NCBI RefSeq assembly: GCF_020966755.1 | Contig: NZ_JAJKFT010000002.1 | Coordinates: 1 to 64,000, forward strand | DNA: 64,000 bases | Reading direction: 5' to 3' | Source: Blastopirellula sediminis | GTDB lineage: Bacteria; Planctomycetota; Planctomycetia; Pirellulales; Pirellulaceae | Shown here: one piece after another, positions 1-64,000 of the stretch | Layout of the letters: each line of letters opens with the position of its first letter | How positions within the stretch are numbered: the stretch's first letter is position 1 | Made by a program: the position numbers and the translations under genes | The notes under the pieces: generated by a model | Databases searched by the model: none | Told to the model about the DNA's origin: nothing | What the model saw: the letters and a program-made list of their open reading frames with translations, nothing else

Positions 1-1
1 A

Positions 2-805
2 GCCGCCGAGTCGTTTGATGCGGCTGGCGATTTCTTAAGCGCCGGGAAAAAACTGTTGGATACGCGATGCCCCGCCTTCAAGGCGGTCTCGGCCGTTCGC
101 AATAACGCCCGCGGCTACTGGCGAGCGATCAGCCTGCCATTTCCCGAGCCCGCGATCCGCCTGATCCCGCAGAATCGGCTGCAGGCGTTTCAAGACGAAA
201 TGGGACGCTTTCGCGACGATCTGACGCTCGCGGTGACGAATCTCGACGCAGAGTTTGAGGAGCTCAAGTCAGCTGCCCGGATTCGACTCGGAACGCTCTA
301 CAACGAACGGGACTATCCTGTTTCCTTGGACGGCGCTTTTGAGGTGAGCTGGGATTTTCCGAGCGTCGAGCCGCCGACCTACTTGCGACGGCTCGATCCC
401 GAACTGTTTGAAGCCGAGTCACGCCGCGTCCAGGCTCGATTCGACGAAGCGGTCCAAATGGCGGAGCAGGCGTTCGTCGAAGAGTTGGGTCGACTCGTCT
501 CTCACCTGACGGAACGATTGACTGGCGAAGCGGATGGACAACCGAAAGTCTTTCGCGATTCCGCGATCGGCAACTTGCAAGAGTTCTTCACTCGCTTTCA
601 GTCGCTCAATCTGCGATCCAGCGAGCAGTTGGATTCTCTCGTCGAGCAATGCCGACAGATTGTCCAGGGCGTGCGTCCGCAAACGCTGCGCGATGATGCA
701 AATCTGCGGCGAGAAGTCGCCAGTCAGCTATCGGGCGTGACCGGGCTGTTGGATGACCTTCTCGTCGACCGTCCGCGCCGTCGGCTGCTGCGGACTCCAA
801 AGTGA
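2..805 (+). CDS. Unrecognised alpha-helical protein, 5'-truncated by window edge
   Basis: The frame is open from base 2 without a stop, so the true start lies upstream and only the C-terminal 267 or so residues are visible. A TTG at 56 is the first possible start inside the window, but nothing favours it. The protein is hydrophilic, rich in Glu, Arg, Leu and Gln and probably mostly helical or coiled-coil, with no signal peptide and no membrane segment. Its general look recalls phage or plasmid proteins of the DUF3150 kind, but this is only a resemblance. The next gene starts 7 bases after the stop, so it is very likely co-transcribed with the two small genes at 813 and 1151. Function unknown. 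Confidence 0.7.
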   Translation, partial: AAESFDAAGDFLSAGKKLLDTRCPAFKAVSAVRNNARGYWRAISLPFPEPAIRLIPQNRLQAFQDEMGRFRDDLTLAVTNLDAEFEELKSAARIRLGTLYNERDYPVSLDGAFEVSWDFPSVEPPTYLRRLDPELFEAESRRVQARFDEAVQMAEQAFVEELGRLVSHLTERLTGEADGQPKVFRDSAIGNLQEFFTRFQSLNLRSSEQLDSLVEQCRQIVQGVRPQTLRDDANLRREVASQLSGVTGLLDDLLVDRPRRRLLRTPK

Positions 806-812
806 GGTTCGA

Positions 813-1046
813 ATGCATCTGATCATCGAAACTGACGGCCAGATTCGCTGTCTCTATGAAGAAGCGATCGACCTCTCGCAGATCGGCCAGTTGACGATCT
901 CTCGCGGCTCCTTCGTTGAGCCAATTCTAAATGGAACCTGGTGGGCCGATCTGACGCCCGTCCAAGGTCCGCGGCTCGGCCCGTTCACTCGACGCAGCGA
1001 TGCCCTTGCGGCCGAAGTCGCCTGGCTAGAACTCCATTGGCTGTAA
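813..1046 (+). CDS. Small hypothetical protein, 77 residues
   Basis: The ATG at 813 is chosen over an in-frame start at 753, because 753 lies inside the upstream gene and GAGG at 804-807 gives a ribosome site 5 bases ahead of 813. The product is a compact acidic 77-residue protein without signal peptide or membrane segment. Visible features are the opening MHLIIETDGQIRCLYEEAID and a WWADL segment followed by GPRLGPF and a helix ending in WLELHWL. I do not recognise a named family. The 7-base gap to the preceding gene indicates an operon. A strong hairpin with a T-run follows 37 bases after the stop. Confidence 0.7.
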   Translation: MHLIIETDGQIRCLYEEAIDLSQIGQLTISRGSFVEPILNGTWWADLTPVQGPRLGPFTRRSDALAAEVAWLELHWL

Positions 1047-1083
1047 CCCAGTCAGGTCTCTGTTCTTCAATTCAGCTTTCTAT

Positions 1084-1124
1084 CCCCGGCTGCGCCCAAT
1101 TACGCGCGGCTGGGGATTTTTTTT
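1084..1124 (+). terminator. Intrinsic terminator or attenuator
   Basis: A 12-bp stem (1084-1095 with 1104-1115, two G-T pairs) with an 8-base loop is followed by eight T residues at 1117-1124. It sits between the 77-residue gene and the 71-residue gene, so it either ends the first transcript or attenuates read-through into the second. Confidence 0.8.
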
Positions 1125-1150
1125 GCCAATTAACGATCAAGGAATACAGG

Positions 1151-1366
1151 ATGCGTTTACGAGACATCCATCGCGCCGTCGCCGCTGCGACAGGCGAATC
1201 GATCAGTCGGATCGGCCGACTCGGGTTTCAACTCGAGATGTCCCTAGAGGAACTCGACCAGTTTGAGGACGTCAGGAATCCGCAAGTCGTCGACTGGGAC
1301 GAGTTAGAAGCGGAGCGGTATCAACGGGCTTACTGGGGGCCGAGCGATGCGTCGCGTGCCGCTTAG
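1151..1366 (+). CDS. Small hypothetical protein, 71 residues
   Basis: The start at ATG 1151 is favoured by AAGGAA at 1139-1144, 6 bases ahead. A longer frame from 941 would overlap the previous gene and run through the terminator hairpin. The product begins MRLRDIHRAVAAATGESISR, looks like a short helix-turn-helix-like or helical segment, and continues with an acidic EELDQFEDV stretch and a DWDELEAERYQRAYWG end. No membrane segment or signal peptide is present. I do not recognise the family. It lies in the same direction as the two preceding genes and is followed by the strong terminator at 1527-1570. Confidence 0.65.
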   Translation: MRLRDIHRAVAAATGESISRIGRLGFQLEMSLEELDQFEDVRNPQVVDWDELEAERYQRAYWGPSDASRAA

Positions 1367-1461
1367 AAATCCAGCTAAGAACATATTCGGGTGTCGACAG
1401 GAGAATCTGCGCTTATTTCTCAACAGTCGGAGGCGTGGAGGTAGAGAACAACGGCGGAGAA

Positions 1462-1720
1462 CGCGGTATTCGCTGGCGAAGCAGAACCCAAATGAAACGC
1501 TACCTTTACGCGGAGGTTAGCCTGAACCGGTGGGAGCGTCCGAAAGGGCGCTCCCACCGGTCTTTTTTTTAGATATCAGTGCTCTGAAGGCTAGATTTTG
1601 GTTGAATCATGGTCAATCTTTTCTGACGTACGAAGTAAGCGTTGTAGGATTCGCCGAGCAAAACGTTTAGCGATAGGCGGCGCCATTAACGTTTCCATCT
1701 GGTTCTCATCTGGGATCCGC
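1462..1720 (+). repeat. Dispersed intergenic repeat, copy 1 (blocks A then B)
   Basis: Block A (1462-1570, containing a terminator) and block B (about 1584-1720) both recur at 23036-23279, but there in the order B then A. Block A is 109 bases in both copies. Block B ends with a segment reading GTTTCCATCTGGTTCTCATC, which also appears at the start of copy 2 and in a third fragment at 60571-60612. No protein is encoded. The stretch from 1367 to 1965 has no gene. Confidence 0.85.
1527..1570 (+). terminator. Strong intrinsic terminator within repeat block A
   Basis: A perfect 12-bp stem starting CCGGTGGGAGCG extends by three more pairs (one of them G-T) to a GAAA tetraloop and is followed by TCTTTTTTTT. 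It closes the + strand operon ending at 1366. Confidence 0.9.
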
Positions 1721-1821
1721 TACCGATTGGGGAATCGGATCCATAGCCGCAAAGGCTACCATGTTGGCCGAAGCCGTGGATCGCGACGGCGCTAAATCGA
1801 CTTTGTGTCAAAATGAACGAA

Positions 1822-1846
1822 GCGGGCCGCCCCAAGGGCGGCCCGC
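1822..1846. terminator. GC-rich hairpin, probable bidirectional terminator
   Basis: An 11-bp perfect G+C stem (1822-1832 with 1836-1846) with a 3-base loop is followed on the + strand by CGTTTTCATTCTTTT and on the - strand by a T-containing tail. It lies 120 bases past the stop of the - strand gene at 1966 and probably ends that transcript. Confidence 0.65.
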
Positions 1847-1965
1847 CGTTTTCATTCTTTTGGCTATTCCGACATGCGATTTGGTTGCTGTTTGGTATGC
1901 CAGCGGCTTCCAGTGTGTTCTGTTCGTTGCGAATCTCTCTTAGAACCACAATTCCAACAGTGCTG

Positions 1966-2517
1966 CTAAAGAAGGCGGATCGACTTGATCATCTCCGTGA
2001 CTTGCGTTGGGCTCGTTCGCGTCGACTTCGAAGCCCACGTGATGGCGTAGAGTCGGTGCTTGTGCACGACTAGCCAGTGATTGATTCGGTGGCATTCTCC
2101 TTCAGCTTCCCACCAAGCGCTGAGCTTCCAAGCTGATTTTCCGTCGATGGTCGTTCTTTTCGGTCGATCCATGGTGGCGTTCGGCAAAAGCTCCTTTAAG
2201 TTCTTCTGGACGAACAGCGGAAAATTCGGGTCATAGAATGCCTCCTTGGCCTCGACGCTGATCTCCGTGGCGAGAATGGTCACGTTTTCCTGGAATTCAT
2301 CATCTGGGACATAGACTGCAAAATCCGCTTCCATTTTCGAGGTATCGGCCTGAACCCAGCCATCGGGTATGGTGAGGGTGAATCGGTGTTCGGAGCAGAC
2401 GTAATGTTCGGCGGCAATGGTCGAGGCGGCTTGAGTTGCGAAAAACGTGACGACAAGCAGTTGAGAGAAAACGAAGAGTCCTTTGGCGGTGCGATTTTGG
2501 AACATGGCTTTGCTCAC
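1966..2517 (-). CDS. Secreted PsbP/DcrB-like protein, paralog 1
   Basis: The GTG at 2517 is chosen because the neighbouring paralog (3123-3677) has a stop just upstream of the equivalent GTG, so the shared start reads VSKAMFQNRTAKG. An ATG four codons later and an earlier GTG at 2553 are alternatives. A signal peptide is clear: basic QNRTAK, then a hydrophobic stretch ending at STIAAE. The mature part opens with a beta-rich HRFTLTIPDGWV segment, typical of the Mog1/PsbP/DcrB fold used by small periplasmic or lipoprotein-like proteins. It ends with a conserved HRLYAITW strand and a C-terminal helix. The role is unknown. The gene is in tandem with its paralog, 605 bases downstream of the paralog's stop. 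Confidence 0.8.
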   Translation of the reverse strand: MSKAMFQNRTAKGLFVFSQLLVVTFFATQAASTIAAEHYVCSEHRFTLTIPDGWVQADTSKMEADFAVYVPDDEFQENVTILATEISVEAKEAFYDPNFPLFVQKNLKELLPNATMDRPKRTTIDGKSAWKLSAWWEAEGECHRINHWLVVHKHRLYAITWASKSTRTSPTQVTEMIKSIRLL

Positions 2518-2745
2518 TTTCTGAAGAAGATTTCGGACGAATGATCGGTACACTGGTCACTCATAAACGGGCTGCAAGACGGGCGGATGACTAGACCTCC
2601 GGGGGCGTTGTCGTTGCAGTATCAACGGGAGCGGTCGTTTGCGAGTCAACGTTGCTTTGGCACGGCGCCGTCGCTACCCGTGAATGCCTGAACTGCGGCC
2701 GATACTGAAGACAATTCTGGAAAAATCTTGCGGCTTGCAGACAAC
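2505..2745. repeat. Upstream duplication, copy 1
   Basis: The signal-peptide start and the 200 bases upstream of the 1966 gene match those of the 3123 gene at a constant offset of about 1,160 bases. Matching landmarks include TTTGGCACGGCG and TTGCGGCTTGCAGA. Together with the coding homology this is a tandem duplication of gene plus promoter region. The remainder of the gap up to 3034 holds no convincing gene. Confidence 0.75.
2703..2740. promoter_or_regulatory. Recurrent upstream motif, site 1
   Basis: The core CAATTCTGGAAAAATCTTG is related to four other sites (3863, 15721, 21086 and 22723). It lies about 190 bases upstream of the - strand start at 2517. No sigma factor gene follows on the + side, unlike site 2. 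Function inferred only from recurrence. Confidence 0.45.
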
Positions 2746-3034
2746 TCTTCAAGCGATCTGCCGCCGTGATCTGAAGTCCCTTCGCGTGGAATAGTTAGCA
2801 GGGATACTTCGATGCCTACGAGTGCCTGGCACCGAAGGGCCTAACCAGTGGGGGCAAGGTGGTACGCTTGGTTCATAAGCAGGTGAAATGAGCGAGGCAG
2901 CTAGGAAGTTGGCTGGGTTGTATGTGTGAGCTGTTCTTCTAGAGCCTGGCGTAGAGGTTCCTGCGAAATACATGAATCGAAATCAGCGATCCGAATAAAT
3001 ACCGCTGGAAACGGAACGCATAGAAGTAAAAGCA

Positions 3035-3062
3035 AAGCCGCTGGCGACATTGCCAACGGCTT
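3035..3062 (-). terminator. Terminator of the paralog 2 gene
   Basis: An 11-bp stem with one mismatch (3035-3045 with 3052-3062) is followed on the - strand by TTTGCTTTTAC. It lies 60 bases past the stop of the - strand gene at 3123. A short T-run also follows on the + strand. Confidence 0.7.
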
Positions 3063-3122
3063 TTAGTTTCGTCCGGGTGTTCGTTTCAGATTCGTTTTAG
3101 CTCGCATGACGAATGCTGGTTG

Positions 3123-3677
3123 CTATCTAAATTTTAAGTCTTTCACAATGGCCGTCGCCTCTTTTGCATTTGTGGCGTCCGTGTGCGCAGACCAGGTGAT
3201 GGAGTATAGTCGCCACTTGTTAACAACCATCCATTGATGAGTAGTCACCGCCCGACCTTCTTCAAGTTCCCAATCGTAATTGAACTTCCACGCATAGTTT
3301 CCGCCCACGCAAAGCGGACGCGGTCGCGAGAAAACCGCTCCGGGTATAATGGTCTCGATATACTTCTGGGTCGCCAAAGCAAGGTTCGGGTAGGTAACGC
3401 CGTCCACTACCTCGGGTGAGGCAGTCGTTACGTTTACAATTAGAATCTCCGTGAGATCGCTCCGCATATTATAGACACCAAAAGTTTCGCTCGTTTCGTC
3501 CCCGCATATATGATCCCAGCGTGCTGGAAGCGTTAGTGCGAACTTATGTTTATTGCTTACGAACTCTTCAGCATTGGCGGTCGAGGCGGATTGAATCGCG
3601 AAGAACGCGACGACAAACAGTTGGGTTAAAGCGAAGAATCCTTTGGCGGTGCGATTTTGGAACATGGCTTTGCTCAC
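3123..3677 (-). CDS. Secreted PsbP/DcrB-like protein, paralog 2
   Basis: This 184-residue product starts at GTG 3677, two codons after an in-frame stop, which fixes the start region; the ATG at 3665 is possible. The signal peptide is nearly the same as in paralog 1 (FQNRTAKG, then a hydrophobic core ending TANAEE). The mature part has HKFALTLPARWDH in place of HRFTLTIPDGWV, and WRLYSITW in place of HRLYAITW. The middle has diverged strongly, so the two copies may have different partners. Conservation of the leader but not the body suggests shared expression and export with separate function. The gene is divergent from the sigma factor at 3976, with 298 bases between, and probably shares its control region. 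Confidence 0.8.
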   Translation of the reverse strand: MSKAMFQNRTAKGFFALTQLFVVAFFAIQSASTANAEEFVSNKHKFALTLPARWDHICGDETSETFGVYNMRSDLTEILIVNVTTASPEVVDGVTYPNLALATQKYIETIIPGAVFSRPRPLCVGGNYAWKFNYDWELEEGRAVTTHQWMVVNKWRLYSITWSAHTDATNAKEATAIVKDLKFR

Positions 3678-3905
3678 TTTCTAAAGAAGGCTTTGGAGAA
3701 ATTAGTGGTACTCGGGTTACTCAATAAGCTGGGCTGCAAGGCGGGAGGGGGAATTGTCCTCCGGGGACGTCTTCGTTGCTAAAGCGTCTGGAACCGTCGT
3801 TCGCGGTGGTACGTCGCTTTGGCACGGCGTCGTCGCTACTTCTGGATGCCCATCGCGTTCCCGATACTGAAGGCAATTTCCAAAAAATCTTTGCGGCTTG
3901 CAGAT
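3665..3905. repeat. Upstream duplication, copy 2
   Basis: This is the counterpart of 2505-2745 at an offset of about 1,160 bases. It covers the leader of the 3123 gene and the divergent promoter region shared with the ECF sigma gene. Confidence 0.75.
3863..3903. promoter_or_regulatory. Recurrent upstream motif, site 2
   Basis: GGCAATTTCCAAAAAATCTT followed by TGCGGCTTGCAG lies between the divergent genes at 3677 and 3976, about 75-110 bases ahead of the sigma factor start. It is the copy of the motif most clearly placed upstream of an ECF sigma gene together with site 3. Confidence 0.5.
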
Positions 3906-3975
3906 AGCTTTTTGGGGGGACGCGATGGTATGATCCGTTGACAGGTTGTGATGGGCGGATAGGAGGCAAGATAAG

Positions 3976-4584
3976 ATGACTGAACCGCACGCGACGGAAG
4001 AGCTCTTGGCCCGCGCCAAAAGCGGCGACAAAGCTGCTCAGACGCTGATCGTCAGCCGGTACATGGACAAGCTGATGTCCGCAGCTTCTCGGAATCTCGC
4101 GACCTATATCCAGAGGCACATGGAGCCGGAGGATGTGGTTCAATCGACCTTTCGCACCTTTTTTCGCCGACATCAAGCTGGCAAGCTTGACGGGTATAAC
4201 TTCAATAGAGAGGAAAAGGACGGCTTCCTTGGATTTCTCATTTTGATCCTGATTCGGAAATGCCAGCGGGCTGCGCGAGAAGCGGCCAAACTTCCCAAGA
4301 ATCCGGCAGGGGGCAATGGATCAGAAGACGAATTGTCGAGTCAGGATTTGGACGCCATTTCTAAAGAACCGGTGCCGCAAGAGATCGCCGCGTTTAGCGA
4401 TCTGCTGATGGCGCTCACCGAGCGGCTGAAGAATCCGCGGGATCAAGCCATACTTGAGCTCAGAATGGCGGAAGTGCCGATCCGCGAGATTAGCGAGCAC
4501 GAAGACGTTCAATGCTCGGAAAGAATGGTTTTTATCGCGCTGAACCGGATCAAGGAGCAGCTGCGAAAAATCAGCGAAGATTAA
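3976..4584 (+). CDS. ECF-type RNA polymerase sigma factor (cassette 1)
   Basis: A 202-residue sigma-70 family protein that directs RNA polymerase to a small regulon. Region 2 is visible around residues 15-95, with the DVVQSTFRTFFRRHQ helix used in core binding and -10 recognition, and an IRKCQR segment. Region 4 (about 135-200) ends in a helix-turn-helix, EISEHEDVQCSERMVFIALNRIKEQ. The acidic, non-conserved linker is typical of this group. AGGAGG at 3961-3966, 9 bases ahead of the ATG, is an excellent ribosome site. It aligns along its full length with the sigma factor at 15820. No anti-sigma factor gene lies beside it. ECF factors in planctomycetes are often found next to Ser/Thr kinases, as here, which suggests phosphorylation-based control (inference). 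Confidence 0.93.
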   Translation: MTEPHATEELLARAKSGDKAAQTLIVSRYMDKLMSAASRNLATYIQRHMEPEDVVQSTFRTFFRRHQAGKLDGYNFNREEKDGFLGFLILILIRKCQRAAREAAKLPKNPAGGNGSEDELSSQDLDAISKEPVPQEIAAFSDLLMALTERLKNPRDQAILELRMAEVPIREISEHEDVQCSERMVFIALNRIKEQLRKISED

Positions 4585-4626
4585 ACCCCCATCTTGCGAT
4601 AGTTTCGCTTGGGAGCGTTACAGCAT

Positions 4627-4660
4627 CGCCTCGCCGCCCCGAGGCGGATCGCATCGGGGC
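4627..4660. terminator. Overlapping hairpins between convergent genes
   Basis: Two mutually exclusive hairpins, CGCCTCG/CGAGGCG (4627-4646) and GCCCCGA/TCGGGGC (4636-4660), lie between the sigma gene end at 4584 and the stop of the convergent gene at 4679. There is no clear T-run. Confidence 0.5.
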
Positions 4661-4678
4661 GAGGGACTTCGCAGCTTA

Positions 4679-4972
4679 CTAGCAGGCGGCTTTCGTGCAC
4701 TCGATTTTGACCACAAAGCCCGCCGCCTTGAAGTAGGCCGCCTTCGCTTTCGCAGCCGAGATAGAGTCAAAGCATTCGTCGCATTTCACCCACGGCCCAT
4801 CGTCGCAAACGGCGAAATAGACGTAATAGTGATGACAGCTGTCTTCGATAACCCGCGACTGGGCGACGCTCGAACGTCCGCATTCGGCGGCGGGCGCCAG
4901 AGAGCCGGTCAACATGGCGGCGACCAAGGCAAGGGCGGCGGGAACGTGACGAAAGGAAGTGGCGGTGAACAT
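4679..4972 (-). CDS. Small secreted HHYYV/Cys protein (cassette 1)
   Basis: A 97-residue exported protein. The ATG at 4972 is preceded by GGAG at a good spacing, so the longer frame from 5011 is not used. The leader runs through RHVPAALALVAAMLTGSLAPAAE. The mature part contains CHHYYVYFAVCDDGPWVKCDECF, then an Ala/Lys-rich helix, and ends with a beta strand and two cysteines (VVKIECTKAAC). A paralog at 20700 shares the HHYxVxF, W, DxCF, helix and IxC order. About 50 mature residues plus paired cysteines suggest a small disulfide-stabilised alpha/beta domain. I do not recognise a named family. It is convergent with the ECF sigma gene and upstream of the LRR kinase's stop. Confidence 0.8.
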   Translation of the reverse strand: MFTATSFRHVPAALALVAAMLTGSLAPAAECGRSSVAQSRVIEDSCHHYYVYFAVCDDGPWVKCDECFDSISAAKAKAAYFKAAGFVVKIECTKAAC

Positions 4973-5192
4973 AGCAAAGTCTCCGATTGCAGGTTGACGC
5001 CGACCGAGCACTGGCGGTCAGTCGCGTTCGTATTGGGCGAAGGTCCGACGCCTTCGCTATACATGAATGCGATTCAAGCGGCTTAACTGCACGGAAATCT
5101 AGAGATAATTTTCTGCCCCGATGTCGCGTTGCTTATTTCGCCGATAAACCGCCCCCAGAATCGGTATCGCAGAATGGAATGTTAGATCGACA

Positions 5193-8100
5193 CTACTTAG
5201 GCGTTGGGGCGGACGCTGCACTGGAAACTTCCCTCTCCGGCAGGCGCCACGGAGTATCCATCAACGATTCATGAAAGACGACGCACAACGGAAGCGCCGC
5301 CTGAAGTTTGGCGGCGCCTTCGGCGGTAACTTTGGTGCGGTTGATGTCGAGGATTCGCAAGCTCTTTAGTTTTGCGAGATGGGGAATAGCGCCATCCGTG
5401 ATACTTGTGCCTAGCAATTCCAGGCGGTTGAGCTTCTGTAAGGATTTCAAGTGCTCGATCCCACCGTCCGTCACGTTCGGGCTACGGGTCAATATAAGCT
5501 GTCGCAGGTTGACGGCCTTGGCAACCTGCTCCAATCCAAGTTCGCCAAGATGCGTATCACTAAACTGCAGGTCGCGCAGATACGGAAAATCTGCCAGGAC
5601 GAACAGGCCGGCGTCGTCCAGGGATTTACATCTCGACAAAATTAACGTTTCCATTTGGCGGAATCCCCGGAGATGTTCCAATCCCTTCGCCGTCAAATCG
5701 GAACCATCAAGACGCAAACTGATAACGCCTTGCAGGGAAGCGATGCGTTCGACGCCGGCGTCCGCATTTTGCAGATTCGGAAATTCGATCGCCGCTACGT
5801 ATTTCAGCGCCGACAGGTTTTGCATCCCGGTTGCGATATCAGGATCGCTCGCATCGGCAAATACGATTCCCGTTAGCGCGAAATCCGTGGCGCCTAGCTG
5901 GTCGATGTTGCTCTTGTCGGGAGCAAACGGCGACCAATAGGAAAATGCCCTCCCACCTTGCTCGGCTACCCAGCGAATCGCATGAAGTTCACCGCCTTGC
6001 GTTGGCAAGTCTGGATGAAGCACGACGCATTCCGGCAATAGCTTCTGTAGTTCGGCGGCGCCGGTGCTGGTAATTCTGGTTTCACGAAGTTCTAGTACGC
6101 GGAGATTTTTCAGCGTCCCTAGATCCGCCACAACAGAATCGTTCAAGTTGTTGCGCGACAGCAGTAGAACCTGGAGATTCTCGGCGTTTGCCAGTTTCTT
6201 GACCCCCGCGATCGTCACCCATGGGCACCCAGAAACGGAAAGCTGTCGCAGCGAAGCGGAAGTCGCGAGCCGTGCGACCCCGACGTCGGTAATCTTTGTG
6301 TTGTGAACGTCGAGATCGCGCAGAGATTCCATCTTTGCGAATTGCGTGCAGGAGTCGTCCGAGAGGTTGGTGTAAGCGGCATGAATCGCGTAGGGGCCTT
6401 CGCTTGTCGACAAGGATAAGATGTCCGTGTCCGATACGTTCGAATAGTCGAACCAGACATGAGCGTAGGGCAAGTTTCGCTTTAGTCCCGCAACGCCTCC
6501 TGACGGGAGACGTGTTTTGTGCAGTTGCAGTTCTTGTAACGACGCGACCTCTTCCAATTTTCTCCAGTCCGCCGCCACATCCAATCGGCCATCCATAAAT
6601 GCGATCAATTGCACGGCCAGGCGACCTTTCGGTAAATCTCCAACGTCCTTGACTACGTGACGACTAGTGCTGGCAAATACTTCAACTACGCCTCCTCGAT
6701 CGAGGATCATCTCTGCCAAGCTGTGCTGTGGGTCCTGCATCACAAAAGCCGACTCCGATTTCAACTCCGGCATCCGCCACGGCGTATTCTCCAGCGATTC
6801 GTGAAATACGACGCATAGTGGCAATGCGGCCTGAAGTTTGGCGGCGCCTTCCGCAGTGATCTTCGTACGACTGACGTTGAGGGTCCTTAGGCCATTTAGT
6901 TGGATTAGATGTGGAATTGCGGCGTCGCTAATTGGCGTGTAGACGAGTCCTAAATGATTCAATCCGGCGAGCGGAATCAGGTGCGGCATACCATCGTCGG
7001 ATACCTTGTAGCAATGGGACAGGTTTAACTCTCGCAAGTTTTTCGCTTGCCCGATTGATTCAAGACCGGCATTGGTGACTTGCGTTCCCGAGAGAGTTAG
7101 CAGACGCAGTTGAGGATACTCCGCGACGACGGAAACCGCTCGGTCGTCGATCTGCTTACACTGACCCAATTTTAAGATTTCTAGTTGTTTAAGGTCCTTT
7201 AAAAGTAGCATTCCATCCGCAGTTACGTCCGATTCATTTAGGAATAGTTGCGTTAAACTGTCAAGCGAAGAAATATGGGCTAGGCCCTCGTCGGCGTTTG
7301 TTAGTTTGTGCAATTCCAAAGCGAGGAGGCATTTCAAATCGGTTAAATTGCGAAGTCCGGTCGCGATGGCAGGCGAACTGGCGTCCGAGAACAGGATCCC
7401 ATTAAACGCGAAGTCATATTCCGGAATCGCATCCACATTGTTCTTGTCAGGAATGAACGGCGACCAATGTGAAACGATTCTGGCCCCGTTCTCAATGGCC
7501 CATCGCGCCGCTTGAATTTCGCACTTTTCTGTTGGCACGGCAGGGTGCAGGACGATGCAGTTTGGCATCAAGCGTTGTAGTTCCAACGCTCCGGCACTTG
7601 AAATCTGCGTATCTCGAACATCAAGAACGCGGAGATTCGTAAGGGACGCAAGATCGGCGATCGCCGAGTCATCCAACTTGTTGTGCGTCAGAAAAAGGAC
7701 TTCAAGATTCCGGGCCTGGTTCAACTTTCGAATCCCCGGTCCTGTCACCTTGCAACTGGCGATATTCAACCCTCGGATCGTCGGTGAATTGGCGAGATAC
7801 GTCAAACCCACATCCGTAATCTCCGTATGGGTAAGATCAAGTTCCCTCAGTTGCGACATCTGTCCCAAATGACGACAAGCGGCGTCCGATACTGTCGTAA
7901 ACGGCAATTGAATAGCCAATGGGCCCCAGTCAGTAGAGAGCGACTTCACCCCATGGTCCGACACTTGAGTTCGACCGAGAGAAAGTGTTAGGTGGGGTAG
8001 ATGACGATCGAACGCTGCGAGCCCCTGGTCCCCTAGCCGCGTGTTGTAAGCAAACAGCCCGGCCATTCCAAAGCTGTTTTTCAACAAGTCGAAATCGGGA

Positions 8101-10091
8101 TCGGTTATGTCCGGATTGTTTTCGCACCACAGAGTTCCTACGGCAAACCTAGTCGGCGGCAGTTGTTCGAGCTTCGATACCTTGCCCCCGTCGGTAAAAG
8201 AGACGATGCCCACGACACCGCCTCGATTTATCGCCATTTCTGCGATCCGGCGATGTGGATCCTCCTGCATCGCAATCGCCGCCGGCTGTTGTTCCGCTTT
8301 GGTTGGCGAAGACGCCGAAGGGGCCGGCGTCGTATTTTCCGCTTTTGCCACCTCTACAGGGAGCGGCTCCAGTCGCACGCGGATCGTTTCGTTGGCTCCT
8401 CCCTTCACGCGAAACTCCTTCGTGAATGTCTCAAACCCTCCTTTGACCACCTTCAGCGTATGGGTTTTTTCATCGGCCGTTACCTGAAGTGGTTCTTGCC
8501 GCTCGCCGGTCTTGATGGTGATTCGCTTTTGGCCATCGACCGTGACCTCGGCGCCGGCGATTTCAGGCTGGTCGATTTCGAGAATAATCGTCCCGGCTGG
8601 AGTTTCGACCTTCAGGAAGATCCCGGCCGCCCAGGCGCCGCCGAAACCAGCCAAGCCGAGAAGGCATGCTGCGATGAGGCCCCAGTGCCCGCGGCGGGGC
8701 GGCAGAGTCGCAGATGGCGCTGGGGGGGGCAATATTCGGCTGGTTTCGATCGTGGTTGCGGTATCGTTGAAGGCTTGTAGGTCAGAGTCGAGTTGCGGGG
8801 GGCGTGCCGCGACATCCTCGCTCGGCAGCGTCAATTGATTCAACGCATCGATCAATTCAGTCATACTCTGAAACCGATCCTCCGGCTTCTTCGCTACCAT
8901 GCGGCGAAAAACGAGATCGAGTTCGACGGGGACGTTGTCGCTCTCGAGGGAGGGGATCGCGTTTTCGCGGTGGGCGAGGATCGTTTTGACCATGGTATTC
9001 TCGACAAACAAAGGGCGTGCGGTCACCAGGTAGTAGAGAGTGCAGCCGAGCGAATAGATGTCGCTGCGAGCGTCGGCAAGACGGGTGTCCAAGGCTTGCT
9101 CTGGCGCAAGAAAAGCCACCGTTCCCATAACTGCACCCGGTTGGGTGAGGTCGAGCGACGATGTTTGTTCGGGATGCGGCTCCGTCGATTCGATCCGGGC
9201 CAGTCCCATATCGAGAATCTTCACGGTCCCGCTTTTGTCGAGCAGCAGATTGGCCGGCTTAATATCTCGGTGAATGACGCCAAGCTTGTGGGCATGCGCG
9301 AGACCGGCGGCCGCCTGGCCGATGTAATTGACTGCTTTAGCCGGGGAGAGTGGTCCGCTTGTGCGAACCAAATTGGCCAGGTCGAGCCCGTCTACATAGG
9401 ACATCGCCAGAAAAAGAGTTCCCTTCGATTCACGCGCATCGAATGCGGTGACAATATTGGGATGTTCCAGTTTTGCGGCAGCTTTCACTTCGCGTTGAAA
9501 ACGTTTGGTCTTTTCCTCTGAATCAACAATCGCCTTGGGAAGGATCTTGAGAGCCACGACGCGATCCATCTGCTGATGCAGGGCCTTGTAAACTTCGCCC
9601 ATGCCGCCGGCGCCAATTTTGTCGAGGATGACGTATCGATCTAAAACCAGCGGCAGATCACGACCGTCGAGTAGGACCGTCGCCTGAAAATGGGTCAGTT
9701 TCGTGCCGTTTACCAACTGGTTTGCAAAGGAGACCGCGTCGGATGCTGGGTAATCACGGCGGTAGAGATCGAGATGGCTCTCGTCTACCAATTCGGAATC
9801 GACCAGGCTTTGGCAGAACTGATCGAGCGTAAGCGCGGAGGAGGGGAGTTGAACTTGGTTCGCTTGACCATCGACAGCAGCGGCAGCAGGCTGTTGCAGC
9901 GCGTCGCCGGAGCGATTTTCATCAGTGTCAACGAACGACTGGAGAGCGTCGACGTTCTTGATTAACTGCGAGAGCTCGCCAAGTAGCTCCGGGAATTCGG
10001 CGCAAAGTTGTTCGGCCGAAAGCTGTTCGCCTCGTTCCAGGGCTTCGCCCCAACGCACCAGCATTTCGTAGAGGCGACCATCGTCACTCAT
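5193..10091 (-). CDS. Transmembrane Ser/Thr kinase with extracytoplasmic LRR array
   Basis: A 1,632-residue receptor-like kinase. ATG 10091 (MSDDGRLYEML) is chosen because AGG lies 8 bases ahead, while the longer frame from 10211 begins with an unlikely Trp-rich leader. Order: N-terminal helical preamble (1-110); Hanks kinase (about 150-415) with the glycine loop GAGGMGEVY, ALKIL lysine, HRDIKPAN catalytic loop, DMG in place of DFG, and PEQA; a proline-rich linker; one membrane segment (about 467-493); a PEGA-like beta domain; then leucine-rich repeats to the end. The LRR part is two 510-residue copies. The kinase would be cytoplasmic and the LRRs outside the membrane, so it probably senses an envelope ligand. 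All key catalytic residues are present. Confidence 0.93.
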   Translation of the reverse strand: MSDDGRLYEMLVRWGEALERGEQLSAEQLCAEFPELLGELSQLIKNVDALQSFVDTDENRSGDALQQPAAAAVDGQANQVQLPSSALTLDQFCQSLVDSELVDESHLDLYRRDYPASDAVSFANQLVNGTKLTHFQATVLLDGRDLPLVLDRYVILDKIGAGGMGEVYKALHQQMDRVVALKILPKAIVDSEEKTKRFQREVKAAAKLEHPNIVTAFDARESKGTLFLAMSYVDGLDLANLVRTSGPLSPAKAVNYIGQAAAGLAHAHKLGVIHRDIKPANLLLDKSGTVKILDMGLARIESTEPHPEQTSSLDLTQPGAVMGTVAFLAPEQALDTRLADARSDIYSLGCTLYYLVTARPLFVENTMVKTILAHRENAIPSLESDNVPVELDLVFRRMVAKKPEDRFQSMTELIDALNQLTLPSEDVAARPPQLDSDLQAFNDTATTIETSRILPPPAPSATLPPRRGHWGLIAACLLGLAGFGGAWAAGIFLKVETPAGTIILEIDQPEIAGAEVTVDGQKRITIKTGERQEPLQVTADEKTHTLKVVKGGFETFTKEFRVKGGANETIRVRLEPLPVEVAKAENTTPAPSASSPTKAEQQPAAIAMQEDPHRRIAEMAINRGGVVGIVSFTDGGKVSKLEQLPPTRFAVGTLWCENNPDITDPDFDLLKNSFGMAGLFAYNTRLGDQGLAAFDRHLPHLTLSLGRTQVSDHGVKSLSTDWGPLAIQLPFTTVSDAACRHLGQMSQLRELDLTHTEITDVGLTYLANSPTIRGLNIASCKVTGPGIRKLNQARNLEVLFLTHNKLDDSAIADLASLTNLRVLDVRDTQISSAGALELQRLMPNCIVLHPAVPTEKCEIQAARWAIENGARIVSHWSPFIPDKNNVDAIPEYDFAFNGILFSDASSPAIATGLRNLTDLKCLLALELHKLTNADEGLAHISSLDSLTQLFLNESDVTADGMLLLKDLKQLEILKLGQCKQIDDRAVSVVAEYPQLRLLTLSGTQVTNAGLESIGQAKNLRELNLSHCYKVSDDGMPHLIPLAGLNHLGLVYTPISDAAIPHLIQLNGLRTLNVSRTKITAEGAAKLQAALPLCVVFHESLENTPWRMPELKSESAFVMQDPQHSLAEMILDRGGVVEVFASTSRHVVKDVGDLPKGRLAVQLIAFMDGRLDVAADWRKLEEVASLQELQLHKTRLPSGGVAGLKRNLPYAHVWFDYSNVSDTDILSLSTSEGPYAIHAAYTNLSDDSCTQFAKMESLRDLDVHNTKITDVGVARLATSASLRQLSVSGCPWVTIAGVKKLANAENLQVLLLSRNNLNDSVVADLGTLKNLRVLELRETRITSTGAAELQKLLPECVVLHPDLPTQGGELHAIRWVAEQGGRAFSYWSPFAPDKSNIDQLGATDFALTGIVFADASDPDIATGMQNLSALKYVAAIEFPNLQNADAGVERIASLQGVISLRLDGSDLTAKGLEHLRGFRQMETLILSRCKSLDDAGLFVLADFPYLRDLQFSDTHLGELGLEQVAKAVNLRQLILTRSPNVTDGGIEHLKSLQKLNRLELLGTSITDGAIPHLAKLKSLRILDINRTKVTAEGAAKLQAALPLCVVFHESLMDTPWRLPEREVSSAASAPTPK
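5211..6740 (-). repeat. LRR block copy 2 of a 1,530-bp internal duplication
   Basis: This block starts with a MQDPQHSLAEMILDRGGVV segment and ends with HESLMDTPWRLPE. Three landmarks (start, middle, end) are each exactly 1,530 bases from their partner in copy 1, so the copies have no net length change. Confidence 0.9.
6741..8270 (-). repeat. LRR block copy 1 of a 1,530-bp internal duplication
   Basis: This block starts with MQEDPHRRIAEMAINRGGVV and ends with HESLENTPWRMPE. It is the partner of 5211-6740. The sequences have diverged substantially in both DNA and protein. Confidence 0.9.
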
Positions 10092-10445
10092 CAGAGTTAC
10101 CTGAGGGCCTCGGAACGAAATCACGAGTCGTCTGACCGACGCTGGCGTCCATGAACTCGAGATGTAGGTTTGTGTCGTCCACCAAGATATCGCCTGCCAA
10201 TTCGACAGCACAAATGGTCAATTCAAACACATGACCATCTTATCAAGGGACTCTACTGGATTACTAGCTTCTTCCCCTCCTTTTTAATGGCCAGGGCAGG
10301 GCTAAAAGGGCCGTCATGGACGTGGCGGGAAGGAAGAGGAGCGGCGGCAATCTATTGTAAAATTCCCGCCAGTCCTCTGGGGTTAATCGGGCATTCTTTC
10401 ATCTTCTCTTCCTTCTTGAGCCTCTCTCTCTTCATCCAGCCAATT

Positions 10446-10464
10446 GCTCCTACGGAATAGGAGC
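10446..10464. terminator. Hairpin downstream of the TPR gene
   Basis: A perfect 7-bp stem GCTCCTA/TAGGAGC with a 5-base loop lies 38 bases past the stop of the - strand gene at 10502. No T-run follows, so it is a weak terminator candidate. The remaining 10212-10501 stretch holds no gene. Confidence 0.35.
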
Positions 10465-10479
10465 GAGCGAAGTGGGCAC

Positions 10480-10495
10480 ACGAATCCGGATTCGT
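10480..10495. other. Perfect 16-bp palindrome
   Basis: ACGAATCCGGATTCGT is its own reverse complement and lies 6 bases past the stop of the gene at 10502. It could be a protein-binding site or part of the transcript end. Its purpose is not evident. Confidence 0.5.
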
Positions 10496-10501
10496 TGTCG
10501 G

Positions 10502-13500
10502 TCATTCGTCGTCCCGGTAGGGCATCCCTTGCTGGTACAGTTCCAATCGCAAGCGAAACCCATCTAAATCCTCGTCCTGGCTCTTCGTCGCCAATTCGAC
10601 CGCTGTGGTTTGCGTCGCGACGGCATTCTCAAAGTCTCCCAGTTCGGCATAGGTCGCGGCAAGTGTGCCAGTTAAATACGCGTCCGGTTCAGTGCTGAGA
10701 GAGGTCGCTAGTTTTGCATTCGCGACTGCCTTGGCTCCATCCCGAAATTGCGGATCCGGACAGGTTGCTAGGAACCAAGCGAGTGTATTGAAGTTCCAAG
10801 CAGACTCAGGGTCGATCTCAATGCATTTGGTGTAATCGGCGATCGCTTGGTCGTAGTCTTTCTTGTCGCAATTGACGTCACCTCGATAAAGGTAGGCCAG
10901 GGCCTCTTGAGGGTCGATCTCGATCGCCTTGTTGATGTCGGCGATCGCTTTCGCATAGTCCTTCTTCATGCGCCAAGCGTCCCCGCGTTCTCGGTAGGCT
11001 GCCGCGTCCTTGGGGTCGATTTCAATGCACTTGGTGTAATCGGCGATCGCCTGGTCGTAGTCAGCCTTGTTATACCAGGCGTCCCCGCGACTTTGGTAAG
11101 CTACGGTGTCCTGAGGATCGATCTCAATGCACTTGGTGTAATCGGCGATCGCTTGGTCGTAGTCTTTCTTGTCGTAATTGACGTTACCTCGATATCGGTA
11201 GGACCGGGCCTCTTGAGGGTCGATCTCGATCGCCTTGTTGATGTCGGCGATCGCTTTCGCAAAGTCCTGTTTCATGCGCCAAGCGTCCCCGCGTTCTCGG
11301 TAGGCTGCCGCGTCCTTGGGGTCGATTTCAATGCACTTGGTGTAATCGGCGATCGCCTGGTCGTAGTCAGCCCTGTTATACCAGGCGTCCCCGCGACTTT
11401 GGTAAGCTACGGTGTCCTGAGGATCGATCTCAATGCACTTGGTGTAATCGGCGATCGCTTGGTCGTAGTCTTTCTTGTCGTAATTGACGTTACCTCGATA
11501 TCGGTAGGACCGGGCCTCTTGAGGGTCGATCTCGATCGCCTTGTTGATGTCGGCGATCGCTTTCGCAAAGTCGTCTTTCATGCCCCAAGCGTCCCCGCGT
11601 TCTCGGTAGGCTGCCGCGTCCTTGGGGTCGATTCCAATGCACTTGGAGTAATCGGCGATCGCCTGGTCGTAGTCAGCCTTGTTATACCAGGCGTCACCGC
11701 GATTTCGGTAAGCTACGGCGTCCTTGGGGTCGATTTCAATGCACTTGGTGTAATCGGCGATCGCCTGGTCGTAGTCTTTCTTGTCGTAATTGACGTTACC
11801 TCGATATCGGTAGGACCGGGCCTCTTGAGGGTCGATCTCGATCGCCTTGTTGATGTCGGCGATCGCTTTCGCAAAGTCGTCTTTCATGCGCCAAGCGTCC
11901 CCGCGTTCTCGGTAGGCTGCCGCGTCCTTGGGGTCGATTTCAATGCACTTGGTGTAATCGGCGATCGCTTGGTCATATTCCTTCTTGGAATGCCAGCAGG
12001 CACCGAGGTAGCTGTAAGCGATGGCATCCAGAGGGTCGATTTCGACTGCTTTTTTAAGATCCGATATCGCTTGATCGTCGTCGCTCTGGAAATACCAGCA
12101 GCGCCCGCGTCGCCGATAGGTCTGGGCGTCGAGTGGCGCGATCTCAAGGGCCTTGGTATAGTCCGAGATCGCTTGATCGAAATTGTCCTGGAAATAATAA
12201 GCGTCTCCACGCACTCGAAACGCGTATGCGCTTTGGGGATCGATCGCAATCGCTTTCGTGAGATCTGCGATCATCCGGGATTCATCGCCGACGAGTTTCC
12301 AGGCATTGGCGCGGTCGAGATACGCAACGTAAGCCGAGTCGGAAATGGCAGTGACAGCTTGACAATAGTCGGCGTCACGATTCTCCACTTCGCCAAGTTT
12401 CTCCCAGGATGAACCGCACAGAACAAACGCTGCCGCAAAGCCTGGATCATGTTCAATGGCATGAGAGAAATCGCTGATGGCCCTCTCAAAGTCGGCTTGG
12501 CGATAGAAAGCTTTGCCTCGATCGTAGTAGAGCGAGTGGTACTCCGGATCAAGTCGAATCGCATTATCGAATTCAACTATCGCTTTGGAATAGTCGCCAA
12601 TCGAAACGAAATATTCCGCGGCGCGAAGATGAACCAGGCTGCAGTCGGGGGCGGCTTGGATGGCGGCCTCGAATTCCGCGATCTCGGTTGCACCCCTTAG
12701 CGAGTTCTCCAGCGTCTGTTCCTGAGGCTCTTGGATTCGAATCGTCCGATGTAGCCCGGCCGAATTGTCTTGTTCAATTCGCTTCCAGTAGCAACCCTCT
12801 TGTCGGAACTCATGGGACAGCACGAATGGGGTCTCATCACAGGGAATCGTGAGGTCAATGATCATCGATCGGCCATCGCTCAATTCGACAAGACAAGCCA
12901 TGTGACCGGAGGCGCCGAAAGACATTTCCTCGGCCGTTCGGTAGATCTGAATGAAACGAATAGGCAAGCCGACGGAGTGTCCCAACACGGAAATAACCTC
13001 TGAGTATCCACGGCAACTTGCCAAGCCTTGGAGGGTGACTTCGTCTAGATGGCCGCAGTTGTAGCCATAGTTGGGAATCATTGACTTGATAAGATCCTTT
13101 AGTTGGTCGACGATTTCGGACTCGGCCAACGCGGCGACTGATTCTGAGATTTCGTCTTTATGCATCAGGTCGCGAATGCCATCAAGTTCCGTCTTTAGAT
13201 GTGCTAAATCCTTCGCATTGCCTCGGAACATTGCAGTGAAGTCGTCGGCGACGTCGCCCGAGTAGCCTAACGCGATTACCTCACGACGCATGGCGTCGGC
13301 AAGCGGGCGAAAATCCTGGGCGACTTCCGGAACGAGGGTGTCGTAGGCGTCAAAGTATCTGACGGCTCCCGCGTGGTCTCCCAAGCGATAGCGACGATTG
13401 CCTCGATCTCGAATTAAATAGGCCTTGTCGGGATCAAGTTCAGTACACTTGGCGTAATCGGCTAGTGCCCGGTCAACATCGTTCTTGCTTTCCCACGCAT

Positions 13501-14449
13501 CGCCGCGATACCAGTAGGCTACCGAATCGTTGGCATTCTCCTCGATCGCCTTGGTAAAATCGTCAATCGCTTTGTCGTAGTCCCCCTGGTAAAACCAGGC
13601 GTCGCCCCGATCACGGTAGAATTCGCCATCCTGAGGGCGGAGCGCAACGGCTTTATCAAAATCTTCGATTGCTCGGTCGTAGTCAGCTTTGGCGAACCAG
13701 GCGAGGCCGCGTTTGCGGTAGGCGCGATCATGATCAGGATTCAGTTCAATTGCGCGACTGAATTCCGCAGCCGCTTCGTCGTAGTCCTCCGCCTCCAACC
13801 CCTCAACCCCATTCCTATAGGCGACCTCGGGATCAATTTCGTCGGCCTTGGCGAGATCTTCGTACGCCCATCGCCGCTTTACGTCGGCGATGGCGGTCCA
13901 GCATTCGGCGCGTAAACGGTAGTAGAGCGGGGCGCCGGGGTCGATATTGATCGCCTTGGAAAAGTCAAGTGAGGCTCTTTCGTAGTCGCCGTTGCCGACG
14001 AAGGATGATCCTCGATAGCGAAAGGCTTCTGCGTCTTGCGGGGAGAGTTCGATGGCCTTGGATAGATCCGTGATCGCTTGGTTATAATTGAGTTCGTCGT
14101 ATTGAACGATTCCGCGCTGGCGATAGGCAGAGGCGTTCTCGGGGGCAATCTCAATCGCCTTGGTAAAATCCTGGACTGCGTTCCCCGGCTCTGGATAGTT
14201 TTGCCAAGCGAGACCACGGCCATAGTATCCGGCCTGGTTCTGCGGCTGCAGTTCGATCGCTTTGTCGAAATGCGCTATCGCTTTTTGGAACTCATCGCCC
14301 TCAAGGCACTTCATGCCGAGGGCGTAGACGTCTTCGAATTCCGACTGTGCGCGGACGACGCTGCTGGTGGTGAGGGCGATTGGGATCGCAATTAGCATTC
14401 CGACGATCGCAACAAAGCTCTTCATGGAACGACGGTTGGGAGCGTACAT
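10502..14449 (-). CDS. Secreted TPR protein with embedded transglutaminase-like domain
   Basis: A 1,315-residue exported protein. ATG 14449 has GAGG 8 bases ahead; an in-frame ATG at 14425 has no such site. The signal peptide is MYAPNRRSMK, then a hydrophobic stretch, with cleavage likely after VVRA. About ten tetratricopeptide repeats precede a central domain (about 440-560) with a Cys-His-Asp order: ASCRGYSEV (Cys near 478), SGHMACLVEL (His near 515) and MIIDLT (Asp near 532). This matches the transglutaminase-like superfamily. A second, longer TPR array follows, with a stretch of nearly identical repeats. The TPRs would bind partner proteins in the periplasm or at the cell surface, and the central domain could be a peptidase, a crosslinking enzyme or a binding relic. 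It lies 290-410 bases from neighbours on each side, all on the same strand. Confidence 0.88.
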   Translation of the reverse strand: MYAPNRRSMKSFVAIVGMLIAIPIALTTSSVVRAQSEFEDVYALGMKCLEGDEFQKAIAHFDKAIELQPQNQAGYYGRGLAWQNYPEPGNAVQDFTKAIEIAPENASAYRQRGIVQYDELNYNQAITDLSKAIELSPQDAEAFRYRGSSFVGNGDYERASLDFSKAINIDPGAPLYYRLRAECWTAIADVKRRWAYEDLAKADEIDPEVAYRNGVEGLEAEDYDEAAAEFSRAIELNPDHDRAYRKRGLAWFAKADYDRAIEDFDKAVALRPQDGEFYRDRGDAWFYQGDYDKAIDDFTKAIEENANDSVAYWYRGDAWESKNDVDRALADYAKCTELDPDKAYLIRDRGNRRYRLGDHAGAVRYFDAYDTLVPEVAQDFRPLADAMRREVIALGYSGDVADDFTAMFRGNAKDLAHLKTELDGIRDLMHKDEISESVAALAESEIVDQLKDLIKSMIPNYGYNCGHLDEVTLQGLASCRGYSEVISVLGHSVGLPIRFIQIYRTAEEMSFGASGHMACLVELSDGRSMIIDLTIPCDETPFVLSHEFRQEGCYWKRIEQDNSAGLHRTIRIQEPQEQTLENSLRGATEIAEFEAAIQAAPDCSLVHLRAAEYFVSIGDYSKAIVEFDNAIRLDPEYHSLYYDRGKAFYRQADFERAISDFSHAIEHDPGFAAAFVLCGSSWEKLGEVENRDADYCQAVTAISDSAYVAYLDRANAWKLVGDESRMIADLTKAIAIDPQSAYAFRVRGDAYYFQDNFDQAISDYTKALEIAPLDAQTYRRRGRCWYFQSDDDQAISDLKKAVEIDPLDAIAYSYLGACWHSKKEYDQAIADYTKCIEIDPKDAAAYRERGDAWRMKDDFAKAIADINKAIEIDPQEARSYRYRGNVNYDKKDYDQAIADYTKCIEIDPKDAVAYRNRGDAWYNKADYDQAIADYSKCIGIDPKDAAAYRERGDAWGMKDDFAKAIADINKAIEIDPQEARSYRYRGNVNYDKKDYDQAIADYTKCIEIDPQDTVAYQSRGDAWYNRADYDQAIADYTKCIEIDPKDAAAYRERGDAWRMKQDFAKAIADINKAIEIDPQEARSYRYRGNVNYDKKDYDQAIADYTKCIEIDPQDTVAYQSRGDAWYNKADYDQAIADYTKCIEIDPKDAAAYRERGDAWRMKKDYAKAIADINKAIEIDPQEALAYLYRGDVNCDKKDYDQAIADYTKCIEIDPESAWNFNTLAWFLATCPDPQFRDGAKAVANAKLATSLSTEPDAYLTGTLAATYAELGDFENAVATQTTAVELATKSQDEDLDGFRLRLELYQQGMPYRDDE
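10820..11965 (-). repeat. 306-bp super-repeat (three TPRs per unit)
   Basis: Landmarks at about 10969, 11275, 11581 and 11887 are spaced exactly 306 bases apart. Each unit encodes three 34-residue TPRs in the order FAKAIADINKAIE, YDQAIADYTKCIE, YDQAIADYTKCIE. Sequence identity is very high, so the expansion is recent or homogenised by recombination. Confidence 0.92.
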
Positions 14450-14894
14450 TCGAAACGCCTCGCTTGATAAAGGAAGTCTGGTATTCCCGACTGGCGACTG
14501 CCGTGGCTATGTGTGGATGCCAATTGGGGAGTTCGACCTGCAACGGAATCCGCGGTTTTTTTAGAGAATTCGGATCCGACGTCGATTGTTCGTCTTGGGA
14601 TGGGCCGCCGGGCGGCCTTTTCCGAGGAAAAAGAGATGCTGCGGAGCTAGGGTCTTAGGACGCTACGTTACGCGAAATCGCGTGGGAGAACTGTCCGAAT
14701 GGTTGGAAATGAAATGGTGGGACCCCGTTACGGTCCTCACAAAGTCCGTACACTGGAATTCACGCACGCGTGGTTTCCTCCTCTCGGACACAGTCGGAAA
14801 ATCGCATACGGACGTGTACAGTTGGACGTCTACTCCGCGGCTAGCAAATGGCCATTTACCCAAATTCGCGGAATTTGCGTGGGATTCGATTGCG
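14450..14894. other. Intergenic region, no gene seen
   Basis: This is the upstream region of the TPR gene and the downstream region of the DUF3592-like gene (both - strand). It contains a compact G+C inverted repeat, GGCCGCCGGGCGGCC, followed by TTTT at 14603-14621, a possible + strand terminator. No open frame here has support. Confidence 0.5.
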
Positions 14895-15572
14895 TTAAGC
14901 TAGGTAATCGCCTTCCGATTCCATCCAGTCAAACTTGTGCTCCCAGCGAACTGCCACGCGGTAGATCACGATACACGAGCAGAATCCCAATAGTGACCAT
15001 AGGAGGCGGCGAACGCCTTCACCGGCGACTCGGTTCCAATTTGGATTGAAGCCGAAGTATTGAATTCTAAGAGTAGCGTCAACGATCGCGTGATTCGTTG
15101 AATCGTGGGAAATATCACTCGCGCGAGAGTGCGCTCCGACCTCGATCGTGTATTCGTTTCCATTCACGGAAAAGCTGTAGGTATCGATTCGTTCAACCTC
15201 AGATGAACCGGTTCTGACTTGAGCGACGCGTTTAGCTTCTGAATGCGTTGGATCGACCAAGGACGCGTCCCGGTTGCTCGACGAAACGAGTCTTGCCGTC
15301 GCAGTCGGTGCGAATAGCCAGACTGTTTCACTGCAGATTCCATACGCGGAACAGAAGACGGCGGCGGCCAAAAAACTACATGCGCCTTTGACGGCGAGCG
15401 TAAGAAATTCTTTAAAAATCTCTAGGCAGACCACGTATTGCCAGCTTTCATGGACCGTAACATCTGGGGCCGCTTTCACTGAAGCGTCATGCGCCATAGC
15501 GTTCTTTGCCATAGCGGCGTCGCTCTTGGTATACGCCTTAGAAGCAAGGACAAAGAACGGCAGGATAAACAT
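14895..15572 (-). CDS. DUF3592-like two-pass membrane protein (cassette 1)
   Basis: A 225-residue protein with two long hydrophobic segments (about 50-80 and 187-207). Between them is a domain of about 100 residues containing WLFAPTATARLV, IDTYSFSVNGNEYTIEVG and LRIQYFGFNPNWNRV. The order Y-F-V-G-Y followed by a QY..NPN turn before the second membrane helix is how DUF3592 proteins look. The domain between the helices is probably outside the cytoplasmic membrane. No ribosome site is obvious for ATG 15572; an in-frame ATG at 15512 is the alternative. The paralog at 21307 shares WLFxPTATA and the Y.FSV.G..Y block. Function unknown. It is the upstream-most - strand gene of cassette 1. Confidence 0.75.
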   Translation of the reverse strand: MFILPFFVLASKAYTKSDAAMAKNAMAHDASVKAAPDVTVHESWQYVVCLEIFKEFLTLAVKGACSFLAAAVFCSAYGICSETVWLFAPTATARLVSSSNRDASLVDPTHSEAKRVAQVRTGSSEVERIDTYSFSVNGNEYTIEVGAHSRASDISHDSTNHAIVDATLRIQYFGFNPNWNRVAGEGVRRLLWSLLGFCSCIVIYRVAVRWEHKFDWMESEGDYLA

Positions 15573-15720
15573 GTGGGATTTGGGCGACTAATGGTGAACA
15601 TAAACGTGGTAGTAAGGTGCGTCCGACTGGCGTTTTGTCAGGAACTAAGACCAATCGGGGGTATCGACTGAAAGCAGGGCGGCGACGGCCCCAGAGAGTA
15701 CATGCCAGTTGGCCGTTTTG

Positions 15721-15750
15721 GACTGCAATGAATTCTTGAAATATTTAGAT
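15721..15750. promoter_or_regulatory. Recurrent upstream motif, site 3
   Basis: CTGCAATGAATTCTTGAAAT lies 70-100 bases ahead of the ECF sigma gene at 15820, the same arrangement as site 2. The 15573-15819 gap otherwise holds nothing recognised. Confidence 0.5.
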
Positions 15751-15819
15751 GGTGATTCGGCACGTATCGAAGATAGAATTTGGGGCGACGTTTCGCTTCC
15801 GGGATTCTAGGGGGATGCC

Positions 15820-16434
15820 ATGACCGATTCGTGGGACATAACGGAAACGTTGGCGCGCGCCAGGAACGGAGATCGGGAGGCCCAGGAGTTCCTAGCGATG
15901 CGTTATCGCGACCATCTAATGCGAAAGGCGTCGCTTAAGCTCGCGCCCTACGTAAGAAAGCATCTGGATCCAGACGACGTGGTCCAGTCTACGCTGCGGA
16001 CGTTCTTTCGGCGTCATCAGGAGGGGAAGTTTGACAACTTCGATTTCAACCGCGAGGAGCAGAAGGACGGACTCCTGCGCTTGCTCTGTACGATTCTGAT
16101 TCGAAAGTGCCAGCGAGTCTCACGAGTAGGACGTCGCGAAGAAGAGGCTCCTGCCTTATTGGGCGATGACGGAGAGTTGTTTCCAAACGACATCCTCGAA
16201 GGCATTTCCAAGGAACCGAGCCCCAAAGAGGTCGCTGAGTTAGAGGAATTGGTTCGGGTTGTCAGCGAGCGGCTGATTCATCCGAGAGATCGAAAGATCC
16301 TGGAACTTCGAATAGCCGGATATTCGATTCGTGAAATCTGTGAGCATGAAGAGGTGAAATGTTCGGAGAGTATGGTCTTTATCGCGCTACGCCGAATTAA
16401 GGAACAGATGCGTCGATATTTTGAGACGAAATGA
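15820..16434 (+). CDS. ECF-type RNA polymerase sigma factor (cassette 2)
   Basis: A 204-residue sigma factor, paralogous to the one at 3976 over its full length. Region 2 carries LDPDDVVQSTLRTFFRRHQ and LIRKCQR; region 4 ends with REICEHEEVKCSESMVFIALRRIKEQ. AGGGGG at 15809-15814, 5 bases ahead of ATG 15820, supports the start. The linker between regions is acidic and diverged from the first copy, while the recognition helix is close to it (KCSESMVFIALRRIKEQ against QCSERMVFIALNRIKEQ), so the two may recognise similar -35 sequences. The gene is convergent with the kinase at 16451, with only 16 bases between stops. No anti-sigma gene is adjacent, so kinase-mediated control is a reasonable inference. 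Confidence 0.93.
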   Translation: MTDSWDITETLARARNGDREAQEFLAMRYRDHLMRKASLKLAPYVRKHLDPDDVVQSTLRTFFRRHQEGKFDNFDFNREEQKDGLLRLLCTILIRKCQRVSRVGRREEEAPALLGDDGELFPNDILEGISKEPSPKEVAELEELVRVVSERLIHPRDRKILELRIAGYSIREICEHEEVKCSESMVFIALRRIKEQMRRYFETK

Positions 16435-16450
16435 TCGATATTCTGTGGCG

Positions 16451-19400
16451 TCAATCAGCGGATGGTCCCTCGGCGTCTCGCAGCGGCAACTGTAACTGAT
16501 CTAATAGGGGCTCCATAGTTGGATCCGAAACGTCCAGATAGCTGCAGCCTATCGCTCTCTGGCGGCAATCTTCGGAGAGGTTGAGGAAGCGATAGTAGTC
16601 GCTGAGCGCCTCCTTGGTGGACGAGTTCTGCGCAACTTTGCTTGCGCAAAGAGCATAGCAACATGCAGCGGCATATAGATCTTCTTTGCTCGACGGAGAT
16701 CTCCAAGAGAGAATCATGGCGGCAAGTTCCGTTTCGGTAAGGCTGTCGCGAAACGTCAACAAGTCGGGGATCTCATTCGGCGGCTGTGCGAGTATCGCAT
16801 CTAGATCCCCGTATAGAGCGACGTTCAACTGGATCATTTTTTTACTGCGAGAGGAATGCATAGTCAGCTCGTCTAGGAGGTCGCTTACACGGTCGCCGGC
16901 AAAGCCGTTATGTTGCGCATCCTGCAGCATTTTTCTAGCGGCCTCAAACTGGGAAATTGCCTCATCGTGAAGGCCAAATCTTTGGTTAAAGATGGCGAGC
17001 GATATTCGAGTATTAAAGAGATTTTGTCGCGTCTCGCTTTCATTCTCTTGTTCCGCCTTATTGGCGGCCTCGTCAGCGACCAGTACTTCCGCTTCCAGGC
17101 AATTCTTAAACATCAGGAAGTCGGACTCATCTAGTTCATACTGCGCGTCCTGAGTGCTACGAACCGCTTCTAAGAATGCGTTGATATGCTTCTTCGCATC
17201 GGAGAAATTGCGATCGTTCATTTCCAAAACGATTAGCGAATGCTGAATCTCCATCCGTTTCTTCAGGTAGAAGCGGCTGGTTTCTTCGTCCGCGATTACC
17301 AGAGGGGTCGTGATCAGTTCTTCCGCCTGGTTCAAAAGGCGACGAGCCTCGGCTATATCATGGCGTGCGGATACAAGATTCCCTAGGTTGTTCGTGGCGC
17401 CCGCTTGGCGGGCGATCCAAATTGGTTGATCTGGCGCCATTGCTGCGATTTGAGCGAAAATTGCGACTGATGTTTCCGCAAATTCTATAGCCTGCGCCAG
17501 GTTTGAATTTGCGTCATCCAAAGGAAGTTGTGAGTAACAGATCACGATACGTTCGCAGATTTGCGAGCGTGTTTGCAGGTTCTCAATGACGGGAGCTTCG
17601 CCAGGCGTCGATTGTTGACTGGCCTGAAAAGCGGCTTGGTAATGGTTAAGAGCTTCTGAAATATTCCCGTTTGCGAAATCGGGTTCCGCAAGGCGCCAGT
17701 GAGCGAAAATTAAACCTGCTTGCGCTTCTTTTTTCTCCGGCCACCTTTGAAGAATCAGGTTGCTTGTCGTCAGAATCTGCTCCAGCAAATTCAAATGTTC
17801 TTGGGGATGTTCGTCGTGTACCAATTCCGCAAGATCGCACCGCAGTTCTAACTCGCGAAGGAGAACGGTAAGGTTAAAACTCCCATATAACGCATCGAGG
17901 GATTCGAAGCGGTCATATTCTTGGGAAGCGTGGCGATAGTAGTCAATCGCCTCTGGGATATCGCCAATCCGTTTGCGCATATTGCCAATGTGCACTTGAA
18001 TCTCCGCGTACTCGGCCGACCGAGACGATTTCTGGGGATCGGCATTTCGAACGTATTCAGCAATCTCAATACAATCAAGTTCCAGTTCTTTAACTAGCTC
18101 ACGGTCCTGGCCACCCCAGGCACACTGCAGATAGTTAAGCCCGGCGTACTTGCAGATATCCCACGCTTCACCGTTCCGAGGATTGCGTTCGACCAGCGTG
18201 CAGGCGATCCGAAAACCTTGTTCAAGCTCTCCCTGGGAATCTGCCAGGGAATTACCTCTCTTGAACATTGCGAGCCCTAACATCGTGTGAGCGCGAGACG
18301 CCAGAAGCTGCGCCGGAATCGACGAATTGTCAGCCGCGGAGGCTTTTTCTGCGATTTGGAGGCAATTCTGAAAGGCGAGTTCCGCCGAATCAAGATCGCC
18401 CAAGTGCAGTTGCATTTCGCCCATACCATGAATCGCTTCCGCCAACATAAACAGATGGTTCGAGTCTGCACGATTCGTCAGTAAGTCGTGCGTTTGGCGA
18501 TAATACGTGAGGGCTTCGGAAAGGTCGCCCGCGTTTTCGCAAGCGGTTGCCTGTTGGTAAATTGCACTTGCCAAGTTGTGCCGATCCGCGTCGTTGTGCG
18601 GTCGCGAATTGGCAACGCGTTGGAATTCCGCAATCGCCTGTTGGTTAGACTCGCTTGCCGCTGGAGCGTTTCCCTGCGATTCTTTGAGGAGGCCTAGTTT
18701 CTTGAAGATTTCAGCGCGTTCCCGTATCAGATCCAGATTGTCCGGGTCCGCCTTCAGGCTGGTTTCGACCGCGCGCATTGCTGCCAAATAGAGCGGTTCG
18801 GCTTTGTCATCCGCTTGGATGGCGACGTAGGAGTCTGCGATCGCCAAATAAGCCGTGGCAGTCAATCGCGTCACCTCGTGGTCGTCGATGAGCGATTTTT
18901 GCAGGTCTTCGAGTCGTAAGACGCTAGCGTTCAGCAGGCGTTCGCTAACGGCATGCAATTCTGGAACGTTCTCCACGGCGGAACTAACCTCTTCTATCAG
19001 CATCCGAAGGCTACCGATCGCAAGTTGTCCCCTTTGTTCAGCAAGTTGCGCGTTCGCTCGCGCCGTGTTTGCATTCCGGGTCGCCTCGGCGGCGAATGCC
19101 AGCGATACGATCGTACCGATGGCGAAAGTCGCGGCAATGGCTGAGGTAAAGCCTGCAACCATACGATTCCGTTTGCACCACTTCCAGGCGCGACGAAATA
19201 CGCCCGGCGGACGTCGGAGGATACTCTTTCCGGTAAGAAATCGTTCTATTTCGTCAGCGAACTCCTGGGCGCTCTGGTACCGATCTTGAACTTGCTTCGA
19301 CAACGCACCTAAGCAGATTGTCTCAAGATCGGCCGGAATCTTGTGATTGACCTCCCGAAGACGACGCGGTTCGATTGCATCATCGCTGATTTGAATAATG

Positions 19401-20581
19401 ACGTCATTTGCGCTGTAACCACGAAACGGCCGTTCGCCGCACAGCAATTCATAAAGAATGACGCCCATGCTAAAGACGTCGCTTCGTCCATCGGCATGAC
19501 GAGAATCCCCACGAGCAAGTTCCGGGCTCATATAGGCGGGCGACCCCATCTGATCACGACTGAGGGTGAGTAATACCTCACTGTTTACGAGCTTGGCGAG
19601 TCCAAAGTCCAAGATACGGGGTCCATCGTCGGTTGATATCATGATGTTGGCCGGCTTCAGATCGCGATGCACAACGCCGGCCGCGTGTGCGGCCGCCATG
19701 GCTCTAGCGACGTTCAAAACGGTTCTGGCTGACTCGGCGAATGTCAATTGTTTCGCCGAATCGCCATGTTCGGCGGTAAACTCGTGAAGGTTTACGCCTT
19801 CCACGAATTCCGAGACGATATAGGGGATGTCTCCGACTGAACCTACTTCGTATACCGGAACGATGCCTGGATGTCGCAATTTCGCGGCGCTAACCGCCTC
19901 GCGTCGAAAGCGATCGTCGTCCGAAGCGGGAAGGAAGTGGTGATGAGGAATCTTGATGGCGACTACCCGTTTCAATTGCGTGTCAAACGCTTGATAGACG
20001 GTTCCAAAGGCGCCTTTTCCGACTTCCGTCAAGAGTTGAAACTTGCCAAACGTGTGATTAGTGAGTTCGGTGGGGTTAACGACATCGAGTTCCTGCTCGC
20101 ACATCGGGCACCGAAGTCGGTCTTCATCTGGTCGATTCGCTTCATCGAAGACCTGATTGCAACGCGAACAGCGTCTTGGCGATGCAGCAAGCGTTTCCAA
20201 TTCCCCGCGAATTCGCGCAGCGTAAGCCGGAAAGCGTTCGCAGAATTCTTGCGGATTGACCAACGTGTTACGTCGCTGCCGGTACTTGTACTCGGATAGG
20301 AGCAACTGGATGACCGTTTCATCGTTCGCTGGAAGGTTGGGATACCGTTCGAAATAGTGTTCGACGCGAATATCTTCTCCGGCGAGTACTCGAAACTCCA
20401 AATCGGAATCGAGCACGTCGGCCAGCAATTGGACGTTCGAGGCTAACTCCGGCGGAATATAGTCCTCGATGGCTGGCAACAGTCCGGCCTGCCAGGATTC
20501 GTTCAACGCTTCTAAAGCGTCGTCCCGAAGTTGCTCCAGGAGCGGCCAGGAGTCGTTTGGCGCAGAAGGGTCCGCGTTCAT
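16451..20581 (-). CDS. Transmembrane Ser/Thr kinase with extracytoplasmic TPR region
   Basis: A 1,376-residue kinase. ATG 20581 (MNADPSAPN) is preferred over a TTG four codons earlier; neither has a good ribosome site. Order: a helical preamble with LLPAIEDYIPP; a zinc-ribbon-like element (about 135-161) with CSRC and CPMC; Hanks kinase (about 177-452) with GKGAFGTVY, AIKIP lysine, HRDLKPAN, DFGLAK and SPELARGD; one membrane segment (about 474-492); then about 880 residues of helical TPR-like repeats with no further membrane segment. The kinase would face the cytoplasm and the TPR part the periplasm. All catalytic residues are intact. It is convergent with the ECF sigma gene and on the same strand as the small secreted gene 118 bases upstream. 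Confidence 0.93.
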   Translation of the reverse strand: MNADPSAPNDSWPLLEQLRDDALEALNESWQAGLLPAIEDYIPPELASNVQLLADVLDSDLEFRVLAGEDIRVEHYFERYPNLPANDETVIQLLLSEYKYRQRRNTLVNPQEFCERFPAYAARIRGELETLAASPRRCSRCNQVFDEANRPDEDRLRCPMCEQELDVVNPTELTNHTFGKFQLLTEVGKGAFGTVYQAFDTQLKRVVAIKIPHHHFLPASDDDRFRREAVSAAKLRHPGIVPVYEVGSVGDIPYIVSEFVEGVNLHEFTAEHGDSAKQLTFAESARTVLNVARAMAAAHAAGVVHRDLKPANIMISTDDGPRILDFGLAKLVNSEVLLTLSRDQMGSPAYMSPELARGDSRHADGRSDVFSMGVILYELLCGERPFRGYSANDVIIQISDDAIEPRRLREVNHKIPADLETICLGALSKQVQDRYQSAQEFADEIERFLTGKSILRRPPGVFRRAWKWCKRNRMVAGFTSAIAATFAIGTIVSLAFAAEATRNANTARANAQLAEQRGQLAIGSLRMLIEEVSSAVENVPELHAVSERLLNASVLRLEDLQKSLIDDHEVTRLTATAYLAIADSYVAIQADDKAEPLYLAAMRAVETSLKADPDNLDLIRERAEIFKKLGLLKESQGNAPAASESNQQAIAEFQRVANSRPHNDADRHNLASAIYQQATACENAGDLSEALTYYRQTHDLLTNRADSNHLFMLAEAIHGMGEMQLHLGDLDSAELAFQNCLQIAEKASAADNSSIPAQLLASRAHTMLGLAMFKRGNSLADSQGELEQGFRIACTLVERNPRNGEAWDICKYAGLNYLQCAWGGQDRELVKELELDCIEIAEYVRNADPQKSSRSAEYAEIQVHIGNMRKRIGDIPEAIDYYRHASQEYDRFESLDALYGSFNLTVLLRELELRCDLAELVHDEHPQEHLNLLEQILTTSNLILQRWPEKKEAQAGLIFAHWRLAEPDFANGNISEALNHYQAAFQASQQSTPGEAPVIENLQTRSQICERIVICYSQLPLDDANSNLAQAIEFAETSVAIFAQIAAMAPDQPIWIARQAGATNNLGNLVSARHDIAEARRLLNQAEELITTPLVIADEETSRFYLKKRMEIQHSLIVLEMNDRNFSDAKKHINAFLEAVRSTQDAQYELDESDFLMFKNCLEAEVLVADEAANKAEQENESETRQNLFNTRISLAIFNQRFGLHDEAISQFEAARKMLQDAQHNGFAGDRVSDLLDELTMHSSRSKKMIQLNVALYGDLDAILAQPPNEIPDLLTFRDSLTETELAAMILSWRSPSSKEDLYAAACCYALCASKVAQNSSTKEALSDYYRFLNLSEDCRQRAIGCSYLDVSDPTMEPLLDQLQLPLRDAEGPSAD

Positions 20582-20655
20582 AGGGATAGCCAATCATTTA
20601 ACGTCGCGAATGCTTTGCTAGATTACGCAGGTTGTAGCCTGGATTCGCCGCACCA

Positions 20656-20683
20656 GACTCCGAGGCTTCTACGCCTCGAAGTC
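20656..20683. terminator. Hairpin between small secreted gene and kinase gene
   Basis: An 11-bp stem with one mismatch (GACTCCGAGGC/GCCTCGAAGTC) lies 17 bases past the stop of the - strand gene at 20700. It has no T-run and could reduce read-through into the kinase gene. Confidence 0.4.
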
Positions 20684-20699
20684 TCAGGTTTGCTGGCTA

Positions 20700-20972
20700 C
20701 TACTCGCAAACAATCCTCGCCGGGTACCCCCGGTCCTCGAATTGGCGTTTCACCTTCAGGGCCTCACATCGCGTTTCAAAGCAGTCGTCATACTCATGCC
20801 ATTCGCCACTGCACCAGAATTGGACGAAATAGTGGTGGCTGTACGCCACCGTTTCGGTTTGGGCCGCCAGGGCTTGATGGGACGGTTCAGCCGCGGACGA
20901 CATCGAGCCCGTCAACTGCGAGGCGATCAGGGCGATGGCGGCGAACTTCAGGCAGCTCGTGAAATTGATCAT
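20700..20972 (-). CDS. Small secreted HHYFV/Cys protein (cassette 2)
   Basis: A 90-residue exported protein, paralogous to 4679-4972. ATG 20972 has GGAG 8 bases ahead, within the same CCGGAGAT-type leader context as the first copy; the longer frame from 21008 is not used. The leader is MINFTSCLKFAAIALIASQL with cleavage likely after SSAAE. The mature part contains YSHHYFVQFWCSGEWHEYDDCF, a helix ALKVKRQF and an end strand ARIVC. It shares with the first copy the HHYxV, W, DxCF and terminal cysteine. Three cysteines remain of the larger set there. It lies 118 bases upstream of the TPR kinase start on the same strand and may be co-expressed with it. Confidence 0.8.
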   Translation of the reverse strand: MINFTSCLKFAAIALIASQLTGSMSSAAEPSHQALAAQTETVAYSHHYFVQFWCSGEWHEYDDCFETRCEALKVKRQFEDRGYPARIVCE

Positions 20973-21085
20973 CTTTCGATCTCCGGATGACGTTTTGACG
21001 CGACCCAAGCCGGGAAGGGCAGTCGCGGCGGTTATTCGTTACGGCACGTCGCCGTCACTAGTAACAGATGCATTTCGGGGCCCGC

Positions 21086-21115
21086 GAGCTGTAACGAATT
21101 CTTGAAAAAAGTCGG
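21086..21115. promoter_or_regulatory. Recurrent upstream motif, site 4
   Basis: GAGCTGTAACGAATTCTTGA followed by AAAAAG lies about 115-140 bases upstream of the small secreted gene start at 20972. The preceding 60 bases, with ATGCATTTCGGGGCC, also match the region around 22700. The 20973-21306 gap otherwise holds no gene. Confidence 0.45.
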
Positions 21116-21306
21116 GAAGCACTCCGGGCGCTCCACCCAGATCGGTCGAGAAGCGAGAATAAAGTCTCGCTAAAGTCGCCCGGTTGAGCTTTTCCAGATG
21201 CCAGGCTATCCGCATGTTCGTGATATGGCGCAAACCGCCGGAAAGCGATTTTGGATCAAGCTACGCATTCCTGGATTTCAGTCGCGTATCGCATCTTTTG
21301 TCGCAT

Positions 21307-22179
21307 TCAAATATGTTGGCGCTTTCGCTTCGCTTGAAGAATTTCCCAGCCGCAATACGCGAGCACTGGAAGTGCGACGCAGGCAAAAATCCCAGCAAAT
21401 GACATGAAGATGCTCCGTCGCCCCATGCTCTCACGGTTTATTTGAGGAAAGTTTTTTACATATTGAACCGTCACGGGCGGATAGTCGTCCGTGGGGATAT
21501 TCGATCTGTCCAGTTGGGTGGAGTTGTTTGAAAAACTAGGAGGTACAGATCGTCCCTCGATGAATGATGTCGAAGAGAAAAAGTACTGGTGTCCGTCCAC
21601 TGAAAATGCGTATTTCACATTGCGATCGATGCCCCATTTGTACAAGGGATGAGTCGTTCTGACTTTAGGTGGAGACGCCATCATCCTTAGAGAGTTTTGT
21701 TCGATTATGGAGTGTATTTGTGCTGTGGCCGTAGGCTTGAATAGCCAAGTCAGTTCCGTGAAGTACACGGAAATGCATACGTAAAATAGTGTAAGCCACA
21801 ATGACGAGAGGAATAGTAAAACGATTGTGGGAAGGTCAGGCAACGGACTCCCATGCAGATCACCGTACGAGACTACTGGAGTTTTTGGCGATTTTCTCGG
21901 TTTGATTTTCGGCTGCTCCGAGTTGACGTTATTGCACCGGCAATTACCTTTTGAGTCGACGATAAAATCGGCTTCCCAATCTCTCGGTTTGATTTTTGGC
22001 TGCTCCGAGTTGACATCATTGCACCGGCAATTGCCTTTTGAGTCGACGATGAAATCGGCTTTCCAATTCATGTGTATCTTCTCGAAAAAGGACAGCGAGG
22101 CCAAAATTCCAATTCCACTCGTGCGTACGTACTTGTTTAGTCTGCCGGTTTCGTCGTTGATATTGAGTTCGTAATACAT
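21307..22179 (-). CDS. DUF3592-like two-pass membrane protein with duplicated N-terminal motif (cassette 2)
   Basis: A 290-residue protein. The N-terminal part carries a 29-residue tandem duplication with a CRC motif (ADFIVDSKGNCRCN twice). Hydrophobic segments lie at about 119-147 and 257-281. Between them are TWLFKPTATAQI, VKYAFSVDGHQYFFS and VTVQYVKNFPQINRE, the same order as in the protein at 14895 and consistent with the DUF3592 family. ATG 22179 overlaps the upstream gene by 43 bases; ATG 22071, with GAGAAG nearby, is a plausible later start and would keep almost all of the duplication. The CRC repeats would sit on the cytoplasmic side in a simple two-pass model (inference). Confidence 0.72.
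   Translation of the reverse strand: MYYELNINDETGRLNKYVRTSGIGILASLSFFEKIHMNWKADFIVDSKGNCRCNDVNSEQPKIKPRDWEADFIVDSKGNCRCNNVNSEQPKIKPRKSPKTPVVSYGDLHGSPLPDLPTIVLLFLSSLWLTLFYVCISVYFTELTWLFKPTATAQIHSIIEQNSLRMMASPPKVRTTHPLYKWGIDRNVKYAFSVDGHQYFFSSTSFIEGRSVPPSFSNNSTQLDRSNIPTDDYPPVTVQYVKNFPQINRESMGRRSIFMSFAGIFACVALPVLAYCGWEILQAKRKRQHI
21895..22068 (-). repeat. 87-bp tandem duplication in coding sequence
   Basis: Two copies (21895-21981 and 21982-22068) with very few differences encode a 29-residue unit with GNCRC. The length is a multiple of three, so the frame is kept. Confidence 0.92.
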
Positions 22180-22379
22180 CTAGCGATGACAAAGCCAGTG
22201 GCGACTCCGAAAACGGACGAAATTACCAAGATTTGAGTTTGCGAATTCAATCTGTTGATGGCTTCCTTTTCGTTTCGAGGAGGTTTCTCAGCGACGTTAA
22301 TGCCCAAGACAACGGCGAGCGCGAGCGGTGCGAGAAGAAAACCGGCCAACATCGTGAAAGAAAAAAGCAGAATGCGCAT
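22137..22379 (-). CDS. Small two-pass membrane protein, 80 residues
   Basis: ATG 22379 has AGGAG 9 bases ahead. The product has a hydrophobic start (MRILLFSFTMLAGFLLAPLA), a polar middle with KPPRNEKEAINRLNSQTQ, and a second hydrophobic helix (ILVISSVFGVATGFVIA). It overlaps the start of the DUF3592-like gene by 43 bases, which suggests translational coupling. No family recognised. A role as a partner of the downstream membrane protein is inferred from position only. Confidence 0.65.
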   Translation of the reverse strand: MRILLFSFTMLAGFLLAPLALAVVLGINVAEKPPRNEKEAINRLNSQTQILVISSVFGVATGFVIARCITNSISTTKPAD

Positions 22380-22412
22380 GGCTAGGTACTCCTACTGGGA
22401 TCCGCAAAAAAG

Positions 22413-22568
22413 TCACTGGTAAGTAGTCGGTTTCAAGTATTGCTGAATTAACGCCAGCAGCGCCGGCCCCGCCCCCAGGAAGTCCGCGACGATCTTCTCG
22501 AAGCGGGTTGGGATGTGGTGGATTTCTTTCAGCCAGCCGATGAGTCGCTTGACGATGTTGCGGCGGCG
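22413..22568 (-). pseudogene. Transposase C-terminal remnant (IS5/IS4-like DDE type)
   Basis: The last 51 residues, starting RRRNIVKRLIGWLKEIHHIP and continuing TRFEKIVADFLG, match the typical end of DDE transposases of the IS5 group, where RN(V/I)VxR..xxLK is followed by RIATRYEK. The catalytic domain is absent. The frame joins directly to a fragment of another gene at the GCGGCGGCGATC junction near 22565, so this is a deletion or fusion scar and not a functional gene. No terminal inverted repeat was found. Confidence 0.7.
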
Positions 22569-22615
22569 ATCAGGGCGATGGCGGCAAACTTCAGGCAAAC
22601 ATCGAACTTGAACAT
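22535..22615 (-). pseudogene. Truncated third copy of the small secreted gene
   Basis: From ATG 22615 the frame reads MFKFDVCLKFAAIALIAA, nearly the same as the leader of the gene at 20700 (MINFTSCLKFAAIALIAS). It then runs out of frame relative to the transposase tail to a stop after 27 residues. Upstream DNA to about 22750 matches the region upstream of 20972. Only the signal peptide of the original gene remains. Confidence 0.7.
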
Positions 22616-22649
22616 TTCGATCGACCATTGGCGTCTTGACGCAACCTAA

Positions 22650-22750
22650 GCAGATACGGCGGTCGCGAGTTATTAGGGGCAACTCGTTGCTCTAACTAAT
22701 AACTAATGCATTTCGGGGCCTGAGAGCTGCAATGAAATCTGGAAATCATT
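22650..22750. promoter_or_regulatory. Recurrent upstream motif, site 5, within a duplicated promoter region
   Basis: ATGCATTTCGGGGCCTGAGA leads into GCTGCAATGAAATCTGGAAA (22728-22747), corresponding to site 4. It lies upstream of the truncated third copy. From 22750 to 23007 no gene is seen. Confidence 0.45.
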
Positions 22751-23007
22751 TGGGAGAGCTTTCCGTCTGCAGGTTTCCAGTGATTCGATTCGTTACTGGA
22801 TGGATAAGGTGCCAGAGTTTTCAGCTACAGGGGAATGCCGACCGCCTACTGTTCTAAGGGGGTTTGCGGACAAGAAGGCGACGGAGTTTCAAGATTCCCA
22901 GACCACATTCTGATGGCGGTGGAGCAGAAGCTGGGGACCACGCCAAGGGCAAACTAGAACGGAAGAAATCGTAAACCTAGAATTTGTAATGGGTTCGGGC
23001 TGCAAAA

Positions 23008-23279
23008 CGCGATCAACGTTTCCATCGCATTCTCATCTGAAGGCCAGATTTTGGATTGAATCATGGTCAATCTTTTCTTACGTACGAAGTAAGTGTTGTA
23101 GGATTCGCCGATCAAAACGTTTAGCGACAGGCCGCGCCATCAAGGTATCCGTCAGGTCTTCATCAAAGAGCGCGGAATTCGCTGGCGAAGCAGAACCCAA
23201 AGAAAACGCTACCTTTACGCGGTGGTTTGCCTGAACCGGTGGGAGCGTCCTAAAGGGCGCTTCCATCGGTCTTTTTTTA
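23008..23279 (+). repeat. Dispersed intergenic repeat, copy 2 (blocks B then A)
   Basis: Block B (23036-23170) and block A (23171-23279) correspond to 1584-1720 and 1462-1570, in swapped order. It begins with ATCAACGTTTCCATCGCATT, the same segment that ends block B in copy 1. No gene is encoded. Confidence 0.85.
23236..23279 (+). terminator. Terminator within repeat block A, copy 2
   Basis: This is the same 12-bp outer stem as at 1527. Changed bases keep pairing through G-T wobbles, followed by TCTTTTTTTA. It would stop + strand transcription heading into the end of the giant - strand gene. Confidence 0.8.
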
Positions 23280-23375
23280 TATATCAGCCCCTGTCTCAGT
23301 CGGGCATTGGGTTGACGGAAGATGGGTTGTCATGGTCGGCTCAAGCTGCCAGCAGCATTGGGCGAAAGCGTTCGA

Positions 23376-26300
23376 CTAGTTGCTCTCCTGGCGGTTCTTT
23401 GGCCGACGCAACGATCCGTCGAAATGGGGACGGAACTCCTCTTCCAGTTTTTCGTGGAGCAGGAACGTCGTGACGTCGTCCGTTGGATCGGTGGTCGCCG
23501 ATTCTTGCAGCGCCCAATCGGGAACGAACGAGGGACGCCGCGAGTCGCGGTCGTCGGAGATCGCTTGGACGATCGGGTCGTCCGCCGCGATTTCTTCTGC
23601 GAATTGCCAGCTATCTTTCTGTGGGTCGAGAGTACCAAACGCGGCGTCGATGTTGGCGGCGTCAAAGCTCTGCGGCGGCGTCGTCGGTTGGAGAAGAACC
23701 ATCTCGCCTTCGAGGAGAGAGCTTCCAGCTACCGGCGCAAGGGGCTCGACATACGCGATATTTGGATCCGCCGACTCGGCGGCAGTTTGATCCGAATTGG
23801 TTTGCGAAGAGATCGACTCGCTTTCCAAGGGGGCTGTGAGCGTTTGCGTCTGCGGTAGGGGAGGCAATCTGACGCTATTTCCGTCGTTGGAGTTGATCCC
23901 GACGTTGCGAATGAAGTACGCCAGATCCACAAGCGAGACGACGCCATCTCGATCGAAGTCAAATCGATAGGCGGCCGGCGTCGAGTTAACGGAGTCGCCA
24001 ATTCGCCGAATCAGGTGGGCCAAGTCGACCAACGAGACTACGCTATCGTCGTCGACATCATACGGGACGACCCGCATTTGCGTCGTCGGCGAAGCTGTCT
24101 GCTCGGCCGCCACGTTTCCGTCGTTGGCGAAAGCCAGTTCGATATTGGTCAGCCCAAACTGCAAATCGGTAACGGTTTCCGGATAGGCGCCAACGACGTT
24201 ATTGGGCAGACCGCCGCTGGGATTGGGCTGGAAGCGGAAACTGCCGATCAGGAAATACACATCCCTTCCAGCGTCGGCGGCGGAAAGTTGACTAGCCGTT
24301 ACGACGAGAGAGTCGCCGTTGTCGACGACCGACAATTGCCCGACTCCGCCGCTGCGGGTCGAATTCTTCAGCTTGAACCATGTGTTGTTGTAGTTCAGGT
24401 TCAAAGTGACGCCGGTTAGATCGTCCGAATACTGTTCGTCGTAACGTATCCAGACGTTGACGGTAAAGGTCTGCCATTCGTGAATGAATTGCAAATCGCC
24501 AGGCAGGGAGATCACCTCACCGGAGGCGTCGGTCGCCGCCGGTGCGTCGCTAATCGTGAGAAACGCCTCGGCGAGCGGCAGAACCGTCAATTCAAACGTC
24601 GCCTGCGTGACTCCGTTGTCTCCGTCATTGACGGTAATGGTTACCGTCTGGCTATCGCTCAGCTGTGCATTGGCCAGCGACCATGACCAGGTGCCGTCAA
24701 GATTGTCGACGACGTCGCCAATCGACGCGGTGAAAACGAGTTGGTCATTGCCGAGATCGCTGTAAACGCCGGTCGCTACCGCCGTGCGACTAGCCGATGC
24801 GACCACCGAGGCGGCGTCGACCGTCAGAGTCGGCGCTACGTTGTTAACGACCAGATTAAAGGTGACTTCGGTCGTTTGGTTGGTTGCGTCCGTCGCTGTA
24901 ATCGTGACCGTCTGCGACTCAGCAGGACCGTTTGTGGTGGCGAAGGACCAGGTCCACTGGCCGGTTTGGTCGTCTTGGAGAACCGTTCCCACGCTGGATG
25001 AAAGCGTTACGGCGCCTCCTCCCGACGTGCCGAACGTTCCGCTGTTGGTAGCGGTCGAGCCTTCGTTGACCGTCACCAGGTCGTTATCAATGGCGACTTG
25101 CGGCGCGACGTTGGCCTCAACCGAGACCGACACGCTCCGCGTCGCCGACCTGGGAGGAACTCCGTTGTCCGTCGCGACGACGTAGAGAATATGCGAGCCG
25201 AGATCGCCTGACTGCGGCGTCCACGAAATCACGCCGGTCGTCGGGTGAATCGATGCGCCGGCAGGACTTCCCGCTCCGAGCGTCCAGGTGATCGAATTGG
25301 CGGGCGCGTCGGAGTCGGTAGCCTGCATCGTCAGGTTCCAGGCCTGTCCGACGCCGACCGTCTGCGATGATACCGGCGTGATCACCGGAACCGAATTCAC
25401 TTCATCGACCGTAACCTGGAAGGTCACGACGGTTGATAGCGGTTCCGGCGCATCGTCGGTCACTTTGATGCGAATCTCGTAGACGCCAGGCCCTTGCCCT
25501 TCGGTCGGTGTCCAAGCGAAAAGACCGGTAGCCGCGTTGAGCGTCGCTCCCTCTGGTGGAGTCGAATCAAACGCGTAGGTCAATGTTCCTTGTTCGGGAT
25601 CGGTGGCGGCGACTTGCAGCGAGAGTTCGAGCAGCTCGGACACGCGCTTGTTGGTTATCTGGGGCACGACCGGCGCATTGTTCTGTTCGCTAACCTGAAC
25701 TTGCAGCGTCGTCGAGGCCGATAATCCGCCAGGGCGATCCTCGGTGGCGAAGATCTCGATCGTAAAGGTTCCCGGGCCTTGCGATTCCGACGGCGTCCAC
25801 CGGAAGACCCCAGTATTCGGGTCGATGGTAGCGCCTGAAGGAGCGCCCGTTCCTAGGCTGAAGATCAATGCGTCTTGCTCAGGGTCCGTCGCCGACGCCG
25901 TAAAAGTTAGTAGGTTACCCTCGACCACTTGCTTGTCGGAAATCGACGCAATCTCGGGGGCGCCGTTAACTTCGTTCGCGGTGATTTCAAGGGTGGCGCT
26001 AGCAGGAAGCCGGAGTAGGGAGAGATCGGTCGCGATCACTTCGATCTGATACGAGCCGGGCGCCTGATCTTCGGACGGCGTCCAGCGGAATTCGCCGGTC
26101 ATCGGGTCGATCGTCATGCCGGGGAGCGCTCCCTTTCCAAGCGAGTAGCGCACGCTATCGAGATCCGGATCGGTCGCGGAGATCGTCAGGACCAGCTCGC
26201 TTCCTTCGTCGACTACCTGTGGGCTTGGCTGAGTAATTACGGGAGGACGATTGGCGATGGGCTGTTCGCCACCAGGATTGCCGTCGTTGTCGCCGTCGAG

Positions 26301-29300
26301 CTTCAGACCGGCCAAGTCGTGAATGGTCGAGTCGGCTCGCAGGAGAATCTCCAAGGCAGTGCCGTTAAGACTGGCGGCGTCCGTCAGCAGTTGCAGCGTG
26401 ACGGTAGTGGATCCCGCTTCGTAGTGCGGAATCGAGGCGATGATCAAGTCGTCGCCGTCGCCGAGCACTTGATTCGCTCCACCGCTACGAACGACAAAGT
26501 TGGCCGGAGCGTTCGCGTCGATTGGGTCTAACGCTTCGCTGAAGGTGAGAACCATTTGCGGGCCGTCGGCCGTAATGATTAGTTGACTGTCGAGCAACTT
26601 GGGGGGAGTTTCGTCGAGCGACGAACCTTGAAATTCGTAAGCGCCGATGTCCACGAACGAAGCTTGTTTCGTTAACGTGAGGGACGAAGCGCTGCTTAGA
26701 TCCGTACGCTCGCTGTAGCTGGCGACGTACGAATCGCCATTTCCGTACCCGATCCCGATCAGCGGGGTGGCCTCGCTGCTGATCGGGCCATAGCCGAACG
26801 TCACTGAACCGTCCGCGTAGAGAACGGCGGCGAACAAGGCCTGGGCGCCGCTATAGTCGGATGCGTCCCAAACGACGGTGATCTGCCCGGGGACGTCGTC
26901 GACGACGTAAATGTTATTCTTGTCGGAGTCGCTCGTGTTGAACGAGCCCCAATAAGGTGCGATTCGTACGTCGTCGCCGAGGGCGTAGGCGATTTGGCTG
27001 CCATCGCCGACGAACGTCAATGAACCATTCGCAGCGACTTCTACCTGGGTGTAGGAATCTCCGGCAATGGGGAAACTGAACGGCAGGTCGAGCATCCAGG
27101 TCGATCCCGCGCCATTCCAGTTCATCGGTTGACCAGGGATCTGATAGAACTCGTTCTTGCCGAGGGCGCTTTCCGAGTAGACGGGCCGCGTCACCGGTTG
27201 AACGACAATTGAGTTCGCGTTCTCCAGCGAGGCCGCATTGGAATACGATTCGATGTCGACGACATGTTCGTACGATGCGGAATTGAAGCCGACAAACATG
27301 GAATCGGCGGCGTTTCCTGCTCCGTAGTCGAATCGGAAGGAGCCGTCGGCGAACAGCGTCGTCGAGAAATTGAACGGGGAATCGTCCGAATAGTGGGAGG
27401 CCTTCCAGCGGAAGGTAACTTGCTGAGACTGGGCGTCGATAAAGATGTCGTCGCCTGACAACAGCGTCGTCAGGTCGGTGTTCAGCGGCTTGATCGACGC
27501 GTAGGCCCCAAGCTGAGCGTCGTAGAAGGAGAGATCCCCGTTTAGTCCAACGAACACGGCGTCAAACGACGTTCCATAGAACTCGAAAGCAAAGGGCAAT
27601 GCGTATTCAAACTCTTCGTCGTCCCCAATCCAGCCCTGCGGTTGTCCGACCTCTTGGAATTGATTGTCCTGCTGAATGTTCACCTGATACGTGCCGATAG
27701 TAGCGGTGAATTCCAGGGAAACCGCGTCGCGTAGGTTGGCGGCGCCATCGTACGAGGAAAGGAGCACGCTGTCCGACGTTCCGCCAGAAAGTCCCACGGT
27801 AGGCGTAAGATCGGAATTGGCGGCGCCGTAGTCGAACAGGATGGCGCCGTCCGCCTTCAAGGTCGCCGCAAACTGGACGTCGCTACCGCTAATCTTGTGC
27901 GTTGCATTCCAACGAATGGTCACTTGGTCGGCAATGGACTCGTCGATAAAGATGTCGTCCCCAGTTCCATCGGTTCGCAAGTCGTCCCACAGCGCCGCGA
28001 TGCGTACGCCGTCAGCCAATGCCGCAGCGCTGTTGTTCGGATCGGCCGCGCTGCCCGTTCCTCCAAATTGCAGCAAGCCGTTGGATGAGACTTGCAAGCT
28101 CGACCAGTCGCTTCCTTGGTAGGGGAATGCGAAAGGAAGAACGTACGACCAGGCTTGGTCGTCTCCCTGCCAACCTTGGGCGACTCCCTGAGCCCGCGCC
28201 GTAAAGAGGGGCGCCGAAATCTCCTCAAACGTGATCTCCGGCCCGAGGTTAGCGGTACCGGGATCGTCGACGCGGGAGTTGCCATCCAAATCGATGGGAG
28301 ATGCGTACGCGGGATCGCCTGCGTCAATGGCGGCGGATTTGGCGGATAGATGGAAATTGTCGTCGCGGCCCCCGTCGATTTTCAGGCTGCGGTCATAGCC
28401 CAATTGGTTGTCGGCCCCATTCGGATCAATCCACAAAGGATCTCCGAAAAACGAATTGGAGTCGCCGCTGGTCGCCGTTTGCCAGTCGAGCAACGTCGAC
28501 TGTTCGGCGTCGTTCCATAGGCCCACGCTGCTGCCGACGCCGACGGAGAAGAGATTCCGGTCGCTACGGAAATTGTTTTGGCTATCGGCGGCGATGCGAA
28601 CGGCCAATCCAGAATCGACCCGAATCACGTTGTTGAGGAGCGTAACGGCGTTCGATTGGGATTCAACTTTTACGGCGTCTCCCAGACCCTGATAGATCGT
28701 ATTGTTTACGACTTTCAGGTCGTTGACACGAATGATCTGCAAGCCGGCGTCCGCGTTGCCGTAAATCAGGTTGCCGTTGACTTCGATATCGTAGTTGCCG
28801 TAACCCGGCCGATCGGCATACACGCCGATGTCGTTTGAAAACGCCACATTGCGGAGAATCAGGCTGTTACTGCCTGCTTGAATACCCCAGTGATTGCCGA
28901 AGATGCGATTCTCTTCGACAGTCGACCCGTTGGAGAAAACGCCGACAATGTTTTCGTATATCTGATTGTTGGACACGTCTGACAGAAAAGATTCGATACC
29001 AATACCGCTCCCCGACGTGTGAGCGTATACCTCGTTGTTGGCGATGAAGGAATAGGAGTCGCGAATGCCGTAGTCGCTATTGTGGTGGACTTTGTTGCCC
29101 ACAATCTGGTACGGCATTGCGTAGGGGCTCGACGTAGCGATCCCGGTTGTGTTGCCGAAGACTTCATTTCCGCGGATCTCTACCGCGGAACCGCCGCCGA
29201 CGTCGATCCCATAACTCTGGTTTTCGTAGACGCGACTTTGTTCGATGAGGACGCCTTGGGCGTTTCGCGCGTAGATTCCAACCCCGTTGGAGTAGGCGTC

Positions 29301-32300
29301 GACGTTTTGAATCGTCAAACCGCTGGTTGCGGAGTCTTCGCTAAAGACGCCCCATTCGCCGCCGGTTAAGGCAAGATGCGAAAGCGTGACGTTGGTTGCG
29401 CCGAGCAGTTTGAACACAGCCCCTTGAAGAGCCTGTTGGGCCGTTCCGCCGGCCGTGATCGTCGGCTGGTGCTGGTGATCAAGGATCGTTGGATGCGCAG
29501 GGTTTGTTGAACCCTGAATGTTTACGCCGCTATCGTCCGCTAGGAGCGTGATATCGGTGAGCAATTGGTAGCGACCAGCGTCGACGTAAATGGTATCCCC
29601 GGGGACCAAGTCGTACATCCGCAGTAAAGCGCCCAGACTGGCCATCGGCGCGTCAGGCGTCTTGCCGCTGTTGGCGTTGTCGCCGGCAGCGGTGGTGTAT
29701 TCGTTGTCGGAGAAGTCGACGTCGCCAGCGATGTTAACGTAGTAGGACTGCCCGGCTGGCGCCACGAAGAGCGGCGCGGAAACTTTCGACTGCAGCGTCT
29801 GGAATCCCGCCTTGGACGTTAGCCGCAGGAGCGTCGCTGAGCCGACATCCGCATTGGCGACGTTCCAGCTGAAACTGCCGTGCCCGGTTACGTCGAGCGA
29901 CAGGTTGGTCGCGAGCGTCCGCCAAGAGCCGCCTCCGTTGGTTGAGATTTCCAAATCGGTGCTGACGTTGGCTGGAGCGTTGGGAACCGACCGCCAGAGT
30001 TCCAATCCGGAAAGGATGGCCGGCCACTTGCCTGCTTGATTCGCCAGGAAGACCTCGATGGGGGCGCCGCTGGTCGTTACGTCGAACTCCAGCACCAACG
30101 CCTTGTTGAGATCGCCGGCAATTGCAAATACATCGACGTTCGCCTGACGAAGTTCGCCGTTCACATATACGTCAAAGACGCGATTGCCGACTCCGGTCAA
30201 TTGCGTCTCGGCGAGGTGCAAGCGAACGCGGTAGGTTCCTGCACTAGCCGGCAGCTGGTAACGAAGTCCCTCCCCGTTGTCGAACCGGAACGACTGATAA
30301 ACTTGCTGCGGGGCAGGCGACGTAACTCCGCTGAGATTGACCGACTCCGCTTGGGTGTACACCGTGCCGACATTGACGAACGGCGAATCCGCAACCCAGG
30401 CGCTCGTCGGATCGCTTGACGCGTCGATGCGCGCCGCAATCTCATATGACGTCATTCCCGCCGCTTGCCACTCGATGAGATGCGTCTCGCCAACTTGGAC
30501 GCGATCGCCTGGTACGGGGAAGAGGTACTGAATTGCCGGCGAATTGCTGGAGGTCGCCTCGCTGGTGTTGCCGTAGGCGCCTAGGTTGGCTCGCAGACCG
30601 TTGGGCTGCGGCTCTCCCGCGAAATAGGCGGTGGGATCGGCCCGGTCAATCGCCGGTGAAGTCGATTGAAGATGGAAGTCGTCATCCAGCGAGTAGTCGA
30701 CGCCGCCGGTCCGATCGAATCCCAAGCGTCCATCGGCGCCAACTGGAGCGACCCACTTCGGATCCGTGGAAACGCTTTGGACGTCGCGGCCCAATTCGAG
30801 CATCCACCGACTGAGGTCGTTGATTTCATAACCGGCAAAATTGGCCAGCGTTCCTGATGGTCCCACGAAAAGCAGATTCCAATTGCTTTGGAAATCTTCT
30901 GCGGCGCGTCGTCCGACGTCAAACAGGATCCCTTGTTCGACCGCCAGGATGTTATTGGCGATGTAGACTGCGCCCGGGCTGTCGTTTACCTGGATTGCCG
31001 TGGCGACCGGTTCAAAGATGGTGTTGAACTGGAAGTCAACGCGTCCGTTCCACTGATTCATCACACTGACGGCGACGTCATCATGTCCGTAGAGGAGATT
31101 GTTCGTAATCCGGCCTTGGAAAGTCGATTCCGTTTGGATCCCAATTCGGTTGGAAAAGATCACGTTTCCAGCGACATTCCCTCGTACCGCTACCACCCCA
31201 AAGTCGTTGTCGAAGATGCGATTGTCCTCGACTTCGCTGAATGACCGGACGCCGGTTTGGTTGCCGTGAATCAGGTTGCCGCGGGCGATACCTTCCCCGA
31301 GATAAAGTCCCGTTTGATTGCCAAACAGGTCGTTTTCCAGGACGCGCACATTTAGCGTGGTACGAACGCCGACGCTGCTGCTGTGGATAATGTTGCCGAC
31401 GATGTTGGTCCAATCGCCGTCGGGAAGCGCTTCGTAATAGCTTGTGCCGGCGCTCGCGACGATTCCTTCTTCCTCGCCAAAGATCGTGTTGTACGAAATC
31501 GTCGCTCCCAGGCCATTGCTCTCAATCCCGGCGGCGAAGAAGTTCGTATGATTGCCGTGGATCAAGTTGCGGGTAACGGTTGCGAGCTTGTTACCGAGCC
31601 CAATGAAAATCCCGCCGTCGGCGTTATCAAAGATTTCGCTATCCTGGATCGTGAAGTTGTCGCTTCCGCTATCGCCCGCGATATAGGTCCCGTAGCTGGC
31701 CCCAGTCAGTCGCAAGTTGGAGATTGTTACGTTGTCCGCATCGATGAGCGTGAATACGTAGCTGCCGCTATTGAGATTGCCACGATCGAGCGTCGCCACC
31801 TTGCCTGGCTGCGTGGGTCCTTGAATCGACACGCCGGAGTCGTCGCTGCCGATCACGATGTTATTGGGCACGACGTACGTGCCGCTGTCGATATAGACGA
31901 CGTCCCCGGGATTGAGATCGTACGCCGCGAGCAGTGCGGCGAGGCTGGCCATCGGACGGTCAGGCGTCTTGCCAGAATTGGCGTCGTTACCGGCGGCCGT
32001 CGTGTACTGGTTGTCGCTGAAGTCCGAATCGCCCGCGAGGTTCACGTAATACTCGTTGGTATTCGCGACGATCAAAAAGCCTTGCTCGCTGGTCGCCTGC
32101 GGGTAGGTTCCATCTTTGCTGGAAACGCGGATTCGCGCCGTTGGGGTCGCCAGATCGATCTTCGACGGTACCAACCAGGTAAAGGAGCCGGATCCGAGGT
32201 GATCGACCGATTGGTCTTCCGCGATCAACTGCCAGGTAGCGCCGTCGTCGAGCGTCAACTCGATGTCAAAACGGGGATCTGCGATTCCCAAGGGATTCGC

Positions 32301-35300
32301 GCGCCAGATCTCGAGGCCGGAAAGAATCGCTTTATAGGACTGATTGGGCTCGAAGGTTGCAAGCTCTAGATCGATTCCGTCTTGGCCATTGGCTTGGACC
32401 GTCAGCTCTACGACGACTCCTTTTTTTCCGCCGCCAGCGAGTTGAACGATATCGACCCCTTCGACCGCCAATTCTCCTTGGGCATAGACGTTGAATACCC
32501 GATCCCCTGTGGACAAAAAGGCGTATGGCTCGGCCAGATGTAGTCGGATCTGGTACGTTCCGGCCGGCGCATCAAAGTGATAACGAATTTGATCGCCGGT
32601 CCGATAGGATTGATACACGCCGGATTCGGCCGGATTGATCGTCTGGGATAAGTCGACCATCGGGTCGATCGTGCCGGCGGTCGCATCGCTTTCGTAAGCT
32701 TGCTCTTCCAACCAGCTGCCGATATCGTCTCCCCCTACGTTCATGCGCAGGGCGGCGGAATCTAGCGATAAGCCGTCGCTTTGCCAGGCAATCTCCACCG
32801 TCGAACCCGCTTCGATGCGTTCGCCCTGGCTAAGAGTCAGCAACTGAACTTGTTGCAGCGGGCCGGTTGTCGCGCGGCTGGAATTTCCATCGGCGCCCAA
32901 GTTGGCCCGTCCCCCGGCCGGCGTCGGTTCCGCCACGTAATACGACTGCGGATTGGCCCGATCGATACCCGGAGAATCTGGTTGTAGTGCGAAGTCGTCG
33001 TCGGCCGAGCGGTCTCCAATGATCTCAACAACGCGAATTGCATCGGCCACGAAGGAGGTGGAGTACGAAGAGAGCACGTGAACGGTCATCGACGTTGACG
33101 TTGCCTGGAAGATCCCCAAGCGATTCCACGCTTGGTCGTCGTCAACAAAATCATCTGGAGTATACCGCTGATCAAAGTACTTCAGGCCAATAAGCTTGCC
33201 GTTTTCGACTACTTCATAGCGAACGTAATTCGAGTTGTAGGAAGCGGCGGCCCAAGTCGTCGACAAATCGTACCAAGCGCCCGGCGTCAGGTTATCAATC
33301 GTAAAGATCGCCTCCTGGCTGCTGCGGTAACCATTTTCCGACCAATCGTCAAACGAATCGTCGGGCGACGTGGGGGAGCGATGATAGTCCCCCGCATAGT
33401 ATTCGTTCGTTAAATTGCCTTGCACCGAATGAGGAGTCTCGCCATTGGCCAACCCCACCGCAATTGGACCTCCGCTGATACTGAGTTGCGCCATGGACGC
33501 GATCGAAACGGAAGGCGTTCCGCTGACCGAAACCATGACGCTGTTCTCACTCGATTGATCGACGCTGCAACTGGCGCTTCCCAAGTCGGCAATGGCTAGT
33601 TCGCAGTACTGGGAAGTCAATTGCGGATGATTTGGCCACTCCACGAACACTTCGAATTCAAATGGAACGTCCTTTACCAATTGGACCGGCCATTCCCAGT
33701 ACGCGCCGCCGGTTCCCTCTAGGAACGGACTTTGCATATTGCTCCAAGGATCGTCGCCACGGAATTCCGCAACCTGGTCGTTGATGATCCGGGGGGCGGC
33801 CGTCGCCACGGAAGAGAAGCCGAGCGTGCTATCCGCTCCTTGCGGAGATACGAACAGCGGATCTGCGGCGAGGCTATTCCGATCGTAGGGAAGCGTTCCC
33901 ATCCAATCGGCAAGGGTCGCGAACGAGTTGCCTCCGTAGACGCCCAATTCCGTTCCTGCCTGCAGATCGAACAGGTTCCAGTCGCTCTGGAAACCAACCT
34001 GGCTGTTGGCTTCGACCTGGATCGCGACGCCGTCGCTGATCGAGAAGATGTTGTTTCCGACGTTCACGTTTCGCGATTGTTCGCTAACGCTTAGCGCTGC
34101 CGTTCCTGCCTGGTGGAACGTATTGAATTCGATCACCAGTCCGTTGTTAACGCGTGATGCGCGGAGGCCATAGACGTCGTTGCCGTAGAAGACGTTGTTG
34201 GTGATCCGCCCCGTTACATAGTACGTGCTTCCGGCGTCCGCCCCAACGACGTTTGAGTAAACGCGGTTGTTGGTGAATGACCCCGAGACTTCGCCCAGAA
34301 ACCCAAAGAAGTTTGCGAAGATGTCGTTGTCGGTTAATTCTCCAGGGGCTCCATAGATGCCGATTTCATTGTCGAACACGCGATTGTTGCGAAAGATCGT
34401 ATGGTCCGACAATTGGGCGCCGGTTCCGCCATTACGCGATGCGGCGACGTCCGCGTAAGAGAAACCTCGCCGATGTCCGTAGATGTCGTTTCCTTCGGCG
34501 ATGGCGTTCGCGTTTAGAACAAGCCCCACATATTCGTTGGCGAAGATGCGGTTATCGAGAACCTGAATCCAATCTTGCAGCTGGATCGTTTCGTTGAAGT
34601 CGTTATTCAGATTCGTCCGAATGCCGGTGTACTGGTTGTAAATGGAGTTCTGCGAGACAAGCGTCCGGTATCCGAAGGCTTCGATCCCAACGCTGTTGTT
34701 GTCGTGGATCGAGTTGCCGACAATTTGCACGGAACTGTTGATCTTGCTCGCCATGTTTACGCCGTAGTAGGCGTTGCCGAAGATGTCATTCCCGGATAAC
34801 GTCACTTCGTCACTGTCATTGACGGAACTGAATTCGACGCCGGTATATGCCCCTGTGATCCCCAGGTTGGCGATGGTGACCCCATCGGCGTCGTTCAGTT
34901 CAAACACGAAACTGCCGTACAAATCGTTACCTCGGTCGAGAACGGCATGTTTACCGGAGTCAGTGGGACCCTGGATGACGATTCCCTGGTGCTGCGTCGA
35001 CAGAATCATGTTCCTTTCGCTGGCGTAGATGCCGGTGTCGATATAGATCACGTCGCCTGGCTTAAACAGAATTCCGCTTGCCAACAGCGTTTGCAGCGAA
35101 TCGACCGGCGTGGACGGCGAGAGACCGTCGTTGGCGAAGTCCCCTGGCGCCGTGGTGTACTGATTGTCGCCAAGGTCTACGTCACCAGCGACGTTCACAA
35201 AATAGGCGTTCACCGGCGGACTGATTTCGAGCGTACCGCTGGTTGTCGTCACTCCATCGGCATTTCGAGTCACGCGCAGCGAGTAAGTCCCAGGTTCGAT

Positions 35301-38300
35301 CCCTGCAGGAACGACCCAGCGGAATTCGCCATTATTGGCGGCGCTGTCGGTTAGAAGTTGAACCACGTTTGCGCCGTCCATCAGTTCGATCGTGACCGAG
35401 CCGGCCGTGTCGTGAGAACGCCACGCGATAAGTACCTCGCGGTCTATCGGCCAGACAGCGCCGGTGGCCGGCCGCAACAGCGTCAGGTATTGCGTTGGAC
35501 TCAGCGAGGCCTGGTTCGTATTGCCGTACGCGCCGAGGTTGACGTAACCGCCAGAAGGAGTCGGCTCTTGCGAAAAGCCGCTCGCCGCATCCCCGCGATC
35601 GAGCCCAGGCGAATTCATGGCGTCTGGCGTTAACGTCGCGGAGAGGAATTCCGGCAGTCCCGATGTTCCTCGAACCGGCGCGAGAGAGCCGCCGTGGAAA
35701 CTTCCCGTGGCGCTTTGCAGGTGAAGGTCGTCGTCGGCGCCGCTGCTAGCGCCCGCCGCTCCCAATACGCCGTCGGCGCCTTTGGGGTTTACGAACAGGG
35801 GGTCGGTCGAAAGGCTATTCGCGTCGCCAGAGGTGGAGGCTTGCCAGGATCGTAACGTCGTTCGGTTGGCGTTCTGCCAACGTCCTACTACGCCGCCGCC
35901 GGTCACGTAAATCAAGTTGTAATCGCTGTCGAATCCACGATGCGCGTTACTCCCCACCGAGATGCCGACGCCGTTACCGACAACGACCACATTGTTGCGG
36001 ACGCGGACGTTTTGCGATCCCGTAATTTCGATCCCGTCGGCGACCGGTTCGTAGATGGTGTTGTTTTCCAGCGCAAGGCCGTCGCCATTTCCGACTAACA
36101 GACCGACGCTGCCGTTTCCATAAACGACGTTGTTGCTCACGATCCCATCGACAGGAGACGAGTATTCGGAATATCCGCGGATATTGAGGCCCACGTCATT
36201 CGAATAGGCGACGTTCCCCACCGCGGAGATTTGATAAGTATGAGTCAGGATGCCGGTATCGTTTCTGTAGACGCGGTTCTTTTCGACTCGGCCAAACCCG
36301 AGAATCTCGATCCCCGTCGTATTGTCGTAGACGACGTTCTGGATCGCGTCGATCGCGTAGCCGGTAATGCCACTGACGTTCCAACCAAAATGGCCATGGA
36401 CCGTATTGCCTGCGATCAGAACAGAGCCGGAAGCGGAGATCCCGCTCCGACCGTTGAACGCGACCTGGTTGCCAAGTCCCAGCGTCAGATCGAGATTGCC
36501 AACAACGGTTGTGGAGTCAGCCGCGTCGTTGATGAGAATCCCTTCCTCACCATTCAAGCGGACCGTATTTGCAGCGACGATCGCGGAATGGGGCATTTCG
36601 AGGTAGATGCCGCGCCCTTGATTGTTTTCAAGGATGCTGGACGTCACCTTTTGAATCTGACCGTACGCCGCGATCCCATCACCGCCGGCGCCGGAGACTC
36701 TGACCGATTCGATGGATGCGCCGGTGGAATCCCCTTGGATCAAGATGCCGCCGAGTCGCGGATTCTGAATGGTCAGGTGATCGATCCGTAGATTCGTGCT
36801 GGAGTGATCGACCAACAGCCCGTGGTCGCCTCCGATCAGCTTTAAGTAGCTCATCTCGACGGAGTCGGCGTCATCCAGTTCGATCAAGTTGAACAACACG
36901 GAACTTCGATAGGTTTGTAGCGTGGCTTGTCCGTTCCCCGTCGATGGGCCGACGATTCGAAATCCTTCGTCGTCGCCGCGAACGCCGGCGCCGGAGATTA
37001 CCAGCGTCGAATACAAACGATAATTGCCGGAATCGACGTAGACGGTCTGATTGGGAGTCAGCTGATACGTGCGAAGAACGTTCGCCACGCTCGGCTTGGG
37101 CGCGCTGGCGATCTTGCCGGTGTTTCGATTGTTCCCCAGGTTCGACGTGTATTCGTCTGCGGCCAGCGATCGATCGTTCACGTAGTAGTTCGCCGTGTTC
37201 TCGGGAACGGTGAACGACTCGGCGGAACGATCAAAGACCATGCTACTGCCGACGAGCGAAACTTGGATTCTCAGTCCGTAAGTTCCGTAAGCGACCAAAT
37301 TGTCGATCGGCTTCCACAAATAGCTGCCGTCATCCGCCGTGGCGGAGGTAATGTTCGCGACGAAGGTCGGACCATGGGGGCCGTCCTGCAACAAGTCGAT
37401 ACGGACGGTGGCGCCGGCGTCGTTGCCGAAAGTTTCCCAGCGAATTTCCTTGAGCTTGTCCCGTTCCCAGTCGACGTACAGGTCCGGCGAACGGAGCACG
37501 ATTCGCGGCGCCGTGGCGGCCAGGTCGTCGGCCGTTCCTGCCGAGGCGCCCAAGTCGGGGGCCACATTGCGGGGAACAAGTCGCACCGTAGCTTCGTCGA
37601 GGAACGCCGTATTCGCCGGTCCGGCGCCCCGAGTCGCTACATATTCGAAGCGGAGGAAACGCGTACCCACCGGAATATTGGCGCGGGTTCCGATTAGATC
37701 CCAGTGATCCACCGAGGCGACGGAATTGGTTTCGATCCGCCCTAGCTCCTCTCCCAGCGAGTTGAGGTAGACCAAAGAAATCTGACCCGTGTCGGGGTTT
37801 GACTCGTTCGACGTACGCACGCGACCGCCGAACACGACGCTCCACTGGTCGTCGTCCAATTCGGCCGTGGAGTATCCCCAACTGCTGAGGTTGATCATTT
37901 GTTGCAGCGTTCCCACGGCCACATCGCCAGGACTGAAGTATTGTGCTCCCTGATAGGCTGCGAAGAGGGACGATGTCGTCGTCGATTGCGCGCTGGCGAT
38001 CCAGCCGGTCAATCCCGATTCAAAACTGGGGTTGGCGAGCAGATTCGCATAGCTTTGTTGGATTCCGGCGCTCGACAAAGCGCTGTTGCGATCGACCGTT
38101 ACGCTTGACGATTCAAGCGTCGCCAGGGGGTTCCAAACGGTGAGATCGCCGTGATAGGGATTCTTCCAAGCCGGCAAGGCGCCCAACGGCGCCAGGACCG
38201 TGGTTCCGATCGAATGTAGGTCGTAGCGGTTAACGTCGACTTGCCAGTCGAGAATGTCGATGAAATCGGTATCGGCGAAGTGGACCAGAATCCCCGCCTC

Positions 38301-41300
38301 GCCCCGATGCAGCAGGTTGAAGTCGCTGGCGAATCCGGTTTCGCTGTCGGCCGCGACGTAGATGGCGTACCCATTCTCCGCCCAGATGATATTGCCGCGG
38401 ATTTCAACTTCGCGGCTGGACTGAAAGGCGTGGATTGCGTTTCCGGTGGGGGCGAAGATGCTGTTGTCCAGAATCAATACGCGCGTCGCTCCGCCAATCT
38501 CGATGCCGTGATTGGTGTCGCCGGAGAACCAGTTCCGCTCAATCTGCTGATTGTTGGTCGCCGAAATATGGACGGAGTTGGCGACAAACTTGTTGAAGCG
38601 AATCGTTCCGTTGAATTTCGCTCCGACTTGGTTCCCCTCGATAAGATTTGCCGTCTCGATCGAGCTTCCGCCCAGTACGCCGCTGCCCGTAACGCCGGTT
38701 CCGTTTCCGCGGATGTGCTGGCGCTCGAGCGTACCGGCAACAATCGAAACGCCGACTTGATTTCCGGAAATGAGGTTGGCGCCGCTCTGCGAGGAGCCGA
38801 GTCCTCCAGTGGCAAAGTCGAGGATTACGCCGGTCTGGCTGCCGGTGATGAGATTGTCGTGCAAGGGTATGTCGGCCCGATATTCCACCGCGACGCTTCC
38901 GCCGCCGATCGTATTTGCGGAAATATCGCCGGTGAAGTTCGCCAGCGCTTTGAGCGAACCAATTGTGTTGTGGACGACTGTGACGTCGCCTGCCGTCAGA
39001 AGCTGCAGCTCGGCGATCTGGTTGTCCTTGATCGTGTTCGAACTCCCACCATGGACCTTTAAGGCGCCGAGAGTTTGGCCGGTCGCCAGTAGGTTGGCCG
39101 TTCCGGAAAGCGTTAGATCTCCGGTTACGATGTTGCCCGTCAATTGAACGCCGGTTCCGCCGGTGATCGTCATATTGGTCGCGGCGGTGTAGCCGACGGT
39201 CAAGTTCATCGCGTCGTCCGCCGTGACGTTTCCTGCCACCGTCAGTCGTTCGATGGTGACGTTTGCGGCGCCCTGGACTTGGAGGCTTCCGTTGAGGAGG
39301 CTCTGCCCATCGCCGAAGATAGTGACGCCGGAATCATCCGGGCCGATCACGACGTTTTCTGAAATGGCGCCATGAACCAGAATGATGTCGTTCGTACCCA
39401 GGCTAGCGGAGTTCAAAATATCCTGAACGGTAAGTCCGGGAGCGTTGTACGCATGGTGAATCGTGATTGGCGCTGGCTGTTCGACGCGGATTTGCAACGG
39501 TCGCGATTCAGAGCCCAACAGACCGCTGAGCGTCAATGCGGTTCGTCCCGTGGCGTCGATCGCTCCGGCCAAATGGACAGCGTTCGACGTGGTTGTTCCG
39601 GGGACGCCGAGCGTTGACTCTTGCGGCAGCGCTTCCGCAAAGCTGCTGCCGTTCAGCACCAGGCTGCGCACGGACGAAGGTTGATCGACCTCGGCCGATT
39701 GAGATCCCGCAACCCACAGCAACCGCAGCTTGCCGCCGCCAGACAACAGCAACGGTTGGCTGGCAATCTCGCCGGCCATGGAGATATTTCCGGGAGCGCT
39801 TGTGCCGGCGCCAATCGCGGTCCAGGCCGCGCCGGTGAATCGCGAGGCGAACAGGTACGATCCGGCTTCCCCTTCGGCGATGCTCGTTTGTCGCCAGGCG
39901 ACGACCGGCGCGCCGGCGTAGTAGGCGACGCTGGGCGTGACTGCCGCAAGGGCGGAGCCGCTGATTCCTCCATTGGAGGCGCTGCCTGCGAGCGCTGACC
40001 ATGCGCTGCCGGCGAATTCTTTCAGATAGATGGCGCTCCCACCGGACGTCGGTTGCGACCACGCGACGGCTATTTTCGTACCGTCGGTCGCCAAGCTAAA
40101 GGACGTAACGCCGGTGGCGGAAGAGGTGACGCCGCCTGAGGAGTTGCTGCCGGCCAGTTCGACCCACTGGGCGCCGTTGAAGCGAAGAGCCTTCACGTTG
40201 GCGACGCCAGACGACGAATCGACCCACGCGGCGACAACGCCCAGGTCGGTGCGAACCAGTTGCGGACGTTCCGCTGCGTTTGTCCCGCTGATCCCGCCGG
40301 CGCTGTCGGAGTTATCCAAAGCGACCCAGGCTCCGCCGCCGCTGGCGTCCCAGCGCAGCACGCGGATATTGGAACCTGACTCCGTCCATTCTTCCCACGC
40401 CACGACCGGTTGTCCCAGACTGTCCAGGACGATCGTTGGGCGTACCGATGCGCCAGTCGCCTGCGAAATTCCTCCCGCGGTCGCGCTGCCGCCCAGGGAG
40501 TGCCAACCGGCGGCGTCTTGGTACGCGACATAGATTTCGTGATTGCCGTCGCGCGTGTCGCTCCAGGCGACATATTGCGTGTTGTCGGCGGTGGCCACGG
40601 CGACGTCCTGAGCTTGTTCGGCCAGGCCGCCAAGCGGACCGTGCACGGCCGGGTTCGTCCAGCTTCCGTACGTCACGCCGGTTGCCGGCAATTCATAGTC
40701 GATCAGGTCAGCATTTTGCACCGGCAGCAGTGCAGGGGAGGGAGTCGCCGCTGGAGCTATAAAGTCCGAGGGAACGGCCGTTTCGCCGCTACCGTAGTTC
40801 ACGCTGTCGTTGGTTCCGCCTCCGGCCACGATGAGGTCATCTCCCCCTTCGCCGAAGAGGAAGTCGTTGCCTCCTTGACCAAAGAGTTGATCCTGACCCG
40901 CCGTCGGTTCATTACCATTGGTACCGAAGTCGCCGTACAGGTAGTCGACGCCGTTGTCGTCACCAGCGCCTGATTGCGAATGGCCATACAGCGTGTCGTG
41001 ATGGCCTTGGCCGAGCAGGATGTCGGAACCAGCGCCACCTTCCAGTAAGTCATCGCCGTCGCCGCCCAATAGGATGTCGTCTCCTGCATCGCCTGACAGG
41101 TGATCGTTGCCCCCGCCTCCGGACAGGCGATCGTTCCCATCTCCGCCGAACATTTCGTCAGCGCCGTCGTCCGAACCGAAGAGCGTATCGTTGCCCGCAT
41201 CGCCGAAGAGCTGATCGCCGTTTCCGCCTCCTCCATGCAGTTCGTCGTCGCCGGTCCCACCGTGAATCACATCGGCGTCGCCGCCGCCATCCAGGATGTC

Positions 41301-44300
41301 GTTATCCGCGCCGCCGTCCAATTCATCCTGACCCCCTTGGCCGTACAGGGTGTCGTTCCCTGCATCGCCGAACAGGCGATCATCACCCACCGGCGAACCG
41401 TAGATAACGTCGTCGCCGAGCCCGCCGTAGATCGTGTCGCCGAGATCGAGGCCCGCGATCAAGCGATCATTGCCGTCGCCCCCGAGCACATAGTCAGCAC
41501 CGGCGCCGCTGTCGACGAAGTCGTCACCTTCGCCGGCGTCGATATAATCCGCTCCAGCTAGCGCATAGATTCGGTCGTTGCCCCGCCCACCATAGATTCG
41601 ATCGCCGACATAAATCGCATCAAAGAAATTGGGATCGATTGGCGGGCCATAGTCGGTGCCGTAGATCACGTCATCGCCGTCGTCCCCTTGCAGAATGCCA
41701 GGCAGTCCCAGGCCCGCCACGAGAACGTCATTGCCGCTCCCGCCTGAAAGATTGTCGGCGCCATCACCCCCGTCGAGTTGGTCGTCCCCTTCGTCGCCAA
41801 ACAGTTCGTCGTCACCCGCTCCGCCATCGATTCGGTCATTCCCCGAATTGCCGTGGATCGTGTCGCGTCCGAGTTCGCCGTAGATGCGGTCGTCGTCGGC
41901 GCCCCCTTCGATATTGTCATCGCCATCGCCGCCGTAGATGAGGTCGTTCCCAGCGTCGCCGCGCAAGATATCGGCGCCAGTCAGCCCATAGATCTCATCA
42001 TCGCCGTCGCCGCCTGAGATCGTATCGTTGCCAACTTCGCCGAAGAGGAGATCGTCTCCTCCTTGACCTTCGATCGTGTCGTCATCATCGCCGCCGTAGA
42101 TTTGGTCGTCGTCGTCGCCGCCGCGGAGAATGTCTTGGCCTGCTCGACCGTATATGACGTCGCGGCCCGCCTGACCATCGACCTCGTCATCGCCTGCGCC
42201 TGCATCGATCCAGTCATCGCCGTCACCGCCGTAAATCTTGTCGCCGCTTTGATCGGTATCGTTCGTAGGAGAACCGCCCCACAGCGTATCGTCGCCGCCG
42301 AGACCGAGTAACACATCCTTGCCTAGGCCCCCAACGATGAGGTCGTCTCCTTTGTCGCTGCCGATCAGAACGTCGTCGCCGCTTCCGCCGTCCAGATTAG
42401 ATCCGACAAACAGCGGTTGTCCGTTGACTAGAAGCTTTCCACTGCTGCCGACCAATTTGTCATCACCATTACCGCCAAGCAGCACGTCCCACGTCGACGT
42501 TGGATTGGCGCCGTCGGGACCGGGGCCCGCGCTCAAGTAGTCGTCACCGTCGCCCCCTTCCAAATAGTCGCCGCCGGAATCTCCTGACATCACGTCAGGA
42601 CCCGATCCGCCGTAGAGTTGATCGTCGCCAGATCCGCCGCGCAAGACGTCGTACAACAGGCTATCGGGTTGGTTGCGATACTTACCGAGGCCTGGGCCGC
42701 TCGGACCGGCTCGCAGAATGTCAGCGCCGCTGCCGCCCAGCAGGACGTCATTGCCGTCGCCTACCGCCTCTTCGTCATTTTCATTGGCGCCGATCAGCAG
42801 GTCGTTTTCACTTCCCCCGTCGAGATAGTCCGATCCTAAACCGCCATAGAGTTTGTCGGCGCCCTGGCCCCCTTGCAGCAGGTCGTCACCGGCTTCGCCA
42901 TACAATTTGTCGTCGCCAGTTTCCGCGCCAAGGCGGTCGTCGCCGATGATCGTATCGTCGTCGGCGCCGCCGTAGATCGTATCGTTTCCACCTTCGCCGA
43001 TAATGACGTCGGCCCCGATACCGCCATAGATCGTGTCGTTTCCGTCTCCGCCCAAAATTGAATCCGATTCGGCGGTCACATCGTAGTTGACGGCCAGAAG
43101 CGGGCCGCCGTAGATTATGTCTATCCCAGCGAAACCGTGGATCTTGTCGGCCCCGTAACCGCCATCCAGGAAGTCCCCACCGGCCGATCCCAACATGGTG
43201 TCGTCGCCATCGCCGCCGTACATCATGTTCACTTCGGACGTACGATCGATGGAAACCTCGCTCCCTTCAAAATCGTAAAGGCGCGATTCGTCCAGAATGT
43301 CGTCGCCGTATCCGCCTTCCAGCGTATCGTTGCCGGTCCCGCCGACGAGCAAGTCGTTGCCGAAGTCGCCACGCAGCGTGTCGTTGCCTGCGAGACCAAA
43401 GATCTTGTCATTTCCGGTTCCGCCATCAAGCAAGTCGTCGCCGGCGCTGCCGATCAAAACGTCATCACCTCCCAGGCCGTACATTTCAACGGCAAGCGAG
43501 GTAGGAACGGACGCATCGGCAATCAGGTAGTCGCCGTAGCTGGAGCCATTGAGGACCACGCGATTAAAATCGGTCATCTCAATTTCAAATCGATTGGGGT
43601 AGACCACGTCCACAACTAACAGTTCGACAACCTCCTTGGTAAAAAGGCCTAAAGTCGGATCGAATTCATAGCGAACTCGCTGACCTATGACGGTAGGTAC
43701 AACAAAGTCGGCGCCGTCGACGACAATCTTGCCGTTTTCAACAGAAAGTCTCAGTTGGGCGCCTTTGAAGCCTCCTTGTTCGTAAAGTGCGACATCGATG
43801 TTTTCGTCCCAGTCGATAAACAAGGTTCCCTTGGACTTCGTGATATCGAAGGTCGTTTGCGCTGAAATCGTTTTCTCCGACGACTGCCACAAAGGCTTGC
43901 CGACTTTAATGCCGCCGGTGGGGTTGGAAAGGACGCTGACAGCTTTGTCGACGCCTTGGCTTCCTGCGGTGACGAGGTCGGCCTGGGCGTCAGCGATCTC
44001 CTGCGCGGAGGGAAAGCCGAGTTCGGGCGGAAGGTAACTGTTCAGCGCGTCTAGCGACTGGAGTGGTTTGGTGGGATCAAGCAGCCACTCTTGCAGCTGC
44101 TTGACGGTAACAGGAAAAAGAACTCCGTCTTTTAAATCCTCTTTGATCTGGTCGGCCCTTTGCTGGATCGCCTTTCCAGCTCGCCGGGCCGCCTCCTGAG
44201 CGATTTCGATATCCCGTTTGATCTTGTCGGCCGCGTCTTTCAGGAAGCCATCTACGCCTTCCTTGACCTTCTCCGGATCGATCATGATTTCGACGGGACA

Positions 44301-47300
44301 GAGATTGTAATACTGCGTCGCCCCGATCGCGCCGCACAATCGCAAAGAGTCGATTCGCTGCTTGAGATCTTCCTTCGCTCCTTCGAAGTCGTTCGGAATC
44401 AAGTCCGCTGCGTTGATGGTTCTCTCATAAAGGCGTCGCGTGCCATGGTATTCCTTCGTTTCCCTTTCGAAGTTGGTTCCCTCAATGAAGACCTTGCCTT
44501 GAAGCGTCCAGTCGAGATCGATGTGGATCGGGATCACGAAGAAATTGTTATCGGCTCCTTCATCGAACTTGATGCGAAAACGGTTCTTCGACGAGTCGTA
44601 CTCGTAAAGGTCGCTGCCGCGAATCTTGCCGTCCGTACGTTCGCCAAGTTGCGCCGTGGGGATCCGAACGTCGATGCCGCCGGTCGCAGATAAGGTTACG
44701 GTTCCTAGCAGTTCGACAAACTCGATATTGAGGTCGATGTCGTCGACGTTTGTCCCCACATTTCCGGCCAGTCGCGGTTTGCCGGTGATTTCGCCGCGGA
44801 TATAGATCGCCTCTTCTTCGTCATCGCGAATGAAAAAGCCCTTCGTGTCGAAACCGAGTTCGACGTCGACGCCGAACTCGAAACCGAATACCAGATCCAG
44901 ACCAAAGGTCGCGTTAACGACCCCCATGTACGAAGCGATCGTCGAGTTCGGAACGATCGTGTAGGGATCCGACTCCCGCACGAAGATCCGTTTCAGATCC
45001 AGGCTAAAGATGTCTGCGGTTTTGCCGCTCAAGAAATTGATGATGTTTTGCGGGTCCTCGAACCCGTACTTCAAGATCGTATGTTCGCCGCTGTTCTCGT
45101 CGCCGTCGTTGACCGATTGTTCGACGTTGGATTGCCCTTGATACGATTTGGGGTTGATCAGGATTTGAGCTTCGCTCCCCATTCCGGCGAGCTCGGCGAG
45201 AGATTGATCCCAGAACGGGAGAGGCTGCGTCAGAAAGTCGCGGAGTTCTTGCGGGAGCGGATTGTAATTGTCCAACTGCTCCAGGAATTCGTCGCGGAGT
45301 CGATCCTGGATTCCGACAAAGATTGGCGCCGTTTCGATGTTGTAGTCGGCGCTGCTCGTCTCGTCCGTGTACCAAAGGTAGTCCGCCGTCGCCTCCCAGC
45401 TGAAGGCTTGTTGAAACGCCGCTCGTAAAAACGAGGGCAACTGCGTCGAAGGCGAATCGACCGACAAATGCAGATCGAGATGGACGCTCCCCTCGGTCTC
45501 GACCGATCGTTCGTCAAGGCGATTCTGTACGAAGACGCTCAGCGTCGATACGTAAAACTTCTCCGCTGGGTATCCGTCAAAGTCGCTCAGGACGTAGATT
45601 GCCGAAGCGTCGAAAACCGCCGTTCCCGTCGCCGTTACATCTACCAGGTCGCCGATGTCCACCTGCCCGGTAACAGTGACCGTGCCGGCGACGGTGCCCG
45701 TCAGCGTACTTCCCTCTCGGAGATAGACCCCACCGGAAGAATCGATCCCAAACGTCATGTCGAAGAAGAGTTCGGGATGAAGGCTGCCTGTTGCACTTAA
45801 TGTAGCGTCAATTTGCGCACTGCCGCTTCCCAGCGGTAAAGTCCCGCTCGCCGAAAACTGCGGAAGATCGACTCCGACCGTTTTTTGGAACCGTAGCTCT
45901 AGAAGATTTTCGCTCTTGTAGTTGCCGTTTAGGAAACTAACGGGGTCGATCACGCTGACGATGGTCAATCCGCGTTCCGCCAGATAAGTAGTGGCGGAGC
46001 CCAATTCGTTGTCGTACGAGAAGGCGTCGACCACGCTGCTCGTCAATTCACTTTGAAGTTGGTCGCCGATTACGACGATGTCGCCAAAGCTGTCCAGCAT
46101 TTGACTGGCTTGGGCGGTCAAGTTATTTAGTCCGCCCCCAATCGTATCGGCCAGCGAGTTGACCAGCCCGATCGTATCGAAACCAGAGCTATTTTGATCG
46201 AGCGTGAATCCGCCTCCGTTGGGGTCTAGATCCCAAACCCAACTGCCGTTGAACCGCAGGCCGGTTCCCGTGTCGCGTACTGGATAGCGAAAATCGAGAT
46301 CGACCGCTGCGTCGCCGTTCATCTCGAAGCTGACGTTCGAATTGAATTGGGATGAATCGGTCCCCAAGTCGGACAGCCGCAGTCGACCATCCGCGGAATT
46401 CGTAACGAGCGTAACTTGAGGAACGAAGCTAAGCGAAGCCGCGCCTTTGATCTCGCCTCCGTTGGCGGTTCCAGAAATATTGCCGCCCACCGCGAGTTCG
46501 GCCGTCAAACCGTTGCCCGGAATGAAATAGAAGCCGCCCGAATCGACGCCGAACGCGAGCGTGAACGAAATGTCAGCCATGACGTCCAAGTTGCCGCTGA
46601 GGGAGATGCCGGCCAGGTCTCCCAACCCTTGCAGAGCGCTGCCCGAGAAGGCGGTGGAGCGAACGATCTGAGCCAGCGTGTAGGTTCGACTGAATCGGAC
46701 AAAATCGGCTGGCGCATTGGTCGGCAAACCGGCGAGTTCGCTGTCGGTCAAGGAAAAGTCGACCTGAAACCCAGCGCTTGTCATCATCGACGAAAGTTGC
46801 GTCAGGCTCGAAGCCGACGAAACGTCAACCGAGCCGATCGCCGACGTTAGCGCCTGCGGCAAATCAAGGAGCGTAGCCAGGTCTTCCGTCATCATCGGCA
46901 GCGCCCCCGACGGAAGATTCAACTTTGCCGCGAATTCGGCCAGGTAATCGTCACGCAGCGTTGTGAGTCCTGTCGTTACCAGCGCCGCAATATCGGAGGC
47001 GGTCGTTCCGTCGGCAGTTCCCTCCATCGATGCAGGAACGTCAGTTTGAACGGAAGTCGCAGTGGAACGCTCTCCGCTGTTCAGACCGCGAAGTGGAGGA
47101 GATTGGCTGTATTGAGAGGGCGCAGATACGGATGAGTTTGGGACGATAGTCTGTACATAGTTTCCGTTCGCGTCGGTGCGAAGAGATTCGCGAATTTCCG
47201 ACGCAGCATTGACATGCATCAATGAGCCGGAGCCAACGGGCGGCGCAACGTACATGACGTGCTGAGCGTCATCCAGAAATCTCGCGGTCGCTGGATTCGA

Positions 47301-48092
47301 ATTCGCCAGCGTATTCATAATATGGTTGTAGTTCGCGGGAGACACGGGACTCCCTGGCGAACTCTCATATTCATCCTCAAGATCCGCAAGTCCCCACAGG
47401 TGCCCCAATTCATGGGCGACCGCATAAGCGACTTGATTTGTGAAATCGATCGTGGAGATTTGCGCGGTACTCTTCCAACGATAGTCGCCGGACGCCAGGT
47501 AGTCGGCGACTTCCCCAGCGAAGACGTAACCGTAGAACTCAATGTTTTGCCCGGTGTACGCCTGGTAGGCGAATCCGATCTGCCCGTCTTTGTTCAGCGG
47601 ATGCTGATCGCCGACGTAGATTACGTAAACGTTGTCTTCGTCGGACGCCTGCCCTAATGCGAGCCGCTTTTCCCCCGCACCTGGATCGGCGTCGCTTTGC
47701 AGGTCGCGGGTATTCATGACGACCAGATCGATGTCCGGGTCACTGGCGAACGGCTTGAGCAGCGTCGTCACGCGGCTCGCGATTTTCTCGGCTGCGAGCT
47801 TCGCATCCTTTTGGTCAAGAACGTTGTCTTTGTCGTAGTAGTTGAGAAATTGATTGCTCGTCGTCACCGCGCTGCCGTCGAACACGTCAGCAAACTTTCC
47901 AACTGCGTACTCGCCCGTGATGACGTCCGGGGTGTAATCGATGATCACGTAATTGGTAAGTAGTCGGCGTTGTTCTAACTGCTCGACTTCGGCCCGGCGA
48001 TGATTGGAGATAAGCCGGTTTTTCGCCTTCAGAGCTTGACGGCGTTGTTTGCGCACACGCTTGCTGTCATGAGACGACGAATTGCGCTTCAT
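23376..48092 (-). CDS. Giant (8,238-residue) multidomain surface protein with metallopeptidase-like N-terminus
   Basis: One uninterrupted frame; ATG 48092 has a weak GGAA site 7 bases ahead. Order by approximate residue: basic LEPR-xLL-like leader [10 protein letters not shown] (36-45); metzincin-like domain with [11 protein letters not shown] (227-237) and Met-turn IMN (258-260); adhesin-like region with a coiled-coil; RTX calcium-binding repeats (1535-2430); a seven-unit beta-propeller-like array (2475-2875); five parallel beta-helix modules (within 2880-6570) separated by KNH-like, golvesin-like and two malectin-like domains; three nidogen-like domains (6610-7165); four cadherin-like repeats (7280-7665); Ig-like domains; a cohesin-like domain (7845-7995); a dockerin-like EF-hand pair (8007-8070); and a conserved acidic tail. 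It is probably a calcium-dependent surface adhesin or matrix protein. The C-terminal 500 residues match the next giant protein. Confidence 0.93.
40810..43490 (-). repeat. RTX (hemolysin-type calcium-binding) repeat array
   Basis: About 900 residues of GGxGxDxxxG nonapeptides (for example [17 protein letters not shown]). Runs are interrupted by short insertions carrying Pro and Tyr. They fold as calcium-bound parallel beta-rolls in known proteins. Confidence 0.93.
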
Positions 48093-48465
48093 ATAGATTC
48101 CGCGGAGAGGAACGAAGGTGTCGGTGCTACGAGAGAAGAAGCTCTCTCTGGAAGTCGTGTTTGTTCAACGACGAACGACGGCGAGACAGGTCCCGCGTCG
48201 AGCCCCCTCCAGCGAGTTGTAGATATCAAGCGACTTTGATTGGTCGCTTTGAGCTTGATGTTAGCCACCCAAAATATGGGCGTCAATTAGCAGAATCGAT
48301 AGAATTTGCACGCTCGGGGGGGCTGCATAAACCCAGAAATGGAAGGTGGTTAGGGGGGAATACGTAGATCCGATCGATGGACTTGTATTTGTTGATCCGA
48401 TGCAAATGCCAAGGTTCGAAATGGACCGCCAAACCATTCCTTTTGACGCCGGATCCGAACGAAAG
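48093..48465. other. Intergenic region between the giant genes
   Basis: A 373-base gap between two same-strand genes. It should hold the promoter of the 8,238-residue gene and the end of the 3,865-residue gene transcript. I found no convincing T-run terminator or motif match here. Confidence 0.5.
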
Positions 48466-51400
48466 CTAGGGTCGGCGCGGTATCGATGGTCTTGTCCGTG
48501 TGGTTTGACAGGGTTGGTAATTTGGGCCGCGGAGCAATTGATGGAATGGTGGACCGGCCTCTTCTTCCATTTCTTCGTGCCACTGTCGCGTCGTACCGTC
48601 AAGAATGTCGATGATCGCCGACTCGTGCAGCACCCAATCCGGGACGTACGAGAAACGCCGCGGATCTTGGGCGTCGGTGAGCGTTTGGACGATTGGCTCA
48701 TCCTCTTGCGATTCCGCCTGTGACGTTGGCCAATCATTCGGCGAGTCGAGATTTCCAAACGCCGCGTCCACGTTGGCGGCAAAAAAGTGCGGCGCCGGCA
48801 GCGTCTGCTGGGGAAGAATCATTTCTCCTTCGAGGAGCGGGGTTGAGCTCGCGCCAGGCAGAATCGTATTCGTCGCAAGCGAAATCGACTCACTTTCGAG
48901 CGGCGCCGACAGCGGTTGCGTTTGCGGCAGCGGAGGTAAGCGTACGCTGTTTCCGTCGTTTGAGTTAATCCCGACGTTCCGAATGAAGTAGGCCAGGTCG
49001 ACCAGAGAAACGACTCCGTCTTGATCGAAGTCGAAGCGATACGCGGCAGGAGTAAAGTTGACGTTATCGCCAATTTGGCGAATTAAGTACGCCAGGTCGA
49101 CTAAGGTGACCGTGTTGTCGTCATCAATGTCGAACGGCACGACGCGCATTTGAGTCGTTGGCGAAGCGTTCAGCTCGGCCGGCAGGTTCGCAGCGTTGAC
49201 GAACATCAGTTCCACGTCGGCCAGCGCGAACTGCAAGTCGGCAACGGCTTCCGGATAGGCGCCGACGACGTCGTTGGGAAGGCCGCCGGCCGAGTTCGGC
49301 TGAAAGCGAAAACTGCCGATGAGGAAGTAAGCGGTACGGCCGACGTCGCCGGCCACTAGTTGACCAGCCGTCACCTCCAGCGCGTCGCCGGTGTCGACGA
49401 CCGACAACTGCCCAACGCCGCTGCTGGGCGTAAAGCTGTGCAAATCGAACCACTCGCTATTGTAGTCCAGCTTCAGCGAAACGCCGGTTAGATCGTCGAC
49501 GTATTGTTCGTCGTATCGGATCCATACGTTGACGGTAAACTTTTGCCACTCGTGGATCGATTCCAAGTCGCTCGGTAAGGTGGCCGCTTCCCCGGAGGCG
49601 TCGGTCGTCGCCGGCGTGTCGCTAATCGTGATAAACGCGTCCGCTTGTGGGAGAACGTTCAGTTGAAAAGTTGCCTGGGAGATTCCGCCATTGCCGTCAT
49701 CAACCGTAATTTCGACCAGCTGGCTATCGCTAAGTTGCGCGTCAGCCAGCGACCAAGACCACGTGCCGTCGAGATTGTCGACGATATTGCCGACGGATGC
49801 TGAGAAAGCAAGCAGGTTGCCGCCGGGATCGCTGTAGGTTCCCGTTGCAGTCGCCATGGCGCCGGGAGAAATGATGACGGAGGAAACGTCGGCCGCAATC
49901 ATCGGCGGGACGTTTTGAACCGTAAGAATCGCCGCGGCGTAGCGGATGACTCCTTGGTCGTTGGCGTACTTCAAAACAATTTCGTAGACGCCGGCGCTCC
50001 CCAGTCCGAACGATGCTAGGGATGCCGCCGAGATTGTCGGCGCCACGCCGCTCGCGTCATCGTACTGACCGTCCCCGTCCAGGTCCCATTCGTAGCTGAC
50101 GACGTTTGCGCCAGCGGTGGAAGCGTCGAGCGTTAAATCGGCGCCTTCGTCGATTGCGTATGGTCCACCGGCTTTTGGGAAGAAATGGAACAGTTGGGAG
50201 TCGATTTCGTAACTGCTGCTCTCCAGCGAATACGTTGACCAGGCAATGACAAATTTGCCTTCCGCGCTGACCGCGGCCGATGGGAGATACTGATTGCTCG
50301 CAGTGGTAGAATTGACGCGAAACTCTTCACCATCGGGCGTACCGTCAACATCGTAACGCTGGGCGTAGACGCCATAGCCGCTGCCGTCCTGTAGATTGCT
50401 CTGCCAGGTGATGACGAACCGGCCGTCGACGCTGATCGCCACCGTTGGGTTGGCTTGATGGTCTTCCGTGGTGGAATTGACCTGGAACTCGGGGCCATCG
50501 GGAGTGCCGTCGGCCAGATACCGCTGGGCGTAGATTCCCCCGCTGCTGCCGTCTTGCGAATTGCTCTGCCAGGCGATGACGAACCGATCCGCGTTCATCG
50601 CTACTGATGGGAATTGCTGTTCGTTTTCGGTGGTGAAGTTGACGCGGAACTCGGGGCCATCGGGCGTTCCGTCGACCCTATATCGCTGGGCAAAGACGTC
50701 ATTGCTGCCGTCCACATGATCGCTTTGCCAGGCGATCACAAATCGGCCGTCGGCGTCGATTGCCGCCGTCGGACTGGATTGACCACCTGAGGTAGTGGAA
50801 TTGACGCGGAACTCAGTTCCGTTAGGCGTGCCGTTGGCCAGGTACCGCTGGGCGTAGACGCCCAAGAAGCTACCGTCTTGTTGATTACTAGACCAGGCGA
50901 TGACGAACTGGCCGTCGGCGCTCATCGCCACTGTGGCGGCGCCTTGATGGTTTTCGGTCGTGGTATTAACGCGGAACTCGGGGCCGTCAGGCGTGCCATC
51001 GGCGAGATACCGCTGGGCGTAAATGCCATCGCCGCTACCGTCCTGCGAATCGCTCTGCCAGGCGATGACGAATCGGCCATCGGCGGACATTGCCACGGTG
51101 GGGAGCTGTTGATTGTTTGCCGTGGTGGAGTTGACGCGGAACTCGGGGCCATTGGGCGTTCCGTCGGACAAGTACCGCTGCGCGTAGATCCCCGTGCCGC
51201 TGCCGTCCTGTAGATTGCTATTCCAAACGACAACGTAATCGCCGACAGCGTTCGTCGCGATCACAGGGTTCGTTTGTTCGTCTGTCGTCGTCGTATTGAC
51301 CCGCACTTCCGGTCCTTCGGTCGTGACGCCATCGACGAAGATCGTTTTCCTGGCTTGGCTGCTCCCGCCTTCTTGATCCGTGACGGTCAGTACGATGTGG

Positions 51401-54400
51401 AAACTTCCTCCGGTCGTCGGCGTGAACTGGAAGGTCGTCAGATTGACGCCAGAACCGGTGAACGCGGGTACCGTGACGCCGTCTTGGAAGACTTCGTAAC
51501 GATAGGTAAGCGTCTCCGGAGGATCGGCCAGATCGGTGGCGCTGCCGATGACGTTGATCGGTTGGTTGGGAATGCGAACAAGAGGAGTCGAGTAGAGGCT
51601 CGCCTTCGGCGGGGCGTTTACTACCGTGACCGTCGCCGGAGCGACGCGGAAGTTCCCTTCGTCGTCGGTCATGCGGAGCGCGATGGTATGTACGCCGCGA
51701 GCGTTCAAGCCGAGCGTCGCCAAGGTCGCCGCCGAGATCGTCGGCGTAGCCCCGGTCGCGTCATCGTATTGACCATCCCCGTCGAGATCCCAGGCGTAGC
51801 TGACGACGTTGGCCTCGGCGACGGAAGCTGCGAGCGTTAAATCGCTTTCCTCATTGATCACGTACGGTCCGCCCGCTTCCGAGACGAAGAGGTACCGCTG
51901 GGCGTAGATGCCATAGCCGCTGCCGTCCTGCAGATTGCTTTGCCAGGCGATCACGAACCGTCCGTCGACGCTCATCGTCGCAGTGTGAGCAAGTTGCTGA
52001 TCTTCCGTAGTGGTATTGACGCGGAACTCCGGGCCCTCGGGCGTGCCGTCCGCGAGGTACCGCTGGGCGTAAATGCCATACTCGCTGCCGTCCTGCAGAT
52101 TGCTTTCCCAGGCGATGACGAATCGACCGTCGCCGCTCATTACCGCCGTGGGGTTGGCTTGAGTGTTCTCCGTCGTGGAGTTGACGCGGAACTCCGGTCC
52201 GTCGGGCGTGCCGTCGGCCAGGTACCGCTGGGCGTAAATGCCATAGTTGCTGCCGTCCTGCAGAGCGCTATCCCAAGCGATGACAAATCGTCCGTCGCCG
52301 TCAATCGCCACGGTAGGGTTAGATTGAACGCTTTCCGTAGTCGTATTGACGCGGAATTCTGGTCCGTCGGGGACGCCATTGGCAAGGTACCGCTGGGCGT
52401 AGATCCCCGTGCCGCTGCCGTCCTGCAAATTGCTTGTCCAGGCGATGACGAACCGGCCGTTGGCGCTCATCGCCAGTGTGGCGTACAGTTGACTCTCTGC
52501 CGTGGTGGTATTGACGCGGAACTCCGTGCCCTCGGGGGTTCCGTCGGCCAAGTACCGTTGGGCGAAGACGCCCTGGTTGTCGCCAGATCCGTTACCCCAC
52601 CAGGCGATGGCAAACCGCCCGTCGGGCGTTATGGCGGCCGTAGGGCTGAGTTGCGGTCCAGCCGTGGTGGAATTGACGCGGAACTCGGGGCCGTCGGCCG
52701 TACCGTCGGCCAGGTACCGCTGGGCGTAGATGCCAAAATCGCTGCCGTCCTGCTGGTTGCTTTGCCAGGCGATGACAAACCGGCCGTCGGCGCTCATCGC
52801 GACCGTGGGAGCTTCCTGGTAGATTGCCGTGGGAGAGCCGACGCGGAATTCCTGACCGTCGGGGGCGCCATCGGCCAGGAACCGCTGGGCGTAAATGCCG
52901 AAGTCATTGTCTGGGCCGTTGCCGTACCAAACGACAATGTAATTGCCAACTGCGTCCATCGCGATGACGGGGGACCGTTGCTCGCCGATCGTGGTCGTGT
53001 TGACCCGCGTTTCCGGCCCAACCGCGGCGACGCCATTGACGAAGATTGTTTGACGGACCTGACTGCTCGCGCCTTCTTGATCGCTGACGGTGAGTACGAC
53101 CTCGTAACTTCCTCCGCTCGTCGGCGTGAATTGGAAGTTGGTCAGGTTGACCCCCGAGTCGGTGAAGGAGGGGACGTCGGCGCCATCTGCGAAGATCTCG
53201 TACAGGTAAGTGAGCGTTTCCGGCGGATCGGCCACGTCAGTGGCGCTGGCGACAATGTCGATCGCCTGGTTCGCAACGCGATCCGGCGAAATCGCATCGA
53301 TGCTCGGCGTTGGCGGCGCGTTTACCACCGTGACCGTCGTCGGAGCGACGTGGAAGTTCCCTTCGTCGTCGGTCATGCGGAGCGCGATGGTATGGACTCC
53401 GCGAGCGCTCAGGCCGAGCGTCGCCAAGGTTTCCGCCGAGATCGTCGGCGTGGCCCCAGTCGCGTCATCGTATTGACCGTCGCCGTCGAGGTCCCAGGCG
53501 TAGCTGACGACGTTGGCGTCTGCGACGGAAGCTGCGAGCGCTAAATCGCCTTCCTCGTCGATCACGTACGGTCCGCCCGCTTCTGAAACGAAAGTATACC
53601 GCTGGGCGTAGATGTCCCAAAAACTGCCGCCTTGCAAATAGCTTTCCCAGGCGATGGCGAACCGGCCGTCGGCGCCAATCGCCACACTGGGCGATTCCTG
53701 ATTGTCTGCCGTGGTGGTGTTCACGCGAAACTCCGGGCCGTCGGGCGTTCCGTCGGCCAGGTACCGCTGAGCGTAGACGCCAAACGCGCTGCCGTCCTGC
53801 AGTACGCTTTCCCAGGCGATGACGAACCGACCGCCGGCGTTCATCGCTGCCGTGGGTTGGACTTGATCGTTTGCGATGGTGGAATTAACGCGGAATTCGG
53901 GACCATCGGCCGTGCCGTCGGCCAAGTACCGCTGGGCGTAAACGCCCCAGCCGCTGCCGTCCTGCAAATTGCTGGTCCAGGTGATAACGAATCGGCCGTC
54001 CATACCGATCGCCACACTGGGCAAGGCCTGATTGTCTGCCGTGGTGGTGTTCACGCGGAACTCTGGCCCTTCGACAGTACCGTCGGCTTGGTACCGCTGG
54101 GCGTAAATGCCCAATTCGCTACCGTCCTGTCGATAGCTCTGCCAGGCAATAACGAACCTTCCGTCGGCGCTCATCGCGAGAGTGGATTCCTGTTGGTTGT
54201 TCTCCGTCGTAGAATTGACGCGGAACTCGGGGCCATCGGGCGTACCGTCGGGCCGGTACCGCTGACCGAAAATACCATCGCGGCTGCCGTCTTGGTTGCT
54301 ACTCTGCCAACAGATGACGAACCGGCCGTCGGCAGCCATTGCCGTAGCAGCAGCCGTTTGCCCTCCTGTCGTAGTGGAATTGACGCGGAACTCGGGACCG

Positions 54401-57400
54401 TCTGGCGTGCCGTCAGCCAGATACCGCTGGGCGTAGATGTCGTAGCCACTGCCATCGGTACGTTCCCAGGCAATGACAAACCGGCCGTCGGCAGTCATTG
54501 CCGCCGCAGGAAACCCCATAGCGCCTTCCGTGCTGGAATTGACGCGGAACTCCGGGCCAATCGGGGCGCCGTCGGCCAGGTACCGCTGGGCGTAGATGCC
54601 GTAGTCATAGTTGCTGCCGTCTTGTAGATAGCTCTGCCAAACGACCACGTAATTGCCAACTGCGTCCATCGCGATGACAGGGGACCGTTGGTCGCCGAGG
54701 GTGGTCGTATTGACCAGCGTTTCCGGCCCAACCGTCGTGACGCCATTGACGAAGATCGTTTGACGGACCTGGCTGCTCGCGCCTTCTTGATCGCTGACGG
54801 TGAGCACGACTTCGTAGTTTCCTCCGGTCGTCGGGGTGAACTGGAAGGTCGTCAGGTTGACCCCCGAGTCGGTGAAGGAGGGGACGTCGGCGCCATCGGC
54901 GAAGATTTCGTACAGGTAAGTGAGCGTTTCCGACGGATCGGCCACATCAGTGGCGCTGGCGACGATGTCGATCGCCTGATTCGCAACGCGATCCGGCGAA
55001 ATCGCATCGATGCTCGGCGTCGGCGGCGCGTTCACCACCGTGACCGTCGTCGGAGCGACGCGGAAGTTCCCTTCGTCATCGGTCATGCGGAGCGCGATTG
55101 TATGGACTCCGCGAGTGCTCAGGCCGAGCGTCGCCAAGGTTTCCGCCGAGATCGTCGGCGTGGCCCCAGTCGCGTCATCGTATTGGCCGTCCCCGTCGAG
55201 GTCCCATGCGTAGCTAACGACGTTGGCCTCTTTGACGGAGGCCTCGAGTGCTAAATCGCTGCCGTCTGCGATGACGTAAGGCCCGCCTGCTTCCGAGACG
55301 AAGAGGTACTGCTGGGCGAAGATGCCATAGCCGCTGCCGTCCTGCAGATTGCTCTGCCAGGCGATGACGAATCGACCGTCGATACCCATGGTCGCCGTGG
55401 GAGCAAGTTGCTGGTCTTCCGTAGTGGAGTTGACGAGGAACTCGGAGCCGTCAGGCGTGCCGTCGGCTTGATACCGCTGGGCGTAGACGCCATAGCCGCT
55501 GCCGTCCTGAAGATAGCTGCGCCAGGCGATGACGAACTGACCGTCGGCGCTCATCGCCGTTGCGGGAGCAATTTGCTGGTCTTCCGTCGTGGAATTGACG
55601 AGGAACTCCGGTCCGTCGGGCGTGCCGTCGTCCAGGTACCGCTGGGCGTAGACGCCATAGCCGCTGCCGTCTTGTTGATAGCTATGCCAGGCGATGACGA
55701 ATCGGCCGTCAGCGCTCATCGCCGCCCTAGGGAAAGCTTGCGTGTCGCCGGTGGTGGAATTGACGCGGAACTCGGCGCCGTCGGGCGTGCCGTCGTCCAG
55801 GTACCGCTGAGCGTAGATGCCCCAGCCGCTACCGTCCTGTAAAAAGCTCTGCCAGGCGATGACGAACCGGCCGTCGGCGCTCATCGCCAGTGTGGCGTAC
55901 TGTTGACTCTCTGCCGTGGTGGTATTGACGCGGAACTCCGGTCCGTCAGGCATACCATTCGCCAGGTACCGCTGGGCGTAGATGCCATTGTTGTCCCCTG
56001 GTCCGTTGCCGATCCAGGTGATGACGAACCGCCCGTCGGCAGTTATTGCCGCCGCAGCGGAGAGTTGTTGGGCGTCCGTCGTGGAATTGACGCGGAACTC
56101 AGAGCCCTCGGGCGTGCCATCCGCTTGGTACCTCTGGGCGTAAATTCCCCAGCCGCTACCATCCTGCAGATCGCTCTGCCAGGCGACGACGAATCGGCCG
56201 TCGGCGTTCATCGCGACCGTGGCGAACTGTTGATTGTTTGCAGGGGTGGCATTGACGCGGAACTCAGGGCCATTCGGTGCGCCGTCGGCCAAGTAACGCT
56301 GGGCGTAGACGCCGATGTTATTGTCTGGGCCGGCGCCATGCCAAACGACAACGTAATTGCCAACTGCATCCATCGCGATGACGGGGGACTGTTGGCCGCC
56401 GAGCGTGGTCGCGTTGACCCGCGTTTCCGGCCCAACCGCTGCGACGCCATTGACGAAGATCGTTTTGCGAACCTGACTGCTCCCGCCTTCTTGATCGCTG
56501 ACGGTGATTACGAGTTCGTAGTTTCCTCCGGCGGTCGGCGTGAATGCGAACGTGGTCAGGTTGACCCCAGAGCCGGTGAAGGAGGGGACATCGGCGCCGT
56601 CTGCGAAGATCTCGTAGAGGTAGGTCAGCGTCTCCGGCGAATCGGCCAGATCAACTGCGCTGGCGACAATGTCGATCGCCTGGTTCGCAACGCGAACCGG
56701 CGAAATCGAATCGATGCTCAGTGTCGTCGGTGGCGCGTTCACCACAGTGACCGTCGTCGGCGCGACGTGGAAGTTCCCTTCGTCGTCGGTCATGCCGAGT
56801 TCGATTGTATGGACTCCGCGAGCGTTCAGCCCGAGCGTCTCCAAGGTCGCCGCCGAGATCGTCGGCGTGGCCCCAGTCGCGTCATCGTATTGGCCGTCCC
56901 CGTCGAGGTCCCAAGCATAGCTGACGATACTTGCGTCTACCGTAGACGCTTCAAGCGTTAAATCACTTCCTTCTTCAATCACGTAAGGCCCGCCCGCTTC
57001 CGAGACGACGACGTACCGTTGGGCGTAAATGCCATGGTAGCTTCCATCCTGCTCAAGGCTCTGCCAGGCGATGACGAATTGTCCAGCGGCGCTGATCGCC
57101 ACCGTCGGGTCGTATTGGTGGTCTATCGTCGTGGAATTAACGCGGAACTCGGCGCCTTCTAGCGTGCCATCGGCCCGGTACCGCTGGGCGTAGACGCCAA
57201 AGCCGCTGCCGTCCTGCGAATTGCTATCCCAGGCGATGACGAACTGACCGTCGGCGTCGATCGCCGCTGTGGCGCGGCCTTGACCGTTGACTGTGTTGGA
57301 ATTCACGAGGAATTCTTCACCGTTGGGCGTGCCGTCAGCAAGGTACCGCTGGGCAAAAACGCCGTCGGAGTCTCCAGGGCCATTGCCATGCCAGACGATG

Positions 57401-60063
57401 AGGAACTGGCCGTCGCCGGTCATCACTGCCGTTGGGGCAACTTGACTGCTTGCCGTGGTGGAATTGACGCGGAACTCGGGTCCGGCTGGCGTACCGTCAG
57501 CCAGGAACCGCTGGGCGTAGATGCCGTAGCCGCTACCGTCCTGCAGATTGCTCTGCCAGGCGATGACGAAGCGTCCGTCGGCGCTCATCGACGCCGTGGG
57601 AAACTGTTGATCGTATTCCGTGGCGGAGTTGACGCGGAACTCCGAGCCATTTGGCGTGCCGTCGGCCAGGTATCTCTGAGCAAATATGCCAGGGTAGTCG
57701 CCAGGTCCGTTGCCATGCCAGGCGATAACGAACTGACCGTCGGCTCCAATGGCCGCCGTGGGGGCGTATTGAGTGTATTCCGTTGTCGAATTTACCAGAA
57801 ACTCTGGTCCGTCAAGCGCGCCATTGGCTAGGTAACGCTGGGCGAAGATGCCCCCATCGCTGCCGTCTTGCCGATCGCTTAACCAGGCGATGACGAACCG
57901 ACCGTTGGCGTTCATCGCGACCGTGGCGAGCTCTTGGATGTTGGCCGTGTGGGCATTGACTCGGAACTCAGCGCCATTAGGCGTGCCGTCGGCTAGATAC
58001 CGCTGGGCGTAGATGCCGGAGTTATCATCTGGGCCGTTGCCGTACCAAACGACCACGTAATTGCCAACTGCATCCATCGCGATGACGGGGGACAGTTGGT
58101 CGCCGAGCGTGGTCGTGTTGACCCGCGCTTCCGGCCCAACCGCGGCGACGCCATTGACGAAGATCGTTTTGCGTACTTGACTGCTGCCGCCTTCTTGATC
58201 GCTGACGGTCAGTACGATTTCGTAGTTTCCTCCGCTCGTCGGCGTGAACTGGAAGTTCGTTAGGTTGACCCCAGAACCGGTGAAGGCGGGGGCGTCGGCG
58301 CCATCTGCGAAGATCTCGTACAGGTAGGTGAGCGTCTCCGGCGGATCGGCCACATCAGTGGCGCTGGCGACAATGTCGATCGCCTGGTTCGCAACGCGAA
58401 CCGGCGAAATCGAATTGATGCTCAGCGTCGGCGGGGCGTTCACCACCGTGACCGTCGTCGCAGCAGCGCGAAAGTTTCCTTCATCATCGGTCATGCCGAG
58501 CGAGATTAAGTATTCCCCACGAGCAGCCAAGCCGAGCGCCGCTAAGGTAGCCGCCGAGATCGTCGGAGTCGCGCCGCTCGCATCGTCGTACTGACCGTCC
58601 CCGTCGAGGTCCCACGCATAGCTGACGATACTAGCGTCCGCGGTGGAAGCGTCGAGCGTCAAATCGCTCCCTTCGGCGATCACGTAGGGGCCGCCTGTCT
58701 CGGGAGAGAAGAGATACCGCTGAGCGTAGACGTCATAGCCGCTGCCGTCTAATGGATTGCTGGGCCAAGCGATGGCGAAGCGACCATCGGCGCTCATCGC
58801 AACCGACGGAGCGGTTTGAAGTCCTTCGGTGGTGGAGTTAACGCGAAACTCGTCGCCGACGGGCGTTCCATCGGCCTCGTACAGCTGGGCGTAGACGCCC
58901 CAACTGCTACCGTCCTGTACAAGGCTTTGCCAAGCGATGACGAAGCGGCCGGCGGCGCCGATCGCCAAGTTGGGAAGAGACTGATCATTTGCGGTGGTCG
59001 AATTGACGAGGAACTCGGGGCCATCAGGGGTGCCATCGGCCAGGTATCGCTGGGCGTAGACGCCATAGCCGCTGCCGTCCTGCACATTGCTGGTCCAGGC
59101 GATGACGAATCGCCCGTCGGCGCCCATTGCCACCGTGGGGCTTGTTTGATCGTTTGCGGTGGTGGAATTGACGAGGAACTCCGATCCGTCGGGCGTACCG
59201 TCCGCCACATACCGCTGGGCGAAGATGCCGTATCCGCTACCATCCTGCAAGTTACTTGACCAACTTATAATGAACCGTCCGTCTGCCCCCATCGCCGCCT
59301 TGGGCGCGGTTTGACTGCTGTCTGTGGTGGAGTTGACGAGGAACTCGTCATCGACAGGGGCGCCATCGGCGGAGAAGCGTTGAGCATGGATGCCGCGGGA
59401 GTCCCCCTGGCCATTGCCATACCAGGCGATGACAAACCGGCCGTCTGCGCTGATCGCCACCGCGGGCAAGGCTTGACTGCCATCCGTGGTGGAGTTGACT
59501 TGGAACTCCGAGCCGTCGGGAGTGCCATCTGCCAAGTATCGTTGGGCATAGACGCCGTTCCCGCCCCCATCCTGCAGATTGCTCGTCCAAGCGATAACGA
59601 ACCGGCCGTCGGCGGTCATCGCTATCGTCGGTTGCTGTTGATGGTCCTCGGTGGTGGAGTTAACGCGGAACTCTGGGCCGTCGGGGGCGCCATCAGCCAT
59701 GTACCGTTGGGCGTAAATTCCATACCCGCTGCCGTCCTGCAGATTGCTCTGCCAAACGACGACGTAGTTGCCAATCGCATCCATCGCGATGACCGGGGCC
59801 GTTTGGTCGCTTTCCGTGGTCGTGTTGACCAAGTATTCGCTCCCCACGGTGGAGACGAATTCAGCGTCGATCAGGATCGGATCGACCGTCAGCATTGCCC
59901 GGAGTTCCAATTGCTCGAAAGCAGGCGAAGTGCGACGCGACGTCAGGGAGTTGCGAAGTCTAAGCGGACGAGGATTCAGGGACATATAGGGGATGCCGCG
60001 GTGAAGCTGACTCGAAGAGGGAGGTTGGCTAGAAGATCGGGATCCATTCGACCCAAAGGACAT
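48466..60063 (-). CDS. Giant surface protein with six seven-repeat propeller modules
   Basis: Up to 3,865 residues. ATG 60063 opens the longest frame; ATG 59985 (MSLNPRPLRLRNSL) gives a leader more typical of LEPR-xLL proteins, and neither has a clear ribosome site. The leader motif is FEQLELRAML. Six modules of about 568 residues follow. Each has seven 55-residue repeats with the pattern EFRVNSTT..Q..P..AM, DGRFVIAW and YAQRYLADGTP, then a PKD-like domain (GGPYVI, YAWDLDGDGQYDD) and an Ig-like domain (VANQAIDIVASATD, FQFTPTSGG). The last module leads to a cohesin-like domain, two dockerin-like calcium loops (DIDDDNTVTLVDLAYLI and [17 protein letters not shown]) and an acidic C-terminal tail shared with the 23376 gene. 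It is probably a secreted, calcium-binding structural or adhesive protein. Confidence 0.93.
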   Translation of the reverse strand: MSFGSNGSRSSSQPPSSSQLHRGIPYMSLNPRPLRLRNSLTSRRTSPAFEQLELRAMLTVDPILIDAEFVSTVGSEYLVNTTTESDQTAPVIAMDAIGNYVVVWQSNLQDGSGYGIYAQRYMADGAPDGPEFRVNSTTEDHQQQPTIAMTADGRFVIAWTSNLQDGGGNGVYAQRYLADGTPDGSEFQVNSTTDGSQALPAVAISADGRFVIAWYGNGQGDSRGIHAQRFSADGAPVDDEFLVNSTTDSSQTAPKAAMGADGRFIISWSSNLQDGSGYGIFAQRYVADGTPDGSEFLVNSTTANDQTSPTVAMGADGRFVIAWTSNVQDGSGYGVYAQRYLADGTPDGPEFLVNSTTANDQSLPNLAIGAAGRFVIAWQSLVQDGSSWGVYAQLYEADGTPVGDEFRVNSTTEGLQTAPSVAMSADGRFAIAWPSNPLDGSGYDVYAQRYLFSPETGGPYVIAEGSDLTLDASTADASIVSYAWDLDGDGQYDDASGATPTISAATLAALGLAARGEYLISLGMTDDEGNFRAAATTVTVVNAPPTLSINSISPVRVANQAIDIVASATDVADPPETLTYLYEIFADGADAPAFTGSGVNLTNFQFTPTSGGNYEIVLTVSDQEGGSSQVRKTIFVNGVAAVGPEARVNTTTLGDQLSPVIAMDAVGNYVVVWYGNGPDDNSGIYAQRYLADGTPNGAEFRVNAHTANIQELATVAMNANGRFVIAWLSDRQDGSDGGIFAQRYLANGALDGPEFLVNSTTEYTQYAPTAAIGADGQFVIAWHGNGPGDYPGIFAQRYLADGTPNGSEFRVNSATEYDQQFPTASMSADGRFVIAWQSNLQDGSGYGIYAQRFLADGTPAGPEFRVNSTTASSQVAPTAVMTGDGQFLIVWHGNGPGDSDGVFAQRYLADGTPNGEEFLVNSNTVNGQGRATAAIDADGQFVIAWDSNSQDGSGFGVYAQRYRADGTLEGAEFRVNSTTIDHQYDPTVAISAAGQFVIAWQSLEQDGSYHGIYAQRYVVVSEAGGPYVIEEGSDLTLEASTVDASIVSYAWDLDGDGQYDDATGATPTISAATLETLGLNARGVHTIELGMTDDEGNFHVAPTTVTVVNAPPTTLSIDSISPVRVANQAIDIVASAVDLADSPETLTYLYEIFADGADVPSFTGSGVNLTTFAFTPTAGGNYELVITVSDQEGGSSQVRKTIFVNGVAAVGPETRVNATTLGGQQSPVIAMDAVGNYVVVWHGAGPDNNIGVYAQRYLADGAPNGPEFRVNATPANNQQFATVAMNADGRFVVAWQSDLQDGSGWGIYAQRYQADGTPEGSEFRVNSTTDAQQLSAAAAITADGRFVITWIGNGPGDNNGIYAQRYLANGMPDGPEFRVNTTTAESQQYATLAMSADGRFVIAWQSFLQDGSGWGIYAQRYLDDGTPDGAEFRVNSTTGDTQAFPRAAMSADGRFVIAWHSYQQDGSGYGVYAQRYLDDGTPDGPEFLVNSTTEDQQIAPATAMSADGQFVIAWRSYLQDGSGYGVYAQRYQADGTPDGSEFLVNSTTEDQQLAPTATMGIDGRFVIAWQSNLQDGSGYGIFAQQYLFVSEAGGPYVIADGSDLALEASVKEANVVSYAWDLDGDGQYDDATGATPTISAETLATLGLSTRGVHTIALRMTDDEGNFRVAPTTVTVVNAPPTPSIDAISPDRVANQAIDIVASATDVADPSETLTYLYEIFADGADVPSFTDSGVNLTTFQFTPTTGGNYEVVLTVSDQEGASSQVRQTIFVNGVTTVGPETLVNTTTLGDQRSPVIAMDAVGNYVVVWQSYLQDGSNYDYGIYAQRYLADGAPIGPEFRVNSSTEGAMGFPAAAMTADGRFVIAWERTDGSGYDIYAQRYLADGTPDGPEFRVNSTTTGGQTAAATAMAADGRFVICWQSSNQDGSRDGIFGQRYRPDGTPDGPEFRVNSTTENNQQESTLAMSADGRFVIAWQSYRQDGSELGIYAQRYQADGTVEGPEFRVNTTTADNQALPSVAIGMDGRFVITWTSNLQDGSGWGVYAQRYLADGTADGPEFRVNSTIANDQVQPTAAMNAGGRFVIAWESVLQDGSAFGVYAQRYLADGTPDGPEFRVNTTTADNQESPSVAIGADGRFAIAWESYLQGGSFWDIYAQRYTFVSEAGGPYVIDEEGDLALAASVADANVVSYAWDLDGDGQYDDATGATPTISAETLATLGLSARGVHTIALRMTDDEGNFHVAPTTVTVVNAPPTPSIDAISPDRVANQAIDIVASATDVADPPETLTYLYEIFADGADVPSFTDSGVNLTNFQFTPTSGGSYEVVLTVSDQEGASSQVRQTIFVNGVAAVGPETRVNTTTIGEQRSPVIAMDAVGNYIVVWYGNGPDNDFGIYAQRFLADGAPDGQEFRVGSPTAIYQEAPTVAMSADGRFVIAWQSNQQDGSDFGIYAQRYLADGTADGPEFRVNSTTAGPQLSPTAAITPDGRFAIAWWGNGSGDNQGVFAQRYLADGTPEGTEFRVNTTTAESQLYATLAMSANGRFVIAWTSNLQDGSGTGIYAQRYLANGVPDGPEFRVNTTTESVQSNPTVAIDGDGRFVIAWDSALQDGSNYGIYAQRYLADGTPDGPEFRVNSTTENTQANPTAVMSGDGRFVIAWESNLQDGSEYGIYAQRYLADGTPEGPEFRVNTTTEDQQLAHTATMSVDGRFVIAWQSNLQDGSGYGIYAQRYLFVSEAGGPYVINEESDLTLAASVAEANVVSYAWDLDGDGQYDDATGATPTISAATLATLGLNARGVHTIALRMTDDEGNFRVAPATVTVVNAPPKASLYSTPLVRIPNQPINVIGSATDLADPPETLTYRYEVFQDGVTVPAFTGSGVNLTTFQFTPTTGGSFHIVLTVTDQEGGSSQARKTIFVDGVTTEGPEVRVNTTTTDEQTNPVIATNAVGDYVVVWNSNLQDGSGTGIYAQRYLSDGTPNGPEFRVNSTTANNQQLPTVAMSADGRFVIAWQSDSQDGSGDGIYAQRYLADGTPDGPEFRVNTTTENHQGAATVAMSADGQFVIAWSSNQQDGSFLGVYAQRYLANGTPNGTEFRVNSTTSGGQSSPTAAIDADGRFVIAWQSDHVDGSNDVFAQRYRVDGTPDGPEFRVNFTTENEQQFPSVAMNADRFVIAWQSNSQDGSSGGIYAQRYLADGTPDGPEFQVNSTTEDHQANPTVAISVDGRFVITWQSNLQDGSGYGVYAQRYDVDGTPDGEEFRVNSTTASNQYLPSAAVSAEGKFVIAWSTYSLESSSYEIDSQLFHFFPKAGGPYAIDEGADLTLDASTAGANVVSYEWDLDGDGQYDDASGVAPTISAASLASFGLGSAGVYEIVLKYANDQGVIRYAAAILTVQNVPPMIAADVSSVIISPGAMATATGTYSDPGGNLLAFSASVGNIVDNLDGTWSWSLADAQLSDSQLVEITVDDGNGGISQATFQLNVLPQADAFITISDTPATTDASGEAATLPSDLESIHEWQKFTVNVWIRYDEQYVDDLTGVSLKLDYNSEWFDLHSFTPSSGVGQLSVVDTGDALEVTAGQLVAGDVGRTAYFLIGSFRFQPNSAGGLPNDVVGAYPEAVADLQFALADVELMFVNAANLPAELNASPTTQMRVVPFDIDDDNTVTLVDLAYLIRQIGDNVNFTPAAYRFDFDQDGVVSLVDLAYFIRNVGINSNDGNSVRLPPLPQTQPLSAPLESESISLATNTILPGASSTPLLEGEMILPQQTLPAPHFFAANVDAAFGNLDSPNDWPTSQAESQEDEPIVQTLTDAQDPRRFSYVPDWVLHESAIIDILDGTTRQWHEEMEEEAGPPFHQLLRGPNYQPCQTTRTRPSIPRRP
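50156..59860 (-). repeat. Six 1.70-kb modules containing forty-two 165-bp repeats
   Basis: The PKD-like landmark recurs at about 58680, 56979, 55272, 53561, 51858 and 50156, spacing 1,701-1,711 bases. Counting the translated repeats gives seven per module in every module. The repeats are all in frame and vary mostly at surface-type positions. Confidence 0.93.
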
Positions 60064-60741
60064 CGAGCTTGGATTATGGGAACATTTTGACCAAAATGCC
60101 CCAATCGGGGGTTATGCGTTGGCTCTTATTGCTGGTGTGATAGTAACCAGCTTTTTTTGTTTGATCAACGGTTTTCAATATGTCTCTGTCGCTAAGAGCG
60201 ACATTTTGCGGATCAACGGCGACGTTTGCGGCGCTTTGGGGGCGAGGAGCCAGGGAACAGATGAGAGGAACAGCGGCTCTACGAGATATGCAAAGTCACA
60301 ATGCAGACGAATGCGTTCTTGCTGCCCGCTTGTTCACGAGCGACGAGAAAGAGGGCGGATTGGTTTCGGGCGCGTTCGCCGATAACGCTCGTGATGGCCC
60401 TTAATCGGGAGTGCGGCGATCAGTGGTGGAGCTATCGGACCACTTGGTTGAAGTGGCCTTACTTTCTCTGCTCTTAAGGAAGCGATACGCCTTTTCCGTA
60501 GATTCCGGTGGAGTTTGCTGCGCGTTTACTCGTTTAAGAACTGATTGGGAGAGTAGTTGGGTTCATTTCTCGCCATCAAGGTTTCCATATGATTCTCATC
60601 GATCAAAATTTCGTTTGAGACGTTGCCTATCGGAGGTTTTTGATGCAAACTACTTCGAGCTGATCAGCGACCCCTTCTAATAGGCGTTTCGCAGTCGGGA
60701 AGGGGCGACATGGTTATGCCTCTTGTTGCGAAAGTTAGCGC
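60064..60741. other. Divergent intergenic region, no gene seen
   Basis: It lies between the start of the giant - strand gene and the + strand kinase and should contain both promoters. Open frames here lack ribosome sites and recognisable proteins. It includes a fragment of the dispersed repeat. Confidence 0.5.
60571..60612 (+). repeat. Fragment of the dispersed repeat, copy 3
   Basis: CGCCATCAAGGTTTCCATAT followed by GATTCTCATCGATCAAAA matches the end of block B (1681-1720) and parts of 23008-23150. Block A and its terminator are missing. Confidence 0.65.
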
Positions 60742-62802
60742 ATGGACGATGTGCAGCCTGACGAGACAATCGCGCGAGTAACGGCCTTTCAAGCGATTTG
60801 CGAGCGATTTGAGGAAGCGTTCGTCGACGGCGCTATGCCGGCGATTGAAGACTATCTTCCCTGCGTCAGCGCCGACGAGCAGGCCAAACTCTTGGAAGAG
60901 CTTGTCTTCGTCGAATTGGAGCTTTTGCAAGCGCCGCTTCCCCCAGACGTCTCGAGCTACTTGGAACGGTTTCCTCAGCACAGCGATGCGATCCTCAGCG
61001 CAGCGGAGCAATACGAGCGGGATAGCGGGAAGAAGGGGAGAAACGCCCCTTGTGCGACGATCTCAGGCGGAGAAGTCGCGGAGTCGGATTCACAACAAGA
61101 TTTTGAGATCGCCGCAGAAGTCGCTGAGCGAGCGCGGGTCAAACCGCCTTCCATTCGCCGCTTTCGGCTTGAGAAGCGACTGGGGAAAGGAGCCTTCGGA
61201 GCGGTCTATCTGGCGGAAGACCTTCGTCTGCATCGCAAGGTAGCGTTGAAGTTTCCGTTGCGAAGTTCGGAATTGTCCGCCAGCGAACTCCAACGGTTCT
61301 TTCGGGAAGGTCAGGCCGCCGCAGCACTTCGTCATCCGAACATCTGTCCTGTCTATGAGTTGGCCCAGGAGGATGGCCAGGTCTACATCGCCATGGCCTA
61401 TATCGAGGGGGCGACCCTGGCGAAACGAATCGCCGAGAAGAGGTGCGAGCTTCTCGAAGCGGTCTTGTTAGTCGAAAAGCTTGCGCGAGCGCTGGAGTAC
61501 GCGCATCGCAAAGCAGTTGTTCACCGCGATCTGAAGCCTAGCAACATCATGTTCGACGCCGAACATGATGAGCCGGTCATCATGGACTTCGGACTCGCAC
61601 GTTACCAAGAAGTCGACAATACGGCCCTCACGCGGAATTCCGTCATCATGGGGACCCCAGAGTATATGTCTCCGGAGCAGGCCCGCGGCGACGCCAACAA
61701 GGTGACGGGACAATCGGACGTCTTTTCGCTAGGAGTGATTCTTTACGAACTTTTGACAGGCGAGGTTCCCTTTCAAGGGAGACTGATCGAGATCCTGAAT
61801 CAGATCCTCAGCCATGAGCCGACGCCTCCGGCCGAGAAGAACCCCAACATCGACGACGCGCTGCAATCGATTTGTCTAAAGGCGATGGCGAAGGACCCAG
61901 CGGAGCGGTTCGCGTCGATGCAAGAGTTCGCCGACGCGCTACAGGGATGGCGCCAGGAGACCAACCAAGACAATCGTTCGATCGCTCTTCCCCCGCCGTC
62001 TTCCTCGCTGAACCTCAAGGGGCCGGTTAATGGCAAGGTTTTGGCGGCGCTTGTGGCCGTCATCGCCGTCGTCGCCCTGATTTTCGTCGTCAAACGACTT
62101 TCTACCTGGTACGGCGGAGAGAACAACGCGGCCAGCGTTACCGCACCGATGACGACGAAGGCGATCGCTGAGCCAAACGATCCAGGCATGACGTCGCCGG
62201 TCGTCGACGAGTTGGAAGTCCGTCACTTTCGCCATGAAAACAATCGAGAAGTCGCCCTGGGAACGCTCGGTACGCAGACCGGGCGTGTGCAAGTGGGCGA
62301 CGATCTTCGCGTTCTCGTTCGTTTTCAGGAGCCGCAGTATGCGATGTTAATCGCGGTGAATACTGATGGTTCGGTCCAGCTATGCTTGCCTGAGGAAGAA
62401 GCGGCGATTCCTCAAGCGACCCAAGAATTGAACTTGTACGAGAACCCCAACGATTACTTCACCCTGACCGAAGGGGCCGGGGGACAATTGTTCTTCGTCG
62501 TCGCCTCTAGCCAGCCGCTCCCTTCCTTTCAAACCTGGAAAGAACGTCTCCAGCGCGACTTGGTTGCAATTACCGAACCGACGTCGATCTGGCAATTCAA
62601 GAACGGTCAGTACCTGCGCACGAGCCTCGACGCCGCCGGACGTCCGATCGACGCGTCCATCTCACGCGGTACCAAAACCCGACGAAACCCACCCAGCCAA
62701 CTGCAAGAGGCGCTAAACGTCTTACAAACGCTCCCCGACGTCGAAACCGTCGAGGCGATTTTGTTTCCAGTGGTGGAGCCTGAAGCGAACGGCGGAAATT
62801 AG
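60742..62802 (+). CDS. Transmembrane Ser/Thr kinase with DUF4384-like C-terminus
   Basis: A 686-residue kinase starting at ATG 60742; the ribosome site is weak. Order: helical preamble with AMPAIEDYLP, the same motif as in the kinase at 16451; Hanks kinase (about 140-403) with GKGAFGAVY, ALKFP lysine, HRDLKPSN, DFGLAR and SPEQARGD; proline-rich linker; one membrane segment (GKVLAALVAVIAVVALIFVV, about 430-453); then an extracytoplasmic domain (about 490-600) containing LRVLVRFQEPQYAMLIAVN and GSVQLCLP, which matches the DUF4384 type often fused to such kinases. All catalytic residues are intact. It differs from the other two kinases in having a short sensor rather than repeats. It is divergent from the giant surface gene, with 678 bases between. 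Confidence 0.92.
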   Translation: MDDVQPDETIARVTAFQAICERFEEAFVDGAMPAIEDYLPCVSADEQAKLLEELVFVELELLQAPLPPDVSSYLERFPQHSDAILSAAEQYERDSGKKGRNAPCATISGGEVAESDSQQDFEIAAEVAERARVKPPSIRRFRLEKRLGKGAFGAVYLAEDLRLHRKVALKFPLRSSELSASELQRFFREGQAAAALRHPNICPVYELAQEDGQVYIAMAYIEGATLAKRIAEKRCELLEAVLLVEKLARALEYAHRKAVVHRDLKPSNIMFDAEHDEPVIMDFGLARYQEVDNTALTRNSVIMGTPEYMSPEQARGDANKVTGQSDVFSLGVILYELLTGEVPFQGRLIEILNQILSHEPTPPAEKNPNIDDALQSICLKAMAKDPAERFASMQEFADALQGWRQETNQDNRSIALPPPSSSLNLKGPVNGKVLAALVAVIAVVALIFVVKRLSTWYGGENNAASVTAPMTTKAIAEPNDPGMTSPVVDELEVRHFRHENNREVALGTLGTQTGRVQVGDDLRVLVRFQEPQYAMLIAVNTDGSVQLCLPEEEAAIPQATQELNLYENPNDYFTLTEGAGGQLFFVVASSQPLPSFQTWKERLQRDLVAITEPTSIWQFKNGQYLRTSLDAAGRPIDASISRGTKTRRNPPSQLQEALNVLQTLPDVETVEAILFPVVEPEANGGN

Positions 62803-63134
62803 TCGGCTCAATCGAAAAGCTTCCATGTCCCAGAATGCCTGCCATGATAAAGCGTCTATTCTTGGTCATTCTCGGAGGTTTCTTTACCGCGAGACCGCTT
62901 GATCACATTAACGCTATCGGTATCAGACCGAAAATCGAAATGAATTCCCAATAAGCCGTAAACTGCACTCATTGACTTTTATTTCGCAGTCGGCGTCCGG
63001 TTAAGCGTGAATCGAAAAGCCGCGGCTTTCGAGAGGCGTCCAGGTCGCTTCGCAGATTGCTTTTCAATACCCGCCGATACAATAAGCCTTGCTGAATAGG
63101 CCGTGTCTCTGGAGTCTTCTAAGTGGAGCAGGCT
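62803..63134. other. Intergenic region, no gene seen
   Basis: A perfect 14-bp palindrome AAAGCCGCGGCTTT lies at 63016-63029, inside the slightly longer CGAAAAGCCGCGGCTTTCG. It may be a terminator stem for the kinase gene, but no T-run follows. Nothing else is recognised. Confidence 0.45.
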
Positions 63135-64000
63135 ATGTGGAAGAGACTGTCTCTTGCGATCCTTTCGGGAATCTTGGCTGCAGGATGTGGGAAAGCCCCC
63201 ATTGCCGACAAACAGGAGCAGGCAATCGTTGAGCAGCAGGTCACTGAGGAACAGGGAATTGTTTTCTTAGCTGAGGATGGCATGACGCAGCGCGTCCTAA
63301 AGCTTCCCGACGATCAAGCCGAGTTGCTGCAGTTGGTGAGCTACTTGGACACAGCGACTCAAAATGCCCGTGATGTCGGCGCTTGGACCAAGGAAAGCGA
63401 GAACCTTGAAAAATCGATTGCCGTCAGTAAATACCTCTTCGAGACTTATGAGCGTTTAGGCTACGAACGAGAAACTGTTGACTCGTGGTTAGATGTTTAT
63501 TTTGCAACGGCTGCATCTCTATCCATGTCCTACGTGCGCCAAGGTCAGTTTGAGAGGGCGACGTCCGTTTCAGAATCGTGTTCTCGTTTAGCCCGCATGC
63601 ACTACGGTGCATCACATTGGAAAGCCACCGACCAACAGCTAAACTTAGAGGTGGTGACAAAGCTCAAACAGCTTACGTCGGAGGATCGCACAACCTATTT
63701 CCAAATGTGGGCCAAAGATGCTCAAATTGACCGCCTGGACCGTGAGGGAAAGAGCGGCTTGGCGGTTGATGCTGCCAAAGAAATCGCAGAGTATCATCGC
63801 TCCGTCTTCGGCGAGTGGCATCCCGACTACGCCACCAGCCTCGAAAACCTGGCTTGGCTGCACCACTCGATGGGGGACTACGCGCAGGCCGAGGTCCTGT
63901 TTCAACGAGCCCTCGAAATCCACAAAAAGGTACTTGGCGAGCGGCATCCACGCTACGCCGCCAGCCTCCACAATCTAGCCTGGCTGTACGGAGCGAAGAG
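63135..64000 (+). CDS. TPR lipoprotein, 3'-truncated by window edge
   Basis: The frame from ATG 63135 stays open to the last base, giving at least 288 residues. GGAG 63124-63127 lies ahead of the ATG. The lipoprotein signal is MWKRLSLAILSGILAAGCGK, with the LAAGC lipobox and lipidated Cys18. A helical region of about 180 residues precedes TPRs of the kinesin-light-chain type: HPDYATSLENLAWLHHSMGD, YAQAEVLFQRALEIHKKVLG, then a second unit beginning HPRYAASLHNLAWLY. More repeats are expected beyond the window. It is probably anchored in a membrane facing the periplasm and acts as a protein-binding scaffold. It follows the third kinase on the same strand, 332 bases away, so a functional link is possible but not shown. 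Confidence 0.88.
   Translation, partial: MWKRLSLAILSGILAAGCGKAPIADKQEQAIVEQQVTEEQGIVFLAEDGMTQRVLKLPDDQAELLQLVSYLDTATQNARDVGAWTKESENLEKSIAVSKYLFETYERLGYERETVDSWLDVYFATAASLSMSYVRQGQFERATSVSESCSRLARMHYGASHWKATDQQLNLEVVTKLKQLTSEDRTTYFQMWAKDAQIDRLDREGKSGLAVDAAKEIAEYHRSVFGEWHPDYATSLENLAWLHHSMGDYAQAEVLFQRALEIHKKVLGERHPRYAASLHNLAWLYGAK

Follow-up and report, generated by a model that had tools for sequence, protein, structure and literature searches.

The question raised by this region of the Blastopirellula sediminis genome is what unites two adjacent sets of signalling genes: whether they are two copies of one conserved cassette or are joined in some other way. The window analyzed here comprises the first 64,000 nucleotides of contig NZ_JAJKFT010000002.1 (assembly GCF_020966755.1). 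The eight genes that a first-pass annotation had assigned to two four-gene sets are all present, with both ECF sigma factor genes on the plus strand and the genes for the kinases, small secreted proteins and membrane proteins on the minus strand (Table 1). The grouping is larger than four genes per set: it also includes a gene for a secreted TPR protein, located between the kinase 1 and membrane protein 1 genes, two tandem genes for PsbP-like proteins, and a truncated small-protein gene. The contig starts at base 1 of the window, and the giant gene that flanks the cluster is a member of a repeated family.

Table 1. Genes and upstream elements of the cluster, with positions in the window
Feature	Position	Strand	Basis or remark
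Secreted PsbP-like protein	1966..2553	-	PsbP E 0.0011, below cut-off
Element of gene 1966-2553	2665..2728	-	
Secreted PsbP-like protein, tandem paralogue	3123..3677	-	DNA paralogue of 1966-2553
Element of gene 3123-3677	3827..3890	-	Weakest of seven; in divergent gap before sigma 1
ECF sigma factor 1 (202 aa)	3976..4584	+	Pfam Sigma70_ECF 24.8 bits
Small secreted protein 1 (110 aa)	4679..5011	-	Signal-peptide-like start; HHYxVxF...W...CF...A...F...G...I.C core
Element of small protein 1	5048..5110	-	Spacer 16
Kinase 1, Ser/Thr kinase with LRR ectodomain	5193..10211	-	Pkinase 174.7 bits; start codon GTG, or possibly an ATG near 10091
Secreted TPR protein (1315 aa), weak transglutaminase-like stretch	10502..14449	-	Pfam TPR; Transglut_core E 0.02, below cut-off
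Element of TPR protein	14498..14561	-	
Membrane protein 1 (225 aa), no known family	14895..15572	-	E..WLF.PTATA in common with membrane protein 2
Element of membrane protein 1	15683..15746	-	In divergent gap before sigma 2
ECF sigma factor 2 (204 aa)	15820..16434	+	Pfam Sigma70_ECF 33.8 bits
Kinase 2, Ser/Thr kinase with TPR part	16451..20593	-	Pkinase 162.8 bits
Small secreted protein 2 (102 aa)	20700..21008	-	35% identity to small protein 1
Element of small protein 2	21049..21112	-	
Membrane protein 2 (290 aa as ORF)	21307..22179	-	28% identity to membrane protein 1; shared E..WLF.PTATA
80-aa membrane ORF, upstream of membrane protein 2	22137..22379	-	No Pfam family above cut-off
Truncated third small-protein gene	22529..22615	-	28 codons, signal-peptide-like, then stop
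Element of truncated small-protein gene	22687..22750	-	Ahead of 80-aa ORF and membrane protein 2

The view that these genes belong to a single regulatory system gains support, more than the first-pass annotation could have known, from a shared upstream element. This bipartite element, GAWTTC-N2-TGCAG, N16-17, GCAT, with conserved blocks of 16 and 16 nt, occurs in seven copies, all within positions 2665 to 22750 and all on the coding strand, 75 to 190 nt upstream of a start codon. It precedes six intact genes on the minus strand, each encoding a secreted or membrane protein, as well as the truncated small-protein gene. The spacer is 17 nt long in six copies and 16 nt in that of small protein 1, both lengths being inside the 15- to 18-nt range for an ECF-type promoter. 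Many ECF sigma factors have an AAC-type -35 sequence, from which GAWTTC/TGCAG differs.

The motif was spotted by eye after the sequences had been seen. Under a model built from the seven copies (R1), these sites scored 38 to 46 bits and the next site in the 7.05-Mb genome scored 16.5 bits, which is noise level; since 150 of 853 first-look candidates were scored, weak sites elsewhere in the genome may have been missed. The element was absent from 97 relatives, in which nothing exceeded 17 bits under the same model. Because model R1 was built from these same sites, leave-one-out analysis provides the fair test. With the near paralogue of each site also removed, six of the seven sites beat all 1,696,794 background positions; for the seventh, that of gene 3123-3677, 52 background positions scored as well. 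The element cores share 47 to 75% identity in pairwise comparisons, whereas the 40 nt upstream of them share 15 to 35%; therefore, the likeness of the copies is not a remnant of duplication.

In the sequences searched, the element is limited to the same place as the sigma factor pair. Both sigma factors score above the Sigma70_ECF cut-off of 21.1 bits, and they are 53 to 55% identical to each other, whereas sigma factor 2 shares at most 36% identity with the nearest relatives compared outside the window. The likeness is unevenly distributed: the two proteins share 70% identity in region 4.2, where neither exceeds 39% against 35 relatives, and just 31% in the linker. Their -35-reading helix is unusual: in region 4.2 both have a two-residue insertion and MVFIAL where TVRR is usual. 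Each sigma factor gene is divergent from an adjoining gene that bears the element. On this sequence evidence, the cluster is probably a lineage-specific regulon of approximately 20 kb, in which sigma factor 1, sigma factor 2 or both would drive a candidate private promoter.

A less likely reading is that the element is instead the site of another transcription regulator, an activator or repressor, and that the two sigma factors act on other genes. For a promoter, the conserved blocks would be long, and the element is absent upstream of sigma 1, sigma 2, kinase 1, kinase 2 and membrane protein 2 themselves; the best scores before the two sigma factor genes were 7.7 and 5.3, compared with 26 to 35.5 at the seven sites. 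Thus, neither sigma factor would activate its own gene directly, nor would the kinase genes be direct targets. Nevertheless, the spacing of the two blocks and their distance from the start codons suit a promoter, neither the motif nor the sigma pair was found outside this locus in the sequences searched, and no other regulator gene was recognized among the scanned proteins of the cluster.

Far less probable is the reading in which a conserved four-gene cassette was duplicated once and exchanged the ectodomain of its kinase, with the small protein as ligand. The paralogy that it invokes holds for three of the four components: in addition to the sigma factors, the small proteins (35% identity over 104 aa, E 1e-15) and the membrane proteins (28% over 148 aa, E 3e-7) are true pairs. 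The extracytoplasmic parts of the kinases do differ as the annotation described, with LRRs in kinase 1, which also has a PEGA match, and TPRs in kinase 2 (Pfam), but the kinases themselves do not form a pair. Their kinase domains share 31% identity, which is no higher than the identity to most kinases of the genome, and kinase 2 ranks 59th of 87 in comparison with kinase 1. A clade uniting the two is disfavored (p-AU 0.026; lnL 66.7 lower). Kinase 1 groups within a clade of the genome's own LRR kinases, with up to 75.5% identity to those encoded elsewhere in the genome, and the best relatives of kinase 2 are mostly kinases from sigma factor loci in other genomes. Judged by their sequences, the two kinases are of different origin rather than one kinase with a swapped ectodomain. 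Gene order also differs between the sets: small 1 separates sigma 1 from the kinase 1 gene, approximately 0.6 kb away, whereas the kinase 2 gene is 16 nt from sigma 2 and follows small 2 by approximately 107 nt.

Nor were the four genes found together in any other genome searched. A profile of the small protein found only the copies in the window when applied to the organism's own genome, 97 relatives, 240 other genomes of the family and a phylum sample of 391 others; matches elsewhere with E values of 0.008 to 1 were short, within long frames or partial, and were taken as chance. No small protein was found near 42 relatives of the sigma factors. Because the small protein has no close relative in the genomes searched, the conserved unit, for which the annotation had looked to recurrence elsewhere, does not stand. 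Two scans of genome contigs with sigma factor patterns (RTFFRRHQ and K[FL]D[NG][FY][DN]FN) and membrane protein patterns (WLF[KA]PTAT plus one more) gave 146 and 109 matches, none confirmed, although short peptide patterns of this kind miss distant relatives and the organism's own genome was possibly not covered. The kinase gene lies downstream on the same strand in 28 of the 42 sigma factor loci; it is upstream on the same strand, divergent and convergent in three each, and in the remaining five the stretch fetched contained no kinase. The kinases of the window are convergent with their sigma factors, unlike the order in most relatives.

The membrane proteins had been described as DUF3592-like, a label that was not borne out. 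Neither had a DUF3592 match in the Pfam scan, and the PF12158 profile found four places in the genome at E ≤10, none of them in the window. Any resemblance would lie in a probable layout of two transmembrane helices around a soluble, beta-rich part, suggested by a membrane-protein model of low confidence (mean pLDDT 43.7), too poor to support a fold search. The true start of membrane protein 2 may be the Met near 22068, given the overlap with the next ORF. The mature part of small protein 2 is predicted to fold as beta-beta-alpha-beta (block pLDDT 84 to 94). A fold search with this model returned 117 matches at E ≤10 and none at E ≤0.001; the matches included CwlC (SPOR domain, E 2.1) and T7 Gp2 (E 1.2), which do not count as evidence. 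Sequence comparison with the PDB gave a best E value of 0.94. The small protein may be a mere product of the regulon, which is as likely as its being a ligand.

The least probable reading, in which orphan genes accumulated at the element through recombination or insertion as in a gene-cassette array, would account for orphan genes that each carry a copy on one strand and for the hairpin-like sequence after some copies, but folding of the putative RNA leader after the element was not consistent (z -2.05 to +1.34), the copies keep a promoter-like distance from start codons and a fixed spacing around mostly unrelated spacers, and no integrase was recognized.

Linkage of ECF sigma factors to kinases is already known in the phylum Planctomycetes, and ECF59, ECF61, ECF62 and ECF217 are listed as groups linked to Ser/Thr protein kinases there (PMC8999054). 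The cluster resembles these groups in having ECF sigma factors near receptor-like Ser/Thr kinases, no recognized anti-sigma gene and a retained acidic motif (DPDD/EPED), as has been reported for groups other than ECF43. It differs in its convergent kinases, two sigma factor genes, shared private element and divergent region 4.2. A sigma factor with a neighboring Hanks-type kinase is also found in the ECF43 systems EcfP-PknT of Vibrio and EcfK-PknS of Xanthomonas; however, ECF43 proteins have reportedly lost the DAED motif and are activated by phosphorylation in those systems (PMC8999054, PMC13147305). Because both sigma factors of the window retain DPDD/EPED, an EcfP-type phosphorylation switch is not directly applicable. 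The available sections of these papers name targets of kinase-linked ECF systems for ECF43 systems only (PMC8999054, PMC13147305), and no description of a planctomycete ECF promoter or regulon was found among the titles and abstract openings of the papers listed.

We infer that the element is a promoter, read by these sigma factors under the control of a kinase. Two ECF sigma factors derived from one duplication would recognize a private promoter in which GAWTTC-N2-TGCAG lies at about -35 and GCAT at about -10, placed before the surrounding genes for secreted and membrane proteins. Small secreted and membrane proteins accompany the sigma factor in each set, and the same element precedes the genes of the TPR protein and the two PsbP-like proteins. 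The likeliest role of kinase 2, and perhaps of kinase 1 too, would be to sense an envelope signal and alter sigma factor activity by phosphorylation; kinase 2 may be cotranscribed with small 2, which would provide feedback. More tentatively, and with doubt outweighing confidence, it can be envisioned that the two sigma factors evolved their own -35-reading helix and promoter code, giving a closed 20-kb secreted-protein regulon in this species only, that it acquired two unrelated receptor kinases in separate events, and that the small protein, itself made under the regulon, acts back on a kinase from outside.

That two related sigma factors lie among seven copies of an element found nowhere else in the sequences searched points to a compact, possibly self-sufficient circuit controlling secreted proteins. 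The locus brings a candidate promoter together with the genes it precedes and the sigma factors that may read it, so promoter, sigma factor and kinase would be testable as one system. The locus also indicates that adjacent sigma-kinase sets can resemble a duplicated cassette even though their kinases were recruited independently.

The eight genes that the first-pass annotation had assigned to two paralogous four-gene cassettes (sigma factor, kinase, small protein and membrane protein) were all found at the positions given, and pairwise paralogy was upheld for the sigma factors (53 to 55% identity), the small proteins (35% across 104 residues; E, 1e-15) and the membrane proteins (28% across 148 residues; E, 3e-7). 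The host genome comprises 7.05 Mb in 10 contigs, and the window is the opening 64 kb of contig C2. Judged from gene types and relatives, the host resembles a planctomycete. Read along the + strand, the order is 1966 and 3123 (secreted PsbP-like proteins), sigma1, small1, kinase1, a TPR protein and membrane1, followed by sigma2, kinase2, small2, membrane2, an 80-aa ORF and truncated small3; the sigma genes lie on the + strand and all of the remaining genes on the - strand. Because of this order, the kinase gene falls between the small and membrane genes in set 1 and between the sigma and small genes in set 2. Several genes carry internal repeats: the LRR ectodomain of kinase1 is partly duplicated within itself (5235-6926; copies offset by 1,530 nt), and the N-terminal part of membrane2 has an in-frame 87-nt tandem duplication (21895-22067; 93% identical). 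The TPR gene carries a tandem array (10805-12226) whose period is 102 nt; a higher-order repeat spans 306 nt, and copies are 88 to 96% identical; therefore, the TPR protein may change length quickly.

The further claim, that the cassette is a conserved unit with an exchanged sensor, was not borne out, since no small- or membrane-protein homologue was found around 42 sigma relatives (the best 40 plus two from the phylum search), some of whose stretches were shortened by contig ends; the small protein reached E values of 1.9 and 1.7 at best, and the membrane protein 0.93 and 0.5. The host genome has two copies and one fragment of the small protein. Its two-row profile had matches in 45 of 98 genomes at E up to 1 (best outside the host, 0.0108), in 3 of 241 genomes of the family at E up to 0.05, including the host (the others at 0.016 and 0.037), and in 11 of 392 genomes of the phylum sample, including the host (best other, 0.0077, covering 17 of 58 positions). 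Neither two-row profiles nor pattern scans can pick up distant relatives, so absence here means no close relative. A structure predicted from the two-row alignment places a beta-beta-alpha-beta arrangement at small2 residues 60 to 101 (pLDDT, 84 to 94 in the blocks and <50 for most other residues), and a fold search with this model gave no significant match. The best sigma relatives outside the window scored 2.5e-26 (97 genomes) and 3.8e-29 (phylum sample), and those from the 97-genome search were at most 36% identical to the window sigmas by BLAST. Of the 42 loci, 28 have the nearest kinase downstream and 3 have it upstream on the strand of the sigma gene; it is divergent in 3 others, convergent in a further 3 and absent from the stretch in 5. 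Sigma1 and sigma2 are each convergent with the kinase of their own set.

Kinase1 and kinase2 align over the kinase domain only (31% identity). At E up to 1e-15, Ser/Thr kinase matches in the host number 55, and the 50 strongest entered a comparison of 87 domains: 2 from the window, 48 others from the host and 37 from the relatives' sigma loci. Host kinases were nearest to kinase1 (75.5, 67.0, 66.8 and 64.1% identity), and kinase2 ranked 59th of 87 by likeness to it. The best matches of kinase2 were L073 (44%), L090 (43%) and the host kinase L149 (45%); of the first five other domains in its ranking, four came from the sigma loci of relatives. L149, the closest host kinase to kinase2, lies in the window itself (60742-62802, +) and has a weak DUF4384 match. 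A quick tree placed kinase1 inside a group of five host kinases (support, 99), and forcing kinase1 and kinase2 together cost 66.7 log units (p-AU, 0.026, which is not extreme; the kinase2 branch is long and unsupported). Sigma genes found beside kinase1 siblings are of a different type, barely resembling sigma1 or sigma2 by BLAST (best E, 0.009).

The cluster is bracketed by two blocks of ~122 and ~129 nt (1458-1710 and 23008-23287), 89 to 91% identical and in swapped order, one containing a strong terminator-like hairpin; neither block was found in 274 kb of other host DNA examined. Beyond them lie adjoining giant proteins of 8,238 aa (23376-48092) and 3,865 aa (48466-60063), 66% identical near their C termini, with further relatives in the host (C10, 1.31-1.33 Mb) and, at 45 to 54%, in each of the three genomes from the same genus.

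A bipartite element, spotted by reading upstream regions and then located and aligned, occurs at seven sites: GAWTTC-N2-T(G/T/A)CAG with variation, 17 nt (16 at small1) and GCAT, followed 7 to 8 nt later by TAG in six of the seven.

Genes with an upstream element site, and the units these sites would head
Gene behind element	Coordinates	Further genes in unit	Strand	Basis
1966	1966-2553		-	predicted from position
3123	3123-3677		-	predicted from position
small1	4679-5011		-	predicted from position
TPR protein	10502-14449	kinase1 (5193-10211), 290-410 nt further on	-	predicted from position
membrane1	14895-15572		-	predicted from position
small2	20700-21008	kinase2 (16451-20593), ~107 nt further on	-	predicted from position
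truncated small3	22529-22615	80-aa ORF (22137-22379), membrane2 (21307-22179)	-	predicted from position

Under a sequence-only model, the sites score 38 to 46 bits; the next scores in the host were 16.5, 13.5, 13.2 and 12.8 bits (from the 150 candidates scored out of 853 at first look), and the best in 97 relatives, under stricter filters, was 17.0 bits. Sites were left out in turn, first within the window and then, together with the close paralogue, in a comparison with 1,696,794 background positions; six had no equal background position, and the site at 3123 had 52. Pairwise identity was 47 to 75% between cores and 15 to 35% over the 40 nt upstream of them. No element was found near sigma1, sigma2, kinase1, kinase2, membrane2 or the 80-aa ORF (best, 7.7, 5.3, 3.4, -2.1, -4.6 and 3.8, respectively). 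Weaker + strand matches lie in cluster gaps at 10372 (16.3) and 21286 (12.8).

The element and the sigma pair are both confined to one 20-kb stretch, which makes sigma1 and sigma2 the candidate readers of the element. Region 4.2 of a sigma factor reads the -35 sequence; here it is identical at 23 of 33 positions between sigma1 and sigma2 (at most 0.39 to 35 relatives), compared with 11 of 36 in the linker. Both window sigmas have two extra residues ahead of the region 4.2 helix and MVFIAL in place of TVRR, which 6 of the 8 relatives displayed have. Such a shared, unusual region 4.2 would be expected if both read one promoter unused by their relatives. Both also keep the acidic motif (DPDD and EPED) and so would not need phosphate to restore it, unlike EcfP (PMC8999054). 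Phosphorylation in the linker, described for EcfK (PMC13147305), may still occur in sigma1 and sigma2. Thus, although the four-gene cassette is not conserved, the genes of this cluster are nevertheless linked by a private upstream element.

Follow-up and report, generated by a model that had tools for sequence, protein, structure and literature searches.

We propose that a 3865-residue protein of Blastopirellula sediminis most likely consists of six closed seven-bladed beta-propellers strung in one chain on PKD/Ig-like spacers, a reading drawn from repeat counts in its homologues together with an AlphaFold2 model of one module. The gene lies within the 64,000-nucleotide stretch of DNA analyzed here (the window), and its features are collected in Table 1. 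A motif scan around the FVIAW strand placed 42 repeat anchors, grouped as six runs of exactly seven; anchors lie 53-57 residues apart inside a run, and about 240 residues separate one run from the next. Tandem Repeats Finder independently reported 165-bp periods at the same places. The repeat is about 55 residues long, with the blade consensus PEFRVNSTTendQqaPTaAMsADGRFVIAWqSNlQDGSgyGIYAQRYLADGTPDG and the pattern E-F-x-V-N ... P-x-V-A ... G-x-F-V-V-x-W ... G-I-Y-A-Q-R-Y-x-A-D-G. In the first spacer, the PKD domain is matched by PF22352 (35.5 bits) and PF00801 (26.9 bits), and the Ig-like domain by Big_9 (24.3 bits, cut-off 23.6). The motif scan and Pfam thus confirm a preliminary description of this DNA, which had read 42 repeats as six times seven with a PKD and an Ig-like domain behind each run. 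Long open reading frames that face the repeats on the plus strand were read as mirror frames of the repeats.

Table 1. Features of the propeller protein gene, in window coordinates
Feature	Position	Strand	Remarks
Whole ORF: N-terminus, six propeller-PKD-Ig modules, C-terminal tail	48466..60063	-	3865 aa, ATG
N-terminal 74 aa with FEQLELRAML motif; presumed export region	59842..60063	-	inferred from sequence
Propeller 1, seven blades	58714..59841	-	
Spacer 1, PKD + Ig-like	58135..58713	-	
Propeller 2, seven blades	57013..58134	-	
Spacer 2, PKD + Ig-like	56431..57012	-	
Propeller 3, seven blades; its module was the one used for structure prediction	55306..56430	-	
Spacer 3, PKD + Ig-like	54727..55305	-	
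Propeller 4, seven blades	53596..54726	-	
Spacer 4, PKD + Ig-like	53017..53595	-	
Propeller 5, seven blades	51892..53016	-	
Spacer 5, PKD + Ig-like	51313..51891	-	
Propeller 6, seven blades; last blade the most divergent	50188..51312	-	
Spacer 6, PKD + a second domain of another, Ig/cadherin-like type	49639..50187	-	
C-terminal tail, common to the neighboring 8238-aa protein and other giants of the genome	48466..49638	-	
Dockerin type I-like pair of Ca-loop repeats within the tail (residues 3644-3696)	48976..49134	-	PF00404, 22.8 bits

The history of the modules bears directly on how the count of seven is to be read. Blades in equal positions of different modules share 65.3% identity, whereas shuffling positions within modules 5000 times gives a mean of 60.0% and a highest value of 63.0%. 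Identity along the protein has its maxima at lags of 7, 14, and 21 blades. Because same-position blades are more alike than shuffled ones, this comparison shows that the six modules came from duplication of the entire propeller-PKD-Ig unit. The six sevens are therefore not six independent counts, which lends some weight to the alternative that the number is an accident of recent module duplication and that the repeats, never closing into a ring, form an open solenoid or separate beta-sandwiches. Among modules, the dN/dS of the blades is 0.19-0.37, indicating purifying selection on the protein and its reading frame. Between modules 3 and 4, dS is 0.21 in the PKD-Ig spacers (window 53017-55305) versus 0.74 in the propellers; spacers that are closer than propellers at silent sites suggest that the spacers of these two modules were exchanged (converted) separately from their propellers.

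Homologues provide counts from well beyond this one protein. With a single-blade profile, 85 of 196 genomes from the same order gave matches. With a module profile, 121 of 199 from the same family did, and some of the latter matches may be due to the PKD and Ig-like domains that this profile includes. When one genome was scanned for each species, matches extended to Myxococcota, Cyanobacteria, Chloroflexota, Acidobacteriota, Bacteroidota, Verrucomicrobiota, KSB1, and WOR-3, as well as Alpha-, Beta-, Gamma-, and Deltaproteobacteria. We counted blades with an iterated blade HMM, built on 1409 repeats, in 148 loci (L033-L160 and L186-L205) that are phylogenetically non-independent, leaving out blocks close to the end of a contig or locus. 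Of the blocks with at least five repeats, 148 held seven, six held 14, and four held 28, against 17 others, with five (n=5), six (n=9), 10, 12, or 13 repeats (n=1 each); no block of eight or nine was found by this count in any of the 148 loci. Several of the 17 are weakly scored or interrupted arrays. For example, the blocks of 13 in L160 and 12 in L200 become 14 once adjoining weak or missed blades are added, the block of 10 in L198 makes 14 with the 3+1 that precede it, and L192 reads as six blades, a weak blade, and seven more, again 14. In addition, interrupted arrays run 3+1+3 in L066, L067, L070, L073, and L074, with inserts behind blades three and four, and 3+4 in L075, so that the inserts keep the total of seven; many of the blocks of one to four repeats are pieces of such arrays. 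A few blocks with four to six detected blades, as in L088, L095, L100, L114, and L142, appear to depart from the rule of seven. Loci retrieved with the module query may be biased toward sevens; those retrieved with the single-blade query have the same peak (51 sevens).

Two apparent departures proved to be artifacts of detection. The eighth match in the seeming blocks of eight of L033 and L034 is a dockerin scoring 3-5 bits, and a seeming nine in L066 is really seven blades with long linkers. Since the counts are quantised, chance and plain tandem-repeat expansion are ruled out as their source. The preliminary description had argued that a fixed count of seven implies a closed structure under selection. 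As an argument from within this one protein it is weakened by the duplication of modules, and the homologue counts now carry it instead: we infer from them that seven is maintained because the closed ring is what folds. The same counts tell against an accident of duplication, in that 7, 14, and 28 recur in homologues of many phyla and inserted segments leave the total at seven.

Structure prediction points in the same direction. AlphaFold2, run on module 3 (568 aa) with a six-row alignment, gave a model with a mean pLDDT of 76, in which the blades mostly reach about 80-93 and the PKD domain is poorly modelled (29-53). The modelled strands recur seven times, with three long strands and one short strand in each blade. 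Foldseek comparison of this model with the PDB returned largely propellers as best matches, and the top match of a structural aligner was the propeller of CylK (Z 41.9, rmsd 2.4 A over 359 residues, model residues 3-382), with integrin propellers forming a next tier far below it (Z about 28-31). The closed toroid is thus a predicted one, resting on superposition onto a crystallographic closed seven-bladed propeller, and AlphaFold2 may be prone to close any blade-like repeat. No solved structure of the blade family was detectable by sequence; even the CylK chain did not appear within an E-value of 10 in a profile search of the PDB, though it was the top structural match. The preliminary description had named an open solenoid and freely varying repeat counts as the observations that would tell against it, and neither was seen; both of the checks it had suggested, modelling one module and counting repeats per block in other genomes, turned out in its favor. 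That the predicted module fits a closed propeller so well, and that the blades of the measured long arrays are just ~29-40% identical, speak further against an accidental seven in an open or unconnected structure, which we consider very improbable.

The seven-repeat unit can also be read where nothing separates one propeller from the next. Twenty-eight repeats follow each other without a spacer in five loci (L063, L105, L186, L187, and L188), four of which entered the count once a duplicate start was removed, and L063 belongs to the window's own genome (C4:1785265-1789839). Within L063 and within L105, identity between blades stays near 0.29 for most lags but rises to 0.34 at lag 7 and to 0.51 or 0.49, respectively, at lag 14, so that the unit is evident in the sequence even without separators; these two proteins look like four propellers, made by doubling a two-propeller unit. 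The own genome further encodes, on C10, a 2386-aa protein in which 6+7 blades were detected. Several seven-repeat blocks per protein occur elsewhere as well, with six in L116 (Roseibium) and six plus one truncated block in L110 (Shimia); the planctomycete locus L089 has four. The preliminary description, which knew of no described protein with this arrangement, must therefore be qualified by the four to six blocks found in other bacteria. The titles and abstracts retrieved by a literature search on giant planctomycete proteins with propellers do not describe it. Within the genus, no comparable giant was found in the three other genomes examined, and two of the three hold a single-propeller protein of ~530 aa.

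The ends of the propeller protein link it to other giants of its genome. Its N-terminal motif resembles their starts, and because this terminus has no Pfam or NCBIfam match and no signal model match, its role in export is presumed. The tail (~390 aa) comprises a dockerin-like pair, an LLEGEAI-like motif, and an acidic end. The dockerin type I model PF00404 falls 0.1 bit short of its cut-off of 22.9 bits there, and scores 25.1 bits in the sister tail of the adjacent 8238-aa protein, with which the tail shares 75% identity over 249 residues. It also occurs at 39-51% identity in four other own-genome proteins of 1171-2386 aa. In all, at least six large own-genome proteins carry it (C10:1309761-1326148 and others), including a cluster of four, and about five more have a weaker version. 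Judged by this distribution, the shared tail looks like a surface-retention module; its predicted structure, from the two copies in the window, has a pLDDT of 38.

The 8238-aa neighbor (window 23376-48092, reverse strand) combines an M12-like peptidase region with RTX repeats (about 16 stretches), malectin (two stretches), right-handed beta-helices, Ig-like domains, and a dockerin. The giant genes are flanked by three genes for Ser/Thr protein kinases (window 5193-10211, 16451-20593, and 60742-62802), of which one has leucine-rich repeats and another has TPRs. A separate TPR gene (window 10808-11974) contains 3.8 copies of a 306-bp unit that match at 96%, the product of a recent amplification.

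Taken as a whole, we regard it as probable that the protein is a secreted chain of six propellers that arose by module duplication, is retained through its dockerin-like tail, and serves in multivalent binding. The protein is probably secreted, and its function is probably binding. After export, the dockerin-like tail, common to the other giants, would keep it at the cell surface or in the matrix, and the six propellers would form a row of identical discs suited to high-avidity binding of a repeated ligand, perhaps a polysaccharide or perhaps the surface of another cell. By analogy with CylK, metal ions at the blade junctions may stiffen the rings outside the cell. The inter-blade loop of the repeat is Gly/Asp-rich, and its sequence, ADGTPDGPEF, would suit a metal site. 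The C-terminal propeller of CylK, a seven-bladed ring known from crystal structures, carries Ca2+ at each of its blade junctions (PDB 7fh6-7fh8, 7ron, and 7roo; eLife 2022, PMC8916777). Over the 1409 blades, G51 is conserved at 91%, G55 at 100%, and E2 at 90%.

The likeness to CylK, together with the sialidase and glycoside hydrolase propellers among the structural matches, also raises the question of whether the propellers are enzymes, as catalytic or substrate-binding domains acting on an extracellular substrate. We consider this unlikely. The active site of CylK requires Arg105 of its N-terminal RTX domain in addition to Tyr473 of the propeller (PMC8916777); the propeller protein (P0001) gave no RTX match. 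Moreover, the strongly conserved E2, N6, Q13, G24, W30, and G51 come back in every blade, as befits structural positions and not one asymmetric site, and avidity explains six near-identical copies better than catalysis does. A more serious competitor, still doubtful in our view, is that the protein is mainly a structural rod or matrix component, held by contacts of the cohesin-dockerin type with other giants, with propellers that have no particular ligand. The dockerin-like pair and tail that it has in common with the adjacent 8238-aa protein and at least four other giants fit such a role; a partner cohesin was not identified, however, and beta-propellers usually serve as interaction platforms.

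No Pfam model fits the repeat convincingly: the matches in the repeat region (CopC, GH43, and others) add up several weak, partial ones, and in the block from the window none of them passes alone. The NCBIfam model NF053835 (PDIAV motif-containing lipoprotein) scores 99.9 bits on the propeller protein against a cut-off of 90, a sum over several stretches of which the best covers 362 residues of one propeller, and it also matches 21 of 40 diverse relatives. That family is a lipoprotein of ~458 residues, with space for one propeller, whereas the present protein has six copies in its 3865 residues and no cysteine within its first 80, and hence no lipobox there. The Delta-60 repeat (TIGR02608) has a like layout, a blade-like repeat of 55-60 residues (...G-K-I-V-V-A-G...F-A-L-x-R-Y-N-x-D-G...), and its matches are weak (18.9-29 bits, well under the curated cut-off of 76.5). 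In L100 (Bradyrhizobium), blades of our family and delta-60-like repeats stand in one chain (ORF residues 771-999), hinting that the two are distantly related.

The most interesting part of these results is the quantised number of blades across bacteria. A widespread and poorly catalogued bacterial repeat of 55 residues can be read as the blade of a seven-bladed propeller whose copy number comes in sevens, and annotation of many long "hypothetical" proteins becomes possible. It may also offer a natural system in which to study how closed repeat proteins can gain repeats and avoid misfolded intermediates. More tentatively, it is tempting to speculate that these proteins form a propeller family of many phyla in which blades occur only in closed sevens, with the strings acting, in planctomycetes and other bacteria, as modular multivalent adhesion rods, tethered here by a dockerin-like tail. 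What began as an argument from counting is now a tested structural statement, supported overall; as the propeller fold is common and strung propellers are known in other bacteria, the protein is a well-supported addition to a known class, and not in kind a new fold.

Comparison with known systems helps to place this addition. CylK, the closest in structure, shares the seven blades of the module model at just 14-15% identity, and it is an enzyme with one propeller behind an RTX domain, whereas the present protein has six. The integrin alpha headpiece, in which a seven-bladed FG-GAP propeller is followed by an Ig-like thigh domain, has the same propeller-then-Ig layout, but it is an animal receptor with another blade motif and 7-11% identity, and the analogy is one of layout only. 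Several propellers per chain are also a feature of LRP/megalin, with its YWTD blades and EGF spacers; there, the blades form six-bladed rings. Finally, repetitive WD40 propellers, likewise several to a chain, were made by blade amplification with loose totals, such as 15 (7+8) and 47 (PMC9218822), whereas arrays of the blade family described here are nearly always multiples of seven.
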